From Lactiplantibacillus mudanjiangensis (GTDB taxonomy: Bacteria; Bacillota; Bacilli; Lactobacillales; Lactobacillaceae), in contig NZ_BJDY01000006.1 in assembly GCF_005405385.1 (NCBI RefSeq), positions 62,001 to 126,000 on the forward strand: a stretch of DNA of 64,000 nt. Reading direction: 5' to 3'. Each line of letters starts with the position of its first letter. The stretch's first letter is position 1. A program made the translations under genes and the position numbers. The notes under the pieces are model-generated. The model was not told the DNA's origin, made no database searches, and saw only the letters and a program-made list of their open reading frames with translations. Below are positions 1 through 64,000 of this stretch, piece after piece.

Positions 1-411
1 GGCCAGATACAGCATATTGAAAACATAACGATTACTCTTAGTTGTCACGGTAGCTGCATAAGCATTAACCACCGTCATACTAATCCCATCGCCAAAACCA
101 ACCACAATCAACCCGATCGCATATGGCCACAAACTATGCCAAAAAATAAGTGTTGCTAGCGTTAGGGTGGAGACTGTCACCCCTAAAATTGCTGTCCAAT
201 AGGGCCGCCAACGATCAAACAACCGCCCCCCGACATAGTTCCCCAGAATCATTGCCAACGACATCCAGAACAACACAGTTCCCGAAAACGTTAGGCTTTG
301 ATGGAGATAATTGTGCATGTAAACCGTCGTTAACGGCCACATGAATGCGGCACCGGCATTATTTAGCAAATTAGCTAAAAACAGCCACCGCAACCGAACT
401 TCTTTTTGCAT
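1..411 (-). CDS. MFS transporter, N-terminal part (cut by window edge)
   Basis: The 137 codons open on the minus strand from an ATG preceded by AGGTGAG and run off the left edge of the window. The translation starts MQKEVRLRWLFLANLLNN and contains about four hydrophobic segments. Between the second and third lies GGRLFDRW, the loop motif (G-x-L-x-D-R) typical of the major facilitator superfamily. The protein should be an inner-membrane secondary transporter, probably an efflux permease, but the substrate cannot be told from a third of a protein. The C-terminal half lies outside the window. Confidence 0.8.
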   Translation of the reverse strand, partial: MQKEVRLRWLFLANLLNNAGAAFMWPLTTVYMHNYLHQSLTFSGTVLFWMSLAMILGNYVGGRLFDRWRPYWTAILGVTVSTLTLATLIFWHSLWPYAIGLIVVGFGDGISMTVVNAYAATVTTKSNRYVFNMLYLA

Positions 412-459
412 GTTACTCACCTAATTTTTTCCATTTTCTTTTTAGTATACGCCTCAACA

Positions 460-495
460 AAAAAGACGCCCACTCTAAAAGAGTGACCGTCTTTA
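460..495 (-). terminator. Rho-independent terminator of the secreted-protein gene
   Basis: An inverted repeat (AAAGACG..CACTC / GAGTG..CGTCTTT) is followed on the minus strand by a run of T. It sits directly after the stop codon of the secreted-protein gene and before the MFS gene. Confidence 0.85.
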
Positions 496-511
496 GACAA
501 GCGCCGTTAAA

Positions 512-1312
512 CTAGAAACTTAAAACGCTTGATTTGCTGCTGGTAGCAACTTTTGAATAACTGTAGTAATGAGCACCTTGACCAAAGTTTTCTTTGACCC
601 GGCTGTTCTTGCTATTTACAACGTAAAAGCTTGAAGCGCTCCGGAAACGTAAGTAGAAAGTTTCAGTCTTGCTGCCAGACTTAGCGCTAACTTTCCAAAG
701 ATGCTTGTTACTGGTACTTGCAGTATAAGTCCCACTTAACAAGGTCTTGGTCTTAGCACCTGACTTGTAACGTTTAACGGTGATCTTCTTACCACTCGTT
801 AACGTCCACTTCGTGTAATAGCCTTTGTAGCTTGATGACTTCCAAGTCCCAGTAACGCTGCTAACTAAGCCATAGGTTGAGGCCTTCTTAGTTGTTGTAG
901 TGGTCGTCTTAGCAGCAGTTTTAGCCGTTACAGTGACGATCCGGTACATGTATGAATACTTGCCATTAGTAGCGTAGACATACAAATCAGTACCCTTCTT
1001 GTAAGTCTTTGGTAATTTAACAGTAAACTTACCCGTCTTTGATGAAGCAGTTGCTGAAGCAATCTTGCTCTTACCAGCGTTTGAACCACTAGCACCCTTT
1101 TTAGCATAAACCGTAACTTTAGCGCCTTTAGTGGCAGTCCCAGTAACCGTCTTGCTGCTGGTGTTTAACCCGTCAACTTTAATAGTCGTCTTCGTTGCAG
1201 CTTGAGCGACAGTATCAGCTGAATTGTTAGTCCCTAAAGCCGCTGGGGCAAATAAGGAAACAGCTGTAACTGTTGCTAATAAGCCTGTCATTAATTTCTT
1301 CGAAGTTTGCAT
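512..1312 (-). CDS. Secreted Lys/Thr-rich protein with Ig-like domain
   Basis: The 266-residue protein begins with a classic Sec signal peptide: MQTSKKLM, then a hydrophobic core, with probable cleavage after VAQA near residue 40. Residues about 42-112 (VDGLNTSSKTVTGTATKGAKVTVYAKKG...) resemble a bacterial Ig-like domain of the kind that binds or spaces on the cell surface. A Thr/Lys linker (TTTTTTKK) leads to a second basic beta-rich domain of about 120 residues that I do not recognise. There is no LPXTG motif, so it is probably released or held by charge. The ATG at 1312 is preferred over the TTG three bases upstream because AAGGGAG lies 9 nt before it. The gene is monocistronic, with its own promoter and terminator. 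Confidence 0.75.
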   Translation of the reverse strand: MQTSKKLMTGLLATVTAVSLFAPAALGTNNSADTVAQAATKTTIKVDGLNTSSKTVTGTATKGAKVTVYAKKGASGSNAGKSKIASATASSKTGKFTVKLPKTYKKGTDLYVYATNGKYSYMYRIVTVTAKTAAKTTTTTTKKASTYGLVSSVTGTWKSSSYKGYYTKWTLTSGKKITVKRYKSGAKTKTLLSGTYTASTSNKHLWKVSAKSGSKTETFYLRFRSASSFYVVNSKNSRVKENFGQGAHYYSYSKVATSSKSSVLSF

Positions 1313-1344
1313 CAAAAATAACTCCCTTTCTTATTTCAGACCAT

Positions 1345-1350
1345 ATTATA
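1345..1350 (-). promoter_or_regulatory. -10 box upstream of the secreted-protein gene
   Basis: On the minus strand TATAAT lies about 33 bp ahead of the start codon. No convincing -35 hexamer is found at 17 bp. This is a promoter candidate only. Confidence 0.5.
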
Positions 1351-1701
1351 ACCTCTTCACTTCATTCCGGCTAGTTATCTGGATTAAAAGATATAAACTT
1401 TTTAATATTTCTTCAAACAAATTTTAGATTTTCGATATAACTGACATTAGCGATCCATGTCGTATAAGACCATTCGGTAAGATCTAACCGTCGATCAACA
1501 ATGATGGGGACTAGCCGTTATTGCACGTTGCGGATCAAAACCGGTTCAATCGTAAGTACTACTCCCCTGACGATTGTCATCATTTCAAAAAACACCAATT
1601 TTTTAGGTCTGCATTCCCAACTCTGGCACAGAGATTGTTATAATAGATAACAACGCCGGCATTCATGCGTTAGCTGAAACCGGATTAGCGGAGGTGTTAA
1701 T
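1351..1701. other. Intergenic region with an extended -10 promoter
   Basis: This gap between two divergent genes is long. It holds TGTTATAAT, a perfect extended -10 element (TGnTATAAT), at 1636-1644 in front of the small membrane-protein gene. It also has a short inverted repeat CAATCGT (1547-1553) / ACGATTG (1570-1576) with no obvious role. I see no coding potential or RNA gene in the rest. Confidence 0.5.
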
Positions 1702-2049
1702 TTGCATGCAACGAATTTTGGCCTGTCTTGGGCTTTCTTAATTTTTTGGTTGGTCTGGATTTATCAGTGGGTAAAAATGCCCCCGTTCCGATCACTATTA
1801 GGTTATACCTCCCGGCTGGCCTGTCGAGATAAAACGGCTTGGCGATTTGCCCAACGATTTTACGCCTTACTTGGTATCGAAATTTTTACTATTTTATTAA
1901 TTGCCGCAGTCTGCGGTGCGCTATTCAACATCGATTGGTTACAAAGTTTTAATTTACAAGCCATCGGTTTAGGGATCGGCTTAATTATTCAAAACGTCGC
2001 CACTGAGCGTGAACTTAAACGAGCCTTTCCTAAAACAAAACCACAATAG
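1702..2049 (+). CDS. Small membrane protein, unknown function
   Basis: The 115-residue protein starts at TTG, with GGAGGT 6 nt upstream; no in-frame ATG is nearby. It shows three hydrophobic stretches (about residues 6-24, 50-72 and 78-95) separated by basic loops, so it should be an integral membrane protein. I recognise no family. It is transcribed alone and closed by a bidirectional terminator shared with the convergent quinone-reductase-like gene. Confidence 0.65.
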   Translation: MHATNFGLSWAFLIFWLVWIYQWVKMPPFRSLLGYTSRLACRDKTAWRFAQRFYALLGIEIFTILLIAAVCGALFNIDWLQSFNLQAIGLGIGLIIQNVATERELKRAFPKTKPQ

Positions 2050-2060
2050 TCGCTCTCAAC

Positions 2061-2093
2061 AAAAAAGCTTGAGTAAAAGTCTCAAGCTTTTTT
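2061..2093. terminator. Bidirectional terminator
   Basis: A-run, GCTTGAG stem, 7-nt loop, CTCAAGC stem and T-run make a symmetrical hairpin serving both convergent genes. Confidence 0.9.
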
Positions 2094-2101
2094 GCGTCAT
2101 A

Positions 2102-2695
2102 CTAAATTTTAAATCGACGTAATAATTGTTCACGTTGCGCCAGTGATTTCTTCTCAACTTGGGCAATATTATGCCACTTAAATTGCCACAATCGTGTTTT
2201 TAAAAAGGTGCCTCGAAACAGGCTTTTAATAACCGGTGCACCAAACACCCACCGATAGACCCAGCCTGGCGTACTCATCGTGGTGATCACATCAATCCGC
2301 GGATGTTTCGTTAATTTGGTCCGCATTGAATCGGCTTGATACAATTGTCCTTTCGCATACACGCGATCCAAAAAACCTTTCGTCATCGCCGGCATGACTT
2401 CCCACCAAATCGGAAACATAAAAATTATTCGATCGGCAGCTAACAAACGTTGCTGATAATCGGCGACTTGATCATCAACCGGTCGACCACGTCGCCAGTT
2501 GGTTAAATCCGCCGCCGACATCACTGGATTAAACCCATCAGCATGCAAGTCAATCAAATCAACGGTATCGCCGGCTTGCGTTAATTGCGCCATCACCTGT
2601 TGGCAAAGTACGGCTAAAAAAGACCGGTTGTGCGGCACATTTTGACTGGCAGTAGCGGTATATGGGTGGTCAAAAATTAAAACAGTTTTCATCAT
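2102..2695 (-). CDS. NAD(P)H dehydrogenase (quinone)-like flavodoxin-fold protein
   Basis: The 197-residue protein has the flavodoxin_2 / NQO1-KefF pattern: an N-terminal beta strand ending in the FMN-binding loop (KTVLIFDHPYTATASQN) and the core motif FMFPIWWEVMPAMTKGFLDRVYAKG around residues 91-115, where P-x-W-W is characteristic. Family members are cytosolic FMN or FAD enzymes that reduce quinones, azo dyes or other electrophiles with NAD(P)H. The true substrate is unknown. The gene starts ATGATG, so either Met is possible. It is divergent from a Crp/Fnr-type regulator across a 97-bp gap with repeated GTTAAT elements, which suggests control by that protein. Confidence 0.75.
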   Translation of the reverse strand: MMKTVLIFDHPYTATASQNVPHNRSFLAVLCQQVMAQLTQAGDTVDLIDLHADGFNPVMSAADLTNWRRGRPVDDQVADYQQRLLAADRIIFMFPIWWEVMPAMTKGFLDRVYAKGQLYQADSMRTKLTKHPRIDVITTMSTPGWVYRWVFGAPVIKSLFRGTFLKTRLWQFKWHNIAQVEKKSLAQREQLLRRFKI

Positions 2696-2711
2696 AAATA
2701 CCCCGTTTTCA

Positions 2712-2768
2712 AGTTAATGAGGCTAGTATAATGAAACTAATTAACGGTCGCCTTAACAAAAGTTAATG
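2712..2768. promoter_or_regulatory. Divergent promoter region with repeated GTTAAT elements
   Basis: TATAAT lies at 2727-2732 on the plus strand. It is flanked by GTTAAT (2713-2718) and ATTAAC (2740-2745), and followed by the palindrome TTAAC-AAAA-GTTAA near 2753-2766. The string AGTTAATGA occurs twice, at 2712 and 2761. These are candidate operators for the adjacent Crp/Fnr regulator; this assignment is inference. Confidence 0.4.
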
Positions 2769-2792
2769 ACGACCATTTTGGAGGATTTACAT

Positions 2793-3362
2793 ATGAAAAT
2801 GCCACCTTATCTCGCCCAAAAACTCCCGATTCTTGCAACCCACTGGGATCAGATTCAGTCTCAATTCACGGTCCAAACGATGCCTGCTGGTCACACACTT
2901 TTAGCTGAAGGTGAGGTTGCCGATGCCATTTATATCATCGTCAGTGGTGCCTTACGTCTATGGCACAATGCTCAAGGCCGCGATATTACGCTCCAGTTTT
3001 TCTTTGAAAATCAACTAGTCGCCTCATTTGAAAGCTTCTACCTAGATCAGCCGAGCGATTTTACCATTGAAAGTTTGGAACCGACTCAAGTCTTGCGATT
3101 GAGTAAGGTCAACTTTGACCAACTGCGTCAAACTTATCCGGCACTTGAGACGACCATCACCCGCTTAATCTGCGAACGCTTCGTCACTTATCGCAATACT
3201 TTTTTTGATCAACTTCAACTCACACCAACCGAACGTTATCAACAACTCGTCCAGGATGACCCTGAACTCATCGAACGGGTACCCCTACATCTCATCGCGG
3301 CTTACTTAGGGATCACCCCAGTTTCACTCAGTCGGATTCGGACCCGGTTAACTAATGATTAG
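2793..3362 (+). CDS. Crp/Fnr-family transcriptional regulator
   Basis: The 189-residue protein has an N-terminal cyclic-nucleotide-binding beta barrel (GHTLLAEGEVADAIYIIVSGALRLWHN, about residues 28-60). At the C-terminus is a helix-turn-helix, LIAAYLGITPVSLSRIRTRL. It is shorter than E. coli Crp (209 residues), and the cNMP-contact residues are not conserved, so the ligand is unlikely to be cAMP. I see no Cys pair or cluster suggesting an Fe-S sensor. The ATG at 2793 is chosen because GGAGGA lies 7 nt before it; a longer in-frame start at 2766 lacks an RBS. The coding end overlaps the convergent MocR-type gene by 11 bp. Its likely target is the divergent quinone-reductase-like gene. Confidence 0.8.
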   Translation: MKMPPYLAQKLPILATHWDQIQSQFTVQTMPAGHTLLAEGEVADAIYIIVSGALRLWHNAQGRDITLQFFFENQLVASFESFYLDQPSDFTIESLEPTQVLRLSKVNFDQLRQTYPALETTITRLICERFVTYRNTFFDQLQLTPTERYQQLVQDDPELIERVPLHLIAAYLGITPVSLSRIRTRLTND

Positions 3363-4731
3363 ACGCCAACCGTTCACAAATTTGGATTAAACGTGGTATC
3401 GCGATTTCTAAGTCAGCTAACGATAAGGCCGCAAAACCAAGCAAATAATAGTCGTGACTTGGCATCGCTTGCCAGTTAGAGTCTAACGGATAAATGCGAA
3501 TATCGGCCTGAATGAGCGCATTTAATAAGTCAGCACTATCAATTTCGGGAATTCGGACCACCAAGTGAAGCCCAGCTCCAGTCGCGATGGGTTGAATCAA
3601 GGTTGACTTAGCCAGCAGTTTACAAACCAACTGATACTTTTGACGATTCAGGTTACGACTACGACTCAAATGACGATAGTACGCCCCACTTTCGAAATAA
3701 TTCACCATGGCTTGCTGCAAAAGCCCCGCCACCATGGCCGAACGATATTGATATTGTTGGTGATAAGTGGTCACTAATTGCGGTGGTAAGACTAAATAGC
3801 CCATTCGTAAAGTTGGATCAATTCCCCGATCAAAGGTCCCCAAATAAGCGACTTGGTTAGCGGTCGCTAATGACTGTAACGCTGGTAATGGGCGGGCATT
3901 ATACCGATAGGCACTGTCATAATCATCTTCAATAATTAAACGCTGATTGGTTGCCGCCCAATTTAATAAATCTAGCCGTTGCGCAATTGGCAAGACATAC
4001 CCTAATGGAAATTGATGCGCTGGTGTCGTGTAGACCACTTGCGGTTGCGCGGCTTTTAAAGCAGCTAAATCCACGCCCTGTGCGGTTACCGGCAAGGCGA
4101 CTGTTCGATGCCCATAACCAGCCGCAAGCTCATCTAGCCCCCGATAGCCCGGATTCTCAATGCCAACTAATCCTCGTGGCAACAGACTAAGTAAAAAACT
4201 CAAACCGGCTTTGGCACCATTCGTAATCACGATTTGGTCTGGCGTACATTGAATGCCCCGCGTGGTCGCTAAAAATCGTCCCAATTGTTCACGTAACGCG
4301 AACAATCCTTGTGCTTCGGGATCATGAGTGTTAGCCGCATCCTCTGCTTGGCGTAAGGCTTCTCGTACTGCTCGTTTCCAGGCATTCCAACTTGGCTTCA
4401 ACATCGGCAATCGACCATAATGAAAGTCATAAGTCACCTTGGTCGGCGTTGCCAATGGCGGTGTCGGTGGGGTGTCAATCGTGGCTGGTGTTGGCCAATG
4501 TTGTAGGTCATGATAAAAATAACCACTCCCCGGTACCGAATAAATATAACCTTCTGCCATTAATTGGTCATACGCCTGTTCAACAGTTGTTTTAGAAACA
4601 GCTAAATTTTGTGCCAATTTTCGAACTGACCATAATTTTTGTCGGGCGGTATTGTTAGGATCATACGCCGCTCGCAACTGTTGATAAAGCTGTAAATATA
4701 AGGGTTGAGTCGCATTTCGGTCTAAGATCAT
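3352..4731 (-). CDS. MocR/PdxR-type GntR regulator with aminotransferase-like domain
   Basis: The protein has 459 residues. Residues 1-75 form a GntR winged helix (LAQNLAVSKTTVEQAYDQLMAEGYIYSVPGSGYF). Residues about 105-455 are a fold-type I aminotransferase domain with the usual landmarks NGAKAGL (171-177), TTPAHQFPLG (235-244) and EDDYDSAYRY (268-277). MocR proteins are dimeric regulators that sense PLP or amino-acid derivatives. Oddly, the PLP-lysine motif GTFSK reads GTFDR here (residues 298-302), so the Schiff-base lysine is replaced by Arg. The gene is divergent from the aminotransferase-dapA pair, its most likely target. It overlaps the convergent Crp/Fnr gene at the 3' end. Confidence 0.85.
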   Translation of the reverse strand: MILDRNATQPLYLQLYQQLRAAYDPNNTARQKLWSVRKLAQNLAVSKTTVEQAYDQLMAEGYIYSVPGSGYFYHDLQHWPTPATIDTPPTPPLATPTKVTYDFHYGRLPMLKPSWNAWKRAVREALRQAEDAANTHDPEAQGLFALREQLGRFLATTRGIQCTPDQIVITNGAKAGLSFLLSLLPRGLVGIENPGYRGLDELAAGYGHRTVALPVTAQGVDLAALKAAQPQVVYTTPAHQFPLGYVLPIAQRLDLLNWAATNQRLIIEDDYDSAYRYNARPLPALQSLATANQVAYLGTFDRGIDPTLRMGYLVLPPQLVTTYHQQYQYRSAMVAGLLQQAMVNYFESGAYYRHLSRSRNLNRQKYQLVCKLLAKSTLIQPIATGAGLHLVVRIPEIDSADLLNALIQADIRIYPLDSNWQAMPSHDYYLLGFAALSLADLEIAIPRLIQICERLASNH

Positions 4732-4830
4732 CGCACAACTGTCCTTTCATTTTTATAAAAACTGTTCCTTTTAAAGATAACGATTTTTATTTATTATAAG
4801 CCGTAATCACTTTGAGAGGAAGCTGTTAGC
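4732..4830. promoter_or_regulatory. Divergent promoter region of MocR regulator and aminotransferase
   Basis: This AT-rich 99-bp gap contains a TTTTTATAAAAA palindrome near 4751-4762 and a second TTTTTAT near 4785. They could be paired regulator sites or promoter elements for both directions. There is no room for a lysine riboswitch. Confidence 0.4.
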
Positions 4831-6006
4831 ATGCCGGTCATTAATCAAATTATTCATCAAATTCAAGTTTCTGGTATTCGGCGCTTTGACGAAGCGGTGA
4901 GTCCCATTCCCGATATCATTAAACTGACACTCGGCGAACCCGACTTACCGACACCCGCCCATATCAAAAAAGCGGCCATTCAAGCGATTCGTGATGATTG
5001 TAGTCATTACTCGCCATTAATGGGCTTTCAACGCTTACAAGTCGCCGCCAGTCAATATTTCAATCAAAAATACGGGCTAACGTATGCCCCTAGTGAAATT
5101 ATTGCCACCGTTGGCGCGACCGAAGCCGTTGCGACTGCTTTATTAACTTGCCTTAATCCTGGCGATGGGGTTTTATTGCCAACGCCTAACTATGCCAGTT
5201 ATCAACCAGTCGTTGCCATGGCCCAAGCACACTTAATCACTGTCGATACAACCAGTGCCGGTTATAAATTAACCCCAGCCCAACTAGTCGCAACCATCGC
5301 TGCTCACAAAAACGACCATTTAAAGGCCATTATTTTAAATTATCCGACCAATCCAACTGGCATTACGTATACCAAAGCTGAACTTGCCGCTTTAGTGACC
5401 GTGATTCGATCGGCTAATCTGTTAGTCATTAGCGATGAAATTTATAGTGAACTGACTTATGAACAACCCCATACAGCGTTAGCAACCTTGTATCCTGAGA
5501 AAACCATTACGATCAATGGCTTGTCCAAATCACATGCTATGACCGGGTGGCGCCTTGGGTTCATCATGGCACCACTAGCCCTAATCAATGAAATGAAAAA
5601 GACGCATCAGTACCTCGTCACCTCGACCAGTTCGATTAGTCAGATGGCTGGCATCGAGGCCCTAACGAACGGCTTAGATGATGGTGCCAAGATGCGTGAC
5701 ATTTATCAAGCCCGTCGCGATTATTTGATTAGTCGTCTGAGTGAAATTGGTTTGAATTATTGTTACCCAACTGGCGCTTTTTACGTCTTTGCTCAAGTAC
5801 CAGCCGACTTTACTGGCAATAGCTGGGCATTTGCCACTCAATTGGCACAACAAGCCCACGTCGCCGTCATTCCTGGATCGGCTTTTGGCCCAGCTGGTGA
5901 AGGCTGGTTTCGGATCAGCTATGCCGCTAGCATGACCGCATTGCGCACCAGTATGAATCGCCTTGCAATTTGGCGCAGTCAAGTACCCATAAAAACGGAG
6001 GATTAA
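4831..6006 (+). CDS. Class I/II pyridoxal-phosphate aminotransferase (PatA-like)
   Basis: The 391-residue protein is a fold-type I aminotransferase of the usual length. It shows IKLTLGEPDLPTP near the N-terminus, NYPTNPTG (170-177), SDEIYSE (201-207) and the PLP-lysine motif INGLSKSHAMTGWRLGF with Lys at about 233. The closest function I can suggest is N-acetyl-LL-diaminopimelate aminotransferase (PatA of Bacillus), because the next gene is dapA; aromatic or other amino-acid transamination is possible. The start has GAGAGGAAG 10 nt upstream. The stop is 2 nt before the dapA start, with the dapA RBS inside the last codons. The divergent MocR-type gene is the probable regulator. Confidence 0.85.
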   Translation: MPVINQIIHQIQVSGIRRFDEAVSPIPDIIKLTLGEPDLPTPAHIKKAAIQAIRDDCSHYSPLMGFQRLQVAASQYFNQKYGLTYAPSEIIATVGATEAVATALLTCLNPGDGVLLPTPNYASYQPVVAMAQAHLITVDTTSAGYKLTPAQLVATIAAHKNDHLKAIILNYPTNPTGITYTKAELAALVTVIRSANLLVISDEIYSELTYEQPHTALATLYPEKTITINGLSKSHAMTGWRLGFIMAPLALINEMKKTHQYLVTSTSSISQMAGIEALTNGLDDGAKMRDIYQARRDYLISRLSEIGLNYCYPTGAFYVFAQVPADFTGNSWAFATQLAQQAHVAVIPGSAFGPAGEGWFRISYAASMTALRTSMNRLAIWRSQVPIKTED

Positions 6007-6008
6007 CG

Positions 6009-6878
6009 ATGAAATTTGATAATGCCCATTTAATAACCGCTATGGTCACCCCATTCGATGATCAACAACACTTAGATTTTGATCGTTTGGCACACTTAAT
6101 TGACCATCTACTCAGTCATCATACAACTGGTATTTTAGTTGGTGGCACTACTGGTGAAGGCCCCACTTTGTCCACAACTGAAAAGTTGGCCCTATATCGT
6201 GAGACCGCTCGACTCGTAGCGGGCCGCGTACCGATCATTGCCAATACCGGCTCTAATAACACTGCCGCAACCATCGACTTTACCCGTCAAGTTAGTCAGA
6301 TTGCTGGAATCGATGCTGCCTTAGTGGTCGTGCCCCCTTATAACAAACCCGATCAGGCCGGGATGATTGCGCACTTTACGGCAATTGCTGATCGGGGTGG
6401 TTTGCCGATTATCATTTATAACATTCCAGGTCGGGTCGTGGTTAAAATGGCCGTGGAAACGATTGCTAAACTGGCACAGCATCCTGATATCATTGGGATT
6501 AAACAATGTACCTCAACAGACGAGCTAGCGGCCGTGATTGATCAGACCCCTGCTGACTTTCTCGTCTACACGGGGGAAGATGCCCAAACCTTAACAGCAC
6601 AAGCTTATGGCGCTCATGGGGTCATCTCAGTAGCGAGTCATTTGTACGGCGATGCGATGAGCACGATCCAAACCAAGTTGAGTCAAGGCGATGCCCGCAC
6701 TGCTGGACAACTGCAACGGCAACTTTTACCGAAAATGGCGGCCCTATTCAGTTCACCATCTCCAGCACCGGTTAAAGCCGCACTTAATCAACAACGGATC
6801 TTAGTCGGCGATCCGCGGCTACCAATCTTGCCACTAACTACTGCACAACAACAAACATTGTTAGCGGCCTTACAGTAA
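6009..6878 (+). CDS. dapA: 4-hydroxy-tetrahydrodipicolinate synthase
   Basis: This enzyme condenses pyruvate with aspartate semialdehyde, the first committed step to diaminopimelate and lysine. The 289 residues match the family length. The TIM barrel carries VGGTTGEGPTLS (44-55), the tyrosine motif YNIPGR (Tyr about 137) and the Schiff-base lysine in GIKQCTS (Lys about 165). The ATG at 6009 has GGAGG 7 nt upstream; an earlier in-frame ATG lies within the preceding gene without an RBS. The gene is coupled to the aminotransferase, not to other dap genes. N-acetylneuraminate lyase-like homologues share the fold, but the TTGEG motif favours dapA. Confidence 0.85.
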   Translation: MKFDNAHLITAMVTPFDDQQHLDFDRLAHLIDHLLSHHTTGILVGGTTGEGPTLSTTEKLALYRETARLVAGRVPIIANTGSNNTAATIDFTRQVSQIAGIDAALVVVPPYNKPDQAGMIAHFTAIADRGGLPIIIYNIPGRVVVKMAVETIAKLAQHPDIIGIKQCTSTDELAAVIDQTPADFLVYTGEDAQTLTAQAYGAHGVISVASHLYGDAMSTIQTKLSQGDARTAGQLQRQLLPKMAALFSSPSPAPVKAALNQQRILVGDPRLPILPLTTAQQQTLLAALQ

Positions 6879-6887
6879 ACTGGCACA

Positions 6888-6922
6888 AAAAAAGACATTT
6901 GAGATAATCCCAAATGTCTTTT
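6888..6922. terminator. Bidirectional terminator
   Basis: A-run, GACATTTG / CAAATGTC stem and T-run lie between dapA and the convergent NAD-binding gene. Confidence 0.9.
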
Positions 6923-6926
6923 CTAT

Positions 6927-7565
6927 TTATTCACTTAACGCTTCGTCAATTGGCGTATCACCATTAATTAACGCAATCGTCTTGCCGATTGTTGCTGGCG
7001 TGGTTAGGGTCTTAACCGCAACTGTTGCGACATCGTCACGTGTAATCGCACCACCAACTGCTGGGTCAACGCTGACTTTACCGGTACCAGCATCATTGAC
7101 TAAACTACCGGGTTGTAAGATCGTGTAATCCAACGCCGTCCGGTTTTTCAACCATTCGTCTGCGTAGTATTTTGCCACATAATATGGTTGTAATGATTTA
7201 GGCCATTTAGCCCGTTCTGGCGTGAATTCAGCGCTAATAATCACATAGCGTTTGATTCCCGCGATTTCAGTCGCTTGCATTGATTTAACGGCACCATCTA
7301 GGTCGATCATCAAGGTCATATCATACCCCGTTTGACCGCCAGAACCAGCCGCAAAAACGACCGCATCCATGCCCTTTAAGGCTAAGGCTTGCTCGGCCGG
7401 TTGGGCCATTAAATCAAACTGAACTGGTTGCGCGCCCGCATCTTCAAAAGCTTCCGCTTGGTCCGCGTGCCGGATGCCAGCATAAACTTGATCGCCTTTG
7501 GCAACCAACTTAGAGACAATTTTTTTACCGATTTGACCATGGGCCCCAATTACAAAAACTTTCAT
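6927..7565 (-). CDS. NAD(P)-binding atypical SDR / NmrA-like protein
   Basis: The 212-residue protein opens with the dinucleotide-binding loop VIGAHGQIGKKIV (residues 4-16, GxxGxxG) in a Rossmann fold. It continues with AVVFAAGSGGQ and IKRYVIISAEF, typical of small atypical short-chain dehydrogenases (SDR_a5 / NAD(P)H-binding, YwnB-like). The classical YxxxK catalytic pair is not clear; YYVAKYYAD near 126-134 may correspond to it. The role is probably sensing or reducing with NAD(P)H; the substrate is unknown. The gene is alone, with GGAGCG 9-11 nt ahead of the ATG. Confidence 0.75.
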   Translation of the reverse strand: MKVFVIGAHGQIGKKIVSKLVAKGDQVYAGIRHADQAEAFEDAGAQPVQFDLMAQPAEQALALKGMDAVVFAAGSGGQTGYDMTLMIDLDGAVKSMQATEIAGIKRYVIISAEFTPERAKWPKSLQPYYVAKYYADEWLKNRTALDYTILQPGSLVNDAGTGKVSVDPAVGGAITRDDVATVAVKTLTTPATIGKTIALINGDTPIDEALSE

Positions 7566-7707
7566 TGCTGTTCACGCTCCTAATTATTGTTGGTTATTAT
7601 TATGAACCAATCGCTAGCTAACTGCCATCAATCTGTTTTTGAATTTGTCGCACATGACTAAGAAGACTATAATGATAAGCATTCTATGCAGAAAGTGACG
7701 TGATTGC

Positions 7708-8229
7708 ATGTCCAAATACGTTCGAGCCGCCACCACGGCTGATATTCCCCAAATGCTGGCTATTATTGACCAAGGTCGACAACTATTAGCTGCTGATCAG
7801 ATTCCTCAATGGCAAGACGGCTATCCAGCCATCGCTGACTTACAAGCCGACATCGATGCGAACCAGGCCTGGTTATTAATCGTTGATGGCAAAATTGCCG
7901 GCACCGCTGCATTGTTGACAACCCCCGATCCTAACTACGCTGATATTTATCAAGGCGCATGGTCACCGGCGACCAGTGATGGCTATTCATCCATTCATCG
8001 AATCGCGATTGCCGGTGGTTATCACGGGCAACATTTGGCTGATTTTTATTTCAGCAATCTTATGACCTTAAGTTATCAACAAGGCTTGCGGCAAGTCCGA
8101 ATTGATACCCATGCCTTAAACGTTCGGATGCAACACATTATTGAAAAAGCGGGTTTTACGTATCGTGGCATCGTCTATATGGATCATGATGCGACTGATC
8201 AACGAAACGCCTATCAGCTCACGCTTTAA
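7708..8229 (+). CDS. GNAT-family N-acetyltransferase
   Basis: The 173-residue protein has the GNAT layout. The N-terminal strand is YVRAATTADIPQMLAIIDQG, followed by WLLIVDGKIAGTAAL, then the acetyl-CoA-binding region IHRIAIAGGYHGQHLADFYFSNL (where the usual Q/RxxGxG/A is present only loosely), and the terminal RIDTHALNVRMQHIIEKAGFTYRGIVYM. Acceptor substrate is unknown. It is monocistronic with a strong terminator. Confidence 0.8.
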   Translation: MSKYVRAATTADIPQMLAIIDQGRQLLAADQIPQWQDGYPAIADLQADIDANQAWLLIVDGKIAGTAALLTTPDPNYADIYQGAWSPATSDGYSSIHRIAIAGGYHGQHLADFYFSNLMTLSYQQGLRQVRIDTHALNVRMQHIIEKAGFTYRGIVYMDHDATDQRNAYQLTL

Positions 8230-8245
8230 AATTCCAATAAACAGC

Positions 8246-8290
8246 AATGAGCGTCACAACGATTTTTTCGCTGTGACGCTCATTTTTTTA
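8246..8290 (+). terminator. Rho-independent terminator after the GNAT gene
   Basis: A 12-bp perfect stem (ATGAGCGTCACA / TGTGACGCTCAT) is followed by eight T. Confidence 0.9.
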
Positions 8291-8300
8291 ATCATCACTG

Positions 8301-8610
8301 CTGATCAAAAGTGGTTCGACTTGCCACCCGCCGTTCGCCCACCTTGGGTCGGAACGCTGTGAGCGGACCGGAGCCAGTCAGCGATGGCGCCGGCCGTGAA
8401 AATATCGTTATTCTGGGTGTTTTCCCGGGCTTACGATGTGGTCGACTTTTAAGACTAGTGGTTTTAGCTAGGCTTAAAAGCGAGGCGAAAGCCCGCACTT
8501 TGGCTGGAGCCGGTCCCACAGCCGGCAGAGTCACTGGCTGGCGTAGGTGACTCATTTAGCACAGCTCAAGCCCTTATCGTGTCAGTGACTATCACGCTTT
8601 AGTTATTTAA
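8301..8610 (-). repeat. Palindromic repeat copy A (internally deleted)
   Basis: Copy A is in reverse orientation relative to copies B, C, D and F. It matches copy E from GATCAAA to GTAGGTGAC. It lacks a block between two ACCGG strings, where GCGGACCGG joins directly to AGCCAGTCAG; this looks like a short-homology deletion. A degraded terminal inverted repeat (ACGCTTTAGTTATTTAA) overlaps the addA stop codon. It fills the gap between two convergent genes. Open reading frames inside are not credible genes. Confidence 0.85.
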
Positions 8611-11600
8611 CCGCAACTAGTTCATGATGACCGAGTGAATACAAATACTGTTGCGTGACAGGTCGTTGTAACATTGATTGCAACGCGGCCCCGTATAATT
8701 TCACTTGCCCCGCATACTTACCGAGTAAGTCATCGGCATGGGCCACGTGATCTGTCTTGTAATCAAACAGAATTAACGCTTCATCCGTTTGCAAATAGCC
8801 ATCGATAATCCCATGAATGAGAATTTTGCTATTACCATCAGCCTCAAAACCATCAAATAAGGCTTGGGCTGGCAACAATAATGAGAATGGCACTTCACGA
8901 TGAACTTGATCAGGCTGTGCCAAGAGTTGTTGTCCCAACGTACTGTCGTAAAAACTCAAAATTGGCTCAATTTGAATCTGATCACCAATGGCGCTTGTCA
9001 ACACTTGCTTCGCGACTAAATCAGCAATCGTCGCCTGAACGGCCTCAGTCGTCACCGGTTTATGAATATCTAACTGTTCTAAAACCAGATGTGTCGCACT
9101 CCCGATTTCAGCCCCAGTTGGCGCTTGCGTTGTTTGCAAAAATTTTGGCAAAGTTAAGCTATCGGCAACATACCGATTATGCACTCGCGATTGCTTAGTG
9201 CTGACCGTTGGATTTTCATTCATCAATGGTGTGTCCGGGTCTTCAAAGACACGTTTGACTTCTGATACTGATTGATAAGCGGTAGTCGTCGTCGCCACTT
9301 GGGCTGGATAACTAAAGTTTAAAATCCGACTAATCTGTTGTCGCGTCATATCATCAATATCCACGGTAACGTCAGCCTCAACTTGCTCAACTGCACTCTG
9401 ATTAGCAGTAGCTGTCGATTCGGCTGCCGCCGTCTCAATCGTAGTGGCGTCGCCCAGCTCGATCGTTACCCGCGCATCGGCCGTCGTAAACTGCATTTGA
9501 GGTTGGTCGCCATCCCAGTAGTCTTTGAAATCTACATGCCGAATTAAACTCATGCCGACCCAATCCAGTGCATTATTGGCCGCAACACGCAATGTCGCTG
9601 GTAATAATCGTTCCGGCGTACTAAACGTTCGACGCCATTGTTGAGTGGCAGTCTCAATATCCTTAACCGTCCCCACTAGATACAATTGTTGTTCCGCTCG
9701 GGTAATGGCCACATACAGCTTTCGCATTTCTTCCGCGCGTAACTTTTTTCCAGCAACTTGCCGTGCCACTAGTCGTGGTAAGGTTGGATATTTAACGCGT
9801 GTTTCTGGATCTAAATAGGTAATGCCAATCCCGGCTTGTCGGTCTAACAATGCTGATGCATTTAGATCCGTTTGATTGAAGCGTTTATCCAAATCCATGA
9901 TAAAGACAACTGGAAATTCCAACCCTTTACTCCCATGAATCGTCATCACACTGACCGCTTCGGTGCTTGTTTCCGCGACCGCCGAGGCGAGATCTTCATC
10001 CTTTTCTTGCATGCGTTTGATAAATCGGACGAATTGAAATAACCCCTTAAAACTGCCCTCTTCATACGCATGTGCTCGTTCATACAAGGCGTGCAAATTG
10101 GCTTGTCGTTGTGGGCCAGCTGGCATCCCACCAACATAATCCAAGAATCCAGTCCGATCATAGATGCGCCAAATCAATGTTACTAACTGATTACGTCGGG
10201 CTAAATCTCGAAATTCAGTTAATTGAGTCATGAACCGGTCAATCTTATCGTAAACCGCATCACCATAGGCATCATGTGCTTGTCCCGGATAACGTTCATA
10301 GAAATCACGCAAGGCTTGGAAATAATCACTCGTCTTATTCTGAATCCGTAAATAAACGAGTTGATTTTCGTCTAGACCGACCATTGGTGAACGCAAGACC
10401 GCCACCAAAGGAATATCTTGATACGGATTATCAATGATGGTGAGTAACGCCATCATAATCCGAATTTCAGTGGTTTGAAAATAGTTTTGGGCATCATTGA
10501 CAACAATCGGAATATGCAATCGTTTAAAGACATCGACAATCGATAAGTTATGATTACGCGTTGGTACTAGTAATGCCACATCACTGTATCGCAATGGTCG
10601 ATACGTTTGCGTTGCTCGGTCATAAATCGGATGATCTTCCGCTTTTAACGTTAAAATCTTTTGAGCAACCATCATAATACTCCCCAATGCTGGGTCATCG
10701 ATGGCAAAATCAGCTTCATCTGAAGCGTCATCCTCAGTGGCCGCTTCGCCACTTTGATACAGCATCAAGCTCGTCGTTTGTGGCAAGTCACTCGGGTAAT
10801 CTTTAGGTCCATACTTCAAATAAGCCGCCTGATCATAGTCAATCTGACCCACCGGTGCATCCATAATCTGGCTAAAGATTAGGTTAGTTAATTGATCAAC
10901 ATTTTCAACCGACCGAAAATTTTCCGCTAAGACAATGCGATCCCCATGTTCAGGGTTAGCCCCAAAATCTTGGTACTTGTGTAAGAACAACAACGGATCA
11001 GCCAACCGGAATTGATAAATCGACTGCTTCACATCTCCCACCATAAACATGTTGCCAGGTGTTGACTGTGACAATAACTGCAAGATGGTTTCCTGTAAAC
11101 TGTTGATATCTTGGTACTCATCGACCATGACTTCTGAAAATTGCGCTTGTAATTGGGCTAATGCCGCTTGACCACTCTCGTTTTGACTGGTTAAAATTTG
11201 TAAACTCAAATGTTCCAAATCGTTAAAATCAAGAACATGCCGGCGCCGCTTTTCAGCCGCGAAAGCATCTTTGAAGGCTAACGTAGCCTTAACCAGTTCA
11301 GTCACCAAAGCTTCGGCCCCAGTCATGATATCCAAGACTTGTTGCTCATCACTCATAAAATAGTCATCAGCCAGTTTGCTCATCGTCTTTTTGACTTCGG
11401 CCACTTGGGTATTGATGGCTGTCCCCACCATCGTCCGAGTCACGTCATCTTTGTATTTCTTCGCAATCGTCCCAATTTTAAAGTTTTGGCAAACGGCACG
11501 TAAGGCGTTCCAATCCATCGTGGCCACATTGGCTACCAGTTCAGTTAATTCTGCTTGCGCACTTTCCAAATTCTTAATTGTGGCCGGCTTTAACTCATTG

Positions 11601-12352
11601 GCCTCCGCTTGGACTAAGCCTTGTTGAATCGTTGTCAACATATTTTGAAACAAGGGCATGAGCTGTGGCAACACCTGTTGTTGATAGAAGCTTGACGTGG
11701 TCACGTGGTCACCATCAAGATGATAAGTTGCTGGCAATTGTTGCAACCAAGCGACTGGATCAGGCGTTGATTGCGCAAAATCATACAACCGCATGATCAG
11801 TCGACTGAGTCCGTCATCGCTGCGATCATTAGAAAAGTTCGCGGTCAACAGCGCAAAGACTTCGCCATCATCTTCGTACAACTTTTCACGGACCGTATCC
11901 CAGACTTGATCCCGAATCAACAAGCCTTCGGTATTATCCGTCAGTAATCGAAAAACCGGATCAAGATTAATCACGTAATAGTAACGTTGAATCAATCGAT
12001 TACAAAAGGCATCTAATGTACTGATATTAGCGACACCGAGCAGATTTAATTGCCGACGCAATGGTTGTAATTCGGGACTGGCCATTGTGGCTTTAGGATG
12101 AGCCGCTAAAAACGTTGACAACTCAGCATTCAATCGTTTTTCAAGTTTTTGTTTCATATGCTTAGCAGCGAGGTTCGTAAACGTCACCACCAATAACTGA
12201 TCGATATCAGTCCCAGCTTTGATTTTGCGCATGATCCGTTCAATCAAAACCGTGGTTTTGCCAGAACCAGCTGATGCGGACACTAATAAATTATTACCTT
12301 GCTGGTCAATCGCGGCTTGTTGACTAGCTGTATAGGCTGTTTTTTCACTCAT
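8603..12352 (-). CDS. addA: ATP-dependent helicase/nuclease subunit A (AddA/RexA)
   Basis: This is the helicase-nuclease subunit of AddAB (RexAB), which resects double-strand breaks up to Chi sites for RecA loading. The 1249 residues match the family. The Walker A sequence SASAGSGKTTVL lies at about 24-35, followed by UvrD-like motifs DEYQDIN, NFRSVENVD and MTIHGSKGLEFPVVF. The C-terminal RecB nuclease motif LILFDYKTD is intact. The ATG at 12352 overlaps the addB stop by 8 nt (ATGAGTGA); in-frame ATGs at 12361 and 12379 are alternatives, with GGAG and GGGGG nearby. It is co-transcribed with addB. Confidence 0.9.
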   Translation of the reverse strand: MSEKTAYTASQQAAIDQQGNNLLVSASAGSGKTTVLIERIMRKIKAGTDIDQLLVVTFTNLAAKHMKQKLEKRLNAELSTFLAAHPKATMASPELQPLRRQLNLLGVANISTLDAFCNRLIQRYYYVINLDPVFRLLTDNTEGLLIRDQVWDTVREKLYEDDGEVFALLTANFSNDRSDDGLSRLIMRLYDFAQSTPDPVAWLQQLPATYHLDGDHVTTSSFYQQQVLPQLMPLFQNMLTTIQQGLVQAEANELKPATIKNLESAQAELTELVANVATMDWNALRAVCQNFKIGTIAKKYKDDVTRTMVGTAINTQVAEVKKTMSKLADDYFMSDEQQVLDIMTGAEALVTELVKATLAFKDAFAAEKRRRHVLDFNDLEHLSLQILTSQNESGQAALAQLQAQFSEVMVDEYQDINSLQETILQLLSQSTPGNMFMVGDVKQSIYQFRLADPLLFLHKYQDFGANPEHGDRIVLAENFRSVENVDQLTNLIFSQIMDAPVGQIDYDQAAYLKYGPKDYPSDLPQTTSLMLYQSGEAATEDDASDEADFAIDDPALGSIMMVAQKILTLKAEDHPIYDRATQTYRPLRYSDVALLVPTRNHNLSIVDVFKRLHIPIVVNDAQNYFQTTEIRIMMALLTIIDNPYQDIPLVAVLRSPMVGLDENQLVYLRIQNKTSDYFQALRDFYERYPGQAHDAYGDAVYDKIDRFMTQLTEFRDLARRNQLVTLIWRIYDRTGFLDYVGGMPAGPQRQANLHALYERAHAYEEGSFKGLFQFVRFIKRMQEKDEDLASAVAETSTEAVSVMTIHGSKGLEFPVVFIMDLDKRFNQTDLNASALLDRQAGIGITYLDPETRVKYPTLPRLVARQVAGKKLRAEEMRKLYVAITRAEQQLYLVGTVKDIETATQQWRRTFSTPERLLPATLRVAANNALDWVGMSLIRHVDFKDYWDGDQPQMQFTTADARVTIELGDATTIETAAAESTATANQSAVEQVEADVTVDIDDMTRQQISRILNFSYPAQVATTTTAYQSVSEVKRVFEDPDTPLMNENPTVSTKQSRVHNRYVADSLTLPKFLQTTQAPTGAEIGSATHLVLEQLDIHKPVTTEAVQATIADLVAKQVLTSAIGDQIQIEPILSFYDSTLGQQLLAQPDQVHREVPFSLLLPAQALFDGFEADGNSKILIHGIIDGYLQTDEALILFDYKTDHVAHADDLLGKYAGQVKLYGAALQSMLQRPVTQQYLYSLGHHELVAVK

Positions 12353-15300
12353 TTTTCTCATCCCCCAACTCCGTGGCAATCCGATCCAAAACTTCTTGCG
12401 GACTCAACGGTGGTAAATCGCGGTAATTATTTTCTGGTAGCATCGCATCAAATTCCATAATTGCGAGATATGGCGAATATTGTAACGCCGTTTGTTTATC
12501 GTTCAAGCGGATTGGATTCAAGGCCAAGGCCCCAGCGAAAATCGCTTCGGCAGCAGCCACAATCAATTGTCGATTATTAGCCAATAAGGCATCCAATTGC
12601 GTTTCAGTGACCAGTGGTGCGGCTTTGGTACTACTATAAGCGCCATCTGTCTTGCGACTAAATGGATAAATTTTTGAATGTTGATAACCCGTTTTCTTAG
12701 GTAATTCAGTATCTAAATGTTGTAACAGTTGTGGGTCATCTAAAACGACCCCTTTGTATTTATTAGCTTTCAATAAAGCCGCCTCAAAACCAGCCTTGGC
12801 ATCACTCGGCTTGAGCGTTGGATTTTGAATATGCATGTACAATGCTCCGGCCAATTTCACTTTTTCATTCGGATTTTGAACGATTTCGGATTCATTCACC
12901 AAAACGGCATTGAGATAAGTCAACATTTGCATGGCTAAGCCATAGTAGGCCTGCTGAAAATCAAACTTGTGTTGTGAAGACTTGTAATCCACAATTCCCA
13001 AATAGTTTTGGTCAGCAACCTGAATTTGATCTAAGCGATCAATCTTTCCCCGCACATGGACACTATGTTCGGCATCAACTTTGAAATCAAGGGCCTTTAG
13101 TCCATGTTCTTTACCAACATTCCCAAACAAGACTTCGGTTTGACGTGGCGTGGCTTCGGAATGCAAACTCTGATTACGAATAGCATAAGCAATTTGGCGA
13201 ACCGTATTTAATAATTGCCGGCGTAAATAGGCCATCCGATTAGAACTCGATAGAATCGTAAATTGGGGTTGTGCCAAAACGGTTAACGACACCTGATCTA
13301 AAAATTGATCTAAAGTGTCATCGTCCAGCGAAGCCAACGTTAACCCTTGTGCCTGAACGAGTTTAATTAAGCCATCAAGCACCGCATGGAAGAATTCACC
13401 CGTACTTGCTGCTGACAGCTCGAAGACATCTCGTTCACGTAACTTTAGTCCGTACTTTAAAAAGTACGCATATTGATTACGGTAGAACTCTTCTAATTTT
13501 GAAATTGAAGTATAGATCTGTTTGCCATACAATGCTTGCACACTGTCTGACGTTAATGGTGTCGGCACGTTGCGATAACTTAACCCCGCTAGCAGTTGTT
13601 GCGCTAAGGGACCAAAAGTCGGATCTTGACTGAGTTCACGCCGCAACCACACCCAAACTGGGGCCGGTCGTAAGGGCTCACCCACATGATTATGATCTTG
13701 ATTAGCCGTTAACACATCACGATAGACTTGGATCACATGCGTCAAAGTCCGACGTTTGGAACCGACAAACGGTGCAATTTTCGGCTTGGTTGGATCTGGC
13801 GTTGCCAAATACACTAGCGTCTTCAATTGAAAGGCCCGTTGAATTTGGATCACATAACTCGACAAGTTCAATTCAGCTTCTTGACTATCCTTTAACGGCG
13901 CGCTCAAATACAAACGTTCCGTTGCATTTAAGAAAGCCAAATAATTCAGATAGCGTTCATCACCAAGTTGAACGACTGCTGAATCTGCTAAATAATGATC
14001 TCCATCTAACTGATTTAATTCTGGTTGTAACTGGTTCTTATCAGTATCACTCAATAAATCGTTGGTCATGATACGATCGGGCATCACTAAGTCAGTGGCC
14101 CCCATCAGCATCACCACTTTGCGATTTTGACTCTGTTCGCGACCACTTTCAGAAATCGACACTTGATCTAACGTTGATGGAATTTGCGCATATCCAGCGC
14201 CTTCAAATCCAGCCTGGAGTAACGCCAAAAAATCAACAAGTTCAAATGGCTGATCCCCTAACATGGTCACAAAATCATCGAGCATTTCACAGAATGTCTG
14301 CCAGGTTTGTTCCGGTTCACTAGCTGTCGCTAAATCACCGCGTTCAACGGCTTGATCCCGCCATGCCATTAGTTGTGTATCCACACCATTTTTCGTCAAA
14401 AAGGTCACTAATAATGTCGCGGCTGTGCGTCCATCTGAGGCCTTCGAAAGGGCTTTAAAAAATGGTGGCAAGATTTTGGCCACAAAATGATGAATCAAGT
14501 TAATTTTTTCAGTAATCGCCGCATTTTGATCAGTTTCAACCCCAGCATCACCGGCAATCACTTGAAAGTATTGCCAATCTTCTTTTTGCGTCCATCGGCG
14601 GCCACTGTAGCCACTCTTCAAAATAAAGTTTTCGGTTAAATCAACCGCTTGCTGATAAGCTTGACGATTCATTGGGCGCCCGTTCACTTGCGGCAACAAC
14701 AATTCAGTTTTCAATAATCGCATGACATCACGATATTGATAATGATTTTCTTGAACCGCAAAGAGCGCGCTGATTAATTCTACTAACGGGTGGTCAGCCA
14801 TAGATCGGCGTAAATCCAAGAAATACGGGATTTCCATCGCGTGAAAAATTGGCGCAATCATTGTGTCATAACTCGTTAAGTGACGCGTCACCACAAGAAA
14901 ATCACGATAGTGGTATCCTTCATTCGCCACCAACTGACGAATTTGACGAGCCACTTGCGCGATTTCAGTCTGCCGCGTATCAGTGCGAAAAACGTGTAAG
15001 GCCTTTTGGTTATCGTCAATTGCGCTTGGTTTACCAGCACCACGCCAAACATCATCAAGCGCCGCTAATGCTGGCGCAACCCGAACTTGTTGCGCAAAAA
15101 CATCTGGCAACTGCTCGATATGACGGACCTGAGCATACTGACTCAAGCGATAATACAACCGGCCCGTTTGATAAAATAACGTGCCATTCAATGGCTTCTT
15201 TTTTGGTGCTTCGGTTAAAATCAAACTCATTGTCACCTTGGCACCACGCTCTAACAGCGTTGTCACAATCGCCTGTTCTTGCGTTGATAACTGTGAGAAC

Positions 15301-15923
15301 AGCTCCAAATAAACTTGTGTCCCATGTAAATTTTGCGTTTGTAAATACTGATTAAGTTGCGCTAACACATCGGCATTTTTTAAATACTTACCAGCGGTCA
15401 TCGCATCAAAGTCGGTGTATACAATCGCTAAATCATGTAATTTAGCCTGCAAGTCTCCCGCTGGCGCATTTTGGGCTAACTGAACGACATCTTCCGGTGC
15501 TAAATTAGCCAATTGTAACTCATTAATTTCTTGAGCCAGTTGCGTAATAAACCCAGTTTGATTAACTTCCCCGCCGAATAAACGTAAGTCCTCAGCGTGG
15601 GCCCGTAAAATCTTAAAGAGTAGCATATTGATCCCAGCACTAGATAATCGTGGCAATTGATAAGCCGCTTCATTTTTCATTAAATACCATGCCAAACGGG
15701 TAAATGAAAAAACCTGAACTTGCGTCTGCGCATATAACGCCGATTGCCCAGCCATCATTGCCAATCGATTTAAGACATCGACTTCAGTATCAAACTTCAC
15801 GTGGTTCGGCACCAAGTAAAAGAATTGATCCTGTGGATTAGCCTGCAATTGCTGGTTCAATTGGGTCACCATTGTTTGGCGATGATCGACTTTAGCTGGT
15901 CCTAGAACGAACTGTAAAGACAA
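12345..15923 (-). CDS. addB: ATP-dependent helicase/nuclease subunit B (AddB/RexB)
   Basis: The 1192-residue partner of AddA begins LQFVLGPAKVDHRQTMV. There the Walker A of Bacillus AddB is degenerate, as in the RexB type of Lactobacillales. The C-terminal nuclease domain carries YLGIVDYKSSQ. The Fe-S cysteines of Bacillus AddB are not seen at the equivalent SKLEEFYRNQYAYF segment. The protein scans for Chi and cuts the 5' strand. It starts at TTG with GGAGGGG upstream. It is first gene of addB-addA and carries a LexA-type box 20 bp ahead of the start. Confidence 0.9.
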   Translation of the reverse strand: MSLQFVLGPAKVDHRQTMVTQLNQQLQANPQDQFFYLVPNHVKFDTEVDVLNRLAMMAGQSALYAQTQVQVFSFTRLAWYLMKNEAAYQLPRLSSAGINMLLFKILRAHAEDLRLFGGEVNQTGFITQLAQEINELQLANLAPEDVVQLAQNAPAGDLQAKLHDLAIVYTDFDAMTAGKYLKNADVLAQLNQYLQTQNLHGTQVYLELFSQLSTQEQAIVTTLLERGAKVTMSLILTEAPKKKPLNGTLFYQTGRLYYRLSQYAQVRHIEQLPDVFAQQVRVAPALAALDDVWRGAGKPSAIDDNQKALHVFRTDTRQTEIAQVARQIRQLVANEGYHYRDFLVVTRHLTSYDTMIAPIFHAMEIPYFLDLRRSMADHPLVELISALFAVQENHYQYRDVMRLLKTELLLPQVNGRPMNRQAYQQAVDLTENFILKSGYSGRRWTQKEDWQYFQVIAGDAGVETDQNAAITEKINLIHHFVAKILPPFFKALSKASDGRTAATLLVTFLTKNGVDTQLMAWRDQAVERGDLATASEPEQTWQTFCEMLDDFVTMLGDQPFELVDFLALLQAGFEGAGYAQIPSTLDQVSISESGREQSQNRKVVMLMGATDLVMPDRIMTNDLLSDTDKNQLQPELNQLDGDHYLADSAVVQLGDERYLNYLAFLNATERLYLSAPLKDSQEAELNLSSYVIQIQRAFQLKTLVYLATPDPTKPKIAPFVGSKRRTLTHVIQVYRDVLTANQDHNHVGEPLRPAPVWVWLRRELSQDPTFGPLAQQLLAGLSYRNVPTPLTSDSVQALYGKQIYTSISKLEEFYRNQYAYFLKYGLKLRERDVFELSAASTGEFFHAVLDGLIKLVQAQGLTLASLDDDTLDQFLDQVSLTVLAQPQFTILSSSNRMAYLRRQLLNTVRQIAYAIRNQSLHSEATPRQTEVLFGNVGKEHGLKALDFKVDAEHSVHVRGKIDRLDQIQVADQNYLGIVDYKSSQHKFDFQQAYYGLAMQMLTYLNAVLVNESEIVQNPNEKVKLAGALYMHIQNPTLKPSDAKAGFEAALLKANKYKGVVLDDPQLLQHLDTELPKKTGYQHSKIYPFSRKTDGAYSSTKAAPLVTETQLDALLANNRQLIVAAAEAIFAGALALNPIRLNDKQTALQYSPYLAIMEFDAMLPENNYRDLPPLSPQEVLDRIATELGDEKNE

Positions 15924-15943
15924 ATTTTACCCCTCCATTTCAT

Positions 15944-15955
15944 GAACAAACGTTC
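15944..15955 (-). promoter_or_regulatory. LexA/DinR-type SOS box ahead of addB
   Basis: GAACAAACGTTC fits the Gram-positive SOS consensus GAAC-N4-GTTC exactly. It lies about 20 bp upstream of the addB start and downstream of an extended -10 candidate (TGCGATAAT, minus strand, near 15970-15978), so LexA bound here would block the start of transcription. Confidence 0.7.
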
Positions 15956-15992
15956 TCATATTTAAGATTAATTATCGCATATCTGAGTACAC

Positions 15993-16026
15993 AAAAAAAG
16001 CGCGTCGACTTAAAAGTCCCGTGCTT
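15993..16026 (-). terminator. Terminator at the end of the pyr transcript
   Basis: The minus-strand hairpin has a GACTT-TT-AAGTC core with outer AAGC/GCTT pairs, followed by a T-run. It lies between repeat copy B and addB, so it would end transcription coming from pyrE. Confidence 0.65.
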
Positions 16027-16049
16027 TAATTGAGTTATGCTAAATTTAT

Positions 16050-16292
16050 CACCTACGCCAGTCAGCGATTCTGCCGGTTGGATTACAGGTGTTAATCAAG
16101 TTTGTAACCACTGACATAACCGAGAGTGAGCTCACATTGAGCCCAGCCGTGGGAGCTCTTAGCGATTTATCGCTTAGAGCTTGGCGCTTTTGAAACACGG
16201 GTTGGGTGGTTCAAAACGACGGTTCAGACCGCTTTTTGGCTGAACCGGTCCACCCACCGCGTTCCGGCTTAATGTGGGCGAACGGTAGGTGG
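16050..16292 (+). repeat. Palindromic repeat copy B (left-arm deletion)
   Basis: This copy keeps the CACCTAC start and GTAGGTG end and the right-arm hairpins (AGCTCT...AGAGCT; CGGTTCAG...CTGAACCG). It has lost most of the left arm between CTGCCGG and the central CGGTTA region. It is the only copy placed between co-directional genes: after the pyrE stop and before addB. Confidence 0.85.
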
Positions 16293-16333
16293 CAAGTTAC
16301 GCCCCACTTAATGTAATGACACTCACTAGAAAA

Positions 16334-16972
16334 CTAAACTTGTGGGGTCCAAGTCGTTGGGTTTTGACGCCAAGCGTGTAACGATGCTAACCCAGCATCA
16401 TCGATATAATCGGCTTCACGGGCCACCTTAATCAGGGTTGAATAATTCGACAAACTGAACAACGGTAAGTCAGCGGCCGCAAAGTTCGTTGTGGCCGCAT
16501 CTAGTTCATAGCTAAACACCGATCCGACTGCCACAATATCGCCACCTTCGGCTTGTACGGCTTTGGCGGCCTGTAAGACACTCCCGCCTGTTGAAATCAA
16601 GTCATCAAGCATCACAACTTTTTGTCCGGGTGTTAAGACACCTTCAATTTGACGACCGGCCCCATGATCCTTAGGCTTTGAACGCACATAAATCAATGGC
16701 AAATCTAATAATTGGGCTACCCAAGCGGCATGTGGGATTCCCGCCGTTGCCACACCGGCAATCACTTCAGCTTGTGGATAATTTGTACGAATTAAGTCAG
16801 CAATGCCTTGCGCAATATGATTCCGGACTTTTGGATAAGAAATCGTCAAGCGATTATCCGTATAAATCGGACTGTGAATTCCACTGGCCCATGTAAACGG
16901 ATCTTGTGGTTTTAATGTGACCGCCTTAATCGTTAATAAATCTTGCGCGATCGTTTCAGCAATTTCAGTCAT
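16334..16972 (-). CDS. pyrE: Orotate phosphoribosyltransferase
   Basis: PyrE transfers orotate to PRPP, giving OMP, the fifth step of UMP synthesis. The 212-residue protein shows the PRPP-binding motif KVVMLDDLISTGGSV (about 117-131) and YVRSKPKDHGAGRQIEG. It is the last gene of the operon. The ATG at 16972 lies 11 nt after GGAG; a second in-frame ATG at 16981 is only 2 nt from it. It overlaps the pyrF end by 8 nt. Confidence 0.92.
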   Translation of the reverse strand: MTEIAETIAQDLLTIKAVTLKPQDPFTWASGIHSPIYTDNRLTISYPKVRNHIAQGIADLIRTNYPQAEVIAGVATAGIPHAAWVAQLLDLPLIYVRSKPKDHGAGRQIEGVLTPGQKVVMLDDLISTGGSVLQAAKAVQAEGGDIVAVGSVFSYELDAATTNFAAADLPLFSLSNYSTLIKVAREADYIDDAGLASLHAWRQNPTTWTPQV

Positions 16973-17690
16973 GATTAACATTACTCCATTCTGTTAGTAG
17001 TTGTTGATAAGCGTGAACGGGATCAGTGGCCTGTGTAATCGGCCGACCAATCACTAAGCCATTACTGCCGGCTTGTGCAGCGGCAGTTGGGGTCATAACC
17101 CGTTGTTGATCATCAGCCGTTGCTTGCGCAGGTCGAATACCTGGCGTGATTCCCAAGAAGTCCGGACCAACTGCCTGATGAATTGCCGCAACTTCTTGCG
17201 CTGAACAAATCACCCCATCACAGCCACTGGCTTGAGCGACTTGGGCAAGATGGACGACACTATCACGCACCGTTCCTGGAATTTGTTGATCAACATTTAA
17301 GGTAGCTTGATCCGTTGAAGTTAATTGGGTAATAGCCAATAACTTGGGCGCTGGTAACCCGGCTTCTTTGGCGCCGGCAACTAGCCCGGCTTTAGCAGCT
17401 GCCAACATCACGTGTCCACCTGCAGCATGGACGGTCGTATAACGGACACCCAAACGACCAAGTACCCGCATCGCTGATTCAACCGTATGTGGAATATCAT
17501 GCAACTTCAAGTCTAAGAACACCGTGTGTCCACGTTTTTGAACCGCTTCAATAATGGTTGGTCCAGCAGCGTAAAACAATTCCATGCCGATTTTAACAGC
17601 CAACGTTTGATTAGCTGGAAACTGATCTAAAAAGGCTAGTGCCGTCGCCGCCGTTGGAAAGTCCAAGGCGATAAACAATGGTCGTTTCAT
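16965..17690 (-). CDS. pyrF: Orotidine 5'-phosphate decarboxylase
   Basis: PyrF decarboxylates OMP to UMP. The 241-residue TIM barrel shows the catalytic signature VFLDLKLHDIPHTV (about 57-70, with the D-K-x-x-D array) and GLVIGRPITQA at the phosphate site near 211-221. Its ATG overlaps the pyrD stop by 4 nt. Confidence 0.95.
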   Translation of the reverse strand: MKRPLFIALDFPTAATALAFLDQFPANQTLAVKIGMELFYAAGPTIIEAVQKRGHTVFLDLKLHDIPHTVESAMRVLGRLGVRYTTVHAAGGHVMLAAAKAGLVAGAKEAGLPAPKLLAITQLTSTDQATLNVDQQIPGTVRDSVVHLAQVAQASGCDGVICSAQEVAAIHQAVGPDFLGITPGIRPAQATADDQQRVMTPTAAAQAGSNGLVIGRPITQATDPVHAYQQLLTEWSNVNHD

Positions 17691-18604
17691 CCTTGCACCT
17701 CCGCAATCAGTGCTTGCAAGCTACTGATTCCATAGTGATCCATCGCGGCTGGCAAACCAGCGATGATATCGGTACAAGCCGTTGGATTGCCATAAGTGGC
17801 CGCACCAACTTCAACAGCATTCGCACCCGCTAGATAGAATTCCAAGACGTCTTCTGGTGTGAAGACGCCCCCAACCCCAATGATTGGCAATTTCGTTTGT
17901 TGCCGGACCTCATGAATCATGCGCACCGCTAATGGATGAATCGCCTTACCTGACAAGCCGCCAGTACCGTGGGCCAAGATGGGCTGGCGCGTCTTTAAAT
18001 CAATCCCCATCCCGGTCAACGTGTTAATCATCGTTAAGCCACTGGCACCACCCGCTTCGGCAGCTGCTGCAATGGGAACGATATTCGTCACATTAGGGGT
18101 AAGTTTCATGAAGACCGGCTTATCCACCGCCATCACGATTGCCCGGGTTAAGTTTTCCACCATCGCTGGATCAGTTCCAAACGCTAACCCACCTTGTTCA
18201 ACATTCGGACATGAGATATTGATTTCCAATAATTTCACATTTGGCGCCGCCGCCATTTTAATTGCCACCGTGACATATTCATCAAATGTACTGCCGGCCA
18301 CACTACCGATGATTGGCAAATTGGGGTAACGCGTTGCTAGCCATGGTAATTTTTCAGCCATCACAACATCAATTCCAGGGTTTTTCAAGCCAATCGCATT
18401 TAACCAACCTGCGCTCGTTTCCGCCGTGGTTGGCCGGGCATTGCCGACTTTAGGTGCGGCAGTTGTGGATTTAATGACCAGCCCACCGAGCATCCCCAAA
18501 TCTAATTGACGGGCCATCTCCTGACCATACGCCGCGGTGCCACTTGCTGGCATCACTGGATTATCTAACTTAACACCTGCTAAATCAACGGTTAATCGTC
18601 CCAT
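17687..18604 (-). CDS. pyrD: Dihydroorotate dehydrogenase, class IB-type catalytic subunit
   Basis: PyrD oxidises dihydroorotate to orotate with FMN. The 305-residue protein has the class I signature LLEINISCPNVEQGG with catalytic Cys at about 132, and the FMN-phosphate loop IIGVGGV...AGANAVEVGAA. Class IB enzymes normally pair with PyrK, the Fe-S/FAD subunit that hands electrons to NAD; no pyrK lies in this operon. Either PyrK is elsewhere, another acceptor is used, or the enzyme behaves like class IA. It sits 11 nt after carB. Confidence 0.92.
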   Translation of the reverse strand: MGRLTVDLAGVKLDNPVMPASGTAAYGQEMARQLDLGMLGGLVIKSTTAAPKVGNARPTTAETSAGWLNAIGLKNPGIDVVMAEKLPWLATRYPNLPIIGSVAGSTFDEYVTVAIKMAAAPNVKLLEINISCPNVEQGGLAFGTDPAMVENLTRAIVMAVDKPVFMKLTPNVTNIVPIAAAAEAGGASGLTMINTLTGMGIDLKTRQPILAHGTGGLSGKAIHPLAVRMIHEVRQQTKLPIIGVGGVFTPEDVLEFYLAGANAVEVGAATYGNPTACTDIIAGLPAAMDHYGISSLQALIAEVQG

Positions 18605-18615
18605 GTTTGCGCCTC

Positions 18616-21600
18616 CTATAATGCTTGTGTGACAAATGATTGTGATTCTAAGACTTGTAAGATCGCCGCGACGGTATCGAGGGCCGTAAACAATGGCACC
18701 CCATGAGCAATCGAGGTATTTCGAATCAGCGCCCCATCATCGGCCGCATGATCCTCATCAGATACCGTGTTAATCACCACTTGAATCTGGCCAGCTTCCA
18801 TTTGATGTAACAAGTCATGTTCACCGGTTGCCACCTTATCGACAACTTGCACGGCTAAGTCATGATCGGCCAAATAAGTCGCCGTTCCACTCGTCGCCAA
18901 CAATTGATAACCCAAGTTGTAGAATCGTTGCGCGAGTTTCAATGCTTCTGGTTTATCCTCATCGCGAACTGTGATCAACACATGACCATGGGCAGGCACA
19001 TGTAATTTAGCCGCTTCAAAGGCTTTATACAATGCCTTAGCCATCGTTTGATCACTCCCCATGACTTCCCCAGTCGACTTCATTTCAGGTCCAAGCAAAC
19101 TATCGACTTGGTTGAGTTTTGAGAAAGAGAAGACCGGCGCTTTAACATGCACTAATGGTCCTGGTTGAACTAAGCCCGTTTCGAAGCCTTGACTCGCTAA
19201 ACTTTCGCCTAAGATGACCCGCGTTGCTACTTGGGCCATCGCAATCCCAGTGACCTTGCTTAAGAATGGCACCGTCCGACTAGCGCGTGGATTCACTTCA
19301 ATGACATAAACTTGTTCGTCATGAATGACAAACTGAATATTCATCATCCCAACACAGTTTAAGGTCAATGCTAGTTGTTGTGTGTATTGCACAATTTGTT
19401 GTTGCACGGCTGTGGATAACGATTGTGGTGGATAAACCGCCATTGAATCTCCCGAGTGAACCCCAGCTCGTTCGATGTGTTCCATAATGCCCGGAATTAA
19501 GACCGTTTTCCCATCACAAATGGCATCCACTTCACATTCCTTACCGACCAAATACCGGTCAATAAGTACCGGATGGTCATGTGACACTTGTACCGCGTTA
19601 TGCATGTAGTAATCAAGATCCGCGCGTTTCTTGACAATTTCCATCGCCCGACCACCTAACACATAACTAGGCCGAACCAGAACGGGATAGCCTAATTTGT
19701 CGGCAATCGTTAACGCGGTCGCTTCGTCACTAGCCGTATCCCCGGCTGGTTGGGGAATATTTAAACTTTTAATGACTTGATCAAATTCATCACGATCTTC
19801 GGCCCGGTCGACATCGTCAACACTTGTACCCAAGATTTTCACACCATGTGCGGCTAGCGGGGCGGCTAAGTTAATCGCCGTTTGTCCACCGAACTGTACG
19901 ATCACCCCGAGTGGTTGTTCAAGATCAATCACATTGAGAACATCTTCTAAGGTCAATGGTTCAAAGTACAATTTGTCCGAAATCGAGAAGTCAGTTGAGA
20001 CGGTTTCTGGATTACTGTTCATGATAATCGCTTCGTAACCCGCCTTTTGTAAGGCTTTAACCGAATGCACCGTGGCGTAATCGAATTCGACCCCTTGTCC
20101 AATTCGAATGGGACCCGAACCAAGCACTAACACCGATGGTCGGTCGCTCACTTGGCTTTCGTTTTCAAACTCATAAGTCCCATAATAATAAGGTGTCGTT
20201 GATGCGAACTCACCGGCACACGTATCCACCATTTTATACACAGGCTGTAAATCGTGTGCTGTTCGGAATTGACGCACCGTATCCGCAGTCTCATTCCAGA
20301 AATCCGCGACCGTCGCATCAGCAAAGCCGTTACGCTTAGCCGTCGTTAAGACCGCTAAATCATCGGGATGAGCTTGTAGATCTTGTTCTAATTCAATAAC
20401 GTGTAACAACTTATCCAGGAAGAACACATTAATTTTCGTAATCTCAGCAAGTTCTTCAATTTGATAGCCGCGCCGAATCGCTTCGGCTAGATAGAAGAGC
20501 CGATCATCTTGCGCATGAATAAGTTTGTCGCTCAATGTATCGTCATCCACCTGAGCCAATGCTGGTTCATTCAAATAAGTAACCCCAATTTCGAGGGAGC
20601 GTACGGCTTTTAGTGTGGCCTCTTCAATATTACGGCCAATCGCCATGACTTCCCCTGTCGCTTTCATCTGCGTGCCTAAACGCCGATCTGCATGGGTAAA
20701 CTTATCAAACGGCCAGCGTGGAATCTTGCAAACCACATAGTCCAACGCTGGTTCAAATTCGGCAAAAGTCGTCCCCGTCACCGGATTTTTGATTTCGTCT
20801 AAATGTAAGCCTACCGCAATTTTAGCCGCCATCTTGGCAATCGGATAGCCGGTCGCTTTAGAGGCTAAAGCTGATGAGCGACTCACCCGCGGATTCACTT
20901 CAATAATGTAATAGTTAAAACTGTTTGGATCTAACGCGAGCTGGACGTTACAGCCCCCTTCAATCTTCAACGCGCGAATAATCTTCAAAGCCGCATCCCG
21001 TAACATTTGAACTTCACGATCTGCCAAGGTTTGCACCGGTGCATACACGATTGAATCCCCAGTATGAATGCCGACCGGATCAAAGTTTTCCATGTTGCAG
21101 ACCACCATCGCGTTATCAGCGGCATCGCGCATCACTTCAAATTCAATTTCTTTGTAGCCCGCAATACTTTGTTCAATCAGAACTTGCGTGACTGGTGATA
21201 ATGACAACCCATTTTCTGCAATCGTGGCGAGGTCTTGCGCGTTTTCCGCAATCCCTCCGCCGGTGCCCCCCATGGTAAAGGCTGGCCGTACAATCACGGG
21301 ATATCCGGTTTTTTCGGCAAAATCCAACGCTTCTTGCGTGGTTCGCGCAATCCCAGAAGCCGGCACCGGTTCACCCAATTGTTCCATCAAAGCCTTAAAT
21401 TGTTCACGATCTTCGGCTTGATCAATCGCACTCAACTTAGTGCCGAGGAGTTCAATAGCCAAATCTTTTAAAATACCAGAATCGGCAAGTTCCATTGCCA
21501 TATTCAACCCTTGCTGCCCACCCAATGTTGGTAAAATGGCATCCGGTTGTTCTTTACGTAAGATCTGTGAGACGAATTCTAACGTGATGGGTTCCAAGTA

Positions 21601-21792
21601 AACGTGATCGGCAATTTCACGATCAGTCATAATCGTCGCTGGATTGGAGTTCACCAAGACGACTTCGTAACCAAGTTCCTTTAACGCTAAACAAGCTTGG
21701 GTGCCTGAGTAGTCAAATTCAGCGGCTTGCCCAATAATAATGGGGCCAGAACCAATGACCATGATCTTATGAATATCTGTCCGTTTAGGCAT
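18616..21792 (-). CDS. carB: Carbamoyl-phosphate synthase large subunit
   Basis: The 1058-residue protein is the full-length synthetase, with two homologous ATP-grasp halves. [23 protein letters not shown] begins the first half and [24 protein letters not shown] the second. A C-terminal MGS-like regulatory domain ([18 protein letters not shown]...) follows. It makes carbamoyl phosphate from ammonia delivered by CarA, bicarbonate and 2 ATP. Placement in the pyr operon marks it as the pyrimidine-controlled enzyme (pyrAb of L. plantarum). It overlaps the carA end by 8 nt. Confidence 0.95.
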
Positions 21793-22879
21793 TGAATGAG
21801 CTTCCTTTCCGTTCAGCTTGGTGGGCTGTCATTAAATCAATAAATTCGTCAAAAATATGATCGGCATCATGTGGACCAGGGGCCGCATCAGGATGATACT
21901 GCACTGAAAAGGCTGGATAACGGCGATGACGGACACCTTCAACCGTGCCATCGTTAATTTCTTCATGGGTGAGCAACAAGTCGGTCTCGGCTAATGATTC
22001 ACGATCAACCGCGTAACCATGGTTTTGCGATGTAAAGTCAATCCGGCCAGTGGCAATTTCACGAACCGGATGATTAAAGCCGCGATGACCGAACTTCATC
22101 TTAAATGTATCTGCACCGTTGGCTAAGGCAAACAATTGGTGACCTAAGCAAATCCCAAATAAAGGCACTTGTTGTTCAACTTCACGAATCATGGTTAAGG
22201 CTGCCGGTACAGCCTTCGGATCACCAGGGCCATTGGTTAGCATCACCCCATCAGGATTCAAGGCCATAATTTGACCAGCCGTGGCATTATATGGCAACAC
22301 CGTTAAATTACAGTGGCGTTTAGCCAGTTCACGCAAGATGGAGTGTTTCAAGCCAAAGTCAACGACTACGACGTTTGGACCAGTTGCCGGATTGGGATAA
22401 GCATTGCTCGTTGAACTTTCAGCGACGACCGCTTGATTGAGAACCGTTGCTTGTAATTGTGAGACTGTATCCGGTTTGACCTCGTCGACAATCGTCGCTT
22501 TCATCGCCCCAACTTCACGAATATGTTTCGTCACCGCCCGGGTATCAATATCGGCAATCCCCGGAATCCCATTTTGCTTCAAGTAATCATCTAAGGATTG
22601 TTCACTACGCCAATTGCTGGCACGGCGAGCGAGTTCATGGACAACCACCCCTTTACACGTTGGCGTGATCGATTCATGATCATCACGATTAATCCCATAA
22701 TTACCGATTAACGGATAGGTAAACATGAGGATTTCACCGTTATACGATTGATCGGTAATCGATTCTTGATAGCCGCTCATCCCGGTATTAAAAACCAATT
22801 CACCAATTGTGGCGCTAGGTGCGCCAAAACCAGTTCCCGGATAAACCGCCCCATCTGCTAAAACTAAATATCGTTGCAT
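21785..22879 (-). CDS. carA: Carbamoyl-phosphate synthase small (glutaminase) subunit
   Basis: The 364-residue subunit has an N-terminal CPSase_sm domain and a C-terminal class I glutamine amidotransferase. The nucleophile lies in [15 protein letters not shown] (Cys about 243), with the downstream His-Glu in [12 protein letters not shown]. It releases ammonia from glutamine for CarB. It begins 5 nt after pyrC with AAAGGAA upstream. Confidence 0.95.
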
Positions 22880-22884
22880 GTTGG

Positions 22885-24168
22885 TTATTCCTTTCCGTAA
22901 ACGACTTGACCGTCAACTAACGTCATCAACACTTGACCATAGACTTGCCAGCCAATAAATGGTGAATTATGTCCTTTAGATAACATCTGATCCGCTTTAA
23001 TTTCATAGGCGTGATCAAGATCGATAATGGCTAAATCGGCTGGTTCACCAACTTCTAAACACCCCGCATGGTGTAAACCGAACAGTTGGGCTGGCTTGGT
23101 ACTCATTAAGTCAATCAATTGACTAAGTGTTAACAATCGCGTTTTTACAAACGTCGTATACATCGTGGCAAACGCGGTTTCTAACCCGGTAATTCCAAAG
23201 GCCGCGGTCTTCATTGACCCGGACTTTTGCGCATCTGTATGTGGCGCATGGTCGGTCGCAATCATATCGATCGTCCCATCTAACAACCCGGCAATTAAAG
23301 CCGCTCGATCTTTAGGTGAACGTAACGGTGGATTCATTTTTAACATTGGATTATCCATCGTGATATCTTCATCGGTTAAGAGCAAATGGTGTGGGGCGAC
23401 TTCACAAGTGACGTTGATGCCCGCTTGTTTAGCAGCGCGCACAATTTGTACACTTTCCGCAGTTGAAACGTGACAAACATGGTAATGCACGCCACTGGCC
23501 TGAGCTAACAACACATCCCGTGCTAATTGGGCGGATTCCGACACGTTGCTAATCCCTGGTAGCCCTAGTCGCTCGGCTACCGGACCGGCATTCATCACAC
23601 CGTCACCTTTCAATGCAGCATCTTCAACATGCGCTGCTAAAGGTAGGCCAACTTTAGCGGCCGCCACCATCGCTTGATACATCGTATTGGCCGTTTGCAC
23701 CCCACTACCATCGTTACTAACCGCAAAAGCGCCGGCTTGCTTAACACCATCAAAGTCAACGAGGGTTTCACTGGTTCGATCTTTGGTGATGCTAGCGTAC
23801 TGGGCCACATGGACATGCGCCTTTTGCGCATTCTGGGCGACCATCAACGCCACTTTTTCCGGCGTATCTGGCACCGGTTCAACATTGGGCATGGCGCCAA
23901 TCGTGGTAAACCCACCATGAGCAGCGGCCATCGTCCCAGTCGCAATCGTCTCTTTATCTGTTAATCCAGGTTCACGTAAATGGACATGGACATCAACGAG
24001 TCCAGGCGTGACAAAATGTTGGTCAGCACAAATGACATGATCAGCTGGTCCATATTGCGTGTGTAAGTCATGACCAATCGCTAAGATCTTGCCATCCTTG
24101 ACCAAAATGTCTTTGACCGTTAATTGCCCAGCTACTAATATCTTGGCATCTTTAATTAAAGTTGACAT
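22885..24168 (-). CDS. pyrC: Dihydroorotase
   Basis: The enzyme cyclises carbamoyl aspartate. It has 427 residues, the type I length. The metal motif is [11 protein letters not shown] (about 60-70), followed by [23 protein letters not shown] and the catalytic IATDHAPHT near 304-312. The ATG at 24168 has AGGAGG 6 nt upstream and overlaps the pyrB end by 17 nt, suggesting translational coupling. Confidence 0.95.
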
Positions 24169-25108
24169 GGGTAGCCTCCTCGAGTTGACGTGCATCCAAT
24201 AAACCGCGTTGCCCTAATAAATGGGCGACCATCGCCATTCGCACATACATGCCGTTGGTCATTTGTTGAAAGATCCGTGATTGCGGTGCTTCGACTAGTT
24301 CACTAGCAAGCTCAACCCCACGATTGACCGGCGCTGGATGCATGATAATTGCCTGCTTGGGCATTTTTGCGGCGCGCGCAACCGTCAAACCATACTGCTG
24401 ATGATAGGCTTGCGCATCAAAAGCTGCATTTTTAGCTTGTGGCAACCGTTCATGTTGTACCCGTAATAACATCATGACATCCATCTCGCCGACTAACTCA
24501 TCGAGCGGCCGATATTCACCGTAAGCGGTAAATTCTGGTTGCATCCAAGCTTCAGGTCCACTAAAGAAGACTTGTGCACCTAGTTGTGTCAATAACGCCA
24601 TATTTGACCGTGCCACGCGTGAATGTGCCAAATCCCCAACAATCGCAATCTTCAAACCGTCAAAGTGACCGAATTCTTCATAAATGGTCAACATGTCAAG
24701 CAATGATTGTGATGGATGTTGGCCGCTGCCGTCGCCGGCATTAATCAAGCTGATTGGCATTTCGGCTGCCAGCAAGTCTTGATAATAATTGTCTTCAGGA
24801 TGACGAATCACTGCCAAATCCACACCAATCGCTTGAATCGTTTTGAGCGTATCTAACAAACTTTCGCCTTTCGTCACCGAACTGGTTCTAGGGTCAAAAG
24901 GAATCACCTGTAAGCCTAACCGCCGTTCAGCCATTTCAAAACTGGTATGTGTCCGCGTACTATTTTCAAAGAATAAGTTCATTGCAAAGGCCGGTCGGTT
25001 CAATGTCACCGTTAATCCGCGCTTAAAGGCTTGCGCTAGCCGAATAAAATAAGTCACATCTTCATTAGTTAATTGGTCAACACTCACGAGATCATTCGTT
25101 GCTTGCAT
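24152..25108 (-). CDS. pyrB: Aspartate carbamoyltransferase catalytic subunit
   Basis: PyrB joins carbamoyl phosphate and aspartate, the committed step of UMP synthesis. The 318-residue protein carries the carbamoyl-phosphate motif [19 protein letters not shown] and the [17 protein letters not shown] motif. It is a PyrB without PyrI. The ATG at 25108 is chosen because AAGGAG lies 12 nt upstream; an in-frame upstream ATG at 25141 lies next to the attenuator T-run and has no RBS. A PyrR-type attenuator precedes it. Confidence 0.92.
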
Positions 25109-25142
25109 GTTGTTCGTCGTCTCCTTTTGATTTTTTTCCAAA

Positions 25143-25237
25143 GAAAAAAGTCTAGCTCCTGCAAATTGCTTGCAAAGAGGCTAGACTCCGATTAAACGAC
25201 CACGCATGGTCAAACCGTTTTGTTCCTCTCTGGAAAC
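25143..25237 (-). promoter_or_regulatory. PyrR attenuator between pyrR and pyrB
   Basis: In the transcript the PyrR-binding loop TCCAGAGAGG (plus 22 nt of stem, plus strand 25222-25237) matches the UCCNGNGAGG core. It is followed by the terminator GTCTAGCCTC...GGAGCTAGAC with a T-run (25143-25188). UMP-bound PyrR would stabilise the loop and allow termination before pyrB. Confidence 0.85.
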
Positions 25238-25260
25238 AATTAAATGGTTAATTTTCAGTT

Positions 25261-25821
<561 letters not shown>

Positions 25822-25845
25822 TTAGTGACCACCGGGAGAATTTTG

Positions 25846-25926
25846 AAAAAAAGAGTCTCCCGTTTTTCCTGCGAAAAGCGTGGGAGACTCCTAATTAACC
25901 GTTCCCCTTGTTAGCCTCACAGGACT
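25846..25926 (-). promoter_or_regulatory. PyrR attenuator in the pyr leader
   Basis: The transcript holds AGTCCTGTGAGGCT (25913-25926), an exact ARUCCNGNGAGGYU PyrR box. It precedes the terminator GGAGTCTCCC...GGGAGACTC with a seven-T run (25846-25890). Confidence 0.92.
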
Positions 25927-25955
25927 AAGTTAAAGGTGCTTGTCTGATTGCAATC

Positions 25956-25984
25956 AGTGTACCCAAATATCGAATCAGTGTCAA
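25956..25984 (-). promoter_or_regulatory. pyr operon promoter
   Basis: On the minus strand a perfect -35 TTGACA (25979-25984) is followed after 17 bp by TACACT (25956-25961). The predicted start is near 25949, giving a leader of about 150 nt that contains the attenuator. Confidence 0.85.
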
Positions 25985-26075
25985 GGACAGATTTTATTGA
26001 CGCAATTAGACCACTTATTTCATATTATTTTAATCTATTTTTCATTTAATTATAGTCAAACTGCCAAATTATCGG

Positions 26076-26081
26076 TATACT
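26076..26081 (+). promoter_or_regulatory. -10 box of the PucR-type gene
   Basis: TATACT is preceded after 17 bp by TAGTCA (26053-26058), a 4/6 match to the -35 consensus. Confidence 0.5.
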
Positions 26082-26118
26082 ACTTGTGAAAGATAACCAA
26101 TTTTTAGGAGGCCTCATC

Positions 26119-27708
26119 ATGCATCTACAAACTTTATTACAACTGCCATCAATGCAAAAAATGCGGGTAATTGCAGGTGAACGCGGCCTCAATCGAGAAA
26201 TTAATAATATCGGGATGATTGAATCACCCGATATCGCGAGTTATTTAACTGCCCATCAATTTCTCATTACCAATGGCTATCCTTTCATTAACACGACGAC
26301 TAATCCATTAACTTTAATTAAAGCCATGCATCAAGCCAACTGTGCGGGATTGGGATTTAAGGACCGCCGCTATGTTGACCATTTACCTAGCGACGTCTTA
26401 GCACTAGCTGACGACCTCAACTTTCCCATTATTGTGACCCCCGCTGATGAGTTGATTTCAGAAACCATGCGCAAGATGCTCACGGTGATTTTAAACTCAC
26501 AAACGGCCGAACTGAGTCATATCGTGGCCGTTAACCAGACGTTAGCTGATCTACTCATTAAAGATCCTGCTGACACCACCGTTTTAAATAAATGTACAGA
26601 ATTGATTGGTCACCCCCTATTTTTGATGGATAGCCATTTCCGCGTGGTCAGTGCGTCCAAAGACCTACCGATGACGCGCAGTGCCCTCACCGACTTTTTA
26701 CGCAATCAAACACAAATTGATTATTTCAACTTACATACCCCCACAACAGTGGCCTACAATCGTGATCAACTCACGATCATGCCACTATTTTCGGCGTACA
26801 AAGAAAATAAAGCGTTTGTCGGTATGCTGAATTTAGATGCTGACAACTCGACCGATCAAATGTTGGCGCAAGTCGTTTTAAACTCGCTCAGTTTCGTGAA
26901 TAGTCGTGTTGATATGTTAAATGAATCGGCTTTTCGGAATCAAAGTGGTTTTTACTTGAACGTGATGGATGGTGGTATTTCTAACGAACTCGTCAATAAG
27001 ACGCTTAAAGCACGCGGCATCGAGCCCACCACTAAATTTCATTGTGCAACCATTCTCGTCACCACCCATCAGCAAACTCTACTCAGTAATCGATTATTAG
27101 AGCAAGTGCAACAACTGACACTGTGGTTCATTAAAGAACATCAAGCTAAAGTCATTGCGTTCTCGCTCAAGCAGCAACTGGTCTTACTGATCAATGATGA
27201 CCAAGATGCGCAGCACTTCTTGGCAGCTCTAGTGAACTTTATTCAACCAAGACTGGATAAACAGGCCCGCTTAATCGCCGGTTATAGCTACTCAACATTA
27301 CCGTTAACCGAGCTGGCAACGATTTATAATGAAGCCGCCGAAGCCTTAGCACTCAGCAAAAATAGCCCCCATGCCATTACGATCTATCGGCCAAAATATG
27401 TAAAAGAATTAATCTCGTTAATTCCTAGCAACGAAGCCAAGTCTTTTGTCGAACGGGTCCTTGGCGGCTTAGTCGGCGGTGTCAGTGAGAATGAACAATT
27501 GAACTTGCTTAACACGTTGTACGGCTATTTCTACTATCATCAAAATATCGCCGAGGTGGCCGGACATTTGGCAATTCATCGTAATACTGTCATTTATCGG
27601 TTGAAAAAGGTCGAAAAAATGCTGACACTTAATCTCGATGATCCTGAGCAAACCCAAACTTTGGAGATGGCCGTCTTGCTGTGGCATAATCGGCAAATTC
27701 AAAAGTGA
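26119..27708 (+). CDS. PucR-family transcriptional regulator
   Basis: The protein has 529 residues. Residues about 1-125 are the PucR purine-catabolism-type sensor domain (LQTLLQLPSMQKMRVIAGERGLNREINNIGMIESPDIASYL). A central GAF/GGDEF-like region follows, and the C-terminal helix-turn-helix HTH_30 ends the protein (VAGHLAIHRNTVIYRLKKVEKML, about 482-504). PucR proteins control purine or allantoin use in bacilli, and similar regulators control amino acids or GABA elsewhere. The effector is unknown. AGGAGG lies 6 nt ahead of the chosen ATG. Its place upstream of two purine permeases makes purine uptake the first guess for its target. Confidence 0.85.
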   Translation: MHLQTLLQLPSMQKMRVIAGERGLNREINNIGMIESPDIASYLTAHQFLITNGYPFINTTTNPLTLIKAMHQANCAGLGFKDRRYVDHLPSDVLALADDLNFPIIVTPADELISETMRKMLTVILNSQTAELSHIVAVNQTLADLLIKDPADTTVLNKCTELIGHPLFLMDSHFRVVSASKDLPMTRSALTDFLRNQTQIDYFNLHTPTTVAYNRDQLTIMPLFSAYKENKAFVGMLNLDADNSTDQMLAQVVLNSLSFVNSRVDMLNESAFRNQSGFYLNVMDGGISNELVNKTLKARGIEPTTKFHCATILVTTHQQTLLSNRLLEQVQQLTLWFIKEHQAKVIAFSLKQQLVLLINDDQDAQHFLAALVNFIQPRLDKQARLIAGYSYSTLPLTELATIYNEAAEALALSKNSPHAITIYRPKYVKELISLIPSNEAKSFVERVLGGLVGGVSENEQLNLLNTLYGYFYYHQNIAEVAGHLAIHRNTVIYRLKKVEKMLTLNLDDPEQTQTLEMAVLLWHNRQIQK

Positions 27709-27745
27709 ACGTTTTCATGTCCGTCTTAACAGCTTCTAATGATTT

Positions 27746-27765
27746 CACGAACATTATTTAGTTCG
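27746..27765 (+). promoter_or_regulatory. PurBox-like site upstream of the xanthine permease
   Basis: CACGAACATTA (27746-27756) is identical to the PurBox candidate ahead of purE. It is followed by GTTCG, so CGAAC-N8-GTTCG forms a hyphenated palindrome. It lies about 57 bp upstream of the predicted start point. PurR control is inference. Confidence 0.6.
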
Positions 27766-27772
27766 ATTTCGT

Positions 27773-27801
27773 TTGTATTCGTTTTTCATCTATGTTACGA
27801 T
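27773..27801 (+). promoter_or_regulatory. Promoter of the riboswitch-permease transcript
   Basis: TTGTAT (27773-27778), 17 bp, TACGAT (27796-27801) with an extended TG. The predicted start near 27808 is just ahead of the aptamer. Confidence 0.6.
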
Positions 27802-27823
27802 ATTCCCATTCAAATACGAGTTA

Positions 27824-27930
27824 TTGCCTATATAATGTCATGATATGGATGACGAGTTTCTACCCAGCGCCGTAAACGCTGGACTATAAGCAAACGAGGC
27901 CATCCCGTTTGCCCGGGGTGGCCTTTTTTT
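27824..27930 (+). promoter_or_regulatory. Purine riboswitch, guanine class, with terminator
   Basis: The three-way-junction aptamer (27824-27893) has P1 TTGC..TATA / TATA..GCAA, the junction segments TATAAT, GATATGG and GTTTCTACC, loop CCGTAAA, and the 3' GGACTAT. The base pairing with ligand is C (GAC, not GAU), so guanine, hypoxanthine or xanthine is expected rather than adenine. It is followed by GAGGCCA...TGGCC with a seven-T run (27896-27930). Ligand binding should turn the downstream permease off. Confidence 0.93.
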
Positions 27931-27965
27931 CAGGCAAATTCGCAAAATTGAGGAGGAAGATTTTT

Positions 27966-29303
27966 TTGAAGGAAGTTGTCACTAAGCCAAAAACCTCCAA
28001 CGTCAAAGCGGCGATCTTAGGTTTTCAGCATTTATTAGCCATGTATTCGGGTGACGTGTTAGTCCCACTATTGATTGGGGCGGCACTACATTTTACTCAG
28101 CAACAGTTAACTTATTTAGTCTCCATCGATATTTTCATGTGTGGGATCGCAACCCTCTTGCAATTAAAACGGACTCCTTTAACGGGGATTGGTTTACCAG
28201 TCGTCCTTGGCTGTGCCGTGCAGGCGGTCAATCCGTTAATTGAAATTGGTAAAACTTATGGCCTCGGTGTCATGTACGGGTCCATCATTGGTGCGGGGAT
28301 CTTCATCTTCTTAATTGCCGGCTTATTTTCAAGAATCAAGAATCTCTTTCCACCGGTAGTCACTGGATCGTTAATTACCATTATTGGATTCACATTAATG
28401 CCGGTTGCCTTCCAAAACTTAGGTGGTGGCGATGCCACAGCTAAAGACTTTGGGAACTTGCCGGCATTAGGCGTGGGGTTCTTAACCATTGCCATTATTT
28501 TATTGATTAATGTCTTTGGCCGTGGATTTATTAAATCCGTTGCCATTTTAATTGGGATCTTAGCGGGAACATTATTGGCTGGCGCTTTTGGGATGGTGTC
28601 TTTAAAGCCTGTCGCAGAAGCCAGCTGGTTCCATTTACCAACCCTCTTTTACTTCGGCACACCTCATTTTGAATGGTCATCGATCGTCACAATGATCTTG
28701 GTCTCTTTGACAACGATGGTTGAATCAACGGGGGTCTTCTTTGCCCTTGGTGATATCACTGGTCGCAAAATTGACAGTGACGACTTAAAACGTGGTTATC
28801 GATCAGAAGGTTTGGCAGTCATCTTAGGTGGGCTATTCAACACCTTCCCTTACTCAACCTTCTCAGAAAACGTTGGTGTTTTGCAATTATCAGGTGTCAA
28901 AACTAGAAAACCGATTTATTTTTCAGCCTTCTTCTTAATCGGACTAGGCTTATTGCCAAAAATTGGCGCACTCGCAACGGTTATCCCTGATCCGGTTTTA
29001 GGTGGCGCCATGGTCGTGATGTTCGGAATTGTCGGCGTTCAAGGCATTCGAATGCTCGCCCAAGTTGACTTCCGAAATAACAATAATTTATTGGTCTCAG
29101 CCGTTTCCATCGGTCTAGGATTAGGTGTCACTGTTGAAACCAATATTTTCCAATTCTTACCAGCTGCCTTACAAATCATGTTAAATAATGGGGTTGTGGT
29201 TGGGAGTTTAGCTGCGGTCTTATTGAACCTGCTATTCAATCGCCACACAGTTGAACCGATCGTCGACGAAGAAAGTGTCGGCCTGAATGAAACTGATCAT
29301 TAA
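27966..29303 (+). CDS. NCS2 xanthine/uracil-type permease (PbuX-like)
   Basis: The 445-residue protein has 12-14 hydrophobic segments and the NCS2 hallmarks QHLLAMYSGDVLVPLLIGAAL at the N-terminus and GGLFNTFPYSTFSENVGVLQLSGVKTR in the middle. It is a membrane proton symporter for oxidised purines. The guanine-class riboswitch upstream favours xanthine over uracil. The start is TTG at 27966, with AGGAGG 10 nt upstream; the long upstream in-frame extension overlaps the terminator stem. Confidence 0.85.
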   Translation: MKEVVTKPKTSNVKAAILGFQHLLAMYSGDVLVPLLIGAALHFTQQQLTYLVSIDIFMCGIATLLQLKRTPLTGIGLPVVLGCAVQAVNPLIEIGKTYGLGVMYGSIIGAGIFIFLIAGLFSRIKNLFPPVVTGSLITIIGFTLMPVAFQNLGGGDATAKDFGNLPALGVGFLTIAIILLINVFGRGFIKSVAILIGILAGTLLAGAFGMVSLKPVAEASWFHLPTLFYFGTPHFEWSSIVTMILVSLTTMVESTGVFFALGDITGRKIDSDDLKRGYRSEGLAVILGGLFNTFPYSTFSENVGVLQLSGVKTRKPIYFSAFFLIGLGLLPKIGALATVIPDPVLGGAMVVMFGIVGVQGIRMLAQVDFRNNNNLLVSAVSIGLGLGVTVETNIFQFLPAALQIMLNNGVVVGSLAAVLLNLLFNRHTVEPIVDEESVGLNETDH

Positions 29304-29306
29304 TCT

Positions 29307-29343
29307 AAAAACCAGCGCGGCCACCGGTCGCGCTGGTTTTTTT
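29307..29343 (+). terminator. Terminator after the xanthine-type permease
   Basis: A perfect ACCAGCGCG / CGCGCTGGT stem is followed by seven T. Confidence 0.92.
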
Positions 29344-29397
29344 ATTGATTACAAACTTCCCGCGTTATAAATTTAGTTATTCAAGCAAAAACCAGTA

Positions 29398-29406
29398 TGT
29401 TATACT
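29398..29406 (+). promoter_or_regulatory. Extended -10 promoter of the AzgA-like permease
   Basis: TGTTATACT fits TGnTATAAT at 8/9. No strong -35 is seen. Confidence 0.55.
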
Positions 29407-29455
29407 GAATAATTGTTGAATTGTTAACTTTTTATTATGTTAGGAGCGGGAGAAC

Positions 29456-30760
29456 ATTTTAGAGCAATTATTTCATTTGCGGGAAAACCGCACATCAGTC
29501 CGGCGTGAACTTATCGGTGGACTCACAACCTTTTTAGCCATGTCTTATATTCTGGCCGTAAACCCCGAACTATTGGGTAGTGCTGGAATGAGTAAAACCG
29601 CCGTCTTCACGGCGACCGTTTTAGCTGCGATTGTGGGCTGTTTGCTAATGGGCCTTATCGCCAACTTCCCAGTTGCCTTAGCGCCGGGGATGGGCCTCAA
29701 TGCCTTCTTCACTTATACCGTCGTCCAAGAATGGCATATTCCGTGGCAAACCGCTTTAGCGGGCGTCTTTGTTGCTGGGATCTTATTCATTTTATTGACG
29801 CTATCAAAACTACGAGATAAATTAATCAACTTGATTCCAAGTGCGTTGAAATATGCGGTTTCAGCTGGGATTGGGCTATTTATCGCCTTTTCTGGGTTAC
29901 AGACCTCTGGAATCATCGTGGCAAACAAATCAAACGCCGTGGCGTTAGGTAACTTACACAGTCCAACTGTGTTACTCGCAATCTTCGGGATCATCGTTGG
30001 CGTGATGTTAGTGACCGCTAACGTGACTGGCGGCATCTTCTGGGGCATGTTCATCACTGCCGTTGTCGGCATGATCTTCCAAGTCATCCCGTTACCAACC
30101 GGAATTGTCAGTGGCGTGCCTAGTGTGCAACCAATCTTTGGTGCTGCCGTAACGCATTTGGGCCAAATCAATTCCTTCCAAATGATTATTGTGATTCTGA
30201 CTTTCTTTATCATCGGCCTCTTTGATACATCGGGCACCTTAGTTGGGGTTGCCACCGAAGCCGGCATGGTTAATCATAAAACTGGTGAAGTTAAAGGCGT
30301 TGGGAAAGCCTTATTCAGTGGCGCGGTTGCCACAACCTTAGGTGCCATTTTTGGGACCTCACCAACTACCGCTTACGTGGAATCAACTTCAGGTGTGGCT
30401 GTTGGGGCCCGGACCGGGTTATCCTCCGTTGTCGTAGCCATTTTATTTGCAATTGCCGCCTTCTTCTCACCAATTTTAACGGTGATTACTTCGGCCGTCA
30501 CAGCTTCGGCGTTAATCATCGTTGGGATTTTAATGTTATCAAACGTACAATATATTGATTGGACGAAATTTGAAATCGCCGTGCCAGCCTTCTTCACCAT
30601 GATTATGATGCTGTTGACTTACAGTATTTCGGAAGGATTAGCCGTTGGATTTATCTTCTACCCTATTACCATGAGTGTTAAAGGTCGTTGGCGTGAAGTC
30701 AATGCCCTCATGTGGACCATGATGGTCGTCTTTATACTCTACTTTGCTTTTGTGGCTTAG
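29456..30760 (+). CDS. AzgA-type purine permease (guanine/hypoxanthine or adenine)
   Basis: The protein belongs to the NCS2 AzgA/PbuG/PbuO subgroup: RRELIGGLTTFLAMSYILAVNPELLGSAG, then APGMGLNAFFTYTVV, and IFGTSPTTAYVESTSGVAVGARTGL, with 12 or more membrane segments. It imports guanine and hypoxanthine, or adenine. The start appears to be ATT at 29456: GGAG is 9 nt upstream and the reading gives MLEQLFHLREN, the natural family N-terminus. The first canonical alternative, TTG at 29477, has no RBS and would remove seven conserved-looking residues. It has no riboswitch of its own. Confidence 0.85.
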   Translation: MLEQLFHLRENRTSVRRELIGGLTTFLAMSYILAVNPELLGSAGMSKTAVFTATVLAAIVGCLLMGLIANFPVALAPGMGLNAFFTYTVVQEWHIPWQTALAGVFVAGILFILLTLSKLRDKLINLIPSALKYAVSAGIGLFIAFSGLQTSGIIVANKSNAVALGNLHSPTVLLAIFGIIVGVMLVTANVTGGIFWGMFITAVVGMIFQVIPLPTGIVSGVPSVQPIFGAAVTHLGQINSFQMIIVILTFFIIGLFDTSGTLVGVATEAGMVNHKTGEVKGVGKALFSGAVATTLGAIFGTSPTTAYVESTSGVAVGARTGLSSVVVAILFAIAAFFSPILTVITSAVTASALIIVGILMLSNVQYIDWTKFEIAVPAFFTMIMMLLTYSISEGLAVGFIFYPITMSVKGRWREVNALMWTMMVVFILYFAFVA

Positions 30761-31317
30761 TTAAACTAAAGTTTGAAAGTTAAATGTATTGGTCGAAACC
30801 TTAGCAACATTGGCTTAAGTTGGATTAAATTTTTCACCTACGCCAACCAGCGATTCTACCGGCTGTGGGGACCGGTTCCAGCCAAAGTGCGGGCTTCCAC
30901 CTCGCTTTTGAGCCTAGCCAAAACACTAGTCTCAAAAGTCGTCCATATCGTAAAGTCCGGGGAAATCATCCGGACTAACGATATTTTCACGGCCGGCGCC
31001 ATCACTGGCTGACTCCGGTTATCACGTGGATGCTAATCAATTAGTGATCACTATTATAACCGAGAGTGAGCCCACATTGAGCCCAGCCGTGGGAGGCTCT
31101 AAGCGATAAATCGCTTAGAGCCTGGCGCTTTTGAAACACGGGCTTGGTGGTTCAAAACGACGGTTCAGACCGCTTTTTGGCTGAACCGGTCCGCCCACAG
31201 CGTTCCGGCTTAATGTGGGCAAACGGTAGGTGGCAAGTACGACTAGTTTTGATCGATGAATGCTTATCATATCAACGATTATTGCTAAAACCTAGCTTTC
31301 AACCTTTAGTTAGTTAA
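30761..31317 (+). repeat. Palindromic repeat copy C (full length, with terminal inverted repeats)
   Basis: This full 557-bp copy is bounded by CTAAAGTTTGAAAG (left) and CTTTCAACCTTTAG (right), inverted with 13 of 14 matches. The core 30835-31233 runs from CACCTAC to GTAGGTG. Left arm: hairpins around CTTTTGAG/CTCAAAAG and AGTCCGG/CCGGACT, enclosed by CAGCCAG-type ends. Centre: CGGTTAT/ATAACCG. Right arm: GCCCACATT/AATGTGGGC enclosing a perfect 14-bp hairpin (AGGCTCTAAGCGAT) and CGGTTCAG/CTGAACCG. It starts directly after the permease stop codon. Confidence 0.9.
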
Positions 31318-31321
31318 ACCT

Positions 31322-31372
31322 AAAAAAAGGTTGCATCGGATTTTTTTAAAATTCCGACGCAACCTTTTTTTG
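31322..31372. terminator. Bidirectional terminator next to repeat C
   Basis: AAAAAAAGGTTGC, then a CGGA..TCCG inner stem, GCAACC and a T-run. It serves the methionine-synthase-like gene and possibly the permease. Confidence 0.85.
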
Positions 31373-31387
31373 ATGATCCACTTTTAA

Positions 31388-32539
31388 TTAAGCGCCCCAA
31401 ACTTCTTCGGCGATTGATTTAACCAAGGCGATCTTGGCCCATTGTTGATCAAACGTTAAGACGTTGCCTTCTTCAGTCGAGGCAAATCCACATTGCGTAC
31501 TCAAGCATAACCGATCTAATGGCACATATTTGGCTGCTTCCTGAATCCGATTGAGGATCGTTTGACGATCTTCAAGTTCACCGGATTTAGATGTAATCAA
31601 GCCTAAAACGACCAATTTGTCATCGCTAACCAACTTCAAAGGTTCAAAGCCACCCGCACGTTCACTATCGTATTCTAAGTAATAAGCTTTGACGTTTTCT
31701 TGATTGAACAATGGATCAGCAACACTGTCATAGCCACCAGCAGAGGCCCAAGTTGAATGATAATTTCCCCGACAAATGTGGGTGGTAATGGTTAAATCGG
31801 CTGGTAAATCTTTAATAGCTGCATTGTTAACATCTAAGTAAAGCTGTTTATTTTCATCTAATACCGCATCATTACGATCAGAAACCTCGCCCGTTTCGGC
31901 ACCCTTGGCATGGTTTCCAGCTAACATGCCCCACGTGCAGTCGTCCAATTGAATAGTCCGCGCACCAGCCGCATACAAGTCTTCGATCACTTGATGATAC
32001 GCAGCCGCTAAATCAGCCACAACTTCGGCATCGGTCGCATAGTATTGACGCAAGGCGGCTTGGTTTTCTGGCCGTTGTAGTTCTGCTAAACATTGTGCGG
32101 GTGCCGGAATCGTCTGTTTAACCTGAATACCATCACTAACATGTGCCTGTACAAATTTGAAATGATCCACAAACGGATGGTTGGCCCCACTTAACTTGCC
32201 ACTCACCGTCGCGGTTTCGGCCCGCGTTTCTTCATCGTGGAAAATGTAGCCTTGGTCTAATTGCTTCTTGCTGATACCTTGTAATCCCCAGAAAAAATCT
32301 AAATGCCACCAACTGCGCCGAAATTCCCCATCGGTAACGGCCTTTAGCCCAGCAGCTTCTTGTTGCTTAATCAGTTCAATAATACTCGTATCCTCAACGG
32401 CTTTTAATCCAGCTGCATCTAATTGACCGGCTGCGAATTGGGCCCGCGCATCCTTTAAAACTTGTGGACGTAATAAACTACCGACGACGTCATAGCGGAA
32501 TGGTGAAACGGTGCGTTTAGTAAAAGTTGTTGTTGTCAT
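31388..32539 (-). CDS. MetE C-terminal-like methionine synthase (YxjG/YxjH type)
   Basis: The 383-residue protein equals the C-terminal half of cobalamin-independent methionine synthase. It begins FRYDVVGSLLRPQVLKDAR and carries TDGEFRRSWWHLDFFWGL. Candidate zinc ligands are in ITTHICRGNYHS (His-Cys, about 252-263) and LCLSTQCGFAST near the C-terminus. Family members methylate homocysteine from alternative methyl donors; YxjG/YxjH are implicated in methionine supply. A T-box leader supports a role in methionine metabolism. It is monocistronic. Confidence 0.85.
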   Translation of the reverse strand: MTTTTFTKRTVSPFRYDVVGSLLRPQVLKDARAQFAAGQLDAAGLKAVEDTSIIELIKQQEAAGLKAVTDGEFRRSWWHLDFFWGLQGISKKQLDQGYIFHDEETRAETATVSGKLSGANHPFVDHFKFVQAHVSDGIQVKQTIPAPAQCLAELQRPENQAALRQYYATDAEVVADLAAAYHQVIEDLYAAGARTIQLDDCTWGMLAGNHAKGAETGEVSDRNDAVLDENKQLYLDVNNAAIKDLPADLTITTHICRGNYHSTWASAGGYDSVADPLFNQENVKAYYLEYDSERAGGFEPLKLVSDDKLVVLGLITSKSGELEDRQTILNRIQEAAKYVPLDRLCLSTQCGFASTEEGNVLTFDQQWAKIALVKSIAEEVWGA

Positions 32540-32579
32540 TTGAAAAACCCCTGTCTAATTTTTAATTAATTTTAATCGT

Positions 32580-32842
32580 AAAAAAAACGTCCCTTTTAAC
32601 CACCAATGTGATTAAAAGGGACGTTTGCTTAACGCGTTGCCACCCTACTTCGTAACGATCTTGACGATCGCTGCCTCAATGGTACCAATTGATACCTGGC
32701 AAAGTAACGGTTGCAACCGGCCAAGTAGCGTGAACCACCTGACATGCTCAGAGCTCATCTTCAGTGCCGTCTCAAGACCCGTTTCCACTAGTCGGGTTCA
32801 CTGTTGCTTGAGTTAGTCACTTACTCTTCTCGTCAACGCAAA
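32580..32842 (-). promoter_or_regulatory. T-box riboswitch upstream of the methionine-synthase-like gene
   Basis: The minus-strand leader has stem I with AGTAAG and GAAGATGAGC. The T-box sequence AGGGTGGCAACGCG is at about 32633-32647, and the terminator ACGTCCCTTTTA...TAAAAGGGACGT with eight T at 32580-32627. The codon ATG in GAGCATGTC is the likely specifier, so uncharged tRNA-Met would allow read-through. The specifier call is by analogy with the glyQS leader. Confidence 0.88.
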
Positions 32843-32870
32843 ATTAAATTACGATTAAATTGATGACTAA

Positions 32871-32899
32871 ATCATAAGTCGTTTTCTCATAATTGTCAA
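32871..32899 (-). promoter_or_regulatory. Promoter of the T-box-methionine-synthase-like transcript
   Basis: Minus strand TTGACA (32894-32899), 17 bp, TATGAT (32871-32876). It starts only 13 bp beyond the purD stop codon. Confidence 0.8.
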
Positions 32900-32912
32900 G
32901 CGACTACTAAAA

Positions 32913-34145
32913 TTAATTTTGTAATCCTTTATCACCAATATCATGCCGATAAATTAATCGACCCGTTGAAAGTTGTGTCAATTGCCGATAAACCGCCGTT
33001 TGTGCGGCCGCCAACGTTGCTGCCTTGGCAGTCACCATCATGACCCGACCACCCACACTGACTAAATGATCTGGTGTTCCGGCCACGCTAGCATAATCAG
33101 CACCAGCTAACGTCGGCACGGGCACATGGGTTTCTGGCATATTCGGATAGCCAGGTGCAGCTAAAACAACGCCTAGATAGGTTTCACTTTTTTGCCAACT
33201 AACAGTCGGTTGGCGATGTTGTAAGAGATCCAAAATGAGTTGATAAAAGTCCCCTTGCAGTTGTGGCAACAAAATTTGGGTTTCTGGATCGCCCAATCGC
33301 AAATTATATTCGATAACTTGAACACCCTGCGCCGTTAAAATACCCCCAACATACAGAATGCCTTCAAAACTTAACCCTTCGGCCTTGAGCCCACATAATG
33401 TCGGTTCAATAATGGTTTGGATGGTTGTTTGGACAATTGCCGGTGTAATTTGTGGCACTGGTGAATAAGCCCCCATGCCGCCAGTATTTGGGCCAAGATC
33501 ACCATCTTGCAACCGTTTATGGTCTTGTGCTGTTGGTAATAACACGTAGTTGTCACCACCCACCAAAACCATTTGAGAAAACTCAAATCCGGCCATAAAG
33601 CCTTCAATCAAGACGGTATCGGTTGTCGCAAAGGCCGCTACTAACGCTTGTTCAGCTTGAACTAAGGTTGTGGCAACGGTAACGCCTTTACCAGCCGCTA
33701 GCCCATCAACCTTGATGACCTGTGGTAAAGCAGCCGTTTGACTGTAGGCTTGTGCACTGGCCAAATCATGAAAGACCTGATAGTCGGCGGTTGGAATCTG
33801 GTAACGAGACATAAAATCTTTAGCAAATAACTTAGAACTTTCAAGCTGGGCAGTCGCTTGTCGAGGACCGAAAATAGCTAAACCAGCTGCTTGAAAATAA
33901 TCCACAATTCCAGCTGCTAATGGTACTTCGGGACCAACAAACGTTAAACTAACCATTTGTTGGCGGGCCAAGGTCGCTAACCCGTCAAAGTCTAGTTCAT
34001 CAATTGCAACTGTTTGAATGCCATCCCGTTGCATTCCCGGATTACCTGGTGCGCATATCACTGTATCGACTTGTGGACTAGCTAACATCGCTTTGGCAAT
34101 CGCATGTTCGCGACCACCATTTCCAATAATTAAGACCGTTGCCAT
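32913..34145 (-). CDS. purD: Phosphoribosylamine--glycine ligase (GARS)
   Basis: PurD makes GAR from phosphoribosylamine, glycine and ATP. The 410-residue ATP-grasp protein opens [19 protein letters not shown] and carries [13 protein letters not shown]-like and [14 protein letters not shown] motifs. It is the last gene of the operon. The ATG at 34145 has GGTGGGTG upstream; an in-frame ATG at 34160 is fused to AAAGG and less likely. No terminator is seen before the next promoter. Confidence 0.93.
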
Positions 34146-34171
34146 CTTGTCACCCACCATCCTTTGCTTGA

Positions 34172-35704
34172 TTAATGCCGGAAGTGCCGCACACCAGTTG
34201 TCACCATGGCAATGCCATACTTGTCAGCCATAGCAATTGAGTCTTGATCTCGAATACTTCCGCCTGGTTGTACAATTGCGCGAATGCCATGTTGGGCAGC
34301 ATATTCAACACAATCGTCCATTGGGAAAAAGGCATCCGAAGCTAAAATTGCTTGTTCATAGCCTGGTTGTTGCATGGCTTTATCAATCGCAATCTTAGTT
34401 GAATCAATCCGGTTCATTTGACCAGAACCCACGCCCAAGGTCCGATCAGTGGTTGTCACCACAATCGCATTACTCTTCACATGTTTGACCACTTGTTGGC
34501 CAAATGCTAACGCCTTTAATTGTTCAGTCGTAGGTTGTTGTTTCGTTACAACCGTAAAATCAGCCGGCGTTTCGATCTTTTGATCAACTGCTTGGCGTAA
34601 TAACCCACCGCCAACCGAAATCGTTTCAAAACCATCGGCCGTATGTGCTTGATTAAAATCAACCGTCATTAACCGTAAATTCTTTTTCTTCGCTAAAACG
34701 GCATAGGCCTCATCATCAAAACTGGGCGCAATAATAATTTCTAAGAATAGCTCATGCATCTTTTGGGCCGTTGCCACATCTACAGGACGGTTTACCGCAA
34801 TAATGCCCCCAAAAATTGAAATCGAATCAGCAGCATAGGCTTTGTCCCAAGCACTTTCTAGCGTTTCGCCTAAGCCCACGCCACATGGATTCATATGCTT
34901 CATCGCGACTACAGCTGGTTGCGCATATTCACTAACCATTCGTAGCGCAGCATCAGCATCTTTGATGTTGTTATAGGACAATTCCTTACCATGCAATTGT
35001 TTGGCACCAGTAATTGAAAATGGTGTTGGCAACGCATTTTCATAAAAGGTCGCGGTTTGATGACTGTTTTCGCCATAACGCAAGGCTTGTTTTTTATCAT
35101 AAGTTAACGTTAGCTTTTCAGGATACGTTTCAGTCGTTAAGTATTGGGCAATTAACGCATCGTAAGCCGCCGTATGTTGAAATACTTTGGCCGCTAAGTT
35201 TTGCCGAAAAGCTGGCGTAACCGTATCGGTTTGTAACGCCGTCAACAGGTCCGCATAGTCCGCTGGATCAACCACTGGTAATACCGCCGCAAAGTTTTTT
35301 GCCGCTGAACGTAACATCGATGGGCCACCGATATCAATTTGTTCAATTGCTTCAGCTTGGGTCACATCAGGTTGTTGAATCGTGGCCTTAAACGGATACA
35401 AATTAACCACAACTAAATCAATTGGCGTAATGCCAGCGTCCTTCAACTGTGCCATATGTGCAGGCACATCGCGTCGCGCTAATAAGCCAGCATGAACATT
35501 TGGATGTAAGGTCTTAACCCGACCATCCAACATTTCTGGAAATCCAGTCACGTCTTCAATGCCCATCACCGGAATATTAGCTGCTTCCAACGCTTTTTTG
35601 GTGCCACCGGTTGAAACCAATTGATAATCTAATGCCACTAATCCTTGTGCAAACGCTGTTAATCCTTGTTTATCAGATACACTTAATAAGGCCCGTTTTG
35701 TCAT
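34172..35704 (-). CDS. purH: Bifunctional AICAR transformylase / IMP cyclohydrolase
   Basis: PurH carries out the last two steps to IMP. The 510 residues comprise an N-terminal MGS-like cyclohydrolase ([30 protein letters not shown]) and a C-terminal transformylase with [14 protein letters not shown] and [12 protein letters not shown]. Its ATG directly abuts the purN stop (1-nt spacing). Confidence 0.95.
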
Positions 35705-36283
35705 TTAAATAGCTCCTTCATTAATGAGTGACTGTAAGACGTCTGGATAAAATTGATGTTCCACCGTATGAATCCGCGTGGCTAAACTTTCGATCGTATC
35801 AGTTGATAACACGGGGACGACCCGCTGATCAATCACTTGACCAGTATCGACCCCCGCATCGATGTAATGAATGGTGACGCCGGTTTCGCTCACCCCTGCC
35901 TGGAAAGCATCTTCAATCCCATGGCGACCCGGAAACTTTGGTAACAGCGCCGGGTGAATGTTTAAAATTCGATGGGGATACGCCGTTAACAACGTGGCAC
36001 CGATAATGCGCATGTACCCGGCAAGTAAGATTACCTCAACTTGCGCGCGTTGCAGCGCGGTTAAGATAATTTGTTCAGCCGCCGTCTTAGTCGCATAATC
36101 ATGAAAATTCACGACTAACACCGGCACTTGTAAATCCTGCGCTTTTTTAATAACAGGTGCCAACGATTGATCGCAAACCAGCAACGTGATCTCGGCCGGT
36201 ATTGACCGGTCAATAATCGCTTGCTGCAACGCGACAAAATTCGTCCCATTGCCAGAAGCAAAAACTGCAATCTTTTTAAGCAT
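35705..36283 (-). CDS. purN: Phosphoribosylglycinamide formyltransferase
   Basis: PurN formylates GAR using 10-formyl-THF. The 192-residue protein starts KKIAVFASGNGTNFVAL. It has the catalytic region LAGYMRIIG...ILNIHPALLPKFPGRHGIEDA, where the Asn and His are conserved, and VTIHYIDAGVDTGQVI. Its ATG at 36283 has AGGAGG 7 nt upstream and overlaps the purM stop by 8 nt. Confidence 0.95.
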   Translation of the reverse strand: MLKKIAVFASGNGTNFVALQQAIIDRSIPAEITLLVCDQSLAPVIKKAQDLQVPVLVVNFHDYATKTAAEQIILTALQRAQVEVILLAGYMRIIGATLLTAYPHRILNIHPALLPKFPGRHGIEDAFQAGVSETGVTIHYIDAGVDTGQVIDQRVVPVLSTDTIESLATRIHTVEHQFYPDVLQSLINEGAI

Positions 36284-37301
36284 GCGCCGCCTCCTGAAAG
36301 GCCACTGGCGTATTGCCCGCATTCACTCGGCCAACCTCGACATACGCTTGTTGTCCCGCTGCTAATACTGCTTTAGTTGCCGCCAAATTTTCTGGATGCA
36401 CCATCAGGACCATCCCTAAGCCCAGGTTAAATGTGCTGCGCATATCACTCGGCGTCAGCTCACCTAATTTGGCTAGCAACGACATGATTGGTGGTACTGA
36501 CCAAGACCCTAAATCGAATTGTGCGCTCAAGCCCGCTGGTAATGCCCGTGCCACATTTTCAATCAACCCACCACCAGTAATATGAGCGATACTGGCCACT
36601 AACTTTTGCTGTAACAGTGGCAAGACACTAGCAACATAGATTTGTGTTGGCCGTAAAAGTTCTGTTTGTAAATCGTGATCAAGTTCGGCAAATTGATGGG
36701 TCAATTCAAAGTGATGTTGTTTAAATAAAATATCGCGTACTAAGCTAAAACCATTGGCATGCAATCCGTTAGACGGCAGGCCGATTAACACATCACCAGC
36801 CCGTACATTGTCTGGTGTCAGTAAGTCCGCTCGATTAGCAATTCCCACTGCGAAACCTGCTAAATCATAATGATCATTGCCATACATGTCGGGCATCTCG
36901 GCAGTTTCGCCACCAATTAAACTGGTCCCGGCCTGTTTGCAGCCAGCGACTACGCCTTGTAAAATTGCCTTTACGCGTGTTTGATCGGTATGTCCAAGGC
37001 CCAAATAGTCTAAGAAAAATTGCGGCCGTGCACCTTGTGCCAAAATATCATTGACACACATTGCCACTAAATCAATGCCAATGGTTGTGTGTTGTTGTGC
37101 AGCAATAGCGACTAACAATTTCGTTCCAACCCCATCGGTCCCTGCCACTAAGACGGGCTCATTAGCAACGTCACTCGACGTTAGCGGAAACAAGCCGCCA
37201 AAAGCCCCTAATTGCGTATTACCACTCATTTGCTTGATCGTTTTTAACACAGCATAGCCAGCATCGATATCGACACCAGCCTGTTTATAGGCATCACTCA
37301 C
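36276..37301 (-). CDS. purM: Phosphoribosylformylglycinamidine cyclo-ligase
   Basis: PurM closes the imidazole ring to AIR. The 341-residue protein begins SDAYKQAGVDIDAGYAVLKTIK and shows LVAGTDGVGTKLLVA, the core ATP/Mg motif, then IGGETAEMPDMY and SNGLHANGFSLVR. The start is GTG at 37301 with GAGGAG 8 nt upstream; longer readings run back into purF and lack support. Confidence 0.93.
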   Translation of the reverse strand: MSDAYKQAGVDIDAGYAVLKTIKQMSGNTQLGAFGGLFPLTSSDVANEPVLVAGTDGVGTKLLVAIAAQQHTTIGIDLVAMCVNDILAQGARPQFFLDYLGLGHTDQTRVKAILQGVVAGCKQAGTSLIGGETAEMPDMYGNDHYDLAGFAVGIANRADLLTPDNVRAGDVLIGLPSNGLHANGFSLVRDILFKQHHFELTHQFAELDHDLQTELLRPTQIYVASVLPLLQQKLVASIAHITGGGLIENVARALPAGLSAQFDLGSWSVPPIMSLLAKLGELTPSDMRSTFNLGLGMVLMVHPENLAATKAVLAAGQQAYVEVGRVNAGNTPVAFQEAAHA

Positions 37302-37314
37302 CTGCTTCACTCCT

Positions 37315-38754
37315 CTACTTGTGTAACTGCAATTGTCGAATTTCTTCATCATATTCGACTTGATAATCATAAAGCGGTGTTGGATAATCACCATTAAAGT
37401 AAGCCATACATAAGCCACCATATGGCGCTTCAACTTTCAATCCAACTGACTCAATGACGCCAGCCTCACTTAAAAAGCCTAATGAATCGGCACCAAAAGA
37501 TTGGCACATTTCTGGAATCGTTTGATTAGCCGCGATCAACTCACGTGTCGTTTGAATATCAATGCCATAAAAACAAGGATAGCGTAATGGTGGAGACGCA
37601 ATTCGCAAATGAACAGACTTGGCACCAGCATCTTTCAACAACTTCACAATGCGGCGACTCGTCGTTCCACGAACGATTGAATCATCAATCAAGACCACCC
37701 GTTTACCAGCTACCACCCCTTTTACCGCCGATAACTTCATGCGAACTCCTTGTTCACGCAAGGCTTGCGTTGGTTGGATAAAGGTTCGTGAAGAATATTG
37801 ATTCTTAATCAGGCCCATTTCATATGGCAGGCCGCTGGCTTCGGCATAACCAGTCGCAGCGGATAGTGATGAGTTCGGTACACCGACCACGATATCGGCC
37901 TCAACCGGTTGTTCCTGAGCTAGTCGAGCGCCCATTCGTTTACGAGCTGAGTGCACATTGACGCCATAAATATCGGAATCCGGTCGGGCAAAGTAGATAA
38001 ATTCCATGGAACAGATCGCTAACTGAGTGTCGGTTGTATAATGATCAATTTTTAAGCCCTGATCATCAATCGTAAGTAGCTCACCAGGATGTACATCTTG
38101 AATAAACGTTGCACCCACCGCATCTAACGCACAAGTTTCACTACAAACCACATAACCACCAGTCGGTAGTTGACCGACGACCAAGGGCCGAAAGCCATTG
38201 GGATCAAGGGCTGCAAATAATCGATCATTGGTGATTAACAAGTAGGCAAAACCACCTTGGACTTGATTTAAAGCGTCTTTAACTTGTTCATCCAAGGTCG
38301 GGGCCTTACTCCGACGAATCAGATGCATCAAGATTTCGCTATCGGAACTCGCATGAAAAATCGCGCCAGCTTGTTCAAGCTCACGACGTAAACTCACGGC
38401 GTTCGTCAGATTGCCGTTATGGGCCAAGGCAAACTGGGCATCGCTGAAATTAAATTCTAGCGGTTGAATATTTTCAACACCATGGTTACCCGCGGTGGCA
38501 TACCGCACATGTCCGACCGCCGCTGTTCCCGTTAGTCGGTCTAAGCGCCGTGGATCACGAAATACATCCGCAAGTAAGCCTAAGCCACGTTCAGATTTTA
38601 ACGTACCTTGATCATTAGCCGTAATACCCGCGCCCTCTTGACCGCGATGTTGAAGAGCATGTAAACCAAAATAGGTGAGTTGAGCAGCATCAGGAGACCC
38701 CCAAACACCAAAGACGCCACATTCTTCATTGAGACCCTTTACTTCAGTCGACAT
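37315..38754 (-). CDS. purF: Amidophosphoribosyltransferase
   Basis: PurF makes phosphoribosylamine from PRPP and glutamine, the first committed purine step. The 479-residue protein has an 11-residue propeptide ([11 protein letters not shown]) ahead of the nucleophile Cys12 in CGVFGVWG. It has the Ntn glutaminase [11 protein letters not shown] and the PRPP loop [29 protein letters not shown] lies 7 nt before the ATG, which overlaps purL by 16 nt. Confidence 0.95.
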
Positions 38755-40958
38755 GGCAGCGCCTCCTCCCATAGTTGTTTGGCAAAACTAACTGGCAAAT
38801 CGAACGCTTGATCAGCGGTTTTAATCCAAAGCCGGTCATCAGTGGTCGTTTGTCCAAGATAAGTCGCGGCTGTGCCCATCAGCTCTTCAAATGCAACTTG
38901 TTGCGCTGGCTTTACCGAAACGACAAAACGTGATTGGGTTTCGGCAAAAAAGTCAGTCGCCGACAAGTCACTGGTCAACGTCACACCTAAATCGTGGTCA
39001 AAACAACTTTCAGCAATCGCCACAATCAAGCCGCCCTCAGACACATCATGCGCACTAGCCACGAGACCTTTTTGAATGGCGCGTAGTAATAGACGCTGGT
39101 TTTGATGTTCCGTAACCAGATCAAAGTCGAATAGTTCACCAGAGACTTGCCCTGTCAGCATTTTTTGAATCTCACTACCGTTAAAATCAGCCCCAGTTGT
39201 TCCCAGCACATAGACACCATCGCCGGCTTGCTTGAAATCTTGCGTCGTAATATCGCGTTGGTGTTTGATCAAGCCGACCATTCCAATCATAGGCGTGGGG
39301 TAGATAGCTTCGCCGTTTGACTCGTTATTGAGTGAGACATTGCCTGAAATCACCGGCGTGTTGAATAACTGACACGCACGGGCAATCCCTTGGGCTGATT
39401 CATCCAAATCATAAAATTGTTCCGGCTTTTCGGGGTTACCGTAATTCAAACAATCTGTAATCCCAAGTGGTACACCACCAGAAGCGATAATATTGCGTGC
39501 CGCTTCAGCTACGGCAATTTCGCCACCAATTCGAGGGTTTAAATATAAGTAACGTCCATTTACATCGGTTGTCATCGCTAGGGCCTTATCGGTATGGCGA
39601 ATCCGAATGACACCAGCATCCGAGCCCGGTTTAACCACCGTATTCGTTTGGACTTGTGAATCATAAGTTTCATAAAGTGATTTTTTAGAAGCAATCGTTG
39701 GCTGCTGCAACATTTTTTTCAACGTCCCAGTTGCATCAACTAGTCGTGGCATAAATTGATGATGGCTCTGCTTGGTTAACCGACTTGGTCGCTTTTTATC
39801 CCGTTGATAAACGGGCGCTTTAGTCGCCAACGCATCTACCGGCACATCAGCTACCAGTTGACCGTGATGAAATAATTGGTATTGATGCCCTTCAGTGACT
39901 TCGCCAATCTTAACCGCATCTAACCCATACTTTTCAAACACGGCGTAAATTTCGGCTTCGGCGCCGGCTTTGACGCACAACAACATTCGTTCTTGTGATT
40001 CCGATAACATCAATTCAAACGGCGTCATCCCGCTTTCACGTTGTGGTACTAAATCTAAGTTCAATTCCAGTCCACTGCCAGCTTTCGAGGCCATTTCAGC
40101 GGACGATGAAACTAAGCCCGCCGCCCCCATGTCTTGAATCCCGATCAACACATCGCGATGCTCATGGATAACTTCCAAACAAGCTTCCATTAACAGTTTT
40201 TCCATAAATGGATCACCCACTTGTACTGCAGAGCGTTGCGTGGCTTTAGCATCGTTGAATTCGGCCGAGGCAAACGAGGCCCCATTAATGCCATCACGGC
40301 CCGTCTTGGCACCGACATAAATCACGCTATTGCCAATTCCGGTGGCTTGCCCTTTTTGAATATCGGCCTGATCCAAAATTCCGACACACATCGCATTAAC
40401 AAGCGGATTTTTTTGATAACTGGCATCAAATACAGTATCACCGCCAACCGTTGGAATCCCGATACAGTTACCATAACCACCGATGCCGGCGACCACTTGT
40501 GAAATCAAATATTTCGTATGCGCATCATCGGGTTCGCCAAAACGCAAACTGTCCAGTAGCGCAATCGGGCGCGCCCCCATCGAAAAGATGTCCCGAATAA
40601 TCCCGCCAACACCAGTCGCGGCCCCTTCATATGGCTCAACCGCGGAGGGATGATTATGACTTTCCGCTTTAAAGACAACGGCTTGTCCATCACCAATATC
40701 AATGATTCCCGCCCCTTCACCAGGGCCTTCTAAAACTTGTTCGCCTTGGGTCCAAAACTTTTTGAGGACTGGTTTCGAATTTTTATAAGAACAGTGTTCA
40801 CTCCACATCCCAGAAAACAATCCGGCTTCCGTGTAATTCGGCAACCGACCAAGAACTTTTTCACTAATGAGTTGATACTCATCATCCGTTAAGCCCCAGT
40901 CACGGTAAACTTTTTGATCACGCAATTCATTGGCCGATAAGGTTTGGTTTTTAAGCAT
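38739..40958 (-). CDS. purL: Phosphoribosylformylglycinamidine synthase subunit PurL
   Basis: The 739-residue protein is the short PurL of Gram-positive bacteria that works with PurS and PurQ. Motifs are [43 protein letters not shown] and [23 protein letters not shown] lies 6 nt ahead of the chosen ATG, and the gene overlaps the purQ stop by 8 nt. Confidence 0.95.
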
Positions 40959-41634
40959 GGGCAACCTCCTGAGTTTGGCGAGCAATTAACGATTGGAACA
41001 AACCAAGGCCATCCGTTGAGCCTAATAGCGCTTCAACTGCACGCTCAGGATGAGGCATCATCCCTAAAACATTGCCTTGACGATTCATAATTCCCGCAAT
41101 ATTAGCCACACTACCATTTGGATTTGCCGCATATTCAAATAAGATTTGATGATTGGCCCGTAATTCAGCTAAGGTATCATCGTCGCAATAGTAATTCCCT
41201 TCGCCGTGCGCAATCGGTAGCTGAATATGTGCATCCGGTTCATAAGCTGAGGTAAATTGTGTTGACGTATTTTTAACGATTAACTCACTCGTCTGACAAA
41301 TAAATTGACCACGACGGTTAGCTTGTAACGCACCGGGTAACAGGCCAGCTTCAGTTAAGATTTGGAACCCATTACAAATACCCACAACCGGCTTTCCGGC
41401 CGCTGCCATCGCTTTAATTGCCGTCATAACCGGTGCAAACCGAGCAATCGCGCCACTGCGCAAGTAATCACCATATGAAAACCCACCCGGTAAAATCACG
41501 GCATCGTATTGATCGAGAGTCGTCGTTGTTGCCGCCGGAACTAAATCAGCTTCAACCTGCAAAACATCACGTAGCGCATTGACCATATCGTGGTCGCAAT
41601 TAGAACCTGGAAAAACCGGGACTGCAAATTTCAT
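40951..41634 (-). CDS. purQ: Phosphoribosylformylglycinamidine synthase subunit PurQ
   Basis: The 227-residue glutaminase subunit delivers ammonia to Pur[20 protein letters not shown] starts the fold. The nucleophile is in [23 protein letters not shown] and the His-Glu pair in [12 protein letters not shown]. It begins 3 nt after purS. Confidence 0.95.
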
Positions 41635-41637
41635 CGT

Positions 41638-41892
41638 TTAGAGCGCCTCCATCTCGGTAATTTCGTATCGATAGGTTTCCATATTAACGTTGGCCAATAA
41701 TTGATCACACATTTCATCAACTTCCGTGGCAACAGGACGTTCACCGGCGGCTAGTTTAAGTTCAAAATATTTACCCAGTTCCACTGACTGAACATTTTCA
41801 TAGCCCAATCGATGTAAAGCATCGTTCACCGCTTCACCTTTGGGATCGAGGATAGAATCTTTATAAGTCACATATACTTTAACGAGATACAT
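41638..41892 (-). CDS. purS: Phosphoribosylformylglycinamidine synthase subunit PurS
   Basis: The 84-residue PurS helps dock PurQ on PurL. VKVYVTYKDSILDPKGEAVNDALHRLGY is the family signature. The ATG shares its A with the purC stop (TAATG), so translation is coupled. Confidence 0.93.
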   Translation of the reverse strand: MYLVKVYVTYKDSILDPKGEAVNDALHRLGYENVQSVELGKYFELKLAAGERPVATEVDEMCDQLLANVNMETYRYEITEMEAL

Positions 41893-42623
41893 TAAGCTTG
41901 ACTCCCTTCAACGGCAGTTAACCGGTTTAAGACTTCTTGGTAAACGGTGGTGAGATCACCCAAATCATGACGGAAGACATCCTTATCTAGTGACTTTTTC
42001 GTCTTTTTATCCACTAATCGACAACTGTCAGGGGAAATTTCATCGGCCAATAACACATGGCCCGTTGACGTTAAGCCAAATTCAATCTTAAAATCAACGA
42101 GTTCAATGGCCATTTCGTTAAAAATAGTTTGCAACCGATCATTAACCAATAACGCTTGTCGACGCATTTCGGCAAGTACCTCAGGTGTCGCAATCTTAAG
42201 CGCAGTTATTTGAGAATCATTAATAAATGGATCATCTAAGTCATCACTCTTATAAAAGAATTCCATCACCGGTGTTGCAAAACTGGTTAAATGGGGCACA
42301 TTAAATTTACGTTCAAAGCTTCCAGAAGCCGCATTTCGGACGACTGTTTCGAGTGGAATCATGTTAACACGTCGAACTAATTGAACGTGTTCAGATAGCT
42401 GATCGATAAAATGATTGGCAATACCATGTTGGGCCAAGTCCTTGAAAATCAAGCTTGAAATCCGGTTATTTAATAAGCCTTTTTGATCAATTGCCACTTT
42501 ACGTTTACCGTTCAGTGCCGTTGCCTGATCGAGATAATCGACCCACAAAACATCAGGATCAGTCGTTTGATACATCATTTTTGCTTTACCGGTATACAGC
42601 AAGTCACCTTTTTCAATCGTCAT
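41892..42623 (-). CDS. purC: SAICAR synthase
   Basis: PurC joins CAIR and aspartate using ATP. The 243-residue protein has DLLYTGKAKMMYQT, RRVNMIPLETVVRNAASGSF and LVDFKIEFGLTSTGHVLLADEISPDSCRL. It lies 2 nt after purK. Confidence 0.95.
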   Translation of the reverse strand: MTIEKGDLLYTGKAKMMYQTTDPDVLWVDYLDQATALNGKRKVAIDQKGLLNNRISSLIFKDLAQHGIANHFIDQLSEHVQLVRRVNMIPLETVVRNAASGSFERKFNVPHLTSFATPVMEFFYKSDDLDDPFINDSQITALKIATPEVLAEMRRQALLVNDRLQTIFNEMAIELVDFKIEFGLTSTGHVLLADEISPDSCRLVDKKTKKSLDKDVFRHDLGDLTTVYQEVLNRLTAVEGSQA

Positions 42624-42625
42624 GT

Positions 42626-43756
42626 TTATTGTGCTCCCTTCAACAAATCCATCATGTGTAAACTCTGATTCAACTCATCCGTGACAATCGTGATATGCCC
42701 CATTTTACGTTGTGGCTTAATCTCGGCCTTGCCATAATCATGGAAATGCCATTCGGGATGCGCCACAAGTTGGTCACGAGCCACGGTTAAATCGGCCCCC
42801 AATAAGTTGCGCATCACCGCTGGCTTAAGCTGGGTAATCGGCGGAATAGGTAACCCACAAATACTACGAATGTGGGCTTCAAACTGAGAAATATTACAAG
42901 CTTCTATCGTATAATGCCCAGAATTGTGGGGTCTTGGTGCTAGTTCGTTTACTAATAACCGATCATCTGGCAGGACAAAGAACTCAATCCCTAAAACACC
43001 ACGTAACGACAACGCATTGGCGATTGATACTGCAATTTGTTGGGCAGCGGCATGAACGGCTGGTCCGACAGTTGCAGGTGCAATGGTCGTGTGCAAAATA
43101 TGATTTTTATGCCGATTTTCAACTAAGGGAAAGGTCGTGACGACGCCAGTAGCACTGCGCGTCACCATCATTGAAACTTCTAATCGAAAGGTTTGGCGTG
43201 CTTCTAAAATACATGGTTGATCAAGTAACGCTAAGGCTGCTTCGCTTGGGAGAGTTGTCATTAAGTCGGTTTGTCCGTGACCATCATAGCCACCAGCTGC
43301 TGTTTTTAAAATGGCCGGCGTCCCCACTCGCTGCATGGCATAAATCAACGATTGCTCATCTGTCACTGCCGCAAACTCGGTAACAGGAATCCCATTATCA
43401 TGCAAAAACTGCTTTTCATTTAATCGATTTCCCGTAATATGCAATAACGCTGTGCCTTGCGGTAAAGCCGCATATTGTTGGGCCGCGATCAACGCAGCCT
43501 CATCGACATTTTCAAATTCATAAGTTAAAACATCGCTACGCTTGGCAAGGTCAATCAACGCCGATTGGTCATCATAGGGCGCCGTAATTTGAAAATCGGC
43601 CACTTGAGCCGCGGGTGCTTGCGGCGTTGGATCTAAAATTCCCACATGATAACCCATACTCTTCGCACTAAGTGCCAACATCTGACCCAGTTGACCACCA
43701 CCAACAATCCCGATTGTCGCTGGTGGCAAAATCGGTTGCTTAGAAGTCACGTTCAC
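42626..43756 (-). CDS. purK: N5-carboxyaminoimidazole ribonucleotide synthase
   Basis: PurK carboxylates AIR with ATP and bicarbonate. The 376-residue ATP-grasp protein has [35 protein letters not shown] and [20 protein letters not shown]. The start is GTG at 43756, with AGGAGG 9 nt upstream, overlapping the purE end by 17 nt; earlier in-frame starts lie deep in purE. Confidence 0.93.
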
Positions 43757-44222
43757 TTTGTTCCGCCTCCTGCCGTTGCTGCTGCCGAAAATCCAGTACC
43801 GCTTGTTGACTAGTTGCATCCTGTAACCCCAAAATTTGTGCCGCCATCAGCGCGGCATTCTTTGCGCCTGCTGTCCCAATTGCCATTGTTGCTACCGGTA
43901 TCCCACCCGGCATTTGCACAATAGATAACAACGAATCCATCCCATTCAACGCTTTCGTTTGCATCGGCACGCCAATCACTGGTAACACCGTGTTGGCCGC
44001 GAGCATCCCAGGTAAATGGGCCGCACCACCGGCACCAGCAATAATGACTTGAATTCCCAACTCCGCCGCTTGCTGCCCATAGCTTTGCAATTTATCCGGC
44101 ATCCGATGTGCCGAAATAATGTGCCGTTCATAATCGATTCCGAGGGCCGCCAATTGTTCGGCAGCCAGTTGCATGGTCGGCCAATCTGAGATCGACCCCA
44201 TTACTAAACTAACTTTCGCCAT
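43740..44222 (-). CDS. purE: N5-CAIR mutase, first gene of the pur operon
   Basis: PurE moves the carboxyl group of N5-CAIR to give CAIR. The 160-residue protein has the substrate loop [20 protein letters not shown] and [25 protein letters not shown]. The ATG at 44222 has GAGGGATTGAA upstream. The leader is only about 24 nt, so there is no room for a riboswitch; control must be at the promoter. Confidence 0.95.
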
Positions 44223-44252
44223 TTCAATCCCTCTTTCCATCTTTTCACCATT

Positions 44253-44281
44253 AGTTTAGCAAGACATGGTTTCGCTGTCAA
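44253..44281 (-). promoter_or_regulatory. purE operon promoter
   Basis: Minus strand TTGACA (44276-44281), 17 bp, TAAACT (44253-44258). Predicted start is near 44246. Confidence 0.8.
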
Positions 44282-44315
44282 CGAATTTCTTAACTTTATC
44301 CATAAATTAACATTT

Positions 44316-44326
44316 TAATGTTCGTG
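44316..44326 (-). promoter_or_regulatory. PurBox candidate upstream of purE
   Basis: CACGAACATTA on the minus strand is centred about 75 bp upstream of the predicted start. In Lactococcus the activator PurR binds AWWWCCGAACWWT at about -76. A second match (ACCGAACAAT, plus strand 44463-44472) lies farther upstream beside the terminator. Confidence 0.65.
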
Positions 44327-44351
44327 TTTAACAAAATAACCAGATTATTCA

Positions 44352-44423
44352 ACTCACTAAATATAACAAACATTTTGGACGATTATACATTCATTTCAAT
44401 GCTTAAAGCTGTATTTAGTGGGT
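44352..44423. repeat. Spaced inverted repeat upstream of the pur promoter
   Basis: Arms ACTCACTAAATA (44352-44363) and TATTTAGTGGGT (44412-44423) match at 11 of 12 positions, with about 48 bp between them. The interval holds a minus-strand TATAAT. No function is assigned. Confidence 0.6.
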
Positions 44424-44471
44424 TACGTTGACTTTTCAATATTATTTTATTTATCCAAAATTAACCGAACA

Positions 44472-44504
44472 ATAAAAAAAGCAGCCATCAATTAAGATGA
44501 CTGC
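44472..44504 (-). terminator. Terminator of the flavin-reductase operon
   Basis: GCAGTCATC / GATGGCTGC stem followed by seven T on the minus strand, directly after the stop codon. Confidence 0.9.
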
Positions 44505-44518
44505 ACAGAACTTCAATT

Positions 44519-45814
44519 TTAGCTGTTGCTAGAGGCGCCAGAAACTTCATCAACATCAGGCTTAGCTGGTTTTTCAGGTTCTGCAGTTGGTTCTGCATCC
44601 GCTGAAGCACCAGAAACTTCATCAACTTCTGGTTTAGCAGGCTTTTCTGCTGCCTTGCTTCTCGATGAAGCACCAGATACAGCATCGGTTTCAGCATCAG
44701 GATCTTTAACTAACATTTGACCCGTGTGTTCCAAGTAGTAATTAACCATTGGCATAATATCTAAGACTAACTCGTTAATCCCTTTATAGTCGCCATCAGC
44801 ATCATGCATCGCCTTATAGTAATGCATGACATACTTGTCAGCACCCATACCAGGAACTGGCAAACGGAACATATCCGTTTTACCAGTCCGCAACATATGA
44901 ATCACTTGTTTAACATGTGGAATGGCTGGTTTAGGATGGCAATCAGCCATTGGGTTCCCGGCTTGCGCTGGGGTCCGGGCAGCCAACATATCTTTAGCTT
45001 CCAAGAAATGGTTGTAATAGATAAATTGGTTATTGGCATCGGCGTAAGTTAATTCCATTGGCATTGAATTCAAGAAATAATTCAATTGGTTAACGGTAAG
45101 CAACCCACGATCTAACTTAACGTAGTCGTCACCTTCAGCCGCATGCGTCTTTTCAGCGGCCTTTTCAACCCAATCAGCCGCATGCATATCAACGCCTTCA
45201 ACGGTCGTTTCAACTTTGCCATGTGATTCCAAGTCTTCAGCTTCCCAACCGGGATCTTCCGGCTTGTTCATGTCGTTAATCACGGTCACAAACTTAAGGA
45301 ATTTTTCAAGCGTCGTCTTTAAGAAGGACACAGTGCGTTCGTCTTTGAGATTTTGTTGATCATCAAACGCCGTCTTCACGTCGCCTAATAAGAATTCGTT
45401 ACCAGGCATGACCACTGCGTCAACACCCGGTGATTCCAAGATTTGGCGCAAGTTTAACTGTGCTCGAGAGGAGCCTTGATCATAATAAGACGCACCCACG
45501 ATCATCACTGGCTTCCCCGCCATTGGATGAATCTTGAAAGATAACCATTCGATGACACTCTTCAAACTAGCCGTAATCGTATGGTTATGTTCAGGGGTCG
45601 CAATAATGATCCCATCAGCATGTTCGATCTTCCGTTTCAAATATTGAACAGCATCGCCTTCAGTTTGATCATCACTTTGATTGAACAATGGGACATCATT
45701 AATATCCAAAAGTTCGATATCGGCTTCATCACCAAAGTGACTCGCAATATACTTTAATAACATCCGATTGTATGACTTATCAGCCACCGAACCGGCAATT
45801 CCAACTAACTTCAT
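44519..45814 (-). CDS. Flavin reductase-PAS fusion with three C-terminal flavinylation-type motifs
   Basis: The protein has 431 residues. Residues 1-180 are an NADPH-dependent FMN reductase domain (LVGIAGSVADKSYNRMLLKYI, IIATPEHNHTITASLKSVIEWLS). Residues about 225-365 resemble the PAS-like domain of DUF438 proteins (MPMELTYADANNQFIYYNHFLEA, DCHPKPAIPHVKQVIHMLRTGK, YKAMHDADGDYKGINELVLDI). The tail, about 375-431, is Ala/Pro/Glu/Lys-rich and contains DAVSGAS (377-383), DEVSGAS (398-404) and DEVSGAS (422-428). These fit the D-x-x-[ST]-G-A-[ST] site at which ApbE attaches FMN. No signal peptide, so it is cytosolic. Inference: a reductase carrying covalent FMN on a flexible arm. It follows a paralogous reductase by 18 nt. 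Confidence 0.8.
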   Translation of the reverse strand: MKLVGIAGSVADKSYNRMLLKYIASHFGDEADIELLDINDVPLFNQSDDQTEGDAVQYLKRKIEHADGIIIATPEHNHTITASLKSVIEWLSFKIHPMAGKPVMIVGASYYDQGSSRAQLNLRQILESPGVDAVVMPGNEFLLGDVKTAFDDQQNLKDERTVSFLKTTLEKFLKFVTVINDMNKPEDPGWEAEDLESHGKVETTVEGVDMHAADWVEKAAEKTHAAEGDDYVKLDRGLLTVNQLNYFLNSMPMELTYADANNQFIYYNHFLEAKDMLAARTPAQAGNPMADCHPKPAIPHVKQVIHMLRTGKTDMFRLPVPGMGADKYVMHYYKAMHDADGDYKGINELVLDIMPMVNYYLEHTGQMLVKDPDAETDAVSGASSRSKAAEKPAKPEVDEVSGASADAEPTAEPEKPAKPDVDEVSGASSNS

Positions 45815-45832
45815 AACTTATAGCTCCTCTCG

Positions 45833-46441
45833 TTATAGATTGGCCCAATCCAAATCGCGGATTTCTTGCCGATTAGCTTCATTCGCATGATTCAATTGCT
45901 TCGTCAAGTCCACAAAAGTTTCAAAATCACGGAATAACCCGGCTAACTTAGCCAGCTTGGTTTGGTCAATCATATTACCATCATCATCAAAGGCCTGTAA
46001 TGAGTGGCCTAATAAGAATTCTGAACTTGGCATGATTCGTGCGCGTAATTCAGGTGAATCTAAAATCTGACGCAAATGTTCTTGCGCACGTGAAGTCCCC
46101 AAAGCCCCATACGATGCACCAATAATCATGACGGGTTTATCTGCAAAGGGATGAATGTAATAAGATAGCCATTCTAAGGCGTTCATCAAAACAGCGGGTG
46201 CTGAATGATCATATTCTGGCGTACTGATGATGACCCCGTCAGCTTGATCAATTTGGTCCGCAATCGCTTGCGCCGTAGCTGGAATTTGCTTATCCGCTGG
46301 CTTGTTAAACAACGGTAAGTCCTTAATTTCAACGAGTTCAATTTCCGCTTGTTTAGCGAAATGTTTTTGCATAAATTGCAATAATTTTCGATTGGTCGAC
46401 TTATCTGAATTAGTGCCGACAATCGCAACAAACTTGTGCAT
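45833..46441 (-). CDS. NADPH-dependent FMN reductase
   Basis: The 202-residue flavodoxin-fold protein (FVAIVGTNSDKSTNRKLLQFM, VIISTPEYDHSAPAVLMNALEWLSYYIHPFADKPVMIIGAS) is clearly paralogous to the N-terminal domain of the next gene but lacks the PAS domain and tail. Such enzymes reduce free or bound FMN, quinones or azo compounds. It is first gene of a two-gene operon with a promoter overlapped by a perfect cre site. An ApbE gene is not nearby. Confidence 0.82.
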   Translation of the reverse strand: MHKFVAIVGTNSDKSTNRKLLQFMQKHFAKQAEIELVEIKDLPLFNKPADKQIPATAQAIADQIDQADGVIISTPEYDHSAPAVLMNALEWLSYYIHPFADKPVMIIGASYGALGTSRAQEHLRQILDSPELRARIMPSSEFLLGHSLQAFDDDGNMIDQTKLAKLAGLFRDFETFVDLTKQLNHANEANRQEIRDLDWANL

Positions 46442-46501
46442 GTCAAATAACTCCTTTAACTAAATGATTGAATAACATATATTTTTCTAATTGCTGCCTA
46501 T

Positions 46502-46530
46502 ATTGTAAACGATTTCACGATATAAATCAA
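46502..46530 (-). promoter_or_regulatory. Promoter and cre site of the flavin-reductase operon
   Basis: Minus strand TTGATT (46525-46530), 17 bp, TACAAT (46502-46507). TGTAAACGATTTCA (46504-46517) matches the cre consensus TGWNANCGNTNNCA at every position and covers the spacer and -10, so CcpA should repress. Confidence 0.75.
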
Positions 46531-46538
46531 AAGTATAT

Positions 46539-47564
46539 TTAAGCCGGCGCTTCATCGGGGGCCATAAGTAATTGAATCAGGTCCTGTCGCGCAATCGCAC
46601 CAAAATAAGTCGTTAAATCTAATGGTGCCAACGCTTCAGTAACCGCAGCAGTCGTGTATTTAACCCCTTTTAAGTGGTCAATAACCGCTTGCACGGGTTG
46701 GGCGCCGAAGAAGTCACCATAAATGGTCACATCAGCGATGCGCTCATGCTCAATATTTAACTGAAATTCAACCGTCCCCGCGGAAAAATGCCGGCGATGA
46801 GTGACTGTATAGGCCGGCGCGGCGCCGTAAATCCAATCCCAGTTCTTAAAATAAGTTTGATTGAGTTGCGCAACCCCATTTTGAATGGCAGCATCTAATG
46901 GATAGCTTGAAGCCCGGGCTAAATCATGGACACCGAGAATCTCTCGTGCCAAAATATCGCGGAATCCTTCAATAGTTAGATTTCGATACTTGGGATCTAA
47001 GTAAGGCCGCAGATTGGTCACGCGGCTTTTAACCGACTTAATCCCCTTGGACGCGAGTTTATCGGCTGGCACATTTAACGCTTTTTCAATCTGCGTTTGA
47101 TCCACATCATACATTAGCGTGCCATGTGAAAACATACGGCCGTTTTCAACATGCATCGCATTGCCAGAAAACTTCTTTCCGTCAATCAAGAGATCATTAC
47201 GACCACTTAATTCAGCCCCAGTCGCACCCATTTTGTGTAACGCATTTAATACGGGTTCCGTGAAACGTTTGAAGTTTCCGAAGCCGTTGCCGTCATCCTT
47301 GGTAATAAAGCTAAAACTCACGTTGCCTAAATCATCAAAGACCGCGCCACCACCAGACGTCCGACGGGTTAAGATAATATCATGATCCGTCACGTATTGT
47401 TGATTAATCTCGGCGCGCACATTTTGATAGCGACCGACAATAATACAAGGCGAGTTGATATAAAAATATAAAATTGGCTCTGTTAAATCAGCATGTTCCA
47501 TTAAATAAGTCTCAATCGCTAAGTTCGTACGAATATCATGACTCGGACTAGTTAAATATCGCAT
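46539..47564 (-). CDS. lplA: Lipoate--protein ligase
   Basis: The 341-residue protein is an LplA-type ligase: IIVGRYQNVRAEIN, the lipoate-binding RRTSGGGAVFDDLGNVSFSF (about 67-86), KKFSGNAMH with the catalytic Lys, and a C-terminal accessory domain. It activates scavenged lipoate with ATP and loads the E2 subunits of 2-oxoacid dehydrogenases. It lies 15 nt after the phosphatase gene, so the two may be co-transcribed. Confidence 0.9.
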   Translation of the reverse strand: MRYLTSPSHDIRTNLAIETYLMEHADLTEPILYFYINSPCIIVGRYQNVRAEINQQYVTDHDIILTRRTSGGGAVFDDLGNVSFSFITKDDGNGFGNFKRFTEPVLNALHKMGATGAELSGRNDLLIDGKKFSGNAMHVENGRMFSHGTLMYDVDQTQIEKALNVPADKLASKGIKSVKSRVTNLRPYLDPKYRNLTIEGFRDILAREILGVHDLARASSYPLDAAIQNGVAQLNQTYFKNWDWIYGAAPAYTVTHRRHFSAGTVEFQLNIEHERIADVTIYGDFFGAQPVQAVIDHLKGVKYTTAAVTEALAPLDLTTYFGAIARQDLIQLLMAPDEAPA

Positions 47565-47579
47565 CGCTACCGCTCCTTT

Positions 47580-48371
47580 TTAGTCTAAATACAAGTGCCG
47601 TAAATCGGCCAATTCCGTCTTGGTTAATTTTAATTCGGTCCGTAAATAATGTTGCATATTGCCGGATTGCCGTTTGATTTCGGCTAAAGCGGTATCCAAA
47701 TAATCGCCATTAACTGACCACAATGCCTTCACACTCGATAAAGTAGCCTCATCAACGCCTTGAGCTTGGGCTTTTTTAACCATGTTATCGATCCGTTGCT
47801 TGGAGGTTTCATTACTTAATAAGTAATCCTGCCGAATCGTCTTTGGATCAACGCCTAACGCGCTCAATAAGTATACGGCACCCATCCCAGTCCGATCTTT
47901 ACCAGCCGTGCAATGGAATAATAAAGTTTCATTAGCTTGGTCATTGGCAAGCAAGTTATCGAAGAACCGTCGATATTCATTTTTAGCATGTTGTTCCGTT
48001 GCAATCATGCGGTAGACTTTCAACATGTGTCGGTAGCCGCCATCGGGATTTTTTTCCAAATTAGCGGTCATTTTATCAGTTCCATCAGAATTCCGTGTTT
48101 CATCCACATTAAAGACTGGTGCAAATTGATACTTAGCATTACCAGGGACACGATCAGGATCATCCAAAACTTCTTTTGGTGATCGAAAATCAATGTCATA
48201 GCGAACGCCATATTGATCTAAGAATTGTAAATCCGTTTCCGTTAATTGACTTAAATTCCCCGTCCGAATCACTTTATGCCATTTAACAGTGTGACCATCT
48301 TGGGTCGGATAGCCGCCCAATTCCCGGAAGTTAATTCCTTGTTGCATCGTTAAGACCCGTTGTTTTGTCAT
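47580..48371 (-). CDS. Tyrosine/serine-type phosphatase (Y_phosphatase3 family)
   Basis: The 263-residue cytosolic phosphatase has the N-terminal motif GINFRELGGYPTQDGHTVKWHKVIRTGNL and the P-loop HCTAGKDRTG (Cys154-Arg160), the CX5R signature. Related lactobacillar and listerial enzymes (LipA type) dephosphorylate phosphotyrosine or phosphoinositides; the substrate is unknown. The ATG at 48371 has AGGTGG 8 nt upstream. Confidence 0.85.
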   Translation of the reverse strand: MTKQRVLTMQQGINFRELGGYPTQDGHTVKWHKVIRTGNLSQLTETDLQFLDQYGVRYDIDFRSPKEVLDDPDRVPGNAKYQFAPVFNVDETRNSDGTDKMTANLEKNPDGGYRHMLKVYRMIATEQHAKNEYRRFFDNLLANDQANETLLFHCTAGKDRTGMGAVYLLSALGVDPKTIRQDYLLSNETSKQRIDNMVKKAQAQGVDEATLSSVKALWSVNGDYLDTALAEIKRQSGNMQHYLRTELKLTKTELADLRHLYLD

Positions 48372-48518
48372 GCGTTCATCCACCTATTCTATAAGATTAT
48401 CTCTACCACTATTCTACCATGGTCATGAAGGTCACGATTAGAAATCTGCCACATTAATTGACAATGCTGGCCACGGTGAGAAAATGAAAGTAATCAACGA
48501 ATAATGGAGGATTTTTTC

Positions 48519-49154
48519 ATGACATTTGACTACAAGCACCAGGAAGACTGGCAACAAGTTGGTGGTAACCATCAATCCCCAATCGCAATCAACACGACCA
48601 CCGCTATTGACTCACAACTATCAGCGATTAGTTGGCGCGGTTTGTACCAAGCCAAAACCATCCAAGGCGACGAAAACACCTTGACCGCTGCGGGTACTGG
48701 GATGGCCTACTTAAACGATCGTGATTTTAACTTTGAACAAGTTCACTTTCACATTCCCGCTGAACACATCATTGATGACGTAACAGCCCCAATTGAATGG
48801 CACCTCGTCCATCGTAGTGCTACTGGTCAAATCGCCGTTGTTGCCATTATGGGCCGAATTGGCAAACCTAATCAAAGCTTCCAAAATTTATTAGATCAAT
48901 TAACACCAAATAGTCAACACGACTTGACTGAACCGATTAACTTAACTGAATTATTACCAGATACAGGCACGGTTTATCACTACTTAGGTTCATTGACTAC
49001 CCCACCGTTAACCGAAACAGTGGAATGGTACGTTTGTGGAGACAGCGTCATGATCGGCGAACAACAATTAGCTGCTTATCAAGCTTTATTCGCTGGCAAT
49101 ACCCGCGCCGTTCAACCATTGAACGACCGGCCAATTATTGCTGAACGTTTCTAA
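48519..49154 (+). CDS. Alpha-type carbonic anhydrase
   Basis: The enzyme interconverts CO2 and bicarbonate. The 211-residue protein has the alpha-class signature NHQSPIAI near the N-terminus, zinc ligands His76, His78 (EQVHFHIP) and His95 (EWHLVH), and YLGSLTTPPLTE. Bacterial alpha enzymes usually carry a signal peptide; none is seen here, so it is probably cytosolic, where bicarbonate would feed CarAB and PurK. GGAGG lies 8 nt before the ATG. Confidence 0.88.
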   Translation: MTFDYKHQEDWQQVGGNHQSPIAINTTTAIDSQLSAISWRGLYQAKTIQGDENTLTAAGTGMAYLNDRDFNFEQVHFHIPAEHIIDDVTAPIEWHLVHRSATGQIAVVAIMGRIGKPNQSFQNLLDQLTPNSQHDLTEPINLTELLPDTGTVYHYLGSLTTPPLTETVEWYVCGDSVMIGEQQLAAYQALFAGNTRAVQPLNDRPIIAERF

Positions 49155-49180
49155 ATGACGGTTGAAATGAGGGGATCGCT

Positions 49181-49990
49181 ATGTCGAAGAAAATACTAGT
49201 TAGTCTGCTAGCTTGTGGTGCCTTTTTATTATTAATTATTGGTTTAGGCTTGAGTAACCAGCTGCACAGCGACCAAGCTAGCCATGTCATTTCTAGTCAA
49301 CGACGCCCGCTAATTCTAATTCCGGGTAGCGATAGCATGTCAAACGATTTTGATGTCTTAATCAAACAACTGAATGCCCAACAAACTCATCCAATTGTGA
49401 AATTGACCGTCACTAAAGATCAACAGCTTAAGTTCCAAGAAATCCGAACCAAAGATACCCCTTTAAATGACACGATTATTGTGGTGCATTTCGAAAATAG
49501 CCGTGACAATAACGAAACCATCGTTGAACAAACTAATGGTCTCGCTGCCGCAATCACTTATTTGCACAAACGTCTGGGGCTAAAAACTGCCAACGCCCTT
49601 GGTTACTCAAACGGTGGCCTCATTTTAAGTCGTTACCTCGCCGGTCTAAGTGACAAAACACCACTTAGCATTCGCAGCATCATGCTGGTGGGCACGCCTT
49701 TCATTGGGACCAATACCAACCAACCTGATACCACGTTGTTCAAGCCACTTAAAACTCATCGGCAGGCCTTTAAGTCGTTGCATGCTGTCGTTAATGTGGC
49801 TGGCGACACGGGTCAAAGTAGCGATGGTATCGTGCCCGTTAGCAGCGTTCAAGCTGGTCAACAGCTGTTCATGCAACAAGCCCAACGTTATACCCAGATG
49901 ACCGTTAATGAAGCTGGGTTAAGCCACACCAACTTCTTGCAACAACGCTATTTAGCCCGTCTTGTCCGCCAAAATCTGCTTAATCAGTAA
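49181..49990 (+). CDS. Membrane-anchored or secreted alpha/beta hydrolase (DUF915-like)
   Basis: The 269-residue protein begins with a signal/anchor segment (KKILVSLLACGAFLLLIIGLGL). It then shows LILIPGSDS, the nucleophile elbow GYSNGG (Ser143), and probable acid and His in SSDGIVPVSS and LSHTNFL. It resembles the DUF915 cell-surface hydrolases of lactobacilli; the substrate is unknown. It follows the carbonic anhydrase by 26 nt and may share its transcript. Confidence 0.78.
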   Translation: MSKKILVSLLACGAFLLLIIGLGLSNQLHSDQASHVISSQRRPLILIPGSDSMSNDFDVLIKQLNAQQTHPIVKLTVTKDQQLKFQEIRTKDTPLNDTIIVVHFENSRDNNETIVEQTNGLAAAITYLHKRLGLKTANALGYSNGGLILSRYLAGLSDKTPLSIRSIMLVGTPFIGTNTNQPDTTLFKPLKTHRQAFKSLHAVVNVAGDTGQSSDGIVPVSSVQAGQQLFMQQAQRYTQMTVNEAGLSHTNFLQQRYLARLVRQNLLNQ

Positions 49991-49996
49991 TAATCT

Positions 49997-50030
49997 AAAA
50001 GCCCGTCACTTTTGATTGTGACGGGCTTTT
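49997..50030 (+). terminator. Terminator after the hydrolase gene
   Basis: AAAAGCCCGTCAC / GTGACGGGCTTTT stem with an 8-nt loop. Confidence 0.88.
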
Positions 50031-50041
50031 AATCTGTTCAT

Positions 50042-50543
50042 TCAAAGGTTGAAAGCTGATAATTGTTCTTGGCTAAATTAGCCACCTACGCCAGCCAGTA
50101 ATTCCGCCGACTGTGGGGACCGGCTCCAGCCAAAGAACGGGCTTCCGCCTCGCTTTTAAGCCTAGCCCAAACCGCTAGTCTCAAAAGGCGTCCACATCGT
50201 AAGCCCGGAAAAATCATCCGGACTTACGATGTTTACACGGCCGGCGCCATCACTGACTGGCTCCGGTTACATTGCGACTACCAATCAATCGCGTAGTCAC
50301 CATAACCGAGAGTGAGTCCACATTGAGCCCAGCCGTGGAGGCTCTTAGCGATTTATCGCTTAAAGCTCGGCGCTTTTGAAACGCGGGCTTGGCGGTTCAA
50401 AACGACGGTTCAGACAGCTTTTTGGCTGAACCGGTCCGTCCACAGCGTTCCGGCTCAAGATGGGCGAACGGTAGGTGGCAAATAATCCTACCAATACTTG
50501 GCATTACCAGCGATCACTACTTAAAATAGCTTTTACGCTTTAG
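50042..50543 (+). repeat. Palindromic repeat copy D (full length)
   Basis: Core 50082-50479 runs from CACCTAC to GTAGGTG with both arms present. Outer ends AAAGGTTGAAAGCT and AGCTTTTACGCTTT match as inverted repeats at 11 of 14. The apex hairpin is GACTAC...GTAGTC, different from copy C. It fills the gap between convergent hydrolase and asparaginase genes. Confidence 0.88.
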
Positions 50544-50554
50544 CCATTTCAGTT

Positions 50555-51529
50555 TTAAGAGTTAGCGGTCGCAACAAAACGAGCAAGTTCGTCCGAAGAC
50601 ATACCAGCACTCACACCGACTAATAATTTAATCCGCGCTTTTTGTCCATTCAAACCTTGGCAGAAAATCACGCCCATTTGTTTCAACTGAACGCCCCCAC
50701 CTTCATAATCATAGACATCTTGGGCAATCCCGTTGAAACATCGCGAAACCAACACAACCGGAATATCTAAATCAAGTAACTTTTGAACCGCCGCTAACGT
50801 TACGGGTGGTAAGTTACCAGCGCCAAGGGCTTCAATAACGACCCCATTAGTCGTTGGTTGTGCAATTGCTTCAAGTAATTCTGGCCCCATACCGGCATAC
50901 GCTTTGATCAAAAAGACGTTATCAGCTACCGTTTGAATGGGACACACGGTTGATCGTAATAAAGATTCAAAGAAAACCACGCCGTGTTTGGCCACTAACC
51001 CAATCGGACCAAAGGTTGGTGTCCGGAAAGTTGCCACATTAGTTGTATGCGTTTTGGTGACATACCGTGCCGAATGAATTTCATCGTTCATCACGACTAA
51101 GACCCCTTTATCGGCAGCATCTGGCGTACTAGCTGTTTGAATCGCCGTTTCCAAATTGTGCAACCCATCAGAGCCAATCTCATTAGCAGAACGCATTGCC
51201 CCAGTCACCACCACCGGTAGCTCATTTGGCAACGTTAGATCTAAGAAATACGCGGTTTCTTCCAACGTATCGGTTCCGTGGGTCACCACCACGCCATCGA
51301 TTCCTTCGTGGGCCGCTTTAGCGATCCGTTGCTTTAATTCCAACATTCGAGCTGGCGTAATATGTGGCGATGGTAAATTAAAGACATCTTCAGTCGTTAA
51401 TTCAATATCACCGGCCATCGAATATTCATAGCTATCTAACGGATTTTGGGCACCTGGCGCCATATTTCCGGCTTCATCGGCCGACATCGCAATCGTACCG
51501 CCAGTGTGTAAAACTAAAATCTTTTTCAA
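50555..51529 (-). CDS. ansA: Type I L-asparaginase
   Basis: The 324-residue enzyme hydrolyses asparagine to aspartate. It has LVLHTGGTIAMSADEAG with the nucleophile Thr12 and VVTHGTDTLEETAYFLDL with the second Thr-Lys/Asp site. No signal peptide. AGGAGG lies before the ATG. It is monocistronic. Confidence 0.9.
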   Translation of the reverse strand: MKKILVLHTGGTIAMSADEAGNMAPGAQNPLDSYEYSMAGDIELTTEDVFNLPSPHITPARMLELKQRIAKAAHEGIDGVVVTHGTDTLEETAYFLDLTLPNELPVVVTGAMRSANEIGSDGLHNLETAIQTASTPDAADKGVLVVMNDEIHSARYVTKTHTTNVATFRTPTFGPIGLVAKHGVVFFESLLRSTVCPIQTVADNVFLIKAYAGMGPELLEAIAQPTTNGVVIEALGAGNLPPVTLAAVQKLLDLDIPVVLVSRCFNGIAQDVYDYEGGGVQLKQMGVIFCQGLNGQKARIKLLVGVSAGMSSDELARFVATANS

Positions 51530-51576
51530 AAACTTTTCCTCCTATAATGGTCGCAACCTAAACTCAGTAATTGTCA

Positions 51577-51698
51577 TTTTAGGCTAGCCATGCTGGGATT
51601 GCAATCACAAACACGCTTAACCCTCCTACTAGGTTAGTTAGTCATCATCAGTTATCACCATGAGTAACGAACCTCACACAACCCAAATCTAGCCTAAG
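51577..51698. repeat. Spaced inverted repeat in the asparaginase-ABC transporter gap
   Basis: TTTTAGGCTAG (51577-51587) and CTAGCCTAAG (51689-51698) are inverted across about 100 bp. Apart from this and the promoter at 51779, nothing recognisable is seen in the 334-bp gap. Confidence 0.45.
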
Positions 51699-51778
51699 AA
51701 AGAAAATTTATGATCTTGATAAACGCTGGTACCATCCCCTTTTAATCGGTTTTGGTTGCCTCACAAAATCAAATTAAG

Positions 51779-51827
51779 TTGACAATTCAGCTAGTTGCTT
51801 TTATAGTTAGTTACATAAGCAACTAAC
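51779..51827 (+). promoter_or_regulatory. Promoter and palindromic operator of the ABC transporter operon
   Basis: TTGACA (51779-51784), 17 bp, TATAGT (51802-51807). GTTAGTT-N8-AACTAAC (51806-51827) overlaps the end of the -10 and the start point. A second inverted pair AGTTGCTT (51793-51800) / AAGCAACT (51817-51824) is interleaved with it. This fits a repressor site. Confidence 0.72.
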
Positions 51828-51863
51828 CAAATAACTTTTAAAAAAATAAAGGGGTACAAAATC

Positions 51864-52622
51864 ATGCCTACAACACCAATTATGACCGTCGCCGACTTAC
51901 ACAAGACATACGGTAAAGCCGGCAGTAAACAATATGAAGCCTTAAAAGGGATCGACTTCGATGTGCAACCCGGCGAATTTGTCGGCATCATGGGGGCTTC
52001 TGGCTCAGGGAAAACCACCTTACTCAACATGCTCGCAACCTTAGATCAACCAACTAGCGGTGAAGTGACCATCCATCAACAACCAATCACCCATTTAAAG
52101 GGCAATCAGCTCGCTGACTTCCGCGCTAAAGAAATCGGCTTTATCTTCCAAGATTTCAACTTATTAGAAACGATGACGGCTTACGAAAACATTGCTTTGC
52201 CTTTAATGTTACAAAACGTTGCTAGCAAAAAAATTCGCCCCGCCGTTGAACAAGTTGCCACCCAATTAGGGATCAACGACTTTTTGACCAACTATCCTAA
52301 CGAATTATCTGGTGGTCAAAAGCAACGGGTCGCTGCAGCTCGTGCGTTAATCAATGAACCCGCCATTTTATTCGGTGATGAACCAACTGGGGCCTTGGAT
52401 TCTAAATCTGCCCGTGAATTACTCGACATGTTCACCAAGATCAATCAAGAACAAGCCGTTTCCATCTTACTGGTCACCCATGATCCATTTTCAGCCAGTT
52501 ATTGCCAACGCATTTTATTTATTAAAGATGGTAAGATTGGCCAGGAATTACGCCGTGATCAATTAAGTCGCCGTGATTTTTATCAACAAATTCTCGATAC
52601 TTTAGGGACCTTCGAACAATAG
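51864..52622 (+). CDS. BceA-type ABC transporter ATPase
   Basis: The 252-residue ATPase has Walker A GASGSGKTT (about 44-52), Q-loop FIFQDFNLLETMT, signature LSGGQKQRVAAARAL and Walker B ILFGDEPTGALD. This is the MacB/BceA group that powers mechanotransmission or lipid-target release rather than bulk transport. It pairs with the large permease 15 nt downstream. No BceRS two-component genes are adjacent. Confidence 0.88.
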   Translation: MPTTPIMTVADLHKTYGKAGSKQYEALKGIDFDVQPGEFVGIMGASGSGKTTLLNMLATLDQPTSGEVTIHQQPITHLKGNQLADFRAKEIGFIFQDFNLLETMTAYENIALPLMLQNVASKKIRPAVEQVATQLGINDFLTNYPNELSGGQKQRVAAARALINEPAILFGDEPTGALDSKSARELLDMFTKINQEQAVSILLVTHDPFSASYCQRILFIKDGKIGQELRRDQLSRRDFYQQILDTLGTFEQ

Positions 52623-52637
52623 AAAGGAGTTCAACCC

Positions 52638-54422
52638 ATGTTTAAATTAGCGTTAAGTAGTTTTAAGCATCGCTGGCGTGACTATTTAGTCTTATTCTCT
52701 GGCTTAGTCATGTCGAGTGCGATCTTCTATATGTTCGAAGCCCTCGCAACGAATAAAGATTTTCTGAAGCAAAACAGTATGATTAGTATGATCGGCTATG
52801 TCTTTCAATTTGGTTCCGTCTTACTGACAATCATCACCTTGGTTTATATTGGCTATGCCAATTCATTCTTACTCAGTATGCGCAAACGTGACTATGGGCT
52901 GTTTATGTTAGTCGGTGCCCGCAAAGGAAAAATCGGCCAACTCATTTGGCTTGAAACATTGCTCGTTGGGATTTTAGCAACAATTATTGGGATTCTTCTA
53001 GGAACCGGCCTAACCACTGGCGTTAGTCACCTATTGGTCCAAACGCTTGATTTGACCTTAAAACATTTTTCAGCCTGGTATACAACCGCAGCCTTAGTCA
53101 CTTTGGTGTTATACGTTGGCCTATTCCTAATTGCTGGATTGTTCAACTTGATTGCTTTAACCAAAACACCGGCATTGAAGTTGTTACACAGTAACGATCA
53201 ACCTAACCGACCACAACTACATCCCGTCCGCCAAATTATTGAAGTCTTAGTTGGCGTCATCTCAATCGGGATTGGCTATTGGGCGATGAGTCATTTAATC
53301 GACTTACAATTAGCCGGAATTGGGATTGCCTTAGTGACAATCGTTTTAGGAACCTATCTGCTTTTCAATGCCGTGTTCGTTTGGTTAGTCGTGTTACTCA
53401 AACGGTTTAACTGGGCACAACGTGGCTTAAATCGGTTCACGTTATCGCAATTGAGTTTCCGAATTCGCAACTATACTAAGATTCTGTCAATTGTTGCGAT
53501 GTTGTTTGCCCTCGCTTTAGGCGCCATTACCACTGGGATGGGCTTTCATCAACAAGTCCCACTCATGGCCCAAGGTGGTAGTGCTTATGATTTAAGTCTG
53601 GTTAATCCCACTAAAGCACAACAAAAAACGGTTAACCAATTAAAACCAATTCGTCAAGCAACCTATCGTTACAAAGCGACCACAAAAGTGATTTATTACA
53701 ATGCGGCTGACTTTAATCAACAACCGTTTTACACGACCCATACCATCGGCAAAAAACAAATGAGCTTTAAACTCGTCAAAAACAATGCCCAACAGTTAAA
53801 GAAATCATTCTACAACTACCAATTAGGTGACTTACAAGCAACCGTAAATATCAACAAAAAGGCCGTCTTCTTATCTGCCAAAGCCTATCACCAGCTTAAA
53901 CAACCTGAGATGCAGCTAGTGGTCTTTGCAACAAAAGATTTCCAAAAGCATTTTACGACCTTTAAACACTTAACCAAACAACAAGCCAAACGTAGCGTTA
54001 ATACGCGAATCGGCGCAACTGGTGGCCGTTATTATGGTTATCAAGTCTTTAACGGCATGTACTCCGGCTTAGAATTCATGGGCTTCTTCTTAGGTGTTGC
54101 TTTCTTAGCAATGTTAGCTAGTTGCTTAATGTTCAAGATCTTGTCCGGGGCCGCTGCTGATCGTCAACGCTACCGGATGCTCGATAAACTAGGCACCACG
54201 CGTTCACAATTGAAAAAAGCCTTACGTCAAGAAATCGCCGTCCTCTTCATCTTGCCTGGACTGGTCGGGATCGTTCATGTCTTGTTCGGACTGCAAATGT
54301 TTAAGATCATTATGGTCACTTCACCTTACCAAGGCATTTGGTTACCATTTGGCATCTTTGCCATCCTATATTTGGGGTACTATTGGCTAACACTCAAAAT
54401 TTATCAACGTTTGGTTTTATAA
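52638..54422 (+). CDS. BceB-like FtsX-domain ABC permease
   Basis: The 594-residue membrane protein has about 10 transmembrane segments. Two FtsX domains (residues about 55-175 and 470-590) flank a Lys-rich extracellular region of about 160 residues (310-470), where BceB proteins bind lipid II-directed peptides. This region is shorter than in typical BceB. With the preceding ATPase it probably protects against a cell-wall-active peptide or bacteriocin; the ligand is unknown. AAAGGAG precedes the ATG. Confidence 0.85.
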   Translation: MFKLALSSFKHRWRDYLVLFSGLVMSSAIFYMFEALATNKDFLKQNSMISMIGYVFQFGSVLLTIITLVYIGYANSFLLSMRKRDYGLFMLVGARKGKIGQLIWLETLLVGILATIIGILLGTGLTTGVSHLLVQTLDLTLKHFSAWYTTAALVTLVLYVGLFLIAGLFNLIALTKTPALKLLHSNDQPNRPQLHPVRQIIEVLVGVISIGIGYWAMSHLIDLQLAGIGIALVTIVLGTYLLFNAVFVWLVVLLKRFNWAQRGLNRFTLSQLSFRIRNYTKILSIVAMLFALALGAITTGMGFHQQVPLMAQGGSAYDLSLVNPTKAQQKTVNQLKPIRQATYRYKATTKVIYYNAADFNQQPFYTTHTIGKKQMSFKLVKNNAQQLKKSFYNYQLGDLQATVNINKKAVFLSAKAYHQLKQPEMQLVVFATKDFQKHFTTFKHLTKQQAKRSVNTRIGATGGRYYGYQVFNGMYSGLEFMGFFLGVAFLAMLASCLMFKILSGAAADRQRYRMLDKLGTTRSQLKKALRQEIAVLFILPGLVGIVHVLFGLQMFKIIMVTSPYQGIWLPFGIFAILYLGYYWLTLKIYQRLVL

Positions 54423-54454
54423 TCTAGAATCTAGTCTAAAAGGAGGACTAAATC

Positions 54455-54733
54455 ATGGTATACTTTGGATTAGTCGCGTTATTAATTGTCATCACGCCGT
54501 TGCATCGATACGTGCTAGCAACCCGCAACGTTTTTTGGCCGGGGATACTCATGCCGGCCCTCTGGTTAGGCACTAACGGCGTGCTGGCCTTGATAACCAA
54601 CTTTCAACATCAAGATAGCTTACTAGCAGTATTGGGGACCCTGCTATTACTAAGCAGTTGGATTGCCGCGCGGATTGATCATGCTGAAAAAAGCTTGACC
54701 GCCACCTCGACACATCGAATGGCAGCTAAATAA
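54455..54733 (+). CDS. Small three-segment membrane protein in the ABC operon
   Basis: The 92-residue protein has hydrophobic stretches at about 3-20, 30-48 and 56-72 and a polar tail. GGAGGACTAAATC precedes the ATG. I do not recognise the family. Its place between the BceAB-like pair and the GntR gene, with 32-nt and 30-nt gaps, suggests it is part of the same operon. Confidence 0.7.
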   Translation: MVYFGLVALLIVITPLHRYVLATRNVFWPGILMPALWLGTNGVLALITNFQHQDSLLAVLGTLLLLSSWIAARIDHAEKSLTATSTHRMAAK

Positions 54734-54763
54734 CGCTCAACCCACTGCAATGAGGTGAAAAAT

Positions 54764-55135
54764 ATGCAGTTTAATTTTAATAGTACGGAACCAATCTATT
54801 TACAAGTTGCCGAGCAAATCGAAGAGGCTATCTTTACCCAGACTTTCGCCGAGGGTACCCAGATTCCATCAACGACTGAAATTTCTAAAGAATTTCACAT
54901 TAATCCAGCAACGGTTTTGAAAGGGATGAACATCCTCGTCGATAATCAACTGATTGAAAAACGACGCGGTGTCGGGATGTTCGTCATTGCAGGGGCTCAA
55001 GCCCGAGTTGTCGCGAAACGGCGCGATCAATTCTATGACGATTACGTTAAGAAGCTGGTCAGTGAAGCCCGTAAGCTACACATTACCAAAGAAGAGTTGG
55101 CACAATTAATTGAACGGGGGTTTGCCACACAATGA
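54764..55135 (+). CDS. YtrA-type GntR regulator
   Basis: The 123-residue protein has the GntR winged helix (PIYLQVAEQIEEAIFTQTFAEGTQIPSTTEISKEFHINPATVLKGMNILVDNQLIEKRRGVGMFV) followed only by a short helical dimerisation tail, the YtrA subfamily architecture. YtrA repressors sit at the head of, and repress, ABC operons induced by envelope antibiotics. GAGGTG lies before the ATG at 54764. Its stop overlaps the next start (ATGA). It is the likely ligand of the palindrome at 51806. Confidence 0.88.
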   Translation: MQFNFNSTEPIYLQVAEQIEEAIFTQTFAEGTQIPSTTEISKEFHINPATVLKGMNILVDNQLIEKRRGVGMFVIAGAQARVVAKRRDQFYDDYVKKLVSEARKLHITKEELAQLIERGFATQ

Positions 55136-56004
55136 GTCTACAAGTTAAAGCAGTCACACAACAATTCCACGGTCAAACGATTCTCGATAAACTCGATTTG
55201 ACCTTTGAACCACACACCATCTATGGGCTACTCGGTCGTAACGGTGCTGGGAAAAGTACCTTACTCAATATCATCAGTAATCGGATCTTTGCCTCAGACG
55301 GCACGGTTACTTTAGATGATGAGACCTTGGTCGACAATGATGCGACTTTAGGTCGACTCTACTTGATGAGTGAAGTGAACTTGTATAACGAACGGACGAA
55401 ACTCAACAAGTTGCTTACCACCACCGCGCAATTCTATGGGGATTTCGATCAAGCCTATGCGGTTAAATTAGCTGGGCAATTTGATCTCGATCTTAATGCC
55501 CGCTTTGGTAAATTATCAACCGGCTATCGAACCATCTTCAAGCTAATCGTGGCGCTTTGCGTACCCGCCGACTACATCTTTTTAGACGAACCTGTTTTAG
55601 GTTTAGATGCCAATCACCGTGAATTGTTTTATCAAGCGTTAATTGATACCTATACAGAGCGCCCCCGGACTTTCGTGATCTCCACGCATTTGATTGAAGA
55701 AATTGCGAACTTGTTAGAAAACGTGGTCATCCTGGATCAACACAAGATTGTCGTTAGTGGTGGCGTACCCGATGTCTTAGCCAAGGCTTACACCATCACT
55801 GGCCCAGAAACCGACGTGCAACAATACACGGAAAGTTTGAATGTGATTGGGACTGATCACTTGGGGGGTATTACCGCACACTATGTTTACGGTGACTTAC
55901 CTGATGATCGACCAATTCCAGATACGGTCCAAGTTGAGCACTTAGACTTACAAAAACTCTTTGTCAATCTGACGAATGCCACGGAGGTCGCTCATGCCAA
56001 CTAA
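55132..56004 (+). CDS. ABC transporter ATPase (YtrB-like)
   Basis: The 290-residue ATPase has Walker A GLLGRNGAGKSTLLNII (about 35-51) and Walker B YIFLDEPVLGLD. Its signature is GKLSTGYRTIFKLIVAL, where the usual LSGGQ is replaced by LSTGY, as in other YtrB-like and antibiotic-export ATPases. A C-terminal extension of about 80 residues follows. It is translationally coupled to the GntR gene and pairs with the next permease. Confidence 0.88.
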   Translation: MSLQVKAVTQQFHGQTILDKLDLTFEPHTIYGLLGRNGAGKSTLLNIISNRIFASDGTVTLDDETLVDNDATLGRLYLMSEVNLYNERTKLNKLLTTTAQFYGDFDQAYAVKLAGQFDLDLNARFGKLSTGYRTIFKLIVALCVPADYIFLDEPVLGLDANHRELFYQALIDTYTERPRTFVISTHLIEEIANLLENVVILDQHKIVVSGGVPDVLAKAYTITGPETDVQQYTESLNVIGTDHLGGITAHYVYGDLPDDRPIPDTVQVEHLDLQKLFVNLTNATEVAHAN

Positions 56005-56797
56005 ATTACGTACTACCACCCATTACTTGTTTACTGAGCAATTGCGGTTGCTCGGCTGGACTTATGTCTACTTGATCGCGATTTTCTTAATTTTGCCGTT
56101 CATATTTGATCTAATATCCGGTAATTTAAAAGATTTTTCGTTGACTGGGTCGATTGCAACCTTAGGATTAGGCGCCGTCTTTGGCCTATTCTTGATGATT
56201 ACGATGTCTCTCACTTACGATCATTTTAAATTGTTCATTCAAAATGGGATTTCCCGGAAAACCTTCTGGCGTGCGCGCATATTGAGCATGTTAGCAATGG
56301 GTCTTGTGGGGACCATCATTACCGCCATTTATGATTATGCAATTGTGGTGCCGCTTCGTTTTGACAGTATCGCCAAATTTTTCAACAATGGCAATTTTTA
56401 CACACTATACATTCATTACTTTGGCAATAACCTGGCCATTAATATTTTTGCCAGTTTGATTATGCTGCTTCTGGCCTATATTCTTTTAGGAACAACCGGA
56501 TTAGCTTTTGGTAGTATCTTTAGCTTGTTATCAAAAACAACTCGCCGATTGGTTTTGATTTTAGGTCCAATCCTAGGTATTTTCTTCTTATTCTTCATTG
56601 CTAGTAATTCGAATGGTCACAGTTCTGACAGTTTCATTTGGCTTCTCGATCTGTTTAAATTCTTAGTCGGTGATTTCAACAACGCCGCTGCTGGTCATCT
56701 AAATCCATTGATGCCAATGCTCACTATGCTAGTTGGTAGTAGCATCATGGCAGGAATTGCTTACTTCTTCAATCAGAAACTTAAGGTGAAATCTTAG
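55994..56797 (+). CDS. ABC transporter permease, six-segment
   Basis: The 267-residue protein has six hydrophobic segments and no large extracellular domain, matching ABC-2-like permeases paired with YtrB-type ATPases. GGAGGT lies 5 nt ahead of the ATG at 55994, inside the end of the ATPase gene. It is the last gene of the probable six-gene operon; repeat copy E follows directly. Confidence 0.82.
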   Translation: MPTKLRTTTHYLFTEQLRLLGWTYVYLIAIFLILPFIFDLISGNLKDFSLTGSIATLGLGAVFGLFLMITMSLTYDHFKLFIQNGISRKTFWRARILSMLAMGLVGTIITAIYDYAIVVPLRFDSIAKFFNNGNFYTLYIHYFGNNLAINIFASLIMLLLAYILLGTTGLAFGSIFSLLSKTTRRLVLILGPILGIFFLFFIASNSNGHSSDSFIWLLDLFKFLVGDFNNAAAGHLNPLMPMLTMLVGSSIMAGIAYFFNQKLKVKS

Positions 56798-56799
56798 CA

Positions 56800-57288
56800 T
56801 TAACTAAAGGTTGAAAGCTAGGTTTTAGCAATAATCGTTGATATGATAAGCATTCATCGATCAAAGGTAGTCGTACTTGCCACCTACCGTTCGCCCACCT
56901 TGAGCCGGAATGCTTTGGGCGGACCGGTTCAGCCAAAACGTCAGTCTCTAAGCGATAAATCGCTAAGAGACTCCCACGGCTGGGCTCAATGTGAGCTCAC
57001 TCTCGGTTATAATAGTGATCCCTAATTAACTAGCATCCACATGATAACCGGAGTCAGCCAGTGATGGCGCCGGCCGTGAAAATATCGTAAAGTCTGGGTG
57101 TTTTCCCCGGACTTTACGATATGGACGACTTTCGAGACTAGTGGTTTTGACTAGGCTCAAAAGCGAGGTGGAAGCCTGCACTTTGGCTGAAACCGGTCCC
57201 CACAGCCGGCAGAATCGCTGGCTGGCGTAGGTGACAATTTAATCCAACTTAAGTCAATGTTGGTAAGGTTTCAACCTTTAGGCATTAA
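56800..57288 (-). repeat. Palindromic repeat copy E (reverse orientation)
   Basis: It is bounded by CTAAAGGTTGAAAG (56804-56817) and an inverted TTTCAACCTTTAG (57269-57281). The core 56879-57233 aligns with the reverse complement of copy C even in the 60-70 bp flanks. It lacks the two hairpins between the CTGAACCG region and the AGTCTCT hairpin in the right arm. It fills a convergent intergenic gap. Confidence 0.88.
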
Positions 57289-57291
57289 CCT

Positions 57292-57343
57292 AAAAAAAGA
57301 TTCCCCACTAACCATTAATTGGTTTAGCGAGGAATCTTTTTTT
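57292..57343. terminator. Bidirectional terminator next to repeat E
   Basis: AAAAAAAGATTCC...GGAATCTTTTTTT encloses AACCATTAATTGGTT. Like the terminator beside copy C, it adjoins the repeat end through CCTAAAAAAAG. Confidence 0.85.
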
Positions 57344-57353
57344 AGTTGCATCA

Positions 57354-57824
57354 TTATTTTTCTAATAACGTATTATTCAAATCAGTTTTAACGACGATCA
57401 CATCAGTTAAGGCATTCCGTTGCACATAGGTGGTAACAGAACCTTCTAAGACTCGTTCCATCGCATTTAACCCCGTTGACCCCATCATGATTAAATCATT
57501 GTTGTGGTCTTGAACGAAATCTTGCGAAATGATTGGCTTAGGGCTGCCCATCCGAATATGGAATTCAATGTCATCAAAGCCTTGCGCCTTAATTTCCGCG
57601 ACTTTCTTTTGTAAATAAGCTTCTGAATCTTGAACCAATTGATACGTGATATCGCCATCGGCCAAGCCAGCTAAATTATAACCGAATTGTCCCGGATCGA
57701 TCACCGACAACACATCAATATGCGCTTCGTTCCGCTTTGCAACTTCGACAGCTTTCGTTAATGCGGTTTCCGCTTGTTTCGAGCCATCCATTGGCACTAA
57801 AATCTTCGTATATTCTTGTAACAT
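57354..57824 (-). CDS. Universal stress protein (UspA family)
   Basis: The 156-residue protein has the Usp alpha/beta fold: YTKILVPMDGSKQAETALTKAVEVAKRN at the N-terminus and the ATP-binding motif MGSTGLNAMERVLEGSVTTYV (G-x2-G-x9-G-S/T, about 118-138). It should be cytosolic and ATP-binding. AAAGGGTG lies about 8 nt before the ATG at 57824. Confidence 0.88.
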   Translation of the reverse strand: MLQEYTKILVPMDGSKQAETALTKAVEVAKRNEAHIDVLSVIDPGQFGYNLAGLADGDITYQLVQDSEAYLQKKVAEIKAQGFDDIEFHIRMGSPKPIISQDFVQDHNNDLIMMGSTGLNAMERVLEGSVTTYVQRNALTDVIVVKTDLNNTLLEK

Positions 57825-57999
57825 GTGCGCCACACCCTTTCCATCTACTACTAGTTTACCATTTATCCAACATGAATGCGTTCTCAAATGCAGTTCACCG
57901 CCAACAAAATTAGTTTTACACAACATTTACACAAACGGTATCGAGTCTTTACATCAACCGCCTACAATGAAGTTATTCCATTGAGAGAAGGCGTTGTCG

Positions 58000-58230
58000 A
58001 TGCTCACAACGATTCATTCCAGCGGCCTTAATCAGGACACCATCATCACCACAACCCAAACTTATCAATTAACGTTGACTCGTGCTTTATTTGGTGATCA
58101 TCCGTGGCGGCTTAAAGTTACAGCGACCACGTTACTTGGCCCACGCACCATTCAAGTCACCCGCTACCCGGATCTCCCAACGGCAAAAGCCGCCTACGAC
58201 CAACTTTGTTTGACTTTACAAACCGACTAA
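58000..58230 (+). CDS. Small hypothetical protein
   Basis: The 76-residue protein has no signal peptide or membrane segment. It is predicted to be mostly beta strand at the start (TIITTTQTYQLTLTRALFG) with a C-terminal helix (LPTAKAAYDQLCLTLQ). AGAAGG lies 8 nt before the ATG; an in-frame TTG two codons earlier is too close to the RBS. I recognise no family. Confidence 0.6.
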   Translation: MLTTIHSSGLNQDTIITTTQTYQLTLTRALFGDHPWRLKVTATTLLGPRTIQVTRYPDLPTAKAAYDQLCLTLQTD

Positions 58231-58304
58231 TTATTCCTCCCGCTCCAACTGAGTTTGTGCTAGGATTAAGCTAATTAATCTGAACACCGACGCGGGGGAA
58301 CTTT

Positions 58305-58724
58305 ATGATCAAACTCATTCAACAATTATGGCATCGGTATCAAGCGGTTTTAGCCTACTTAATCTTTGGCGGTCTCACGACAGTTATTAACTTTGTGGCT
58401 TTTTGGCTATTCAACAACTTGATTCAATGGCCGTATCTGATTAGCAACGTGATTGCCTGGCTATTGTCCGTCCTATTCGCCTATGTCACCAATAAGCTTT
58501 GGGTCTTTGATGCCGCTACACCAACACTCAAAAGCCTCTTACAAGAGGCCGGCGCCTTCTTTGGTTTTCGATTACTCAGTCTAGGGATCGATGAACTCAT
58601 CATGTTCACTGGGATTTCCATCCTACATGGCAATCCGCTCCTCGTTAAACTTCTCGACCAGATCATCGTGGTCGTCTTAAATTGGTTTTTCAGTAAACTC
58701 TTTATTTTTAAAGAACGTCACTAA
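58305..58724 (+). CDS. GtrA-family membrane protein
   Basis: The 139-residue protein has four transmembrane segments and the GtrA pattern: YLIFGGLTTVINFVAFWLF near the start, then VLFAYVTNKLWVF and NWFFSKLFIF at the C-terminus. GtrA proteins flip or help transfer lipid-linked sugars in teichoic-acid or polysaccharide glycosylation. A partner glycosyltransferase is not adjacent. GGGGGAA precedes the ATG. Confidence 0.88.
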   Translation: MIKLIQQLWHRYQAVLAYLIFGGLTTVINFVAFWLFNNLIQWPYLISNVIAWLLSVLFAYVTNKLWVFDAATPTLKSLLQEAGAFFGFRLLSLGIDELIMFTGISILHGNPLLVKLLDQIIVVVLNWFFSKLFIFKERH

Positions 58725-58776
58725 TAAAAATGTGGAATGACTCGCTAACTTAGCTGGTCATCCCACATTTTTATTT
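58724..58776. terminator. Bidirectional terminator
   Basis: AATAAAAATGTGG-ATGAC / GTCAT-CCACATTTTTATT between convergent genes. Confidence 0.85.
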
Positions 58777-59248
58777 AGCTCGATTTTTGATTAACTGGAT
58801 GAAATAACGTTAACGTTCGCATGACATCATCGATATTAATACCATCCCAATTGTAAAAATTGAACTGCCGACCACCTTTCATTTGAATGACCAAGTGCCG
58901 TGCCCGCGATTCATAACCGTTACGAATCTCATTTTGGACGGTGGTTAGCTCATAAGCCTTAATTTGCGCTAACTTAATCACGACGTCGCCAATCCGTACA
59001 AACTGCGGTGCTGATGAATCATACACCGGTGGCACAACTACTCGAGTTCCATCATGATGATGTTGCTGTAACGAAATTGCGGCTAAACCGGCCGCAGTCA
59101 ATGTTGGCGTAAAATATAATTCTTGACCTAAAGTCGGAACTGTCCCCGCTGGTAAGGCTTTCAAATCAAACTTGAACTGATGCCCATGAAAATCAGTTAG
59201 GACGCCTTCATGTAACCCCAGATTTAAGGCCGTAATATGTCCAATCAT
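58775..59248 (-). CDS. Hypothetical cytosolic protein
   Basis: The 157-residue protein has an N-terminal all-beta segment (about 1-60; GVLTDFHGHQFKFDLKALPAGTVPTLGQELYFTP) that loosely recalls a cold-shock-like OB fold, and a C-terminal mixed region (RIGDVVIKLAQIKAYELTTVQNEIRNGYESRARHLVIQMKGGRQFNFYN). The OB-fold comparison is weak inference. GGGGGATCAG precedes the ATG. There is no signal peptide. Confidence 0.65.
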   Translation of the reverse strand: MIGHITALNLGLHEGVLTDFHGHQFKFDLKALPAGTVPTLGQELYFTPTLTAAGLAAISLQQHHHDGTRVVVPPVYDSSAPQFVRIGDVVIKLAQIKAYELTTVQNEIRNGYESRARHLVIQMKGGRQFNFYNWDGINIDDVMRTLTLFHPVNQKSS

Positions 59249-59432
59249 CTGATCCCCCTCTTTCTGCCTGCACCAAATTTAGCACAATTTGATCATTTTC
59301 GAGGCCATAAATTAAAAAACAACCTCGAAAATCGGGCATTTATCGTCAATGTAATTTCGGTAAGTTAGTAAACTTGAACTGTATGTTAAAATAAACGGCG
59401 ACTAGACTAATCATTTGAGGAGCAGACTGACC

Positions 59433-59756
59433 ATGGACTTAACCACTACTGAAACCGATTATTTATTAGATTTATTAACCACTAAATTATTTGAACTGCT
59501 TAGCCGAGTCACCCGCTGGCAAACGCACAGCTTATCACAGGCTCAATATGATCAACAGGTCGAAGAAACCTTGCAACCAAACTTAACCATTTTACAAGGG
59601 TTACTCGAAAAACTCAGTGCTGACCAGCCGGATGCACCGCAAGTGATCGCTTTACAACAAGGTCTTGATAAACTACAGACAGCGACAACCTATCAATTAA
59701 CAACGACTCAATTGGCTCAGGCTAACGCGCATCGTTTTAATCGGCATCATCGCTAG
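59433..59756 (+). CDS. Small hypothetical, helical protein
   Basis: The 107-residue protein is Gln/Leu/Thr-rich, predicted almost entirely helical, with possible coiled-coil heptads in ILQGLLEKLSADQPDAPQVIALQQGLDKLQTATTYQ. GAGGAG lies 10 nt before the ATG. No family is recognised. Confidence 0.6.
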   Translation: MDLTTTETDYLLDLLTTKLFELLSRVTRWQTHSLSQAQYDQQVEETLQPNLTILQGLLEKLSADQPDAPQVIALQQGLDKLQTATTYQLTTTQLAQANAHRFNRHHR

Positions 59757-59874
59757 CCAAGCGGATTTATTCACTCTTAACAAAAAATTCAAATTTCAAT
59801 CACGGGATTGCTATTTTTAGCCGTTACAATGAATGCATAAACTTAAAAGCTTCGCGACGAAAGAAGGAGGGCTT

Positions 59875-60057
59875 ATGTTTCTAATTGTATATTGTGCATT
59901 GGCAATTGCGGTGTTTTTCTGGATATTTGGCTTCACGACCGCTGCCATCATTGTCGCCCTATTGACGCTAGCCCTAATCGGGTATGCCTCCATTCGCCGA
60001 CAAGTCGCCCGTAAACGCTTATTAAAACAACGAACTGCGACTAAAGGTCGAGGTTAA
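59875..60057 (+). CDS. Small two-segment membrane protein
   Basis: The 60-residue protein has two hydrophobic segments (about 1-17 and 19-38) and a strongly basic C-terminus (RRQVARKRLLKQRTATKGRG). GGAGGGCTT precedes the ATG. It may be a membrane-anchored peptide with a cytosolic tail. Confidence 0.6.
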   Translation: MFLIVYCALAIAVFFWIFGFTTAAIIVALLTLALIGYASIRRQVARKRLLKQRTATKGRG

Positions 60058-60072
60058 TTTTGAAAACAATCC

Positions 60073-60128
60073 TAAAAAAGACGTTGCTAATCACTGGGCT
60101 TATCCACCAATGATTAACAACGTCATTT
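60073..60128. terminator. Bidirectional terminator
   Basis: AAAAAGACGTTG..TAATCA / TGATTA.CAACGTCATTTTT with a 17-nt loop between convergent genes. Confidence 0.8.
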
Positions 60129-60132
60129 TTGA

Positions 60133-61329
60133 TTACTTATTTAATTGTGCCAAACAACTGATAATATTTTGCACCGCTTGATGCACATATTTTGGATCAG
60201 TCGCTAAGTTCAGGCGCACAAACCCCTGATCATTCTTACTGAACCATTCACCGAAGTCTACTGCTAGCCCACATTTATCTTGAATAAATTCGCGAGTCGT
60301 TGCAGGATCCAGATAAGCCCGTAAGTCTAACCAGATCAAGTAAGTCCCTTGTAGATCAGCCACTACAATTTTAGAAGTTTTTTCGCTAAATTCAGTTTGC
60401 AAATAATGATAATTATCGCGAATAACCGCTAAAATTTGATCTAACCAGGCACCGCCATGTTCATAGGCAGCTTGTCCAGCTGTTTGCCCCAACACATTAA
60501 CTTCTGTCTGATTATATCGTTGCATAAACGCATCGTACGTCGCACGCAAGTCGGCGTTCGGGATAATGACGTGTGAGTTTAACAAACAAGCTACGTTAAA
60601 GGTTTTTGATGGTGAATTAACCACAATAACTTGATCTTGAAAACGGCCATCCGCTACGGTTAATGCCGAAATAAACGGATGATTTTCAGGATCAATTTCG
60701 ATGTCTTGATGAATTTCATCAGAGACAACTAACACCCCATATTGTTCACATAACGCTAAAATCTTAGTTTCTTCTTCAGCTGTCCAGATGCGGCCAACTG
60801 GATTATGTGGTGAACATTGGATAAATAACCGAACTTCATTGGCTTTAATTTTAGCCTCGATATCAGCAAAATCCATCGTATAATGACCGTCATCATTGAT
60901 GAGTTCAGACGTCACCAGTTGCCGGTGATTATCTTGAATCGCATCAAAGAAAGGATAATACACGGGTGTTAAAATCATCACGGCATCACCTGGTTGCGTA
61001 TATGCATTAACGATCGCATATAGTGAGTTCACGACCCCCGTGCCAAAGCGCACCCAATCTTTTTGTAACGTCAATTGATGACGTTGCTGTTCCCAGTTAA
61101 TAAAAGCATCATAATAGCTATCTGGTGTAAACGAATAGCCATAAATACCGTGGGCCACGCGTTCAGTTAGCGCCGTCGTCACTTGTTCCGGTACTTTAAA
61201 TTCCATATCCGCCACCCACATTGGTAACAAATCAGGATTGCCGTAGCGCACCCCTAACGCATCCCACTTAAGTGAATTCGTATTTAGTCGATTCGTTGCG
61301 TATGTTTTAATAAATGTTGCTTGATCCAT
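60133..61329 (-). CDS. MalY/PatB-type pyridoxal-phosphate C-S lyase
   Basis: The 398-residue fold-type I PLP enzyme has LLPMWVADMEFKVPEQV, the early motif of MalY/PatB. It also has CSPHNPVGRIW, VVSDEIHQDIE and the PLP lysine motif VNSPSKTFNVACL. Family members cleave cystathionine to homocysteine or release H2S and thiols from cysteine conjugates. The T-box leader supports sulfur amino-acid metabolism. AAGGGG lies 8 nt before the ATG at 61329. Confidence 0.87.
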   Translation of the reverse strand: MDQATFIKTYATNRLNTNSLKWDALGVRYGNPDLLPMWVADMEFKVPEQVTTALTERVAHGIYGYSFTPDSYYDAFINWEQQRHQLTLQKDWVRFGTGVVNSLYAIVNAYTQPGDAVMILTPVYYPFFDAIQDNHRQLVTSELINDDGHYTMDFADIEAKIKANEVRLFIQCSPHNPVGRIWTAEEETKILALCEQYGVLVVSDEIHQDIEIDPENHPFISALTVADGRFQDQVIVVNSPSKTFNVACLLNSHVIIPNADLRATYDAFMQRYNQTEVNVLGQTAGQAAYEHGGAWLDQILAVIRDNYHYLQTEFSEKTSKIVVADLQGTYLIWLDLRAYLDPATTREFIQDKCGLAVDFGEWFSKNDQGFVRLNLATDPKYVHQAVQNIISCLAQLNK

Positions 61330-61357
61330 GTTAAAAACCCCTTCCAAATTAGCCCAC

Positions 61358-61609
61358 AAAAAAACTTCGTCCTTAAGTTACTAAGGACGAAGTTTGCACT
61401 CCGAGGTACCACCTATATTCACAGCTTTTGCTGCCTCACACTTGCTAGTTGTCTAACAAAGCATCACATTAACGGTGATTAATCCGAATTAACAGCAGTC
61501 TCCTACCATTAATTTACTCCGAGTTCATCTTCACTAGAATCATCCCATCAATTTCCACCAACCATTGACTCGCTGTCAGACCCATCTAGTTACTCTTCTC
61601 ATCAACGTA
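61358..61609 (-). promoter_or_regulatory. T-box riboswitch upstream of the C-S lyase
   Basis: The leader has AGAGTAACTAG and GAAGATGAAC in stem I and the T-box TAGGTGGTACCTCGGAG (61398-61414). The terminator is AACTTCGTCCTTA...TAAGGACGAAGTT with seven T (61358-61396). The specifier is probably ATG (in TTAATGGTAGG), which would make it tRNA-Met responsive; this needs a fold. Confidence 0.88.
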
Positions 61610-61631
61610 TCATTTTTAAATTGATTCTAAC

Positions 61632-62168
61632 TTACAACGCTTGATTGGAATTGTCAACTGCTGTCGTCATCGGAAATTGTGGTGTTGTCGGCACGTCATA
61701 AACGGCGATTTCTTGATCAGCTACAGGGAAAGCCCCCGTCTTCAAGTATCGCTTCGCTTGCATAACTAACGGCGAACTATTGGACCAGTTTAATTGATCC
61801 AATGGCACCCGGGCAGCCCCATCCGATACCGCTGCCGTAAAGGCTGGCCGATTCGTCAATAACTTACCACCCACTGGTTCAAGTAAATAAAACGTATTAA
61901 TCATCGCTTCACGCGGTTGATCAGCTGTCAGGGCTGGAAATGTAAAACGAATAGTACCTAATTGCTTAGCGATGGCCGTTTGTAAACCGGTCTGAATGGC
62001 CGTAATCTGACTGACAGTCGCACTCAACGTTTGGTCTACGGTGAGCGGAGCCGTTGCCAAATCATAACGATTAGTGAAGCGGCCTGTCAAATTTTTAATC
62101 ACGATTAAACTGGTCTCATCGCCAACGATGCCACATACATAGAGGGGATTAATTTGTTCGACTATCAT
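61632..62168 (-). CDS. Possible degenerate NUDIX-fold protein
   Basis: The 178-residue protein starts IVEQINPLYVCGIVGDETSLIVIKNLTGRF. The order of strands and the helix TVSQITAIQTGLQTAIAKQLG resemble a NUDIX domain, but the catalytic R-E-x2-E-E-x-G-x-U residues are absent, so hydrolase activity is unlikely. The assignment is tentative; binding or regulation is possible. The -35 of the following T-box transcript may lie in its last codons. AAGGAAG precedes the ATG. Confidence 0.55.
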   Translation of the reverse strand: MIVEQINPLYVCGIVGDETSLIVIKNLTGRFTNRYDLATAPLTVDQTLSATVSQITAIQTGLQTAIAKQLGTIRFTFPALTADQPREAMINTFYLLEPVGGKLLTNRPAFTAAVSDGAARVPLDQLNWSNSSPLVMQAKRYLKTGAFPVADQEIAVYDVPTTPQFPMTTAVDNSNQAL

Positions 62169-62340
62169 CGGTTCGCTTCCTTCATTAATTCTCAAGTAGT
62201 TACAATATAATTAGATATTATATAATTAATGATAGAATATCACAATTATCGCAACTACTTAATTTTACTACTTTATACGGTGAACTAAAACCAAAAAATA
62301 GCAACTGATATAAACATTTAATAACTTGTAATATTTGAGT

Positions 62341-62369
62341 AAAAAAAACAGTCCAATTACTTGAACTGC
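62341..62369 (-). terminator. Terminator of the two-segment membrane-protein gene
   Basis: Minus strand CAGTTCAA / TTGGACTG (one mismatch) followed by eight T. Confidence 0.7.
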
Positions 62370-62381
62370 TTCAATCACTTA

Positions 62382-63017
62382 CTATTCAGTTGTCAGATCA
62401 GTCGTATTGATAAAGGACTGCGCCGGTACCCGAATCAACCAACGTGTCATCGCCTGATGGTCAACATGCACACCCAAACCATTCAAAAAATTAGGCTTAT
62501 AAGTCGCCGTCATTTTAGCAACATAGGCCTTTGTATGCGACCGATCCAATTTAGCTAACTTCGTTTGTGACCACGGAATTCCCGCATCAGCCACTTTAGC
62601 TTGTTTTAAACTTGTAATTACTGTCGCCTTATTGCTGGAGACGGTATACTTTGCACCCTTGACCCAATAATTGTAAATATGGACAGGTTTGTTCGCACTA
62701 CCACGATCAACGGCCACATAATAAGAACCAGTACTGCCAACACGCATGACTAACGGTTGATAGTCATAACTGATGCTAACGGTGTCTGTTGACAAGTCTA
62801 CTCGCTGGCCGAATGTTACAAAGAACATCCCCGCTAGTAAGCCAATACTTACCACCAATTCACCCACTGTAATCCATAGACTTGACCATTCAAAAGTGTG
62901 CTTCCGCTCCACGATCATTTTAATACGCCGTACCCGGATATTATGAAAGACCCACACAACGAGCGCCAGTACCATAATCCAGGCAATGATTCCAATCCAA
63001 TTCCATGCAGAAGTCAT
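62382..63017 (-). CDS. Two-segment membrane protein with extracytoplasmic domain
   Basis: The 211-residue protein has transmembrane segments at about 5-24 and 48-68. They are joined by a basic cytosolic loop (NIRVRRIKMIVERKHTFEW) and followed by an extracytoplasmic beta-rich domain of about 140 residues. The family appears common in lactobacilli but has no function I can name. AAAGGG lies 10 nt before the ATG at 63017; a longer in-frame reading to 63113 lacks an RBS. Confidence 0.68.
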   Translation of the reverse strand: MTSAWNWIGIIAWIMVLALVVWVFHNIRVRRIKMIVERKHTFEWSSLWITVGELVVSIGLLAGMFFVTFGQRVDLSTDTVSISYDYQPLVMRVGSTGSYYVAVDRGSANKPVHIYNYWVKGAKYTVSSNKATVITSLKQAKVADAGIPWSQTKLAKLDRSHTKAYVAKMTATYKPNFLNGLGVHVDHQAMTRWLIRVPAQSFINTTDLTTE

Positions 63018-63214
63018 CAATTGCCAACCCTTTCCCTGATTTCCTTTATTATCATGCTCTAATTGTAAATAATTCGCTTCCAAATAACAAGTAATGCTCC
63101 CAAACTTTAACATTTCTATGGCGTTATATTGTGAAAAAAGTCACGGTTAAGCTGCAAATGTAATCGAATTCATGGTAGAATAATGGTATTAACTTGTAGA
63201 AAGAAGGAGTACCG

Positions 63215-63529
63215 ATGATCGCAGCATTAATTTATTGGGTGGTCGTAGTTGGCTTAATCGTCTGGGGTGTCTGGATGGCGATTCTTTCCGCTTACTGGGC
63301 TGGTCAAAAACAAAACGGCAATTTATTTTTTATTGCAATTATGAATACCTTAGGGTTAATCGCCGGCTTGTTGGTTTGGTGGGTTTTCAACAACCAAAAC
63401 TGGCAATATTACTGGTTATCTAGTACCGTTCAAACAACCAATTTATTAGGCATCGTCTTAATTTGTTACGTTGTCTTGATTGTCATTGAATTCATTCAAG
63501 GCCGAGGCATCAAACCTGCTAAAGCTTAA
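63215..63529 (+). CDS. Small three-segment membrane protein
   Basis: The 104-residue protein has hydrophobic segments at about 3-24, 37-58 and 72-93 and a basic C-terminus. AAGGAG precedes the ATG. No family is recognised. It is monocistronic with a terminator. Confidence 0.65.
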   Translation: MIAALIYWVVVVGLIVWGVWMAILSAYWAGQKQNGNLFFIAIMNTLGLIAGLLVWWVFNNQNWQYYWLSSTVQTTNLLGIVLICYVVLIVIEFIQGRGIKPAKA

Positions 63530-63539
63530 ATTGACTCAC

Positions 63540-63568
63540 AAAAAGCGTGTCCATCGGGCACGCTTTTT
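63540..63568 (+). terminator. Terminator of the small membrane-protein gene
   Basis: AAAAGCGTG.CC / GG.CACGCTTTTT hairpin just after the stop. Confidence 0.88.
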
Positions 63569-63573
63569 GTTTC

Positions 63574-63866
63574 GTTTAAATTGTCACCTACGTCAGCCAG
63601 TGATTCTGCCGGCTGTGGGGACCGGTTCCAGCCAAAAATCGGGCTTTCACCTCGCTTTTAAGCCTAGCCAAAACCACTAGTCTCAAAAGTCGTCCACATC
63701 GTAAAGTCCGGCAAGACCAGCCGGACTAACGATGTTGTCACGGCCGGCGCCATCACTGGCTGACTCCGGTTATATTGCAAATATTAATCATTCTCGTCAT
63801 CATCATAACTGATAGTGAATTCACATTGAGTCCAGTTGTGGACCGTTCTTTGCAATTTATCGCTTA
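63574..63866 (+). repeat. Palindromic repeat copy F (right arm decayed)
   Basis: The CACCTAC start and the complete left arm (CTTTTAAG/CTCAAAAG and AGTCCGG/CCGGACT hairpins) are present up to CCGGTTAT. The right arm fades after TCACATTGAGTCCAG and ends in TTTATCGCTTA, where it overlaps the last codons and stop of the minus-strand gene. Confidence 0.82.
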
Positions 63867-64000
63867 TTTAAAACTTGCAAACTAAAACCATCCGCAGCCA
63901 ACTGATCACCGGTTAGACCCGCACTCACAATCGTTTTGCCGACAACAGCTGAAGTCTGTGAGTGTTGACTTAAATTAAAGCTACCAACCACGGTTTGCGT
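63857..64000 (-). CDS. C-terminal end of an unidentified protein (cut by window edge)
   Basis: Reading the minus strand from the window edge gives 47 codons ending in TAA: TQTVVGSFNLSQHSQTSAVVGK, then TIVSAGLTGDQLAADGFSLQVLNKR. The alternation of strands could be the C-terminal beta-sandwich of a glycoside hydrolase, but this is a guess. The stop and last two codons lie in repeat F sequence, so the repeat may have supplied the current C-terminus. Confidence 0.55.
   Translation of the reverse strand, partial: TQTVVGSFNLSQHSQTSAVVGKTIVSAGLTGDQLAADGFSLQVLNKR

Follow-up and report, generated by a model that had tools for sequence, protein, structure and literature searches.

Group IIC introns are structured RNAs that insert just downstream of intrinsic terminators, REP, BIME, and REPIN sequences are enriched at the 3' ends of genes, and the EFAR repeats of Enterococcus are located near stop codons. 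HUH enzymes are not known to act on elements that combine terminal inverted repeats (TIRs) with target-site duplications (TSDs) of 7-9 bp. Among the described bacterial MITEs, RUP, Correia/NEMIS, and ERIC are about 100-200 bp long (PMC2229807), and their transposase acts in trans or is of undescribed source (PMC2229807, PMC10969869). The repeats of B. cereus measure 100-400 bp, and for one of them, bcr1, a genome can contain as many as 130 integral copies (PMC6542083). REPs are 20-40 bp long, most of them with a GTAG or CGTC end, and EFAR is named as a repeat family in the same source (PMC3733652). Here and below, statements on these papers refer to the portions of them that were available. 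In the accessible part of the open literature, including PMC3942029 and PMC9208149, we recognized no description of the repeat family analyzed here.

The window is a stretch of 64,000 nucleotides from Lactiplantibacillus mudanjiangensis (contig NZ_BJDY01000006.1), in which the initial annotation had reported a six-copy family of large nested-palindrome repeats. The family is real, with homologous DNA at all six places (Table 1), but the count of six holds for the window only: in the host genome all of the best 150 of 1,093 candidates matched the core model, giving at least 150 places, always at least 1 kb apart and spread over 8 contigs. At about 500 bp per copy, this is an estimated 2% or so of the genome sequence in a genus that is used in food. 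The repeats represent a small mobile element without genes, in which a conserved RNA-like fold is present twice, back to back. A full copy of about 545 bp consists of 14-bp TIRs (CTAAAGGTTGAAAG) enclosing two structured modules of about 200 nt each (m1 and m2), oriented outward.

Table 1. Copies of the repeat element in the window, with the TSDs of copies C and E
Feature	Position	Strand	Remarks
Copy A	8303..8572	+	Internally deleted, ends decayed; m1 module core 8436-8522 (+)
Copy B	16030..16297	-	Partial; m2 module core 16178-16260 (+)
Copy C	30766..31309	-	Full, 544 bp; m1 core 30862-30948 (-), m2 core 31119-31201 (+), outward-facing
Copy C TSD, left	30757..30765		TTAGTTAAA
Copy C TSD, right	31310..31318		TTAGTTAAA; hairpin with A/T tracts starts a few bases further right
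Copy D	50042..50543	-	502 bp, ends decayed; m1 core 50110-50197 (-), m2 core 50364-50446 (+)
Copy E	56804..57281	+	478 bp, both ends present; m2 core internally deleted; m1 core 57119-57206 (+)
Copy E TSD, left	56797..56803		GCATTAA
Copy E TSD, right	57282..57288		GCATTAA; terminator-like hairpin adjoins
Copy F	63571..63866	-	Truncated; m1 core 63612-63699 (-)

Most structural features ascribed to the repeats from the letters alone were borne out. Copies C and E are both bounded by CTAAAGGTTGAAAG in inverted orientation, and in each of them one end departs from it by a single mismatch. The two arms are related by inversion: in C and D the core model places two modules in opposite orientation, and its 8 hits in the window further include a single module in each of A, B, E, and F, all of which are missing parts. 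Folding is indeed very stable (for copy E, -206 kcal/mol compared with -140 +/- 6 for 100 shuffles, z -10.9), and no plausible protein is encoded, the sole open reading frame of at least 80 aa inside a window copy (86 aa, in A) having no Pfam match. The motif CACCTAC has 10 occurrences in the window, where 4.1 would be expected, and none of 100 shuffles reaches 10. The CACCTAC...GTAGGTG cores, said to be shared by all six copies, are incomplete in A and F, because the motif is missing on the left in A and on the right in F.

The exact 14-mer TIR has 71 matches in the host genome and none for the reversed control. It was found at both ends in 55 of 95 located copies when up to four mismatches per end were allowed, a threshold at which a few ends may be chance matches. 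These two-ended copies have a median length of 522 bp and a longest stop-free run of 122 codons. Exact TSDs flank 28 of them (14 of 7 bp, 12 of 8 bp, and two of 9 bp), the chance expectation for a 7-bp duplication at even composition being one in 16,384 per copy; in the remaining 27 no exact TSD of 6-10 bp was seen. At the locus of copy C, four congeners (G001, G002, G008, and G010) have the same gene pair without the element, separated by a gap of just 69-106 bp. With MITEs the element shares TIRs, TSDs, shortness, and the lack of a transposase gene.

An autonomous partner would be expected to carry CTAAAGGTTGNAAG around its transposase gene, and none was seen in 20 stretches around TIRs. Eleven TIR pairs lie 0.7-4 kb apart in the 1.28 Mb of sequence examined, the longest spanning 3.5 kb (L096). 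Nine open reading frames of at least 120 aa are enclosed by these pairs; seven match Pfam families of host type, for instance the CAP-family and ArsC-family proteins of L096, two match none, and no transposase is among them. No exact TIR pair at 1-4 kb was found in four genomes of 1-5 contigs. A derivative of IS256, ISL3, or ISLre2 was rejected, as the host genome has no matches for PF00872, PF01610, and PF06782, and among 60 IS256/ISL3 loci taken from other genomes there is none in which a TIR pair encloses the gene (at L293 a pair lies beside it). Because no autonomous element with these TIRs was found, the transposase and the mechanism stay putative.

A covariance-model search of the Lactobacillaceae, proposed in the initial annotation together with a search of Rfam, detected the core in 75 of 397 genomes and in 10 of 40 genera, and modules paired in the outward-facing arrangement are found in other genera as well. 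In an order-wide sample of 395 genomes nine matched, all of them Lactobacillaceae. A pattern hit in Actibacterium (L095) had no core-model match at E-values up to 1e-6 and is taken as chance. Neither copy E nor a copy from L. brevis had a match in plasmids, and the latter had none in phages. Where the window copies have GTAG, the aligned L. brevis copies mostly have GTAA. Rfam 15 gave no gathering-score match on the element; the three Rfam matches in the window (T-box, purine, and PyrR elements) all lie outside the copies. At E-values up to 5, nothing credible was found in seven loci, the only hits on or next to modules being sub-threshold, such as Chlorobi-1 with 16.5 of 50 bits (L010) and cyano_het_sRNA with 30.7 of 35.7 bits beside the L048 module.

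The module core shows compensatory changes in 20 of 24 pairs of a structure drawn by hand on alignment A3, which holds 150 of 152 hits in 138 distinct rows. Its covariation is 0.423, compared with at most 0.117 for slid controls, and none of 500 shuffles is as high. The module is of interest in itself as a strongly covarying fold, free of a gathering-score Rfam match, in ten genera of the sample. The initial annotation had offered a MITE-like element or a structured RNA as alternatives; both are supported at once, by TIRs, TSDs of 7-9 bp, and element-free orthologous gene pairs on one side and by module covariation on the other. G-U pairs outnumber A-C mismatches by 187 to 32, with 322 to 203 expected under independence, although 90 of the 187 G-U cells come from two pairs. 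This asymmetry points to a single-stranded fold of the module, either RNA or ssDNA.

The same strand-specific wobble asymmetry would also suit a module that is an independent small RNA, regulatory or serving as a guide for a nuclease or transposase, with the TIR element as its vehicle. The conserved loop and hairpin are consistent with such a role, as is the usual outward-facing pair, in which transcription from either side would yield one module in sense orientation. We consider this possible but doubtful, as no sigma-70-like promoter was found in copy C and its flanks, and no partner gene was found. It is rather improbable that the module is recognized as DNA, in the form of a cruciform or a single-stranded hairpin, as REP sequences are by RAYT transposases. 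The nested palindromes, the inverted doublets resembling those of REPINs, and a hairpin with a bulged base and a conserved loop would all agree with this, but a double-stranded cruciform predicts equal numbers of G-U and A-C cells rather than the observed 187:32 (with which ssDNA of one strand is compatible), and TIRs with TSDs of 7-9 bp do not fit HUH enzymes.

The most telling feature, absent from the initial annotation, is that the element inserts at a constant spacing from intrinsic terminators. In 29 of the 55 two-ended copies a hairpin with a U-tract ends 8-11 nt outside an element end, a spacing that is new in this analysis; it is found at 395 of 25,615 intergenic background positions (1.5%) and, when convergent gaps alone are considered, at 3.0% (binomial p about 1e-29 relative to this higher figure). 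The other 26 copies lack a hairpin terminator at this distance. The mode of the U-tract distance is exactly 10 nt, at which 20 of the 86 T4 tracts within 40 nt are found. In a simpler test, a T-tract points inward at 33 of 55 copies and in the opposite sense at 4 of 55. Within the window, copy D has a terminator-like hairpin with a U-tract on its left side, and a hairpin with a T-tract after the left gene abuts copy F, as judged by eye. The element tends to land beside transcription stop signals in the host genome. Targeting is supported for this genome only; in the other named genomes a T5 tract lies within 30 nt of only 4 of 26 ends (A5, 0 of 26).

Of the 95 located copies, 44 are in convergent, 44 in co-directional, and 7 in divergent gaps, with none inside genes, compared with 22, 70, and 50 element-free gaps, respectively; 37 of 42 co-directional copies are nearer the 3' end of the upstream gene (two far copies were left out). 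This preference for convergent gaps and for the 3' ends of genes, the very stable fold, and the conserved core structure would also suit a host-serving 3'-end element, that is, a bidirectional terminator, an mRNA stabilizer, or an insulator between convergent genes, selected at each site. We regard such a function as quite improbable, as more than half of the copies (29/55) already have a terminator-like hairpin with a U-tract beside them, and TIRs and TSDs would be left unexplained. The element is absent at the copy C site in the four congeners, and no core-model match was found among the 11 best candidates scored in each of nine listed congeners. Moreover, private mutations are equally dense in stems and elsewhere (per column, 0.40 and 0.37 in m1, 0.42 and 0.43 in m2), and of the 17 private stem changes on which the argument for neutral decay is based, 12 break pairs. 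Older changes together mostly keep pairs; among one-sided changes in m2, 37 break pairs and 21 keep them.

The terminator association could also reflect survival rather than targeting, if insertions elsewhere were purged and those in 3' flanks remained. Although the lack of intragenic copies and the depletion of divergent gaps agree with this, survival predicts a broad spread in 3' flanks instead of distances from the U-tract that peak at 10 nt, and the 3.0% of convergent background positions is far below 29 of 55, which makes it highly improbable. Finally, a recent local duplication confined to the window, as six copies within 56 kb might suggest, is refuted by the at least 150 separate core hits on 8 contigs, the 75 of 397 family genomes with matches, and a median divergence between m1 cores of 11%.

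We therefore favor, as the probable explanation, a MITE-like, trans-mobilized, terminator-targeting non-autonomous element whose fold is kept for propagation and whose copies decay neutrally once inserted. A DDE-type transposase acting in trans would cut at the TIRs and might be steered to terminators by the hairpin and T-tract DNA or by paused or terminating RNA polymerase, which would let the element land in 3' flanks, where it would do no harm. Propagation may require the module to fold as a single strand, whether of RNA or ssDNA, for instance as a platform binding the mobilizing protein, and the inserted copies would then decay neutrally. We infer, in other words, both a transposase and a role for the module. 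A more specific and unlikely version is RNA-assisted, terminator-directed DNA transposition, perhaps via the terminating polymerase or the nascent hairpin, with the structured RNA of the element as a working part; no description of such a process was found in the accessible portions of the literature searched. For a mobile element, insertion at a fixed distance from terminators offers a safe-landing rule.

Among known systems, group IIC introns resemble the element in being structured RNAs inserted just past intrinsic terminators, but the element has TIRs and TSDs. A group IIC intron was rejected, as the window has no group II Rfam match, the seven loci have none at E-values up to 5, and there is no open reading frame of reverse-transcriptase size. 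EFAR is likewise a Lactobacillales repeat close to stop codons, the comparison being one of location. REP, BIME, and REPIN sequences with RAYT are similar in forming extragenic inverted doublets and in favoring gene 3' ends, but the modules of about 200 nt, the TIRs, and the TSDs set the element apart from tagged palindromes of 20-40 bp. The CIR elements of Caulobacter and Brucella likewise have an RNA fold in which a linker connects two long arms; they are tabulated with no TIR and an unclear TSD (PMC2229807). Like bcr1 and other B. cereus repeats, the element has traits of mobile elements and no enzyme named, whereas bcr mobility is tied to a TTTAT motif, and the accessible text describes no inverted module doublet or terminator spacing (PMC6542083). 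With RUP, Correia/NEMIS, and ERIC it shares an intergenic, (nearly) non-coding nature, TIRs, TSDs, many copies, and stable RNA folds (PMC2229807, PMC10969869). Unlike these MITEs, as far as the available portions describe them, it is about 545 bp long, is a doublet of a conserved module of about 200 nt whose core occurs in 10 genera, and has about half of its host-genome copies at a fixed spacing from a terminator.

The six repeat copies reported in the window by the initial annotation are genuine and form one homologous set, and the inverted ends described for copies C and E are indeed retained as 14-bp terminal inverted repeats (TIRs). In the full element, a TIR is followed by the structured module m2 in antisense orientation, a short variable centre, the module m1 in sense orientation, and the second TIR, so that the two modules point outward. 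The modules m1 and m2 are divergent versions of a single module. Outward-facing module pairs, with starts 277-300 nt apart, also occur in the Levilactobacillus stretches L073, L079, L086, L098, L110, and L113, and L099 contains two modules in the same direction. Internal deletions of the element are frequent in the host genome.

Copies of the element in the window and other features of the window and of the examined stretches
Feature	Location	Size or spacing	Observation
Copy C	window	544 bp	both ends kept, 14-bp inverted repeats
Copy E	window	478 bp	both ends kept, 14-bp inverted repeats
Copy D	window	502 bp	ends decayed
Copies A, B, F	window		partial
PyrR binding site	window 25846-25940 (-)		Rfam gathering score; ordinary for group
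Purine riboswitch	window 27808-27906 (+)		Rfam gathering score; ordinary for group
Two direct repeats	window 44532-44647	44 nt each, 72 nt apart	84% identical, within ORF
T-box leader	window 61380-61614 (-)		Rfam gathering score; ordinary for group
Direct repeat	L060 (relative G035), 438-871 and 1049-1482	436 bp	71% identity, near module
Module match at copy C's gene pair	L234 (G007:C6:57482-60771)		between orthologues of flanking genes
TIR-like pair	L096:96-3613 (Levilactobacillus cerevisiae)	3.5 kb apart	three mismatches in total
Perfect TIR pair	L293:2893-3491 (G237)	element size	adjoins ISL3-type transposase gene, not enclosing it

The 14-mer end has 71 exact occurrences in the 3.29-Mb host genome, and its reversed control has 0. 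A DNA search of this genome with copy E, in which the best 40 of 230 candidates were scored, yielded at least 43 matches with an identity of 75% or above, of which 40 exceed 300 bp. The core model of the module, R1 (83 positions, built from 39 aligned modules), has at least 150 matches on 8 contigs (150 of 150 scored, best 150 of 1,093 candidates), no two of them within 1 kb, and they thus represent separate places. Among the Lactobacillaceae, R1 matches were found in at least 75 of 397 genomes and at least 10 of 40 genera (E ≤0.001; best ≤11 candidates per genome, strict filters), and all nine matching genomes in an order-level sample of 395 (E ≤1e-5) belong to the same family. Carriers among the matches listed include Levilactobacillus brevis, hammesii, and tongjiangensis, Lactiplantibacillus fabifermentans, herbarum, and xiangfangensis, and Companilactobacillus huachuanensis. 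Nine of the listed genomes in the host's own genus (2.6-3.7 Mb) have no match to the core model among the best ≤11 candidates each. The element ends are common to different genera, those of the Levilactobacillus copies being CTAAAGGTTGCAAG or CTAAAGGTTGAAAG.

Both ends, with at most four mismatches each, are present in 55 of the 95 located copies (L209 may be counted twice). An exact direct repeat adjoins the boundaries of 28 of these 55 (14 of 7 bp, 12 of 8 bp, and 2 of 9 bp), and the remaining 27 have no exact boundary repeat of 6-10 bp. The gene pair flanking copy C is separated by 106, 104, 72, and 69 bp in the congeners G001, G002, G008, and G010, respectively, and each of these gaps, inspected by eye, contains a hairpin with a T-tract and no element. 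In G007 the corresponding gap is 869 bp and contains a module match, which makes this intergenic region hit a second time, possibly independently. The gap measures 1,051 bp in G009 and 1,406 bp in G011, and in G003-G006 and G012 the search of the stretch did not locate the second flanking gene. At L115, L127, and L135, the outer flank of TIR ends resembles the sequence of another element by eye, which suggests nested insertions.

The 95 copies lie in 44 convergent, 44 co-directional, and 7 divergent gaps, and none is intragenic; the element-free gaps of the same stretches are 22 convergent, 70 co-directional, and 50 divergent (approximate numbers, as genes are ORFs of at least 100 aa and only copies flanked by ORFs on either side are included). 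In co-directional gaps, 37 of 42 copies are closer to the 3' end of the upstream gene. The terminator-like flanks of the copies suggest a reason for this placement. A run of five T's pointing to the element was observed within 30 nt in 33 of the 55 two-ended copies and in the opposite sense in 4 of 55, the background expectation being 19.6%. A hairpin of -7 kcal/mol or better with a T4 tract ends 8-11 nt outside the element in 29 of 55 copies, taken from stretches selected as best hits or TIR sites, and at 395 of 25,615 element-free intergenic positions; the p-values for this placement assume independent copies. The most frequent distance from the U-tract to the element end is exactly 10 nt, leaving 2-3 nt between the U-tract and a target duplication of 7-8 bp. 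Either end may face the terminator (m1 side in 16 cases, m2 side in 13). The sign is weak in the other named genomes, with a T5 tract at 4 of 26 ends and A5 at 0 of 26. Two readings of site recognition are favoured: the hairpin/T-tract DNA of the terminator may be recognized, or the terminating polymerase may act as the recruiter.

On the module alignment A3 (150 of 152 hits, 138 distinct rows), a three-helix structure has 92.1% standard pairs and double changes at 20 of 24 pairs. Its covariation is 0.423, a value reached by 0 of 500 shuffles, and slid controls give at most 0.117. Of this structure, helix 2 and the inner four pairs of helix 3 were already part of R1, the model to which A3 was fitted, and helix 1 and the outer six pairs of helix 3 were not. 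A cruciform would predict equal numbers of G-U and A-C cells, but 187 and 32 were observed (97 and 32 after removal of the two most wobble-rich pairs); hence the module fold is constrained on one strand, as RNA or single-stranded DNA. The third helix of the m1 consensus from the host genome has an internal purine loop, as seen by eye.

In m1 (79 distinct cores; 15 pairs of helix 2 and its extension), a change on one side of a pair preserves it in 72 cases and disrupts it in 15, and a double change preserves it in 13 and disrupts it in one; private changes, however, are no sparser in stems than elsewhere (0.40 vs 0.37 per column) and break 7 of 10 pairs. In m2 (64 cores, 18 pairs), the respective numbers are 21 and 37 for one-sided and 22 and 2 for double changes, and private changes break 5 of 7 pairs. 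Summed over both modules, pairing is preserved in 123 cells and lost in 43 for non-private changes, against 5 and 12 for private ones; these are small numbers, and the cells count copies rather than events. The fold is better kept by old variants than by new ones, the pattern that would arise from constraint on source copies and decay of inserted ones, although the one-sided changes in m2 run counter to it.

No transposase with the element's ends was found among the TIR pairs, IS families, loci, and genomes searched. In the examined loci, the TIR pairs 0.7-4 kb apart have between them either genes of host type or ORFs that match no Pfam family. Four genomes of 1-5 contigs contain no exact pair at a spacing of 1-4 kb, and IS256, ISL3, and ISLre2 transposases have no match in the host genome. 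The pair in L096 was rejected as a transposon core, since Pfam assigns the enclosed ORFs to the CAP and ArsC families and leaves one unmatched. Therefore either the family is moved by another enzyme type, or it is no longer active here, or the partner was missed.

Among known kinds of repeats, REP/BIME and group II introns are ruled out by the features tested, and Rfam has no gathering-score match for the element in the window; a looser search of seven loci gave only sub-threshold hits at or beside modules. In the features tested, the element behaves like a MITE, except that no partner was found. Terminator-adjacent insertion by a TIR element was not found described in the literature searched. 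Group IIC introns also insert next to terminators.
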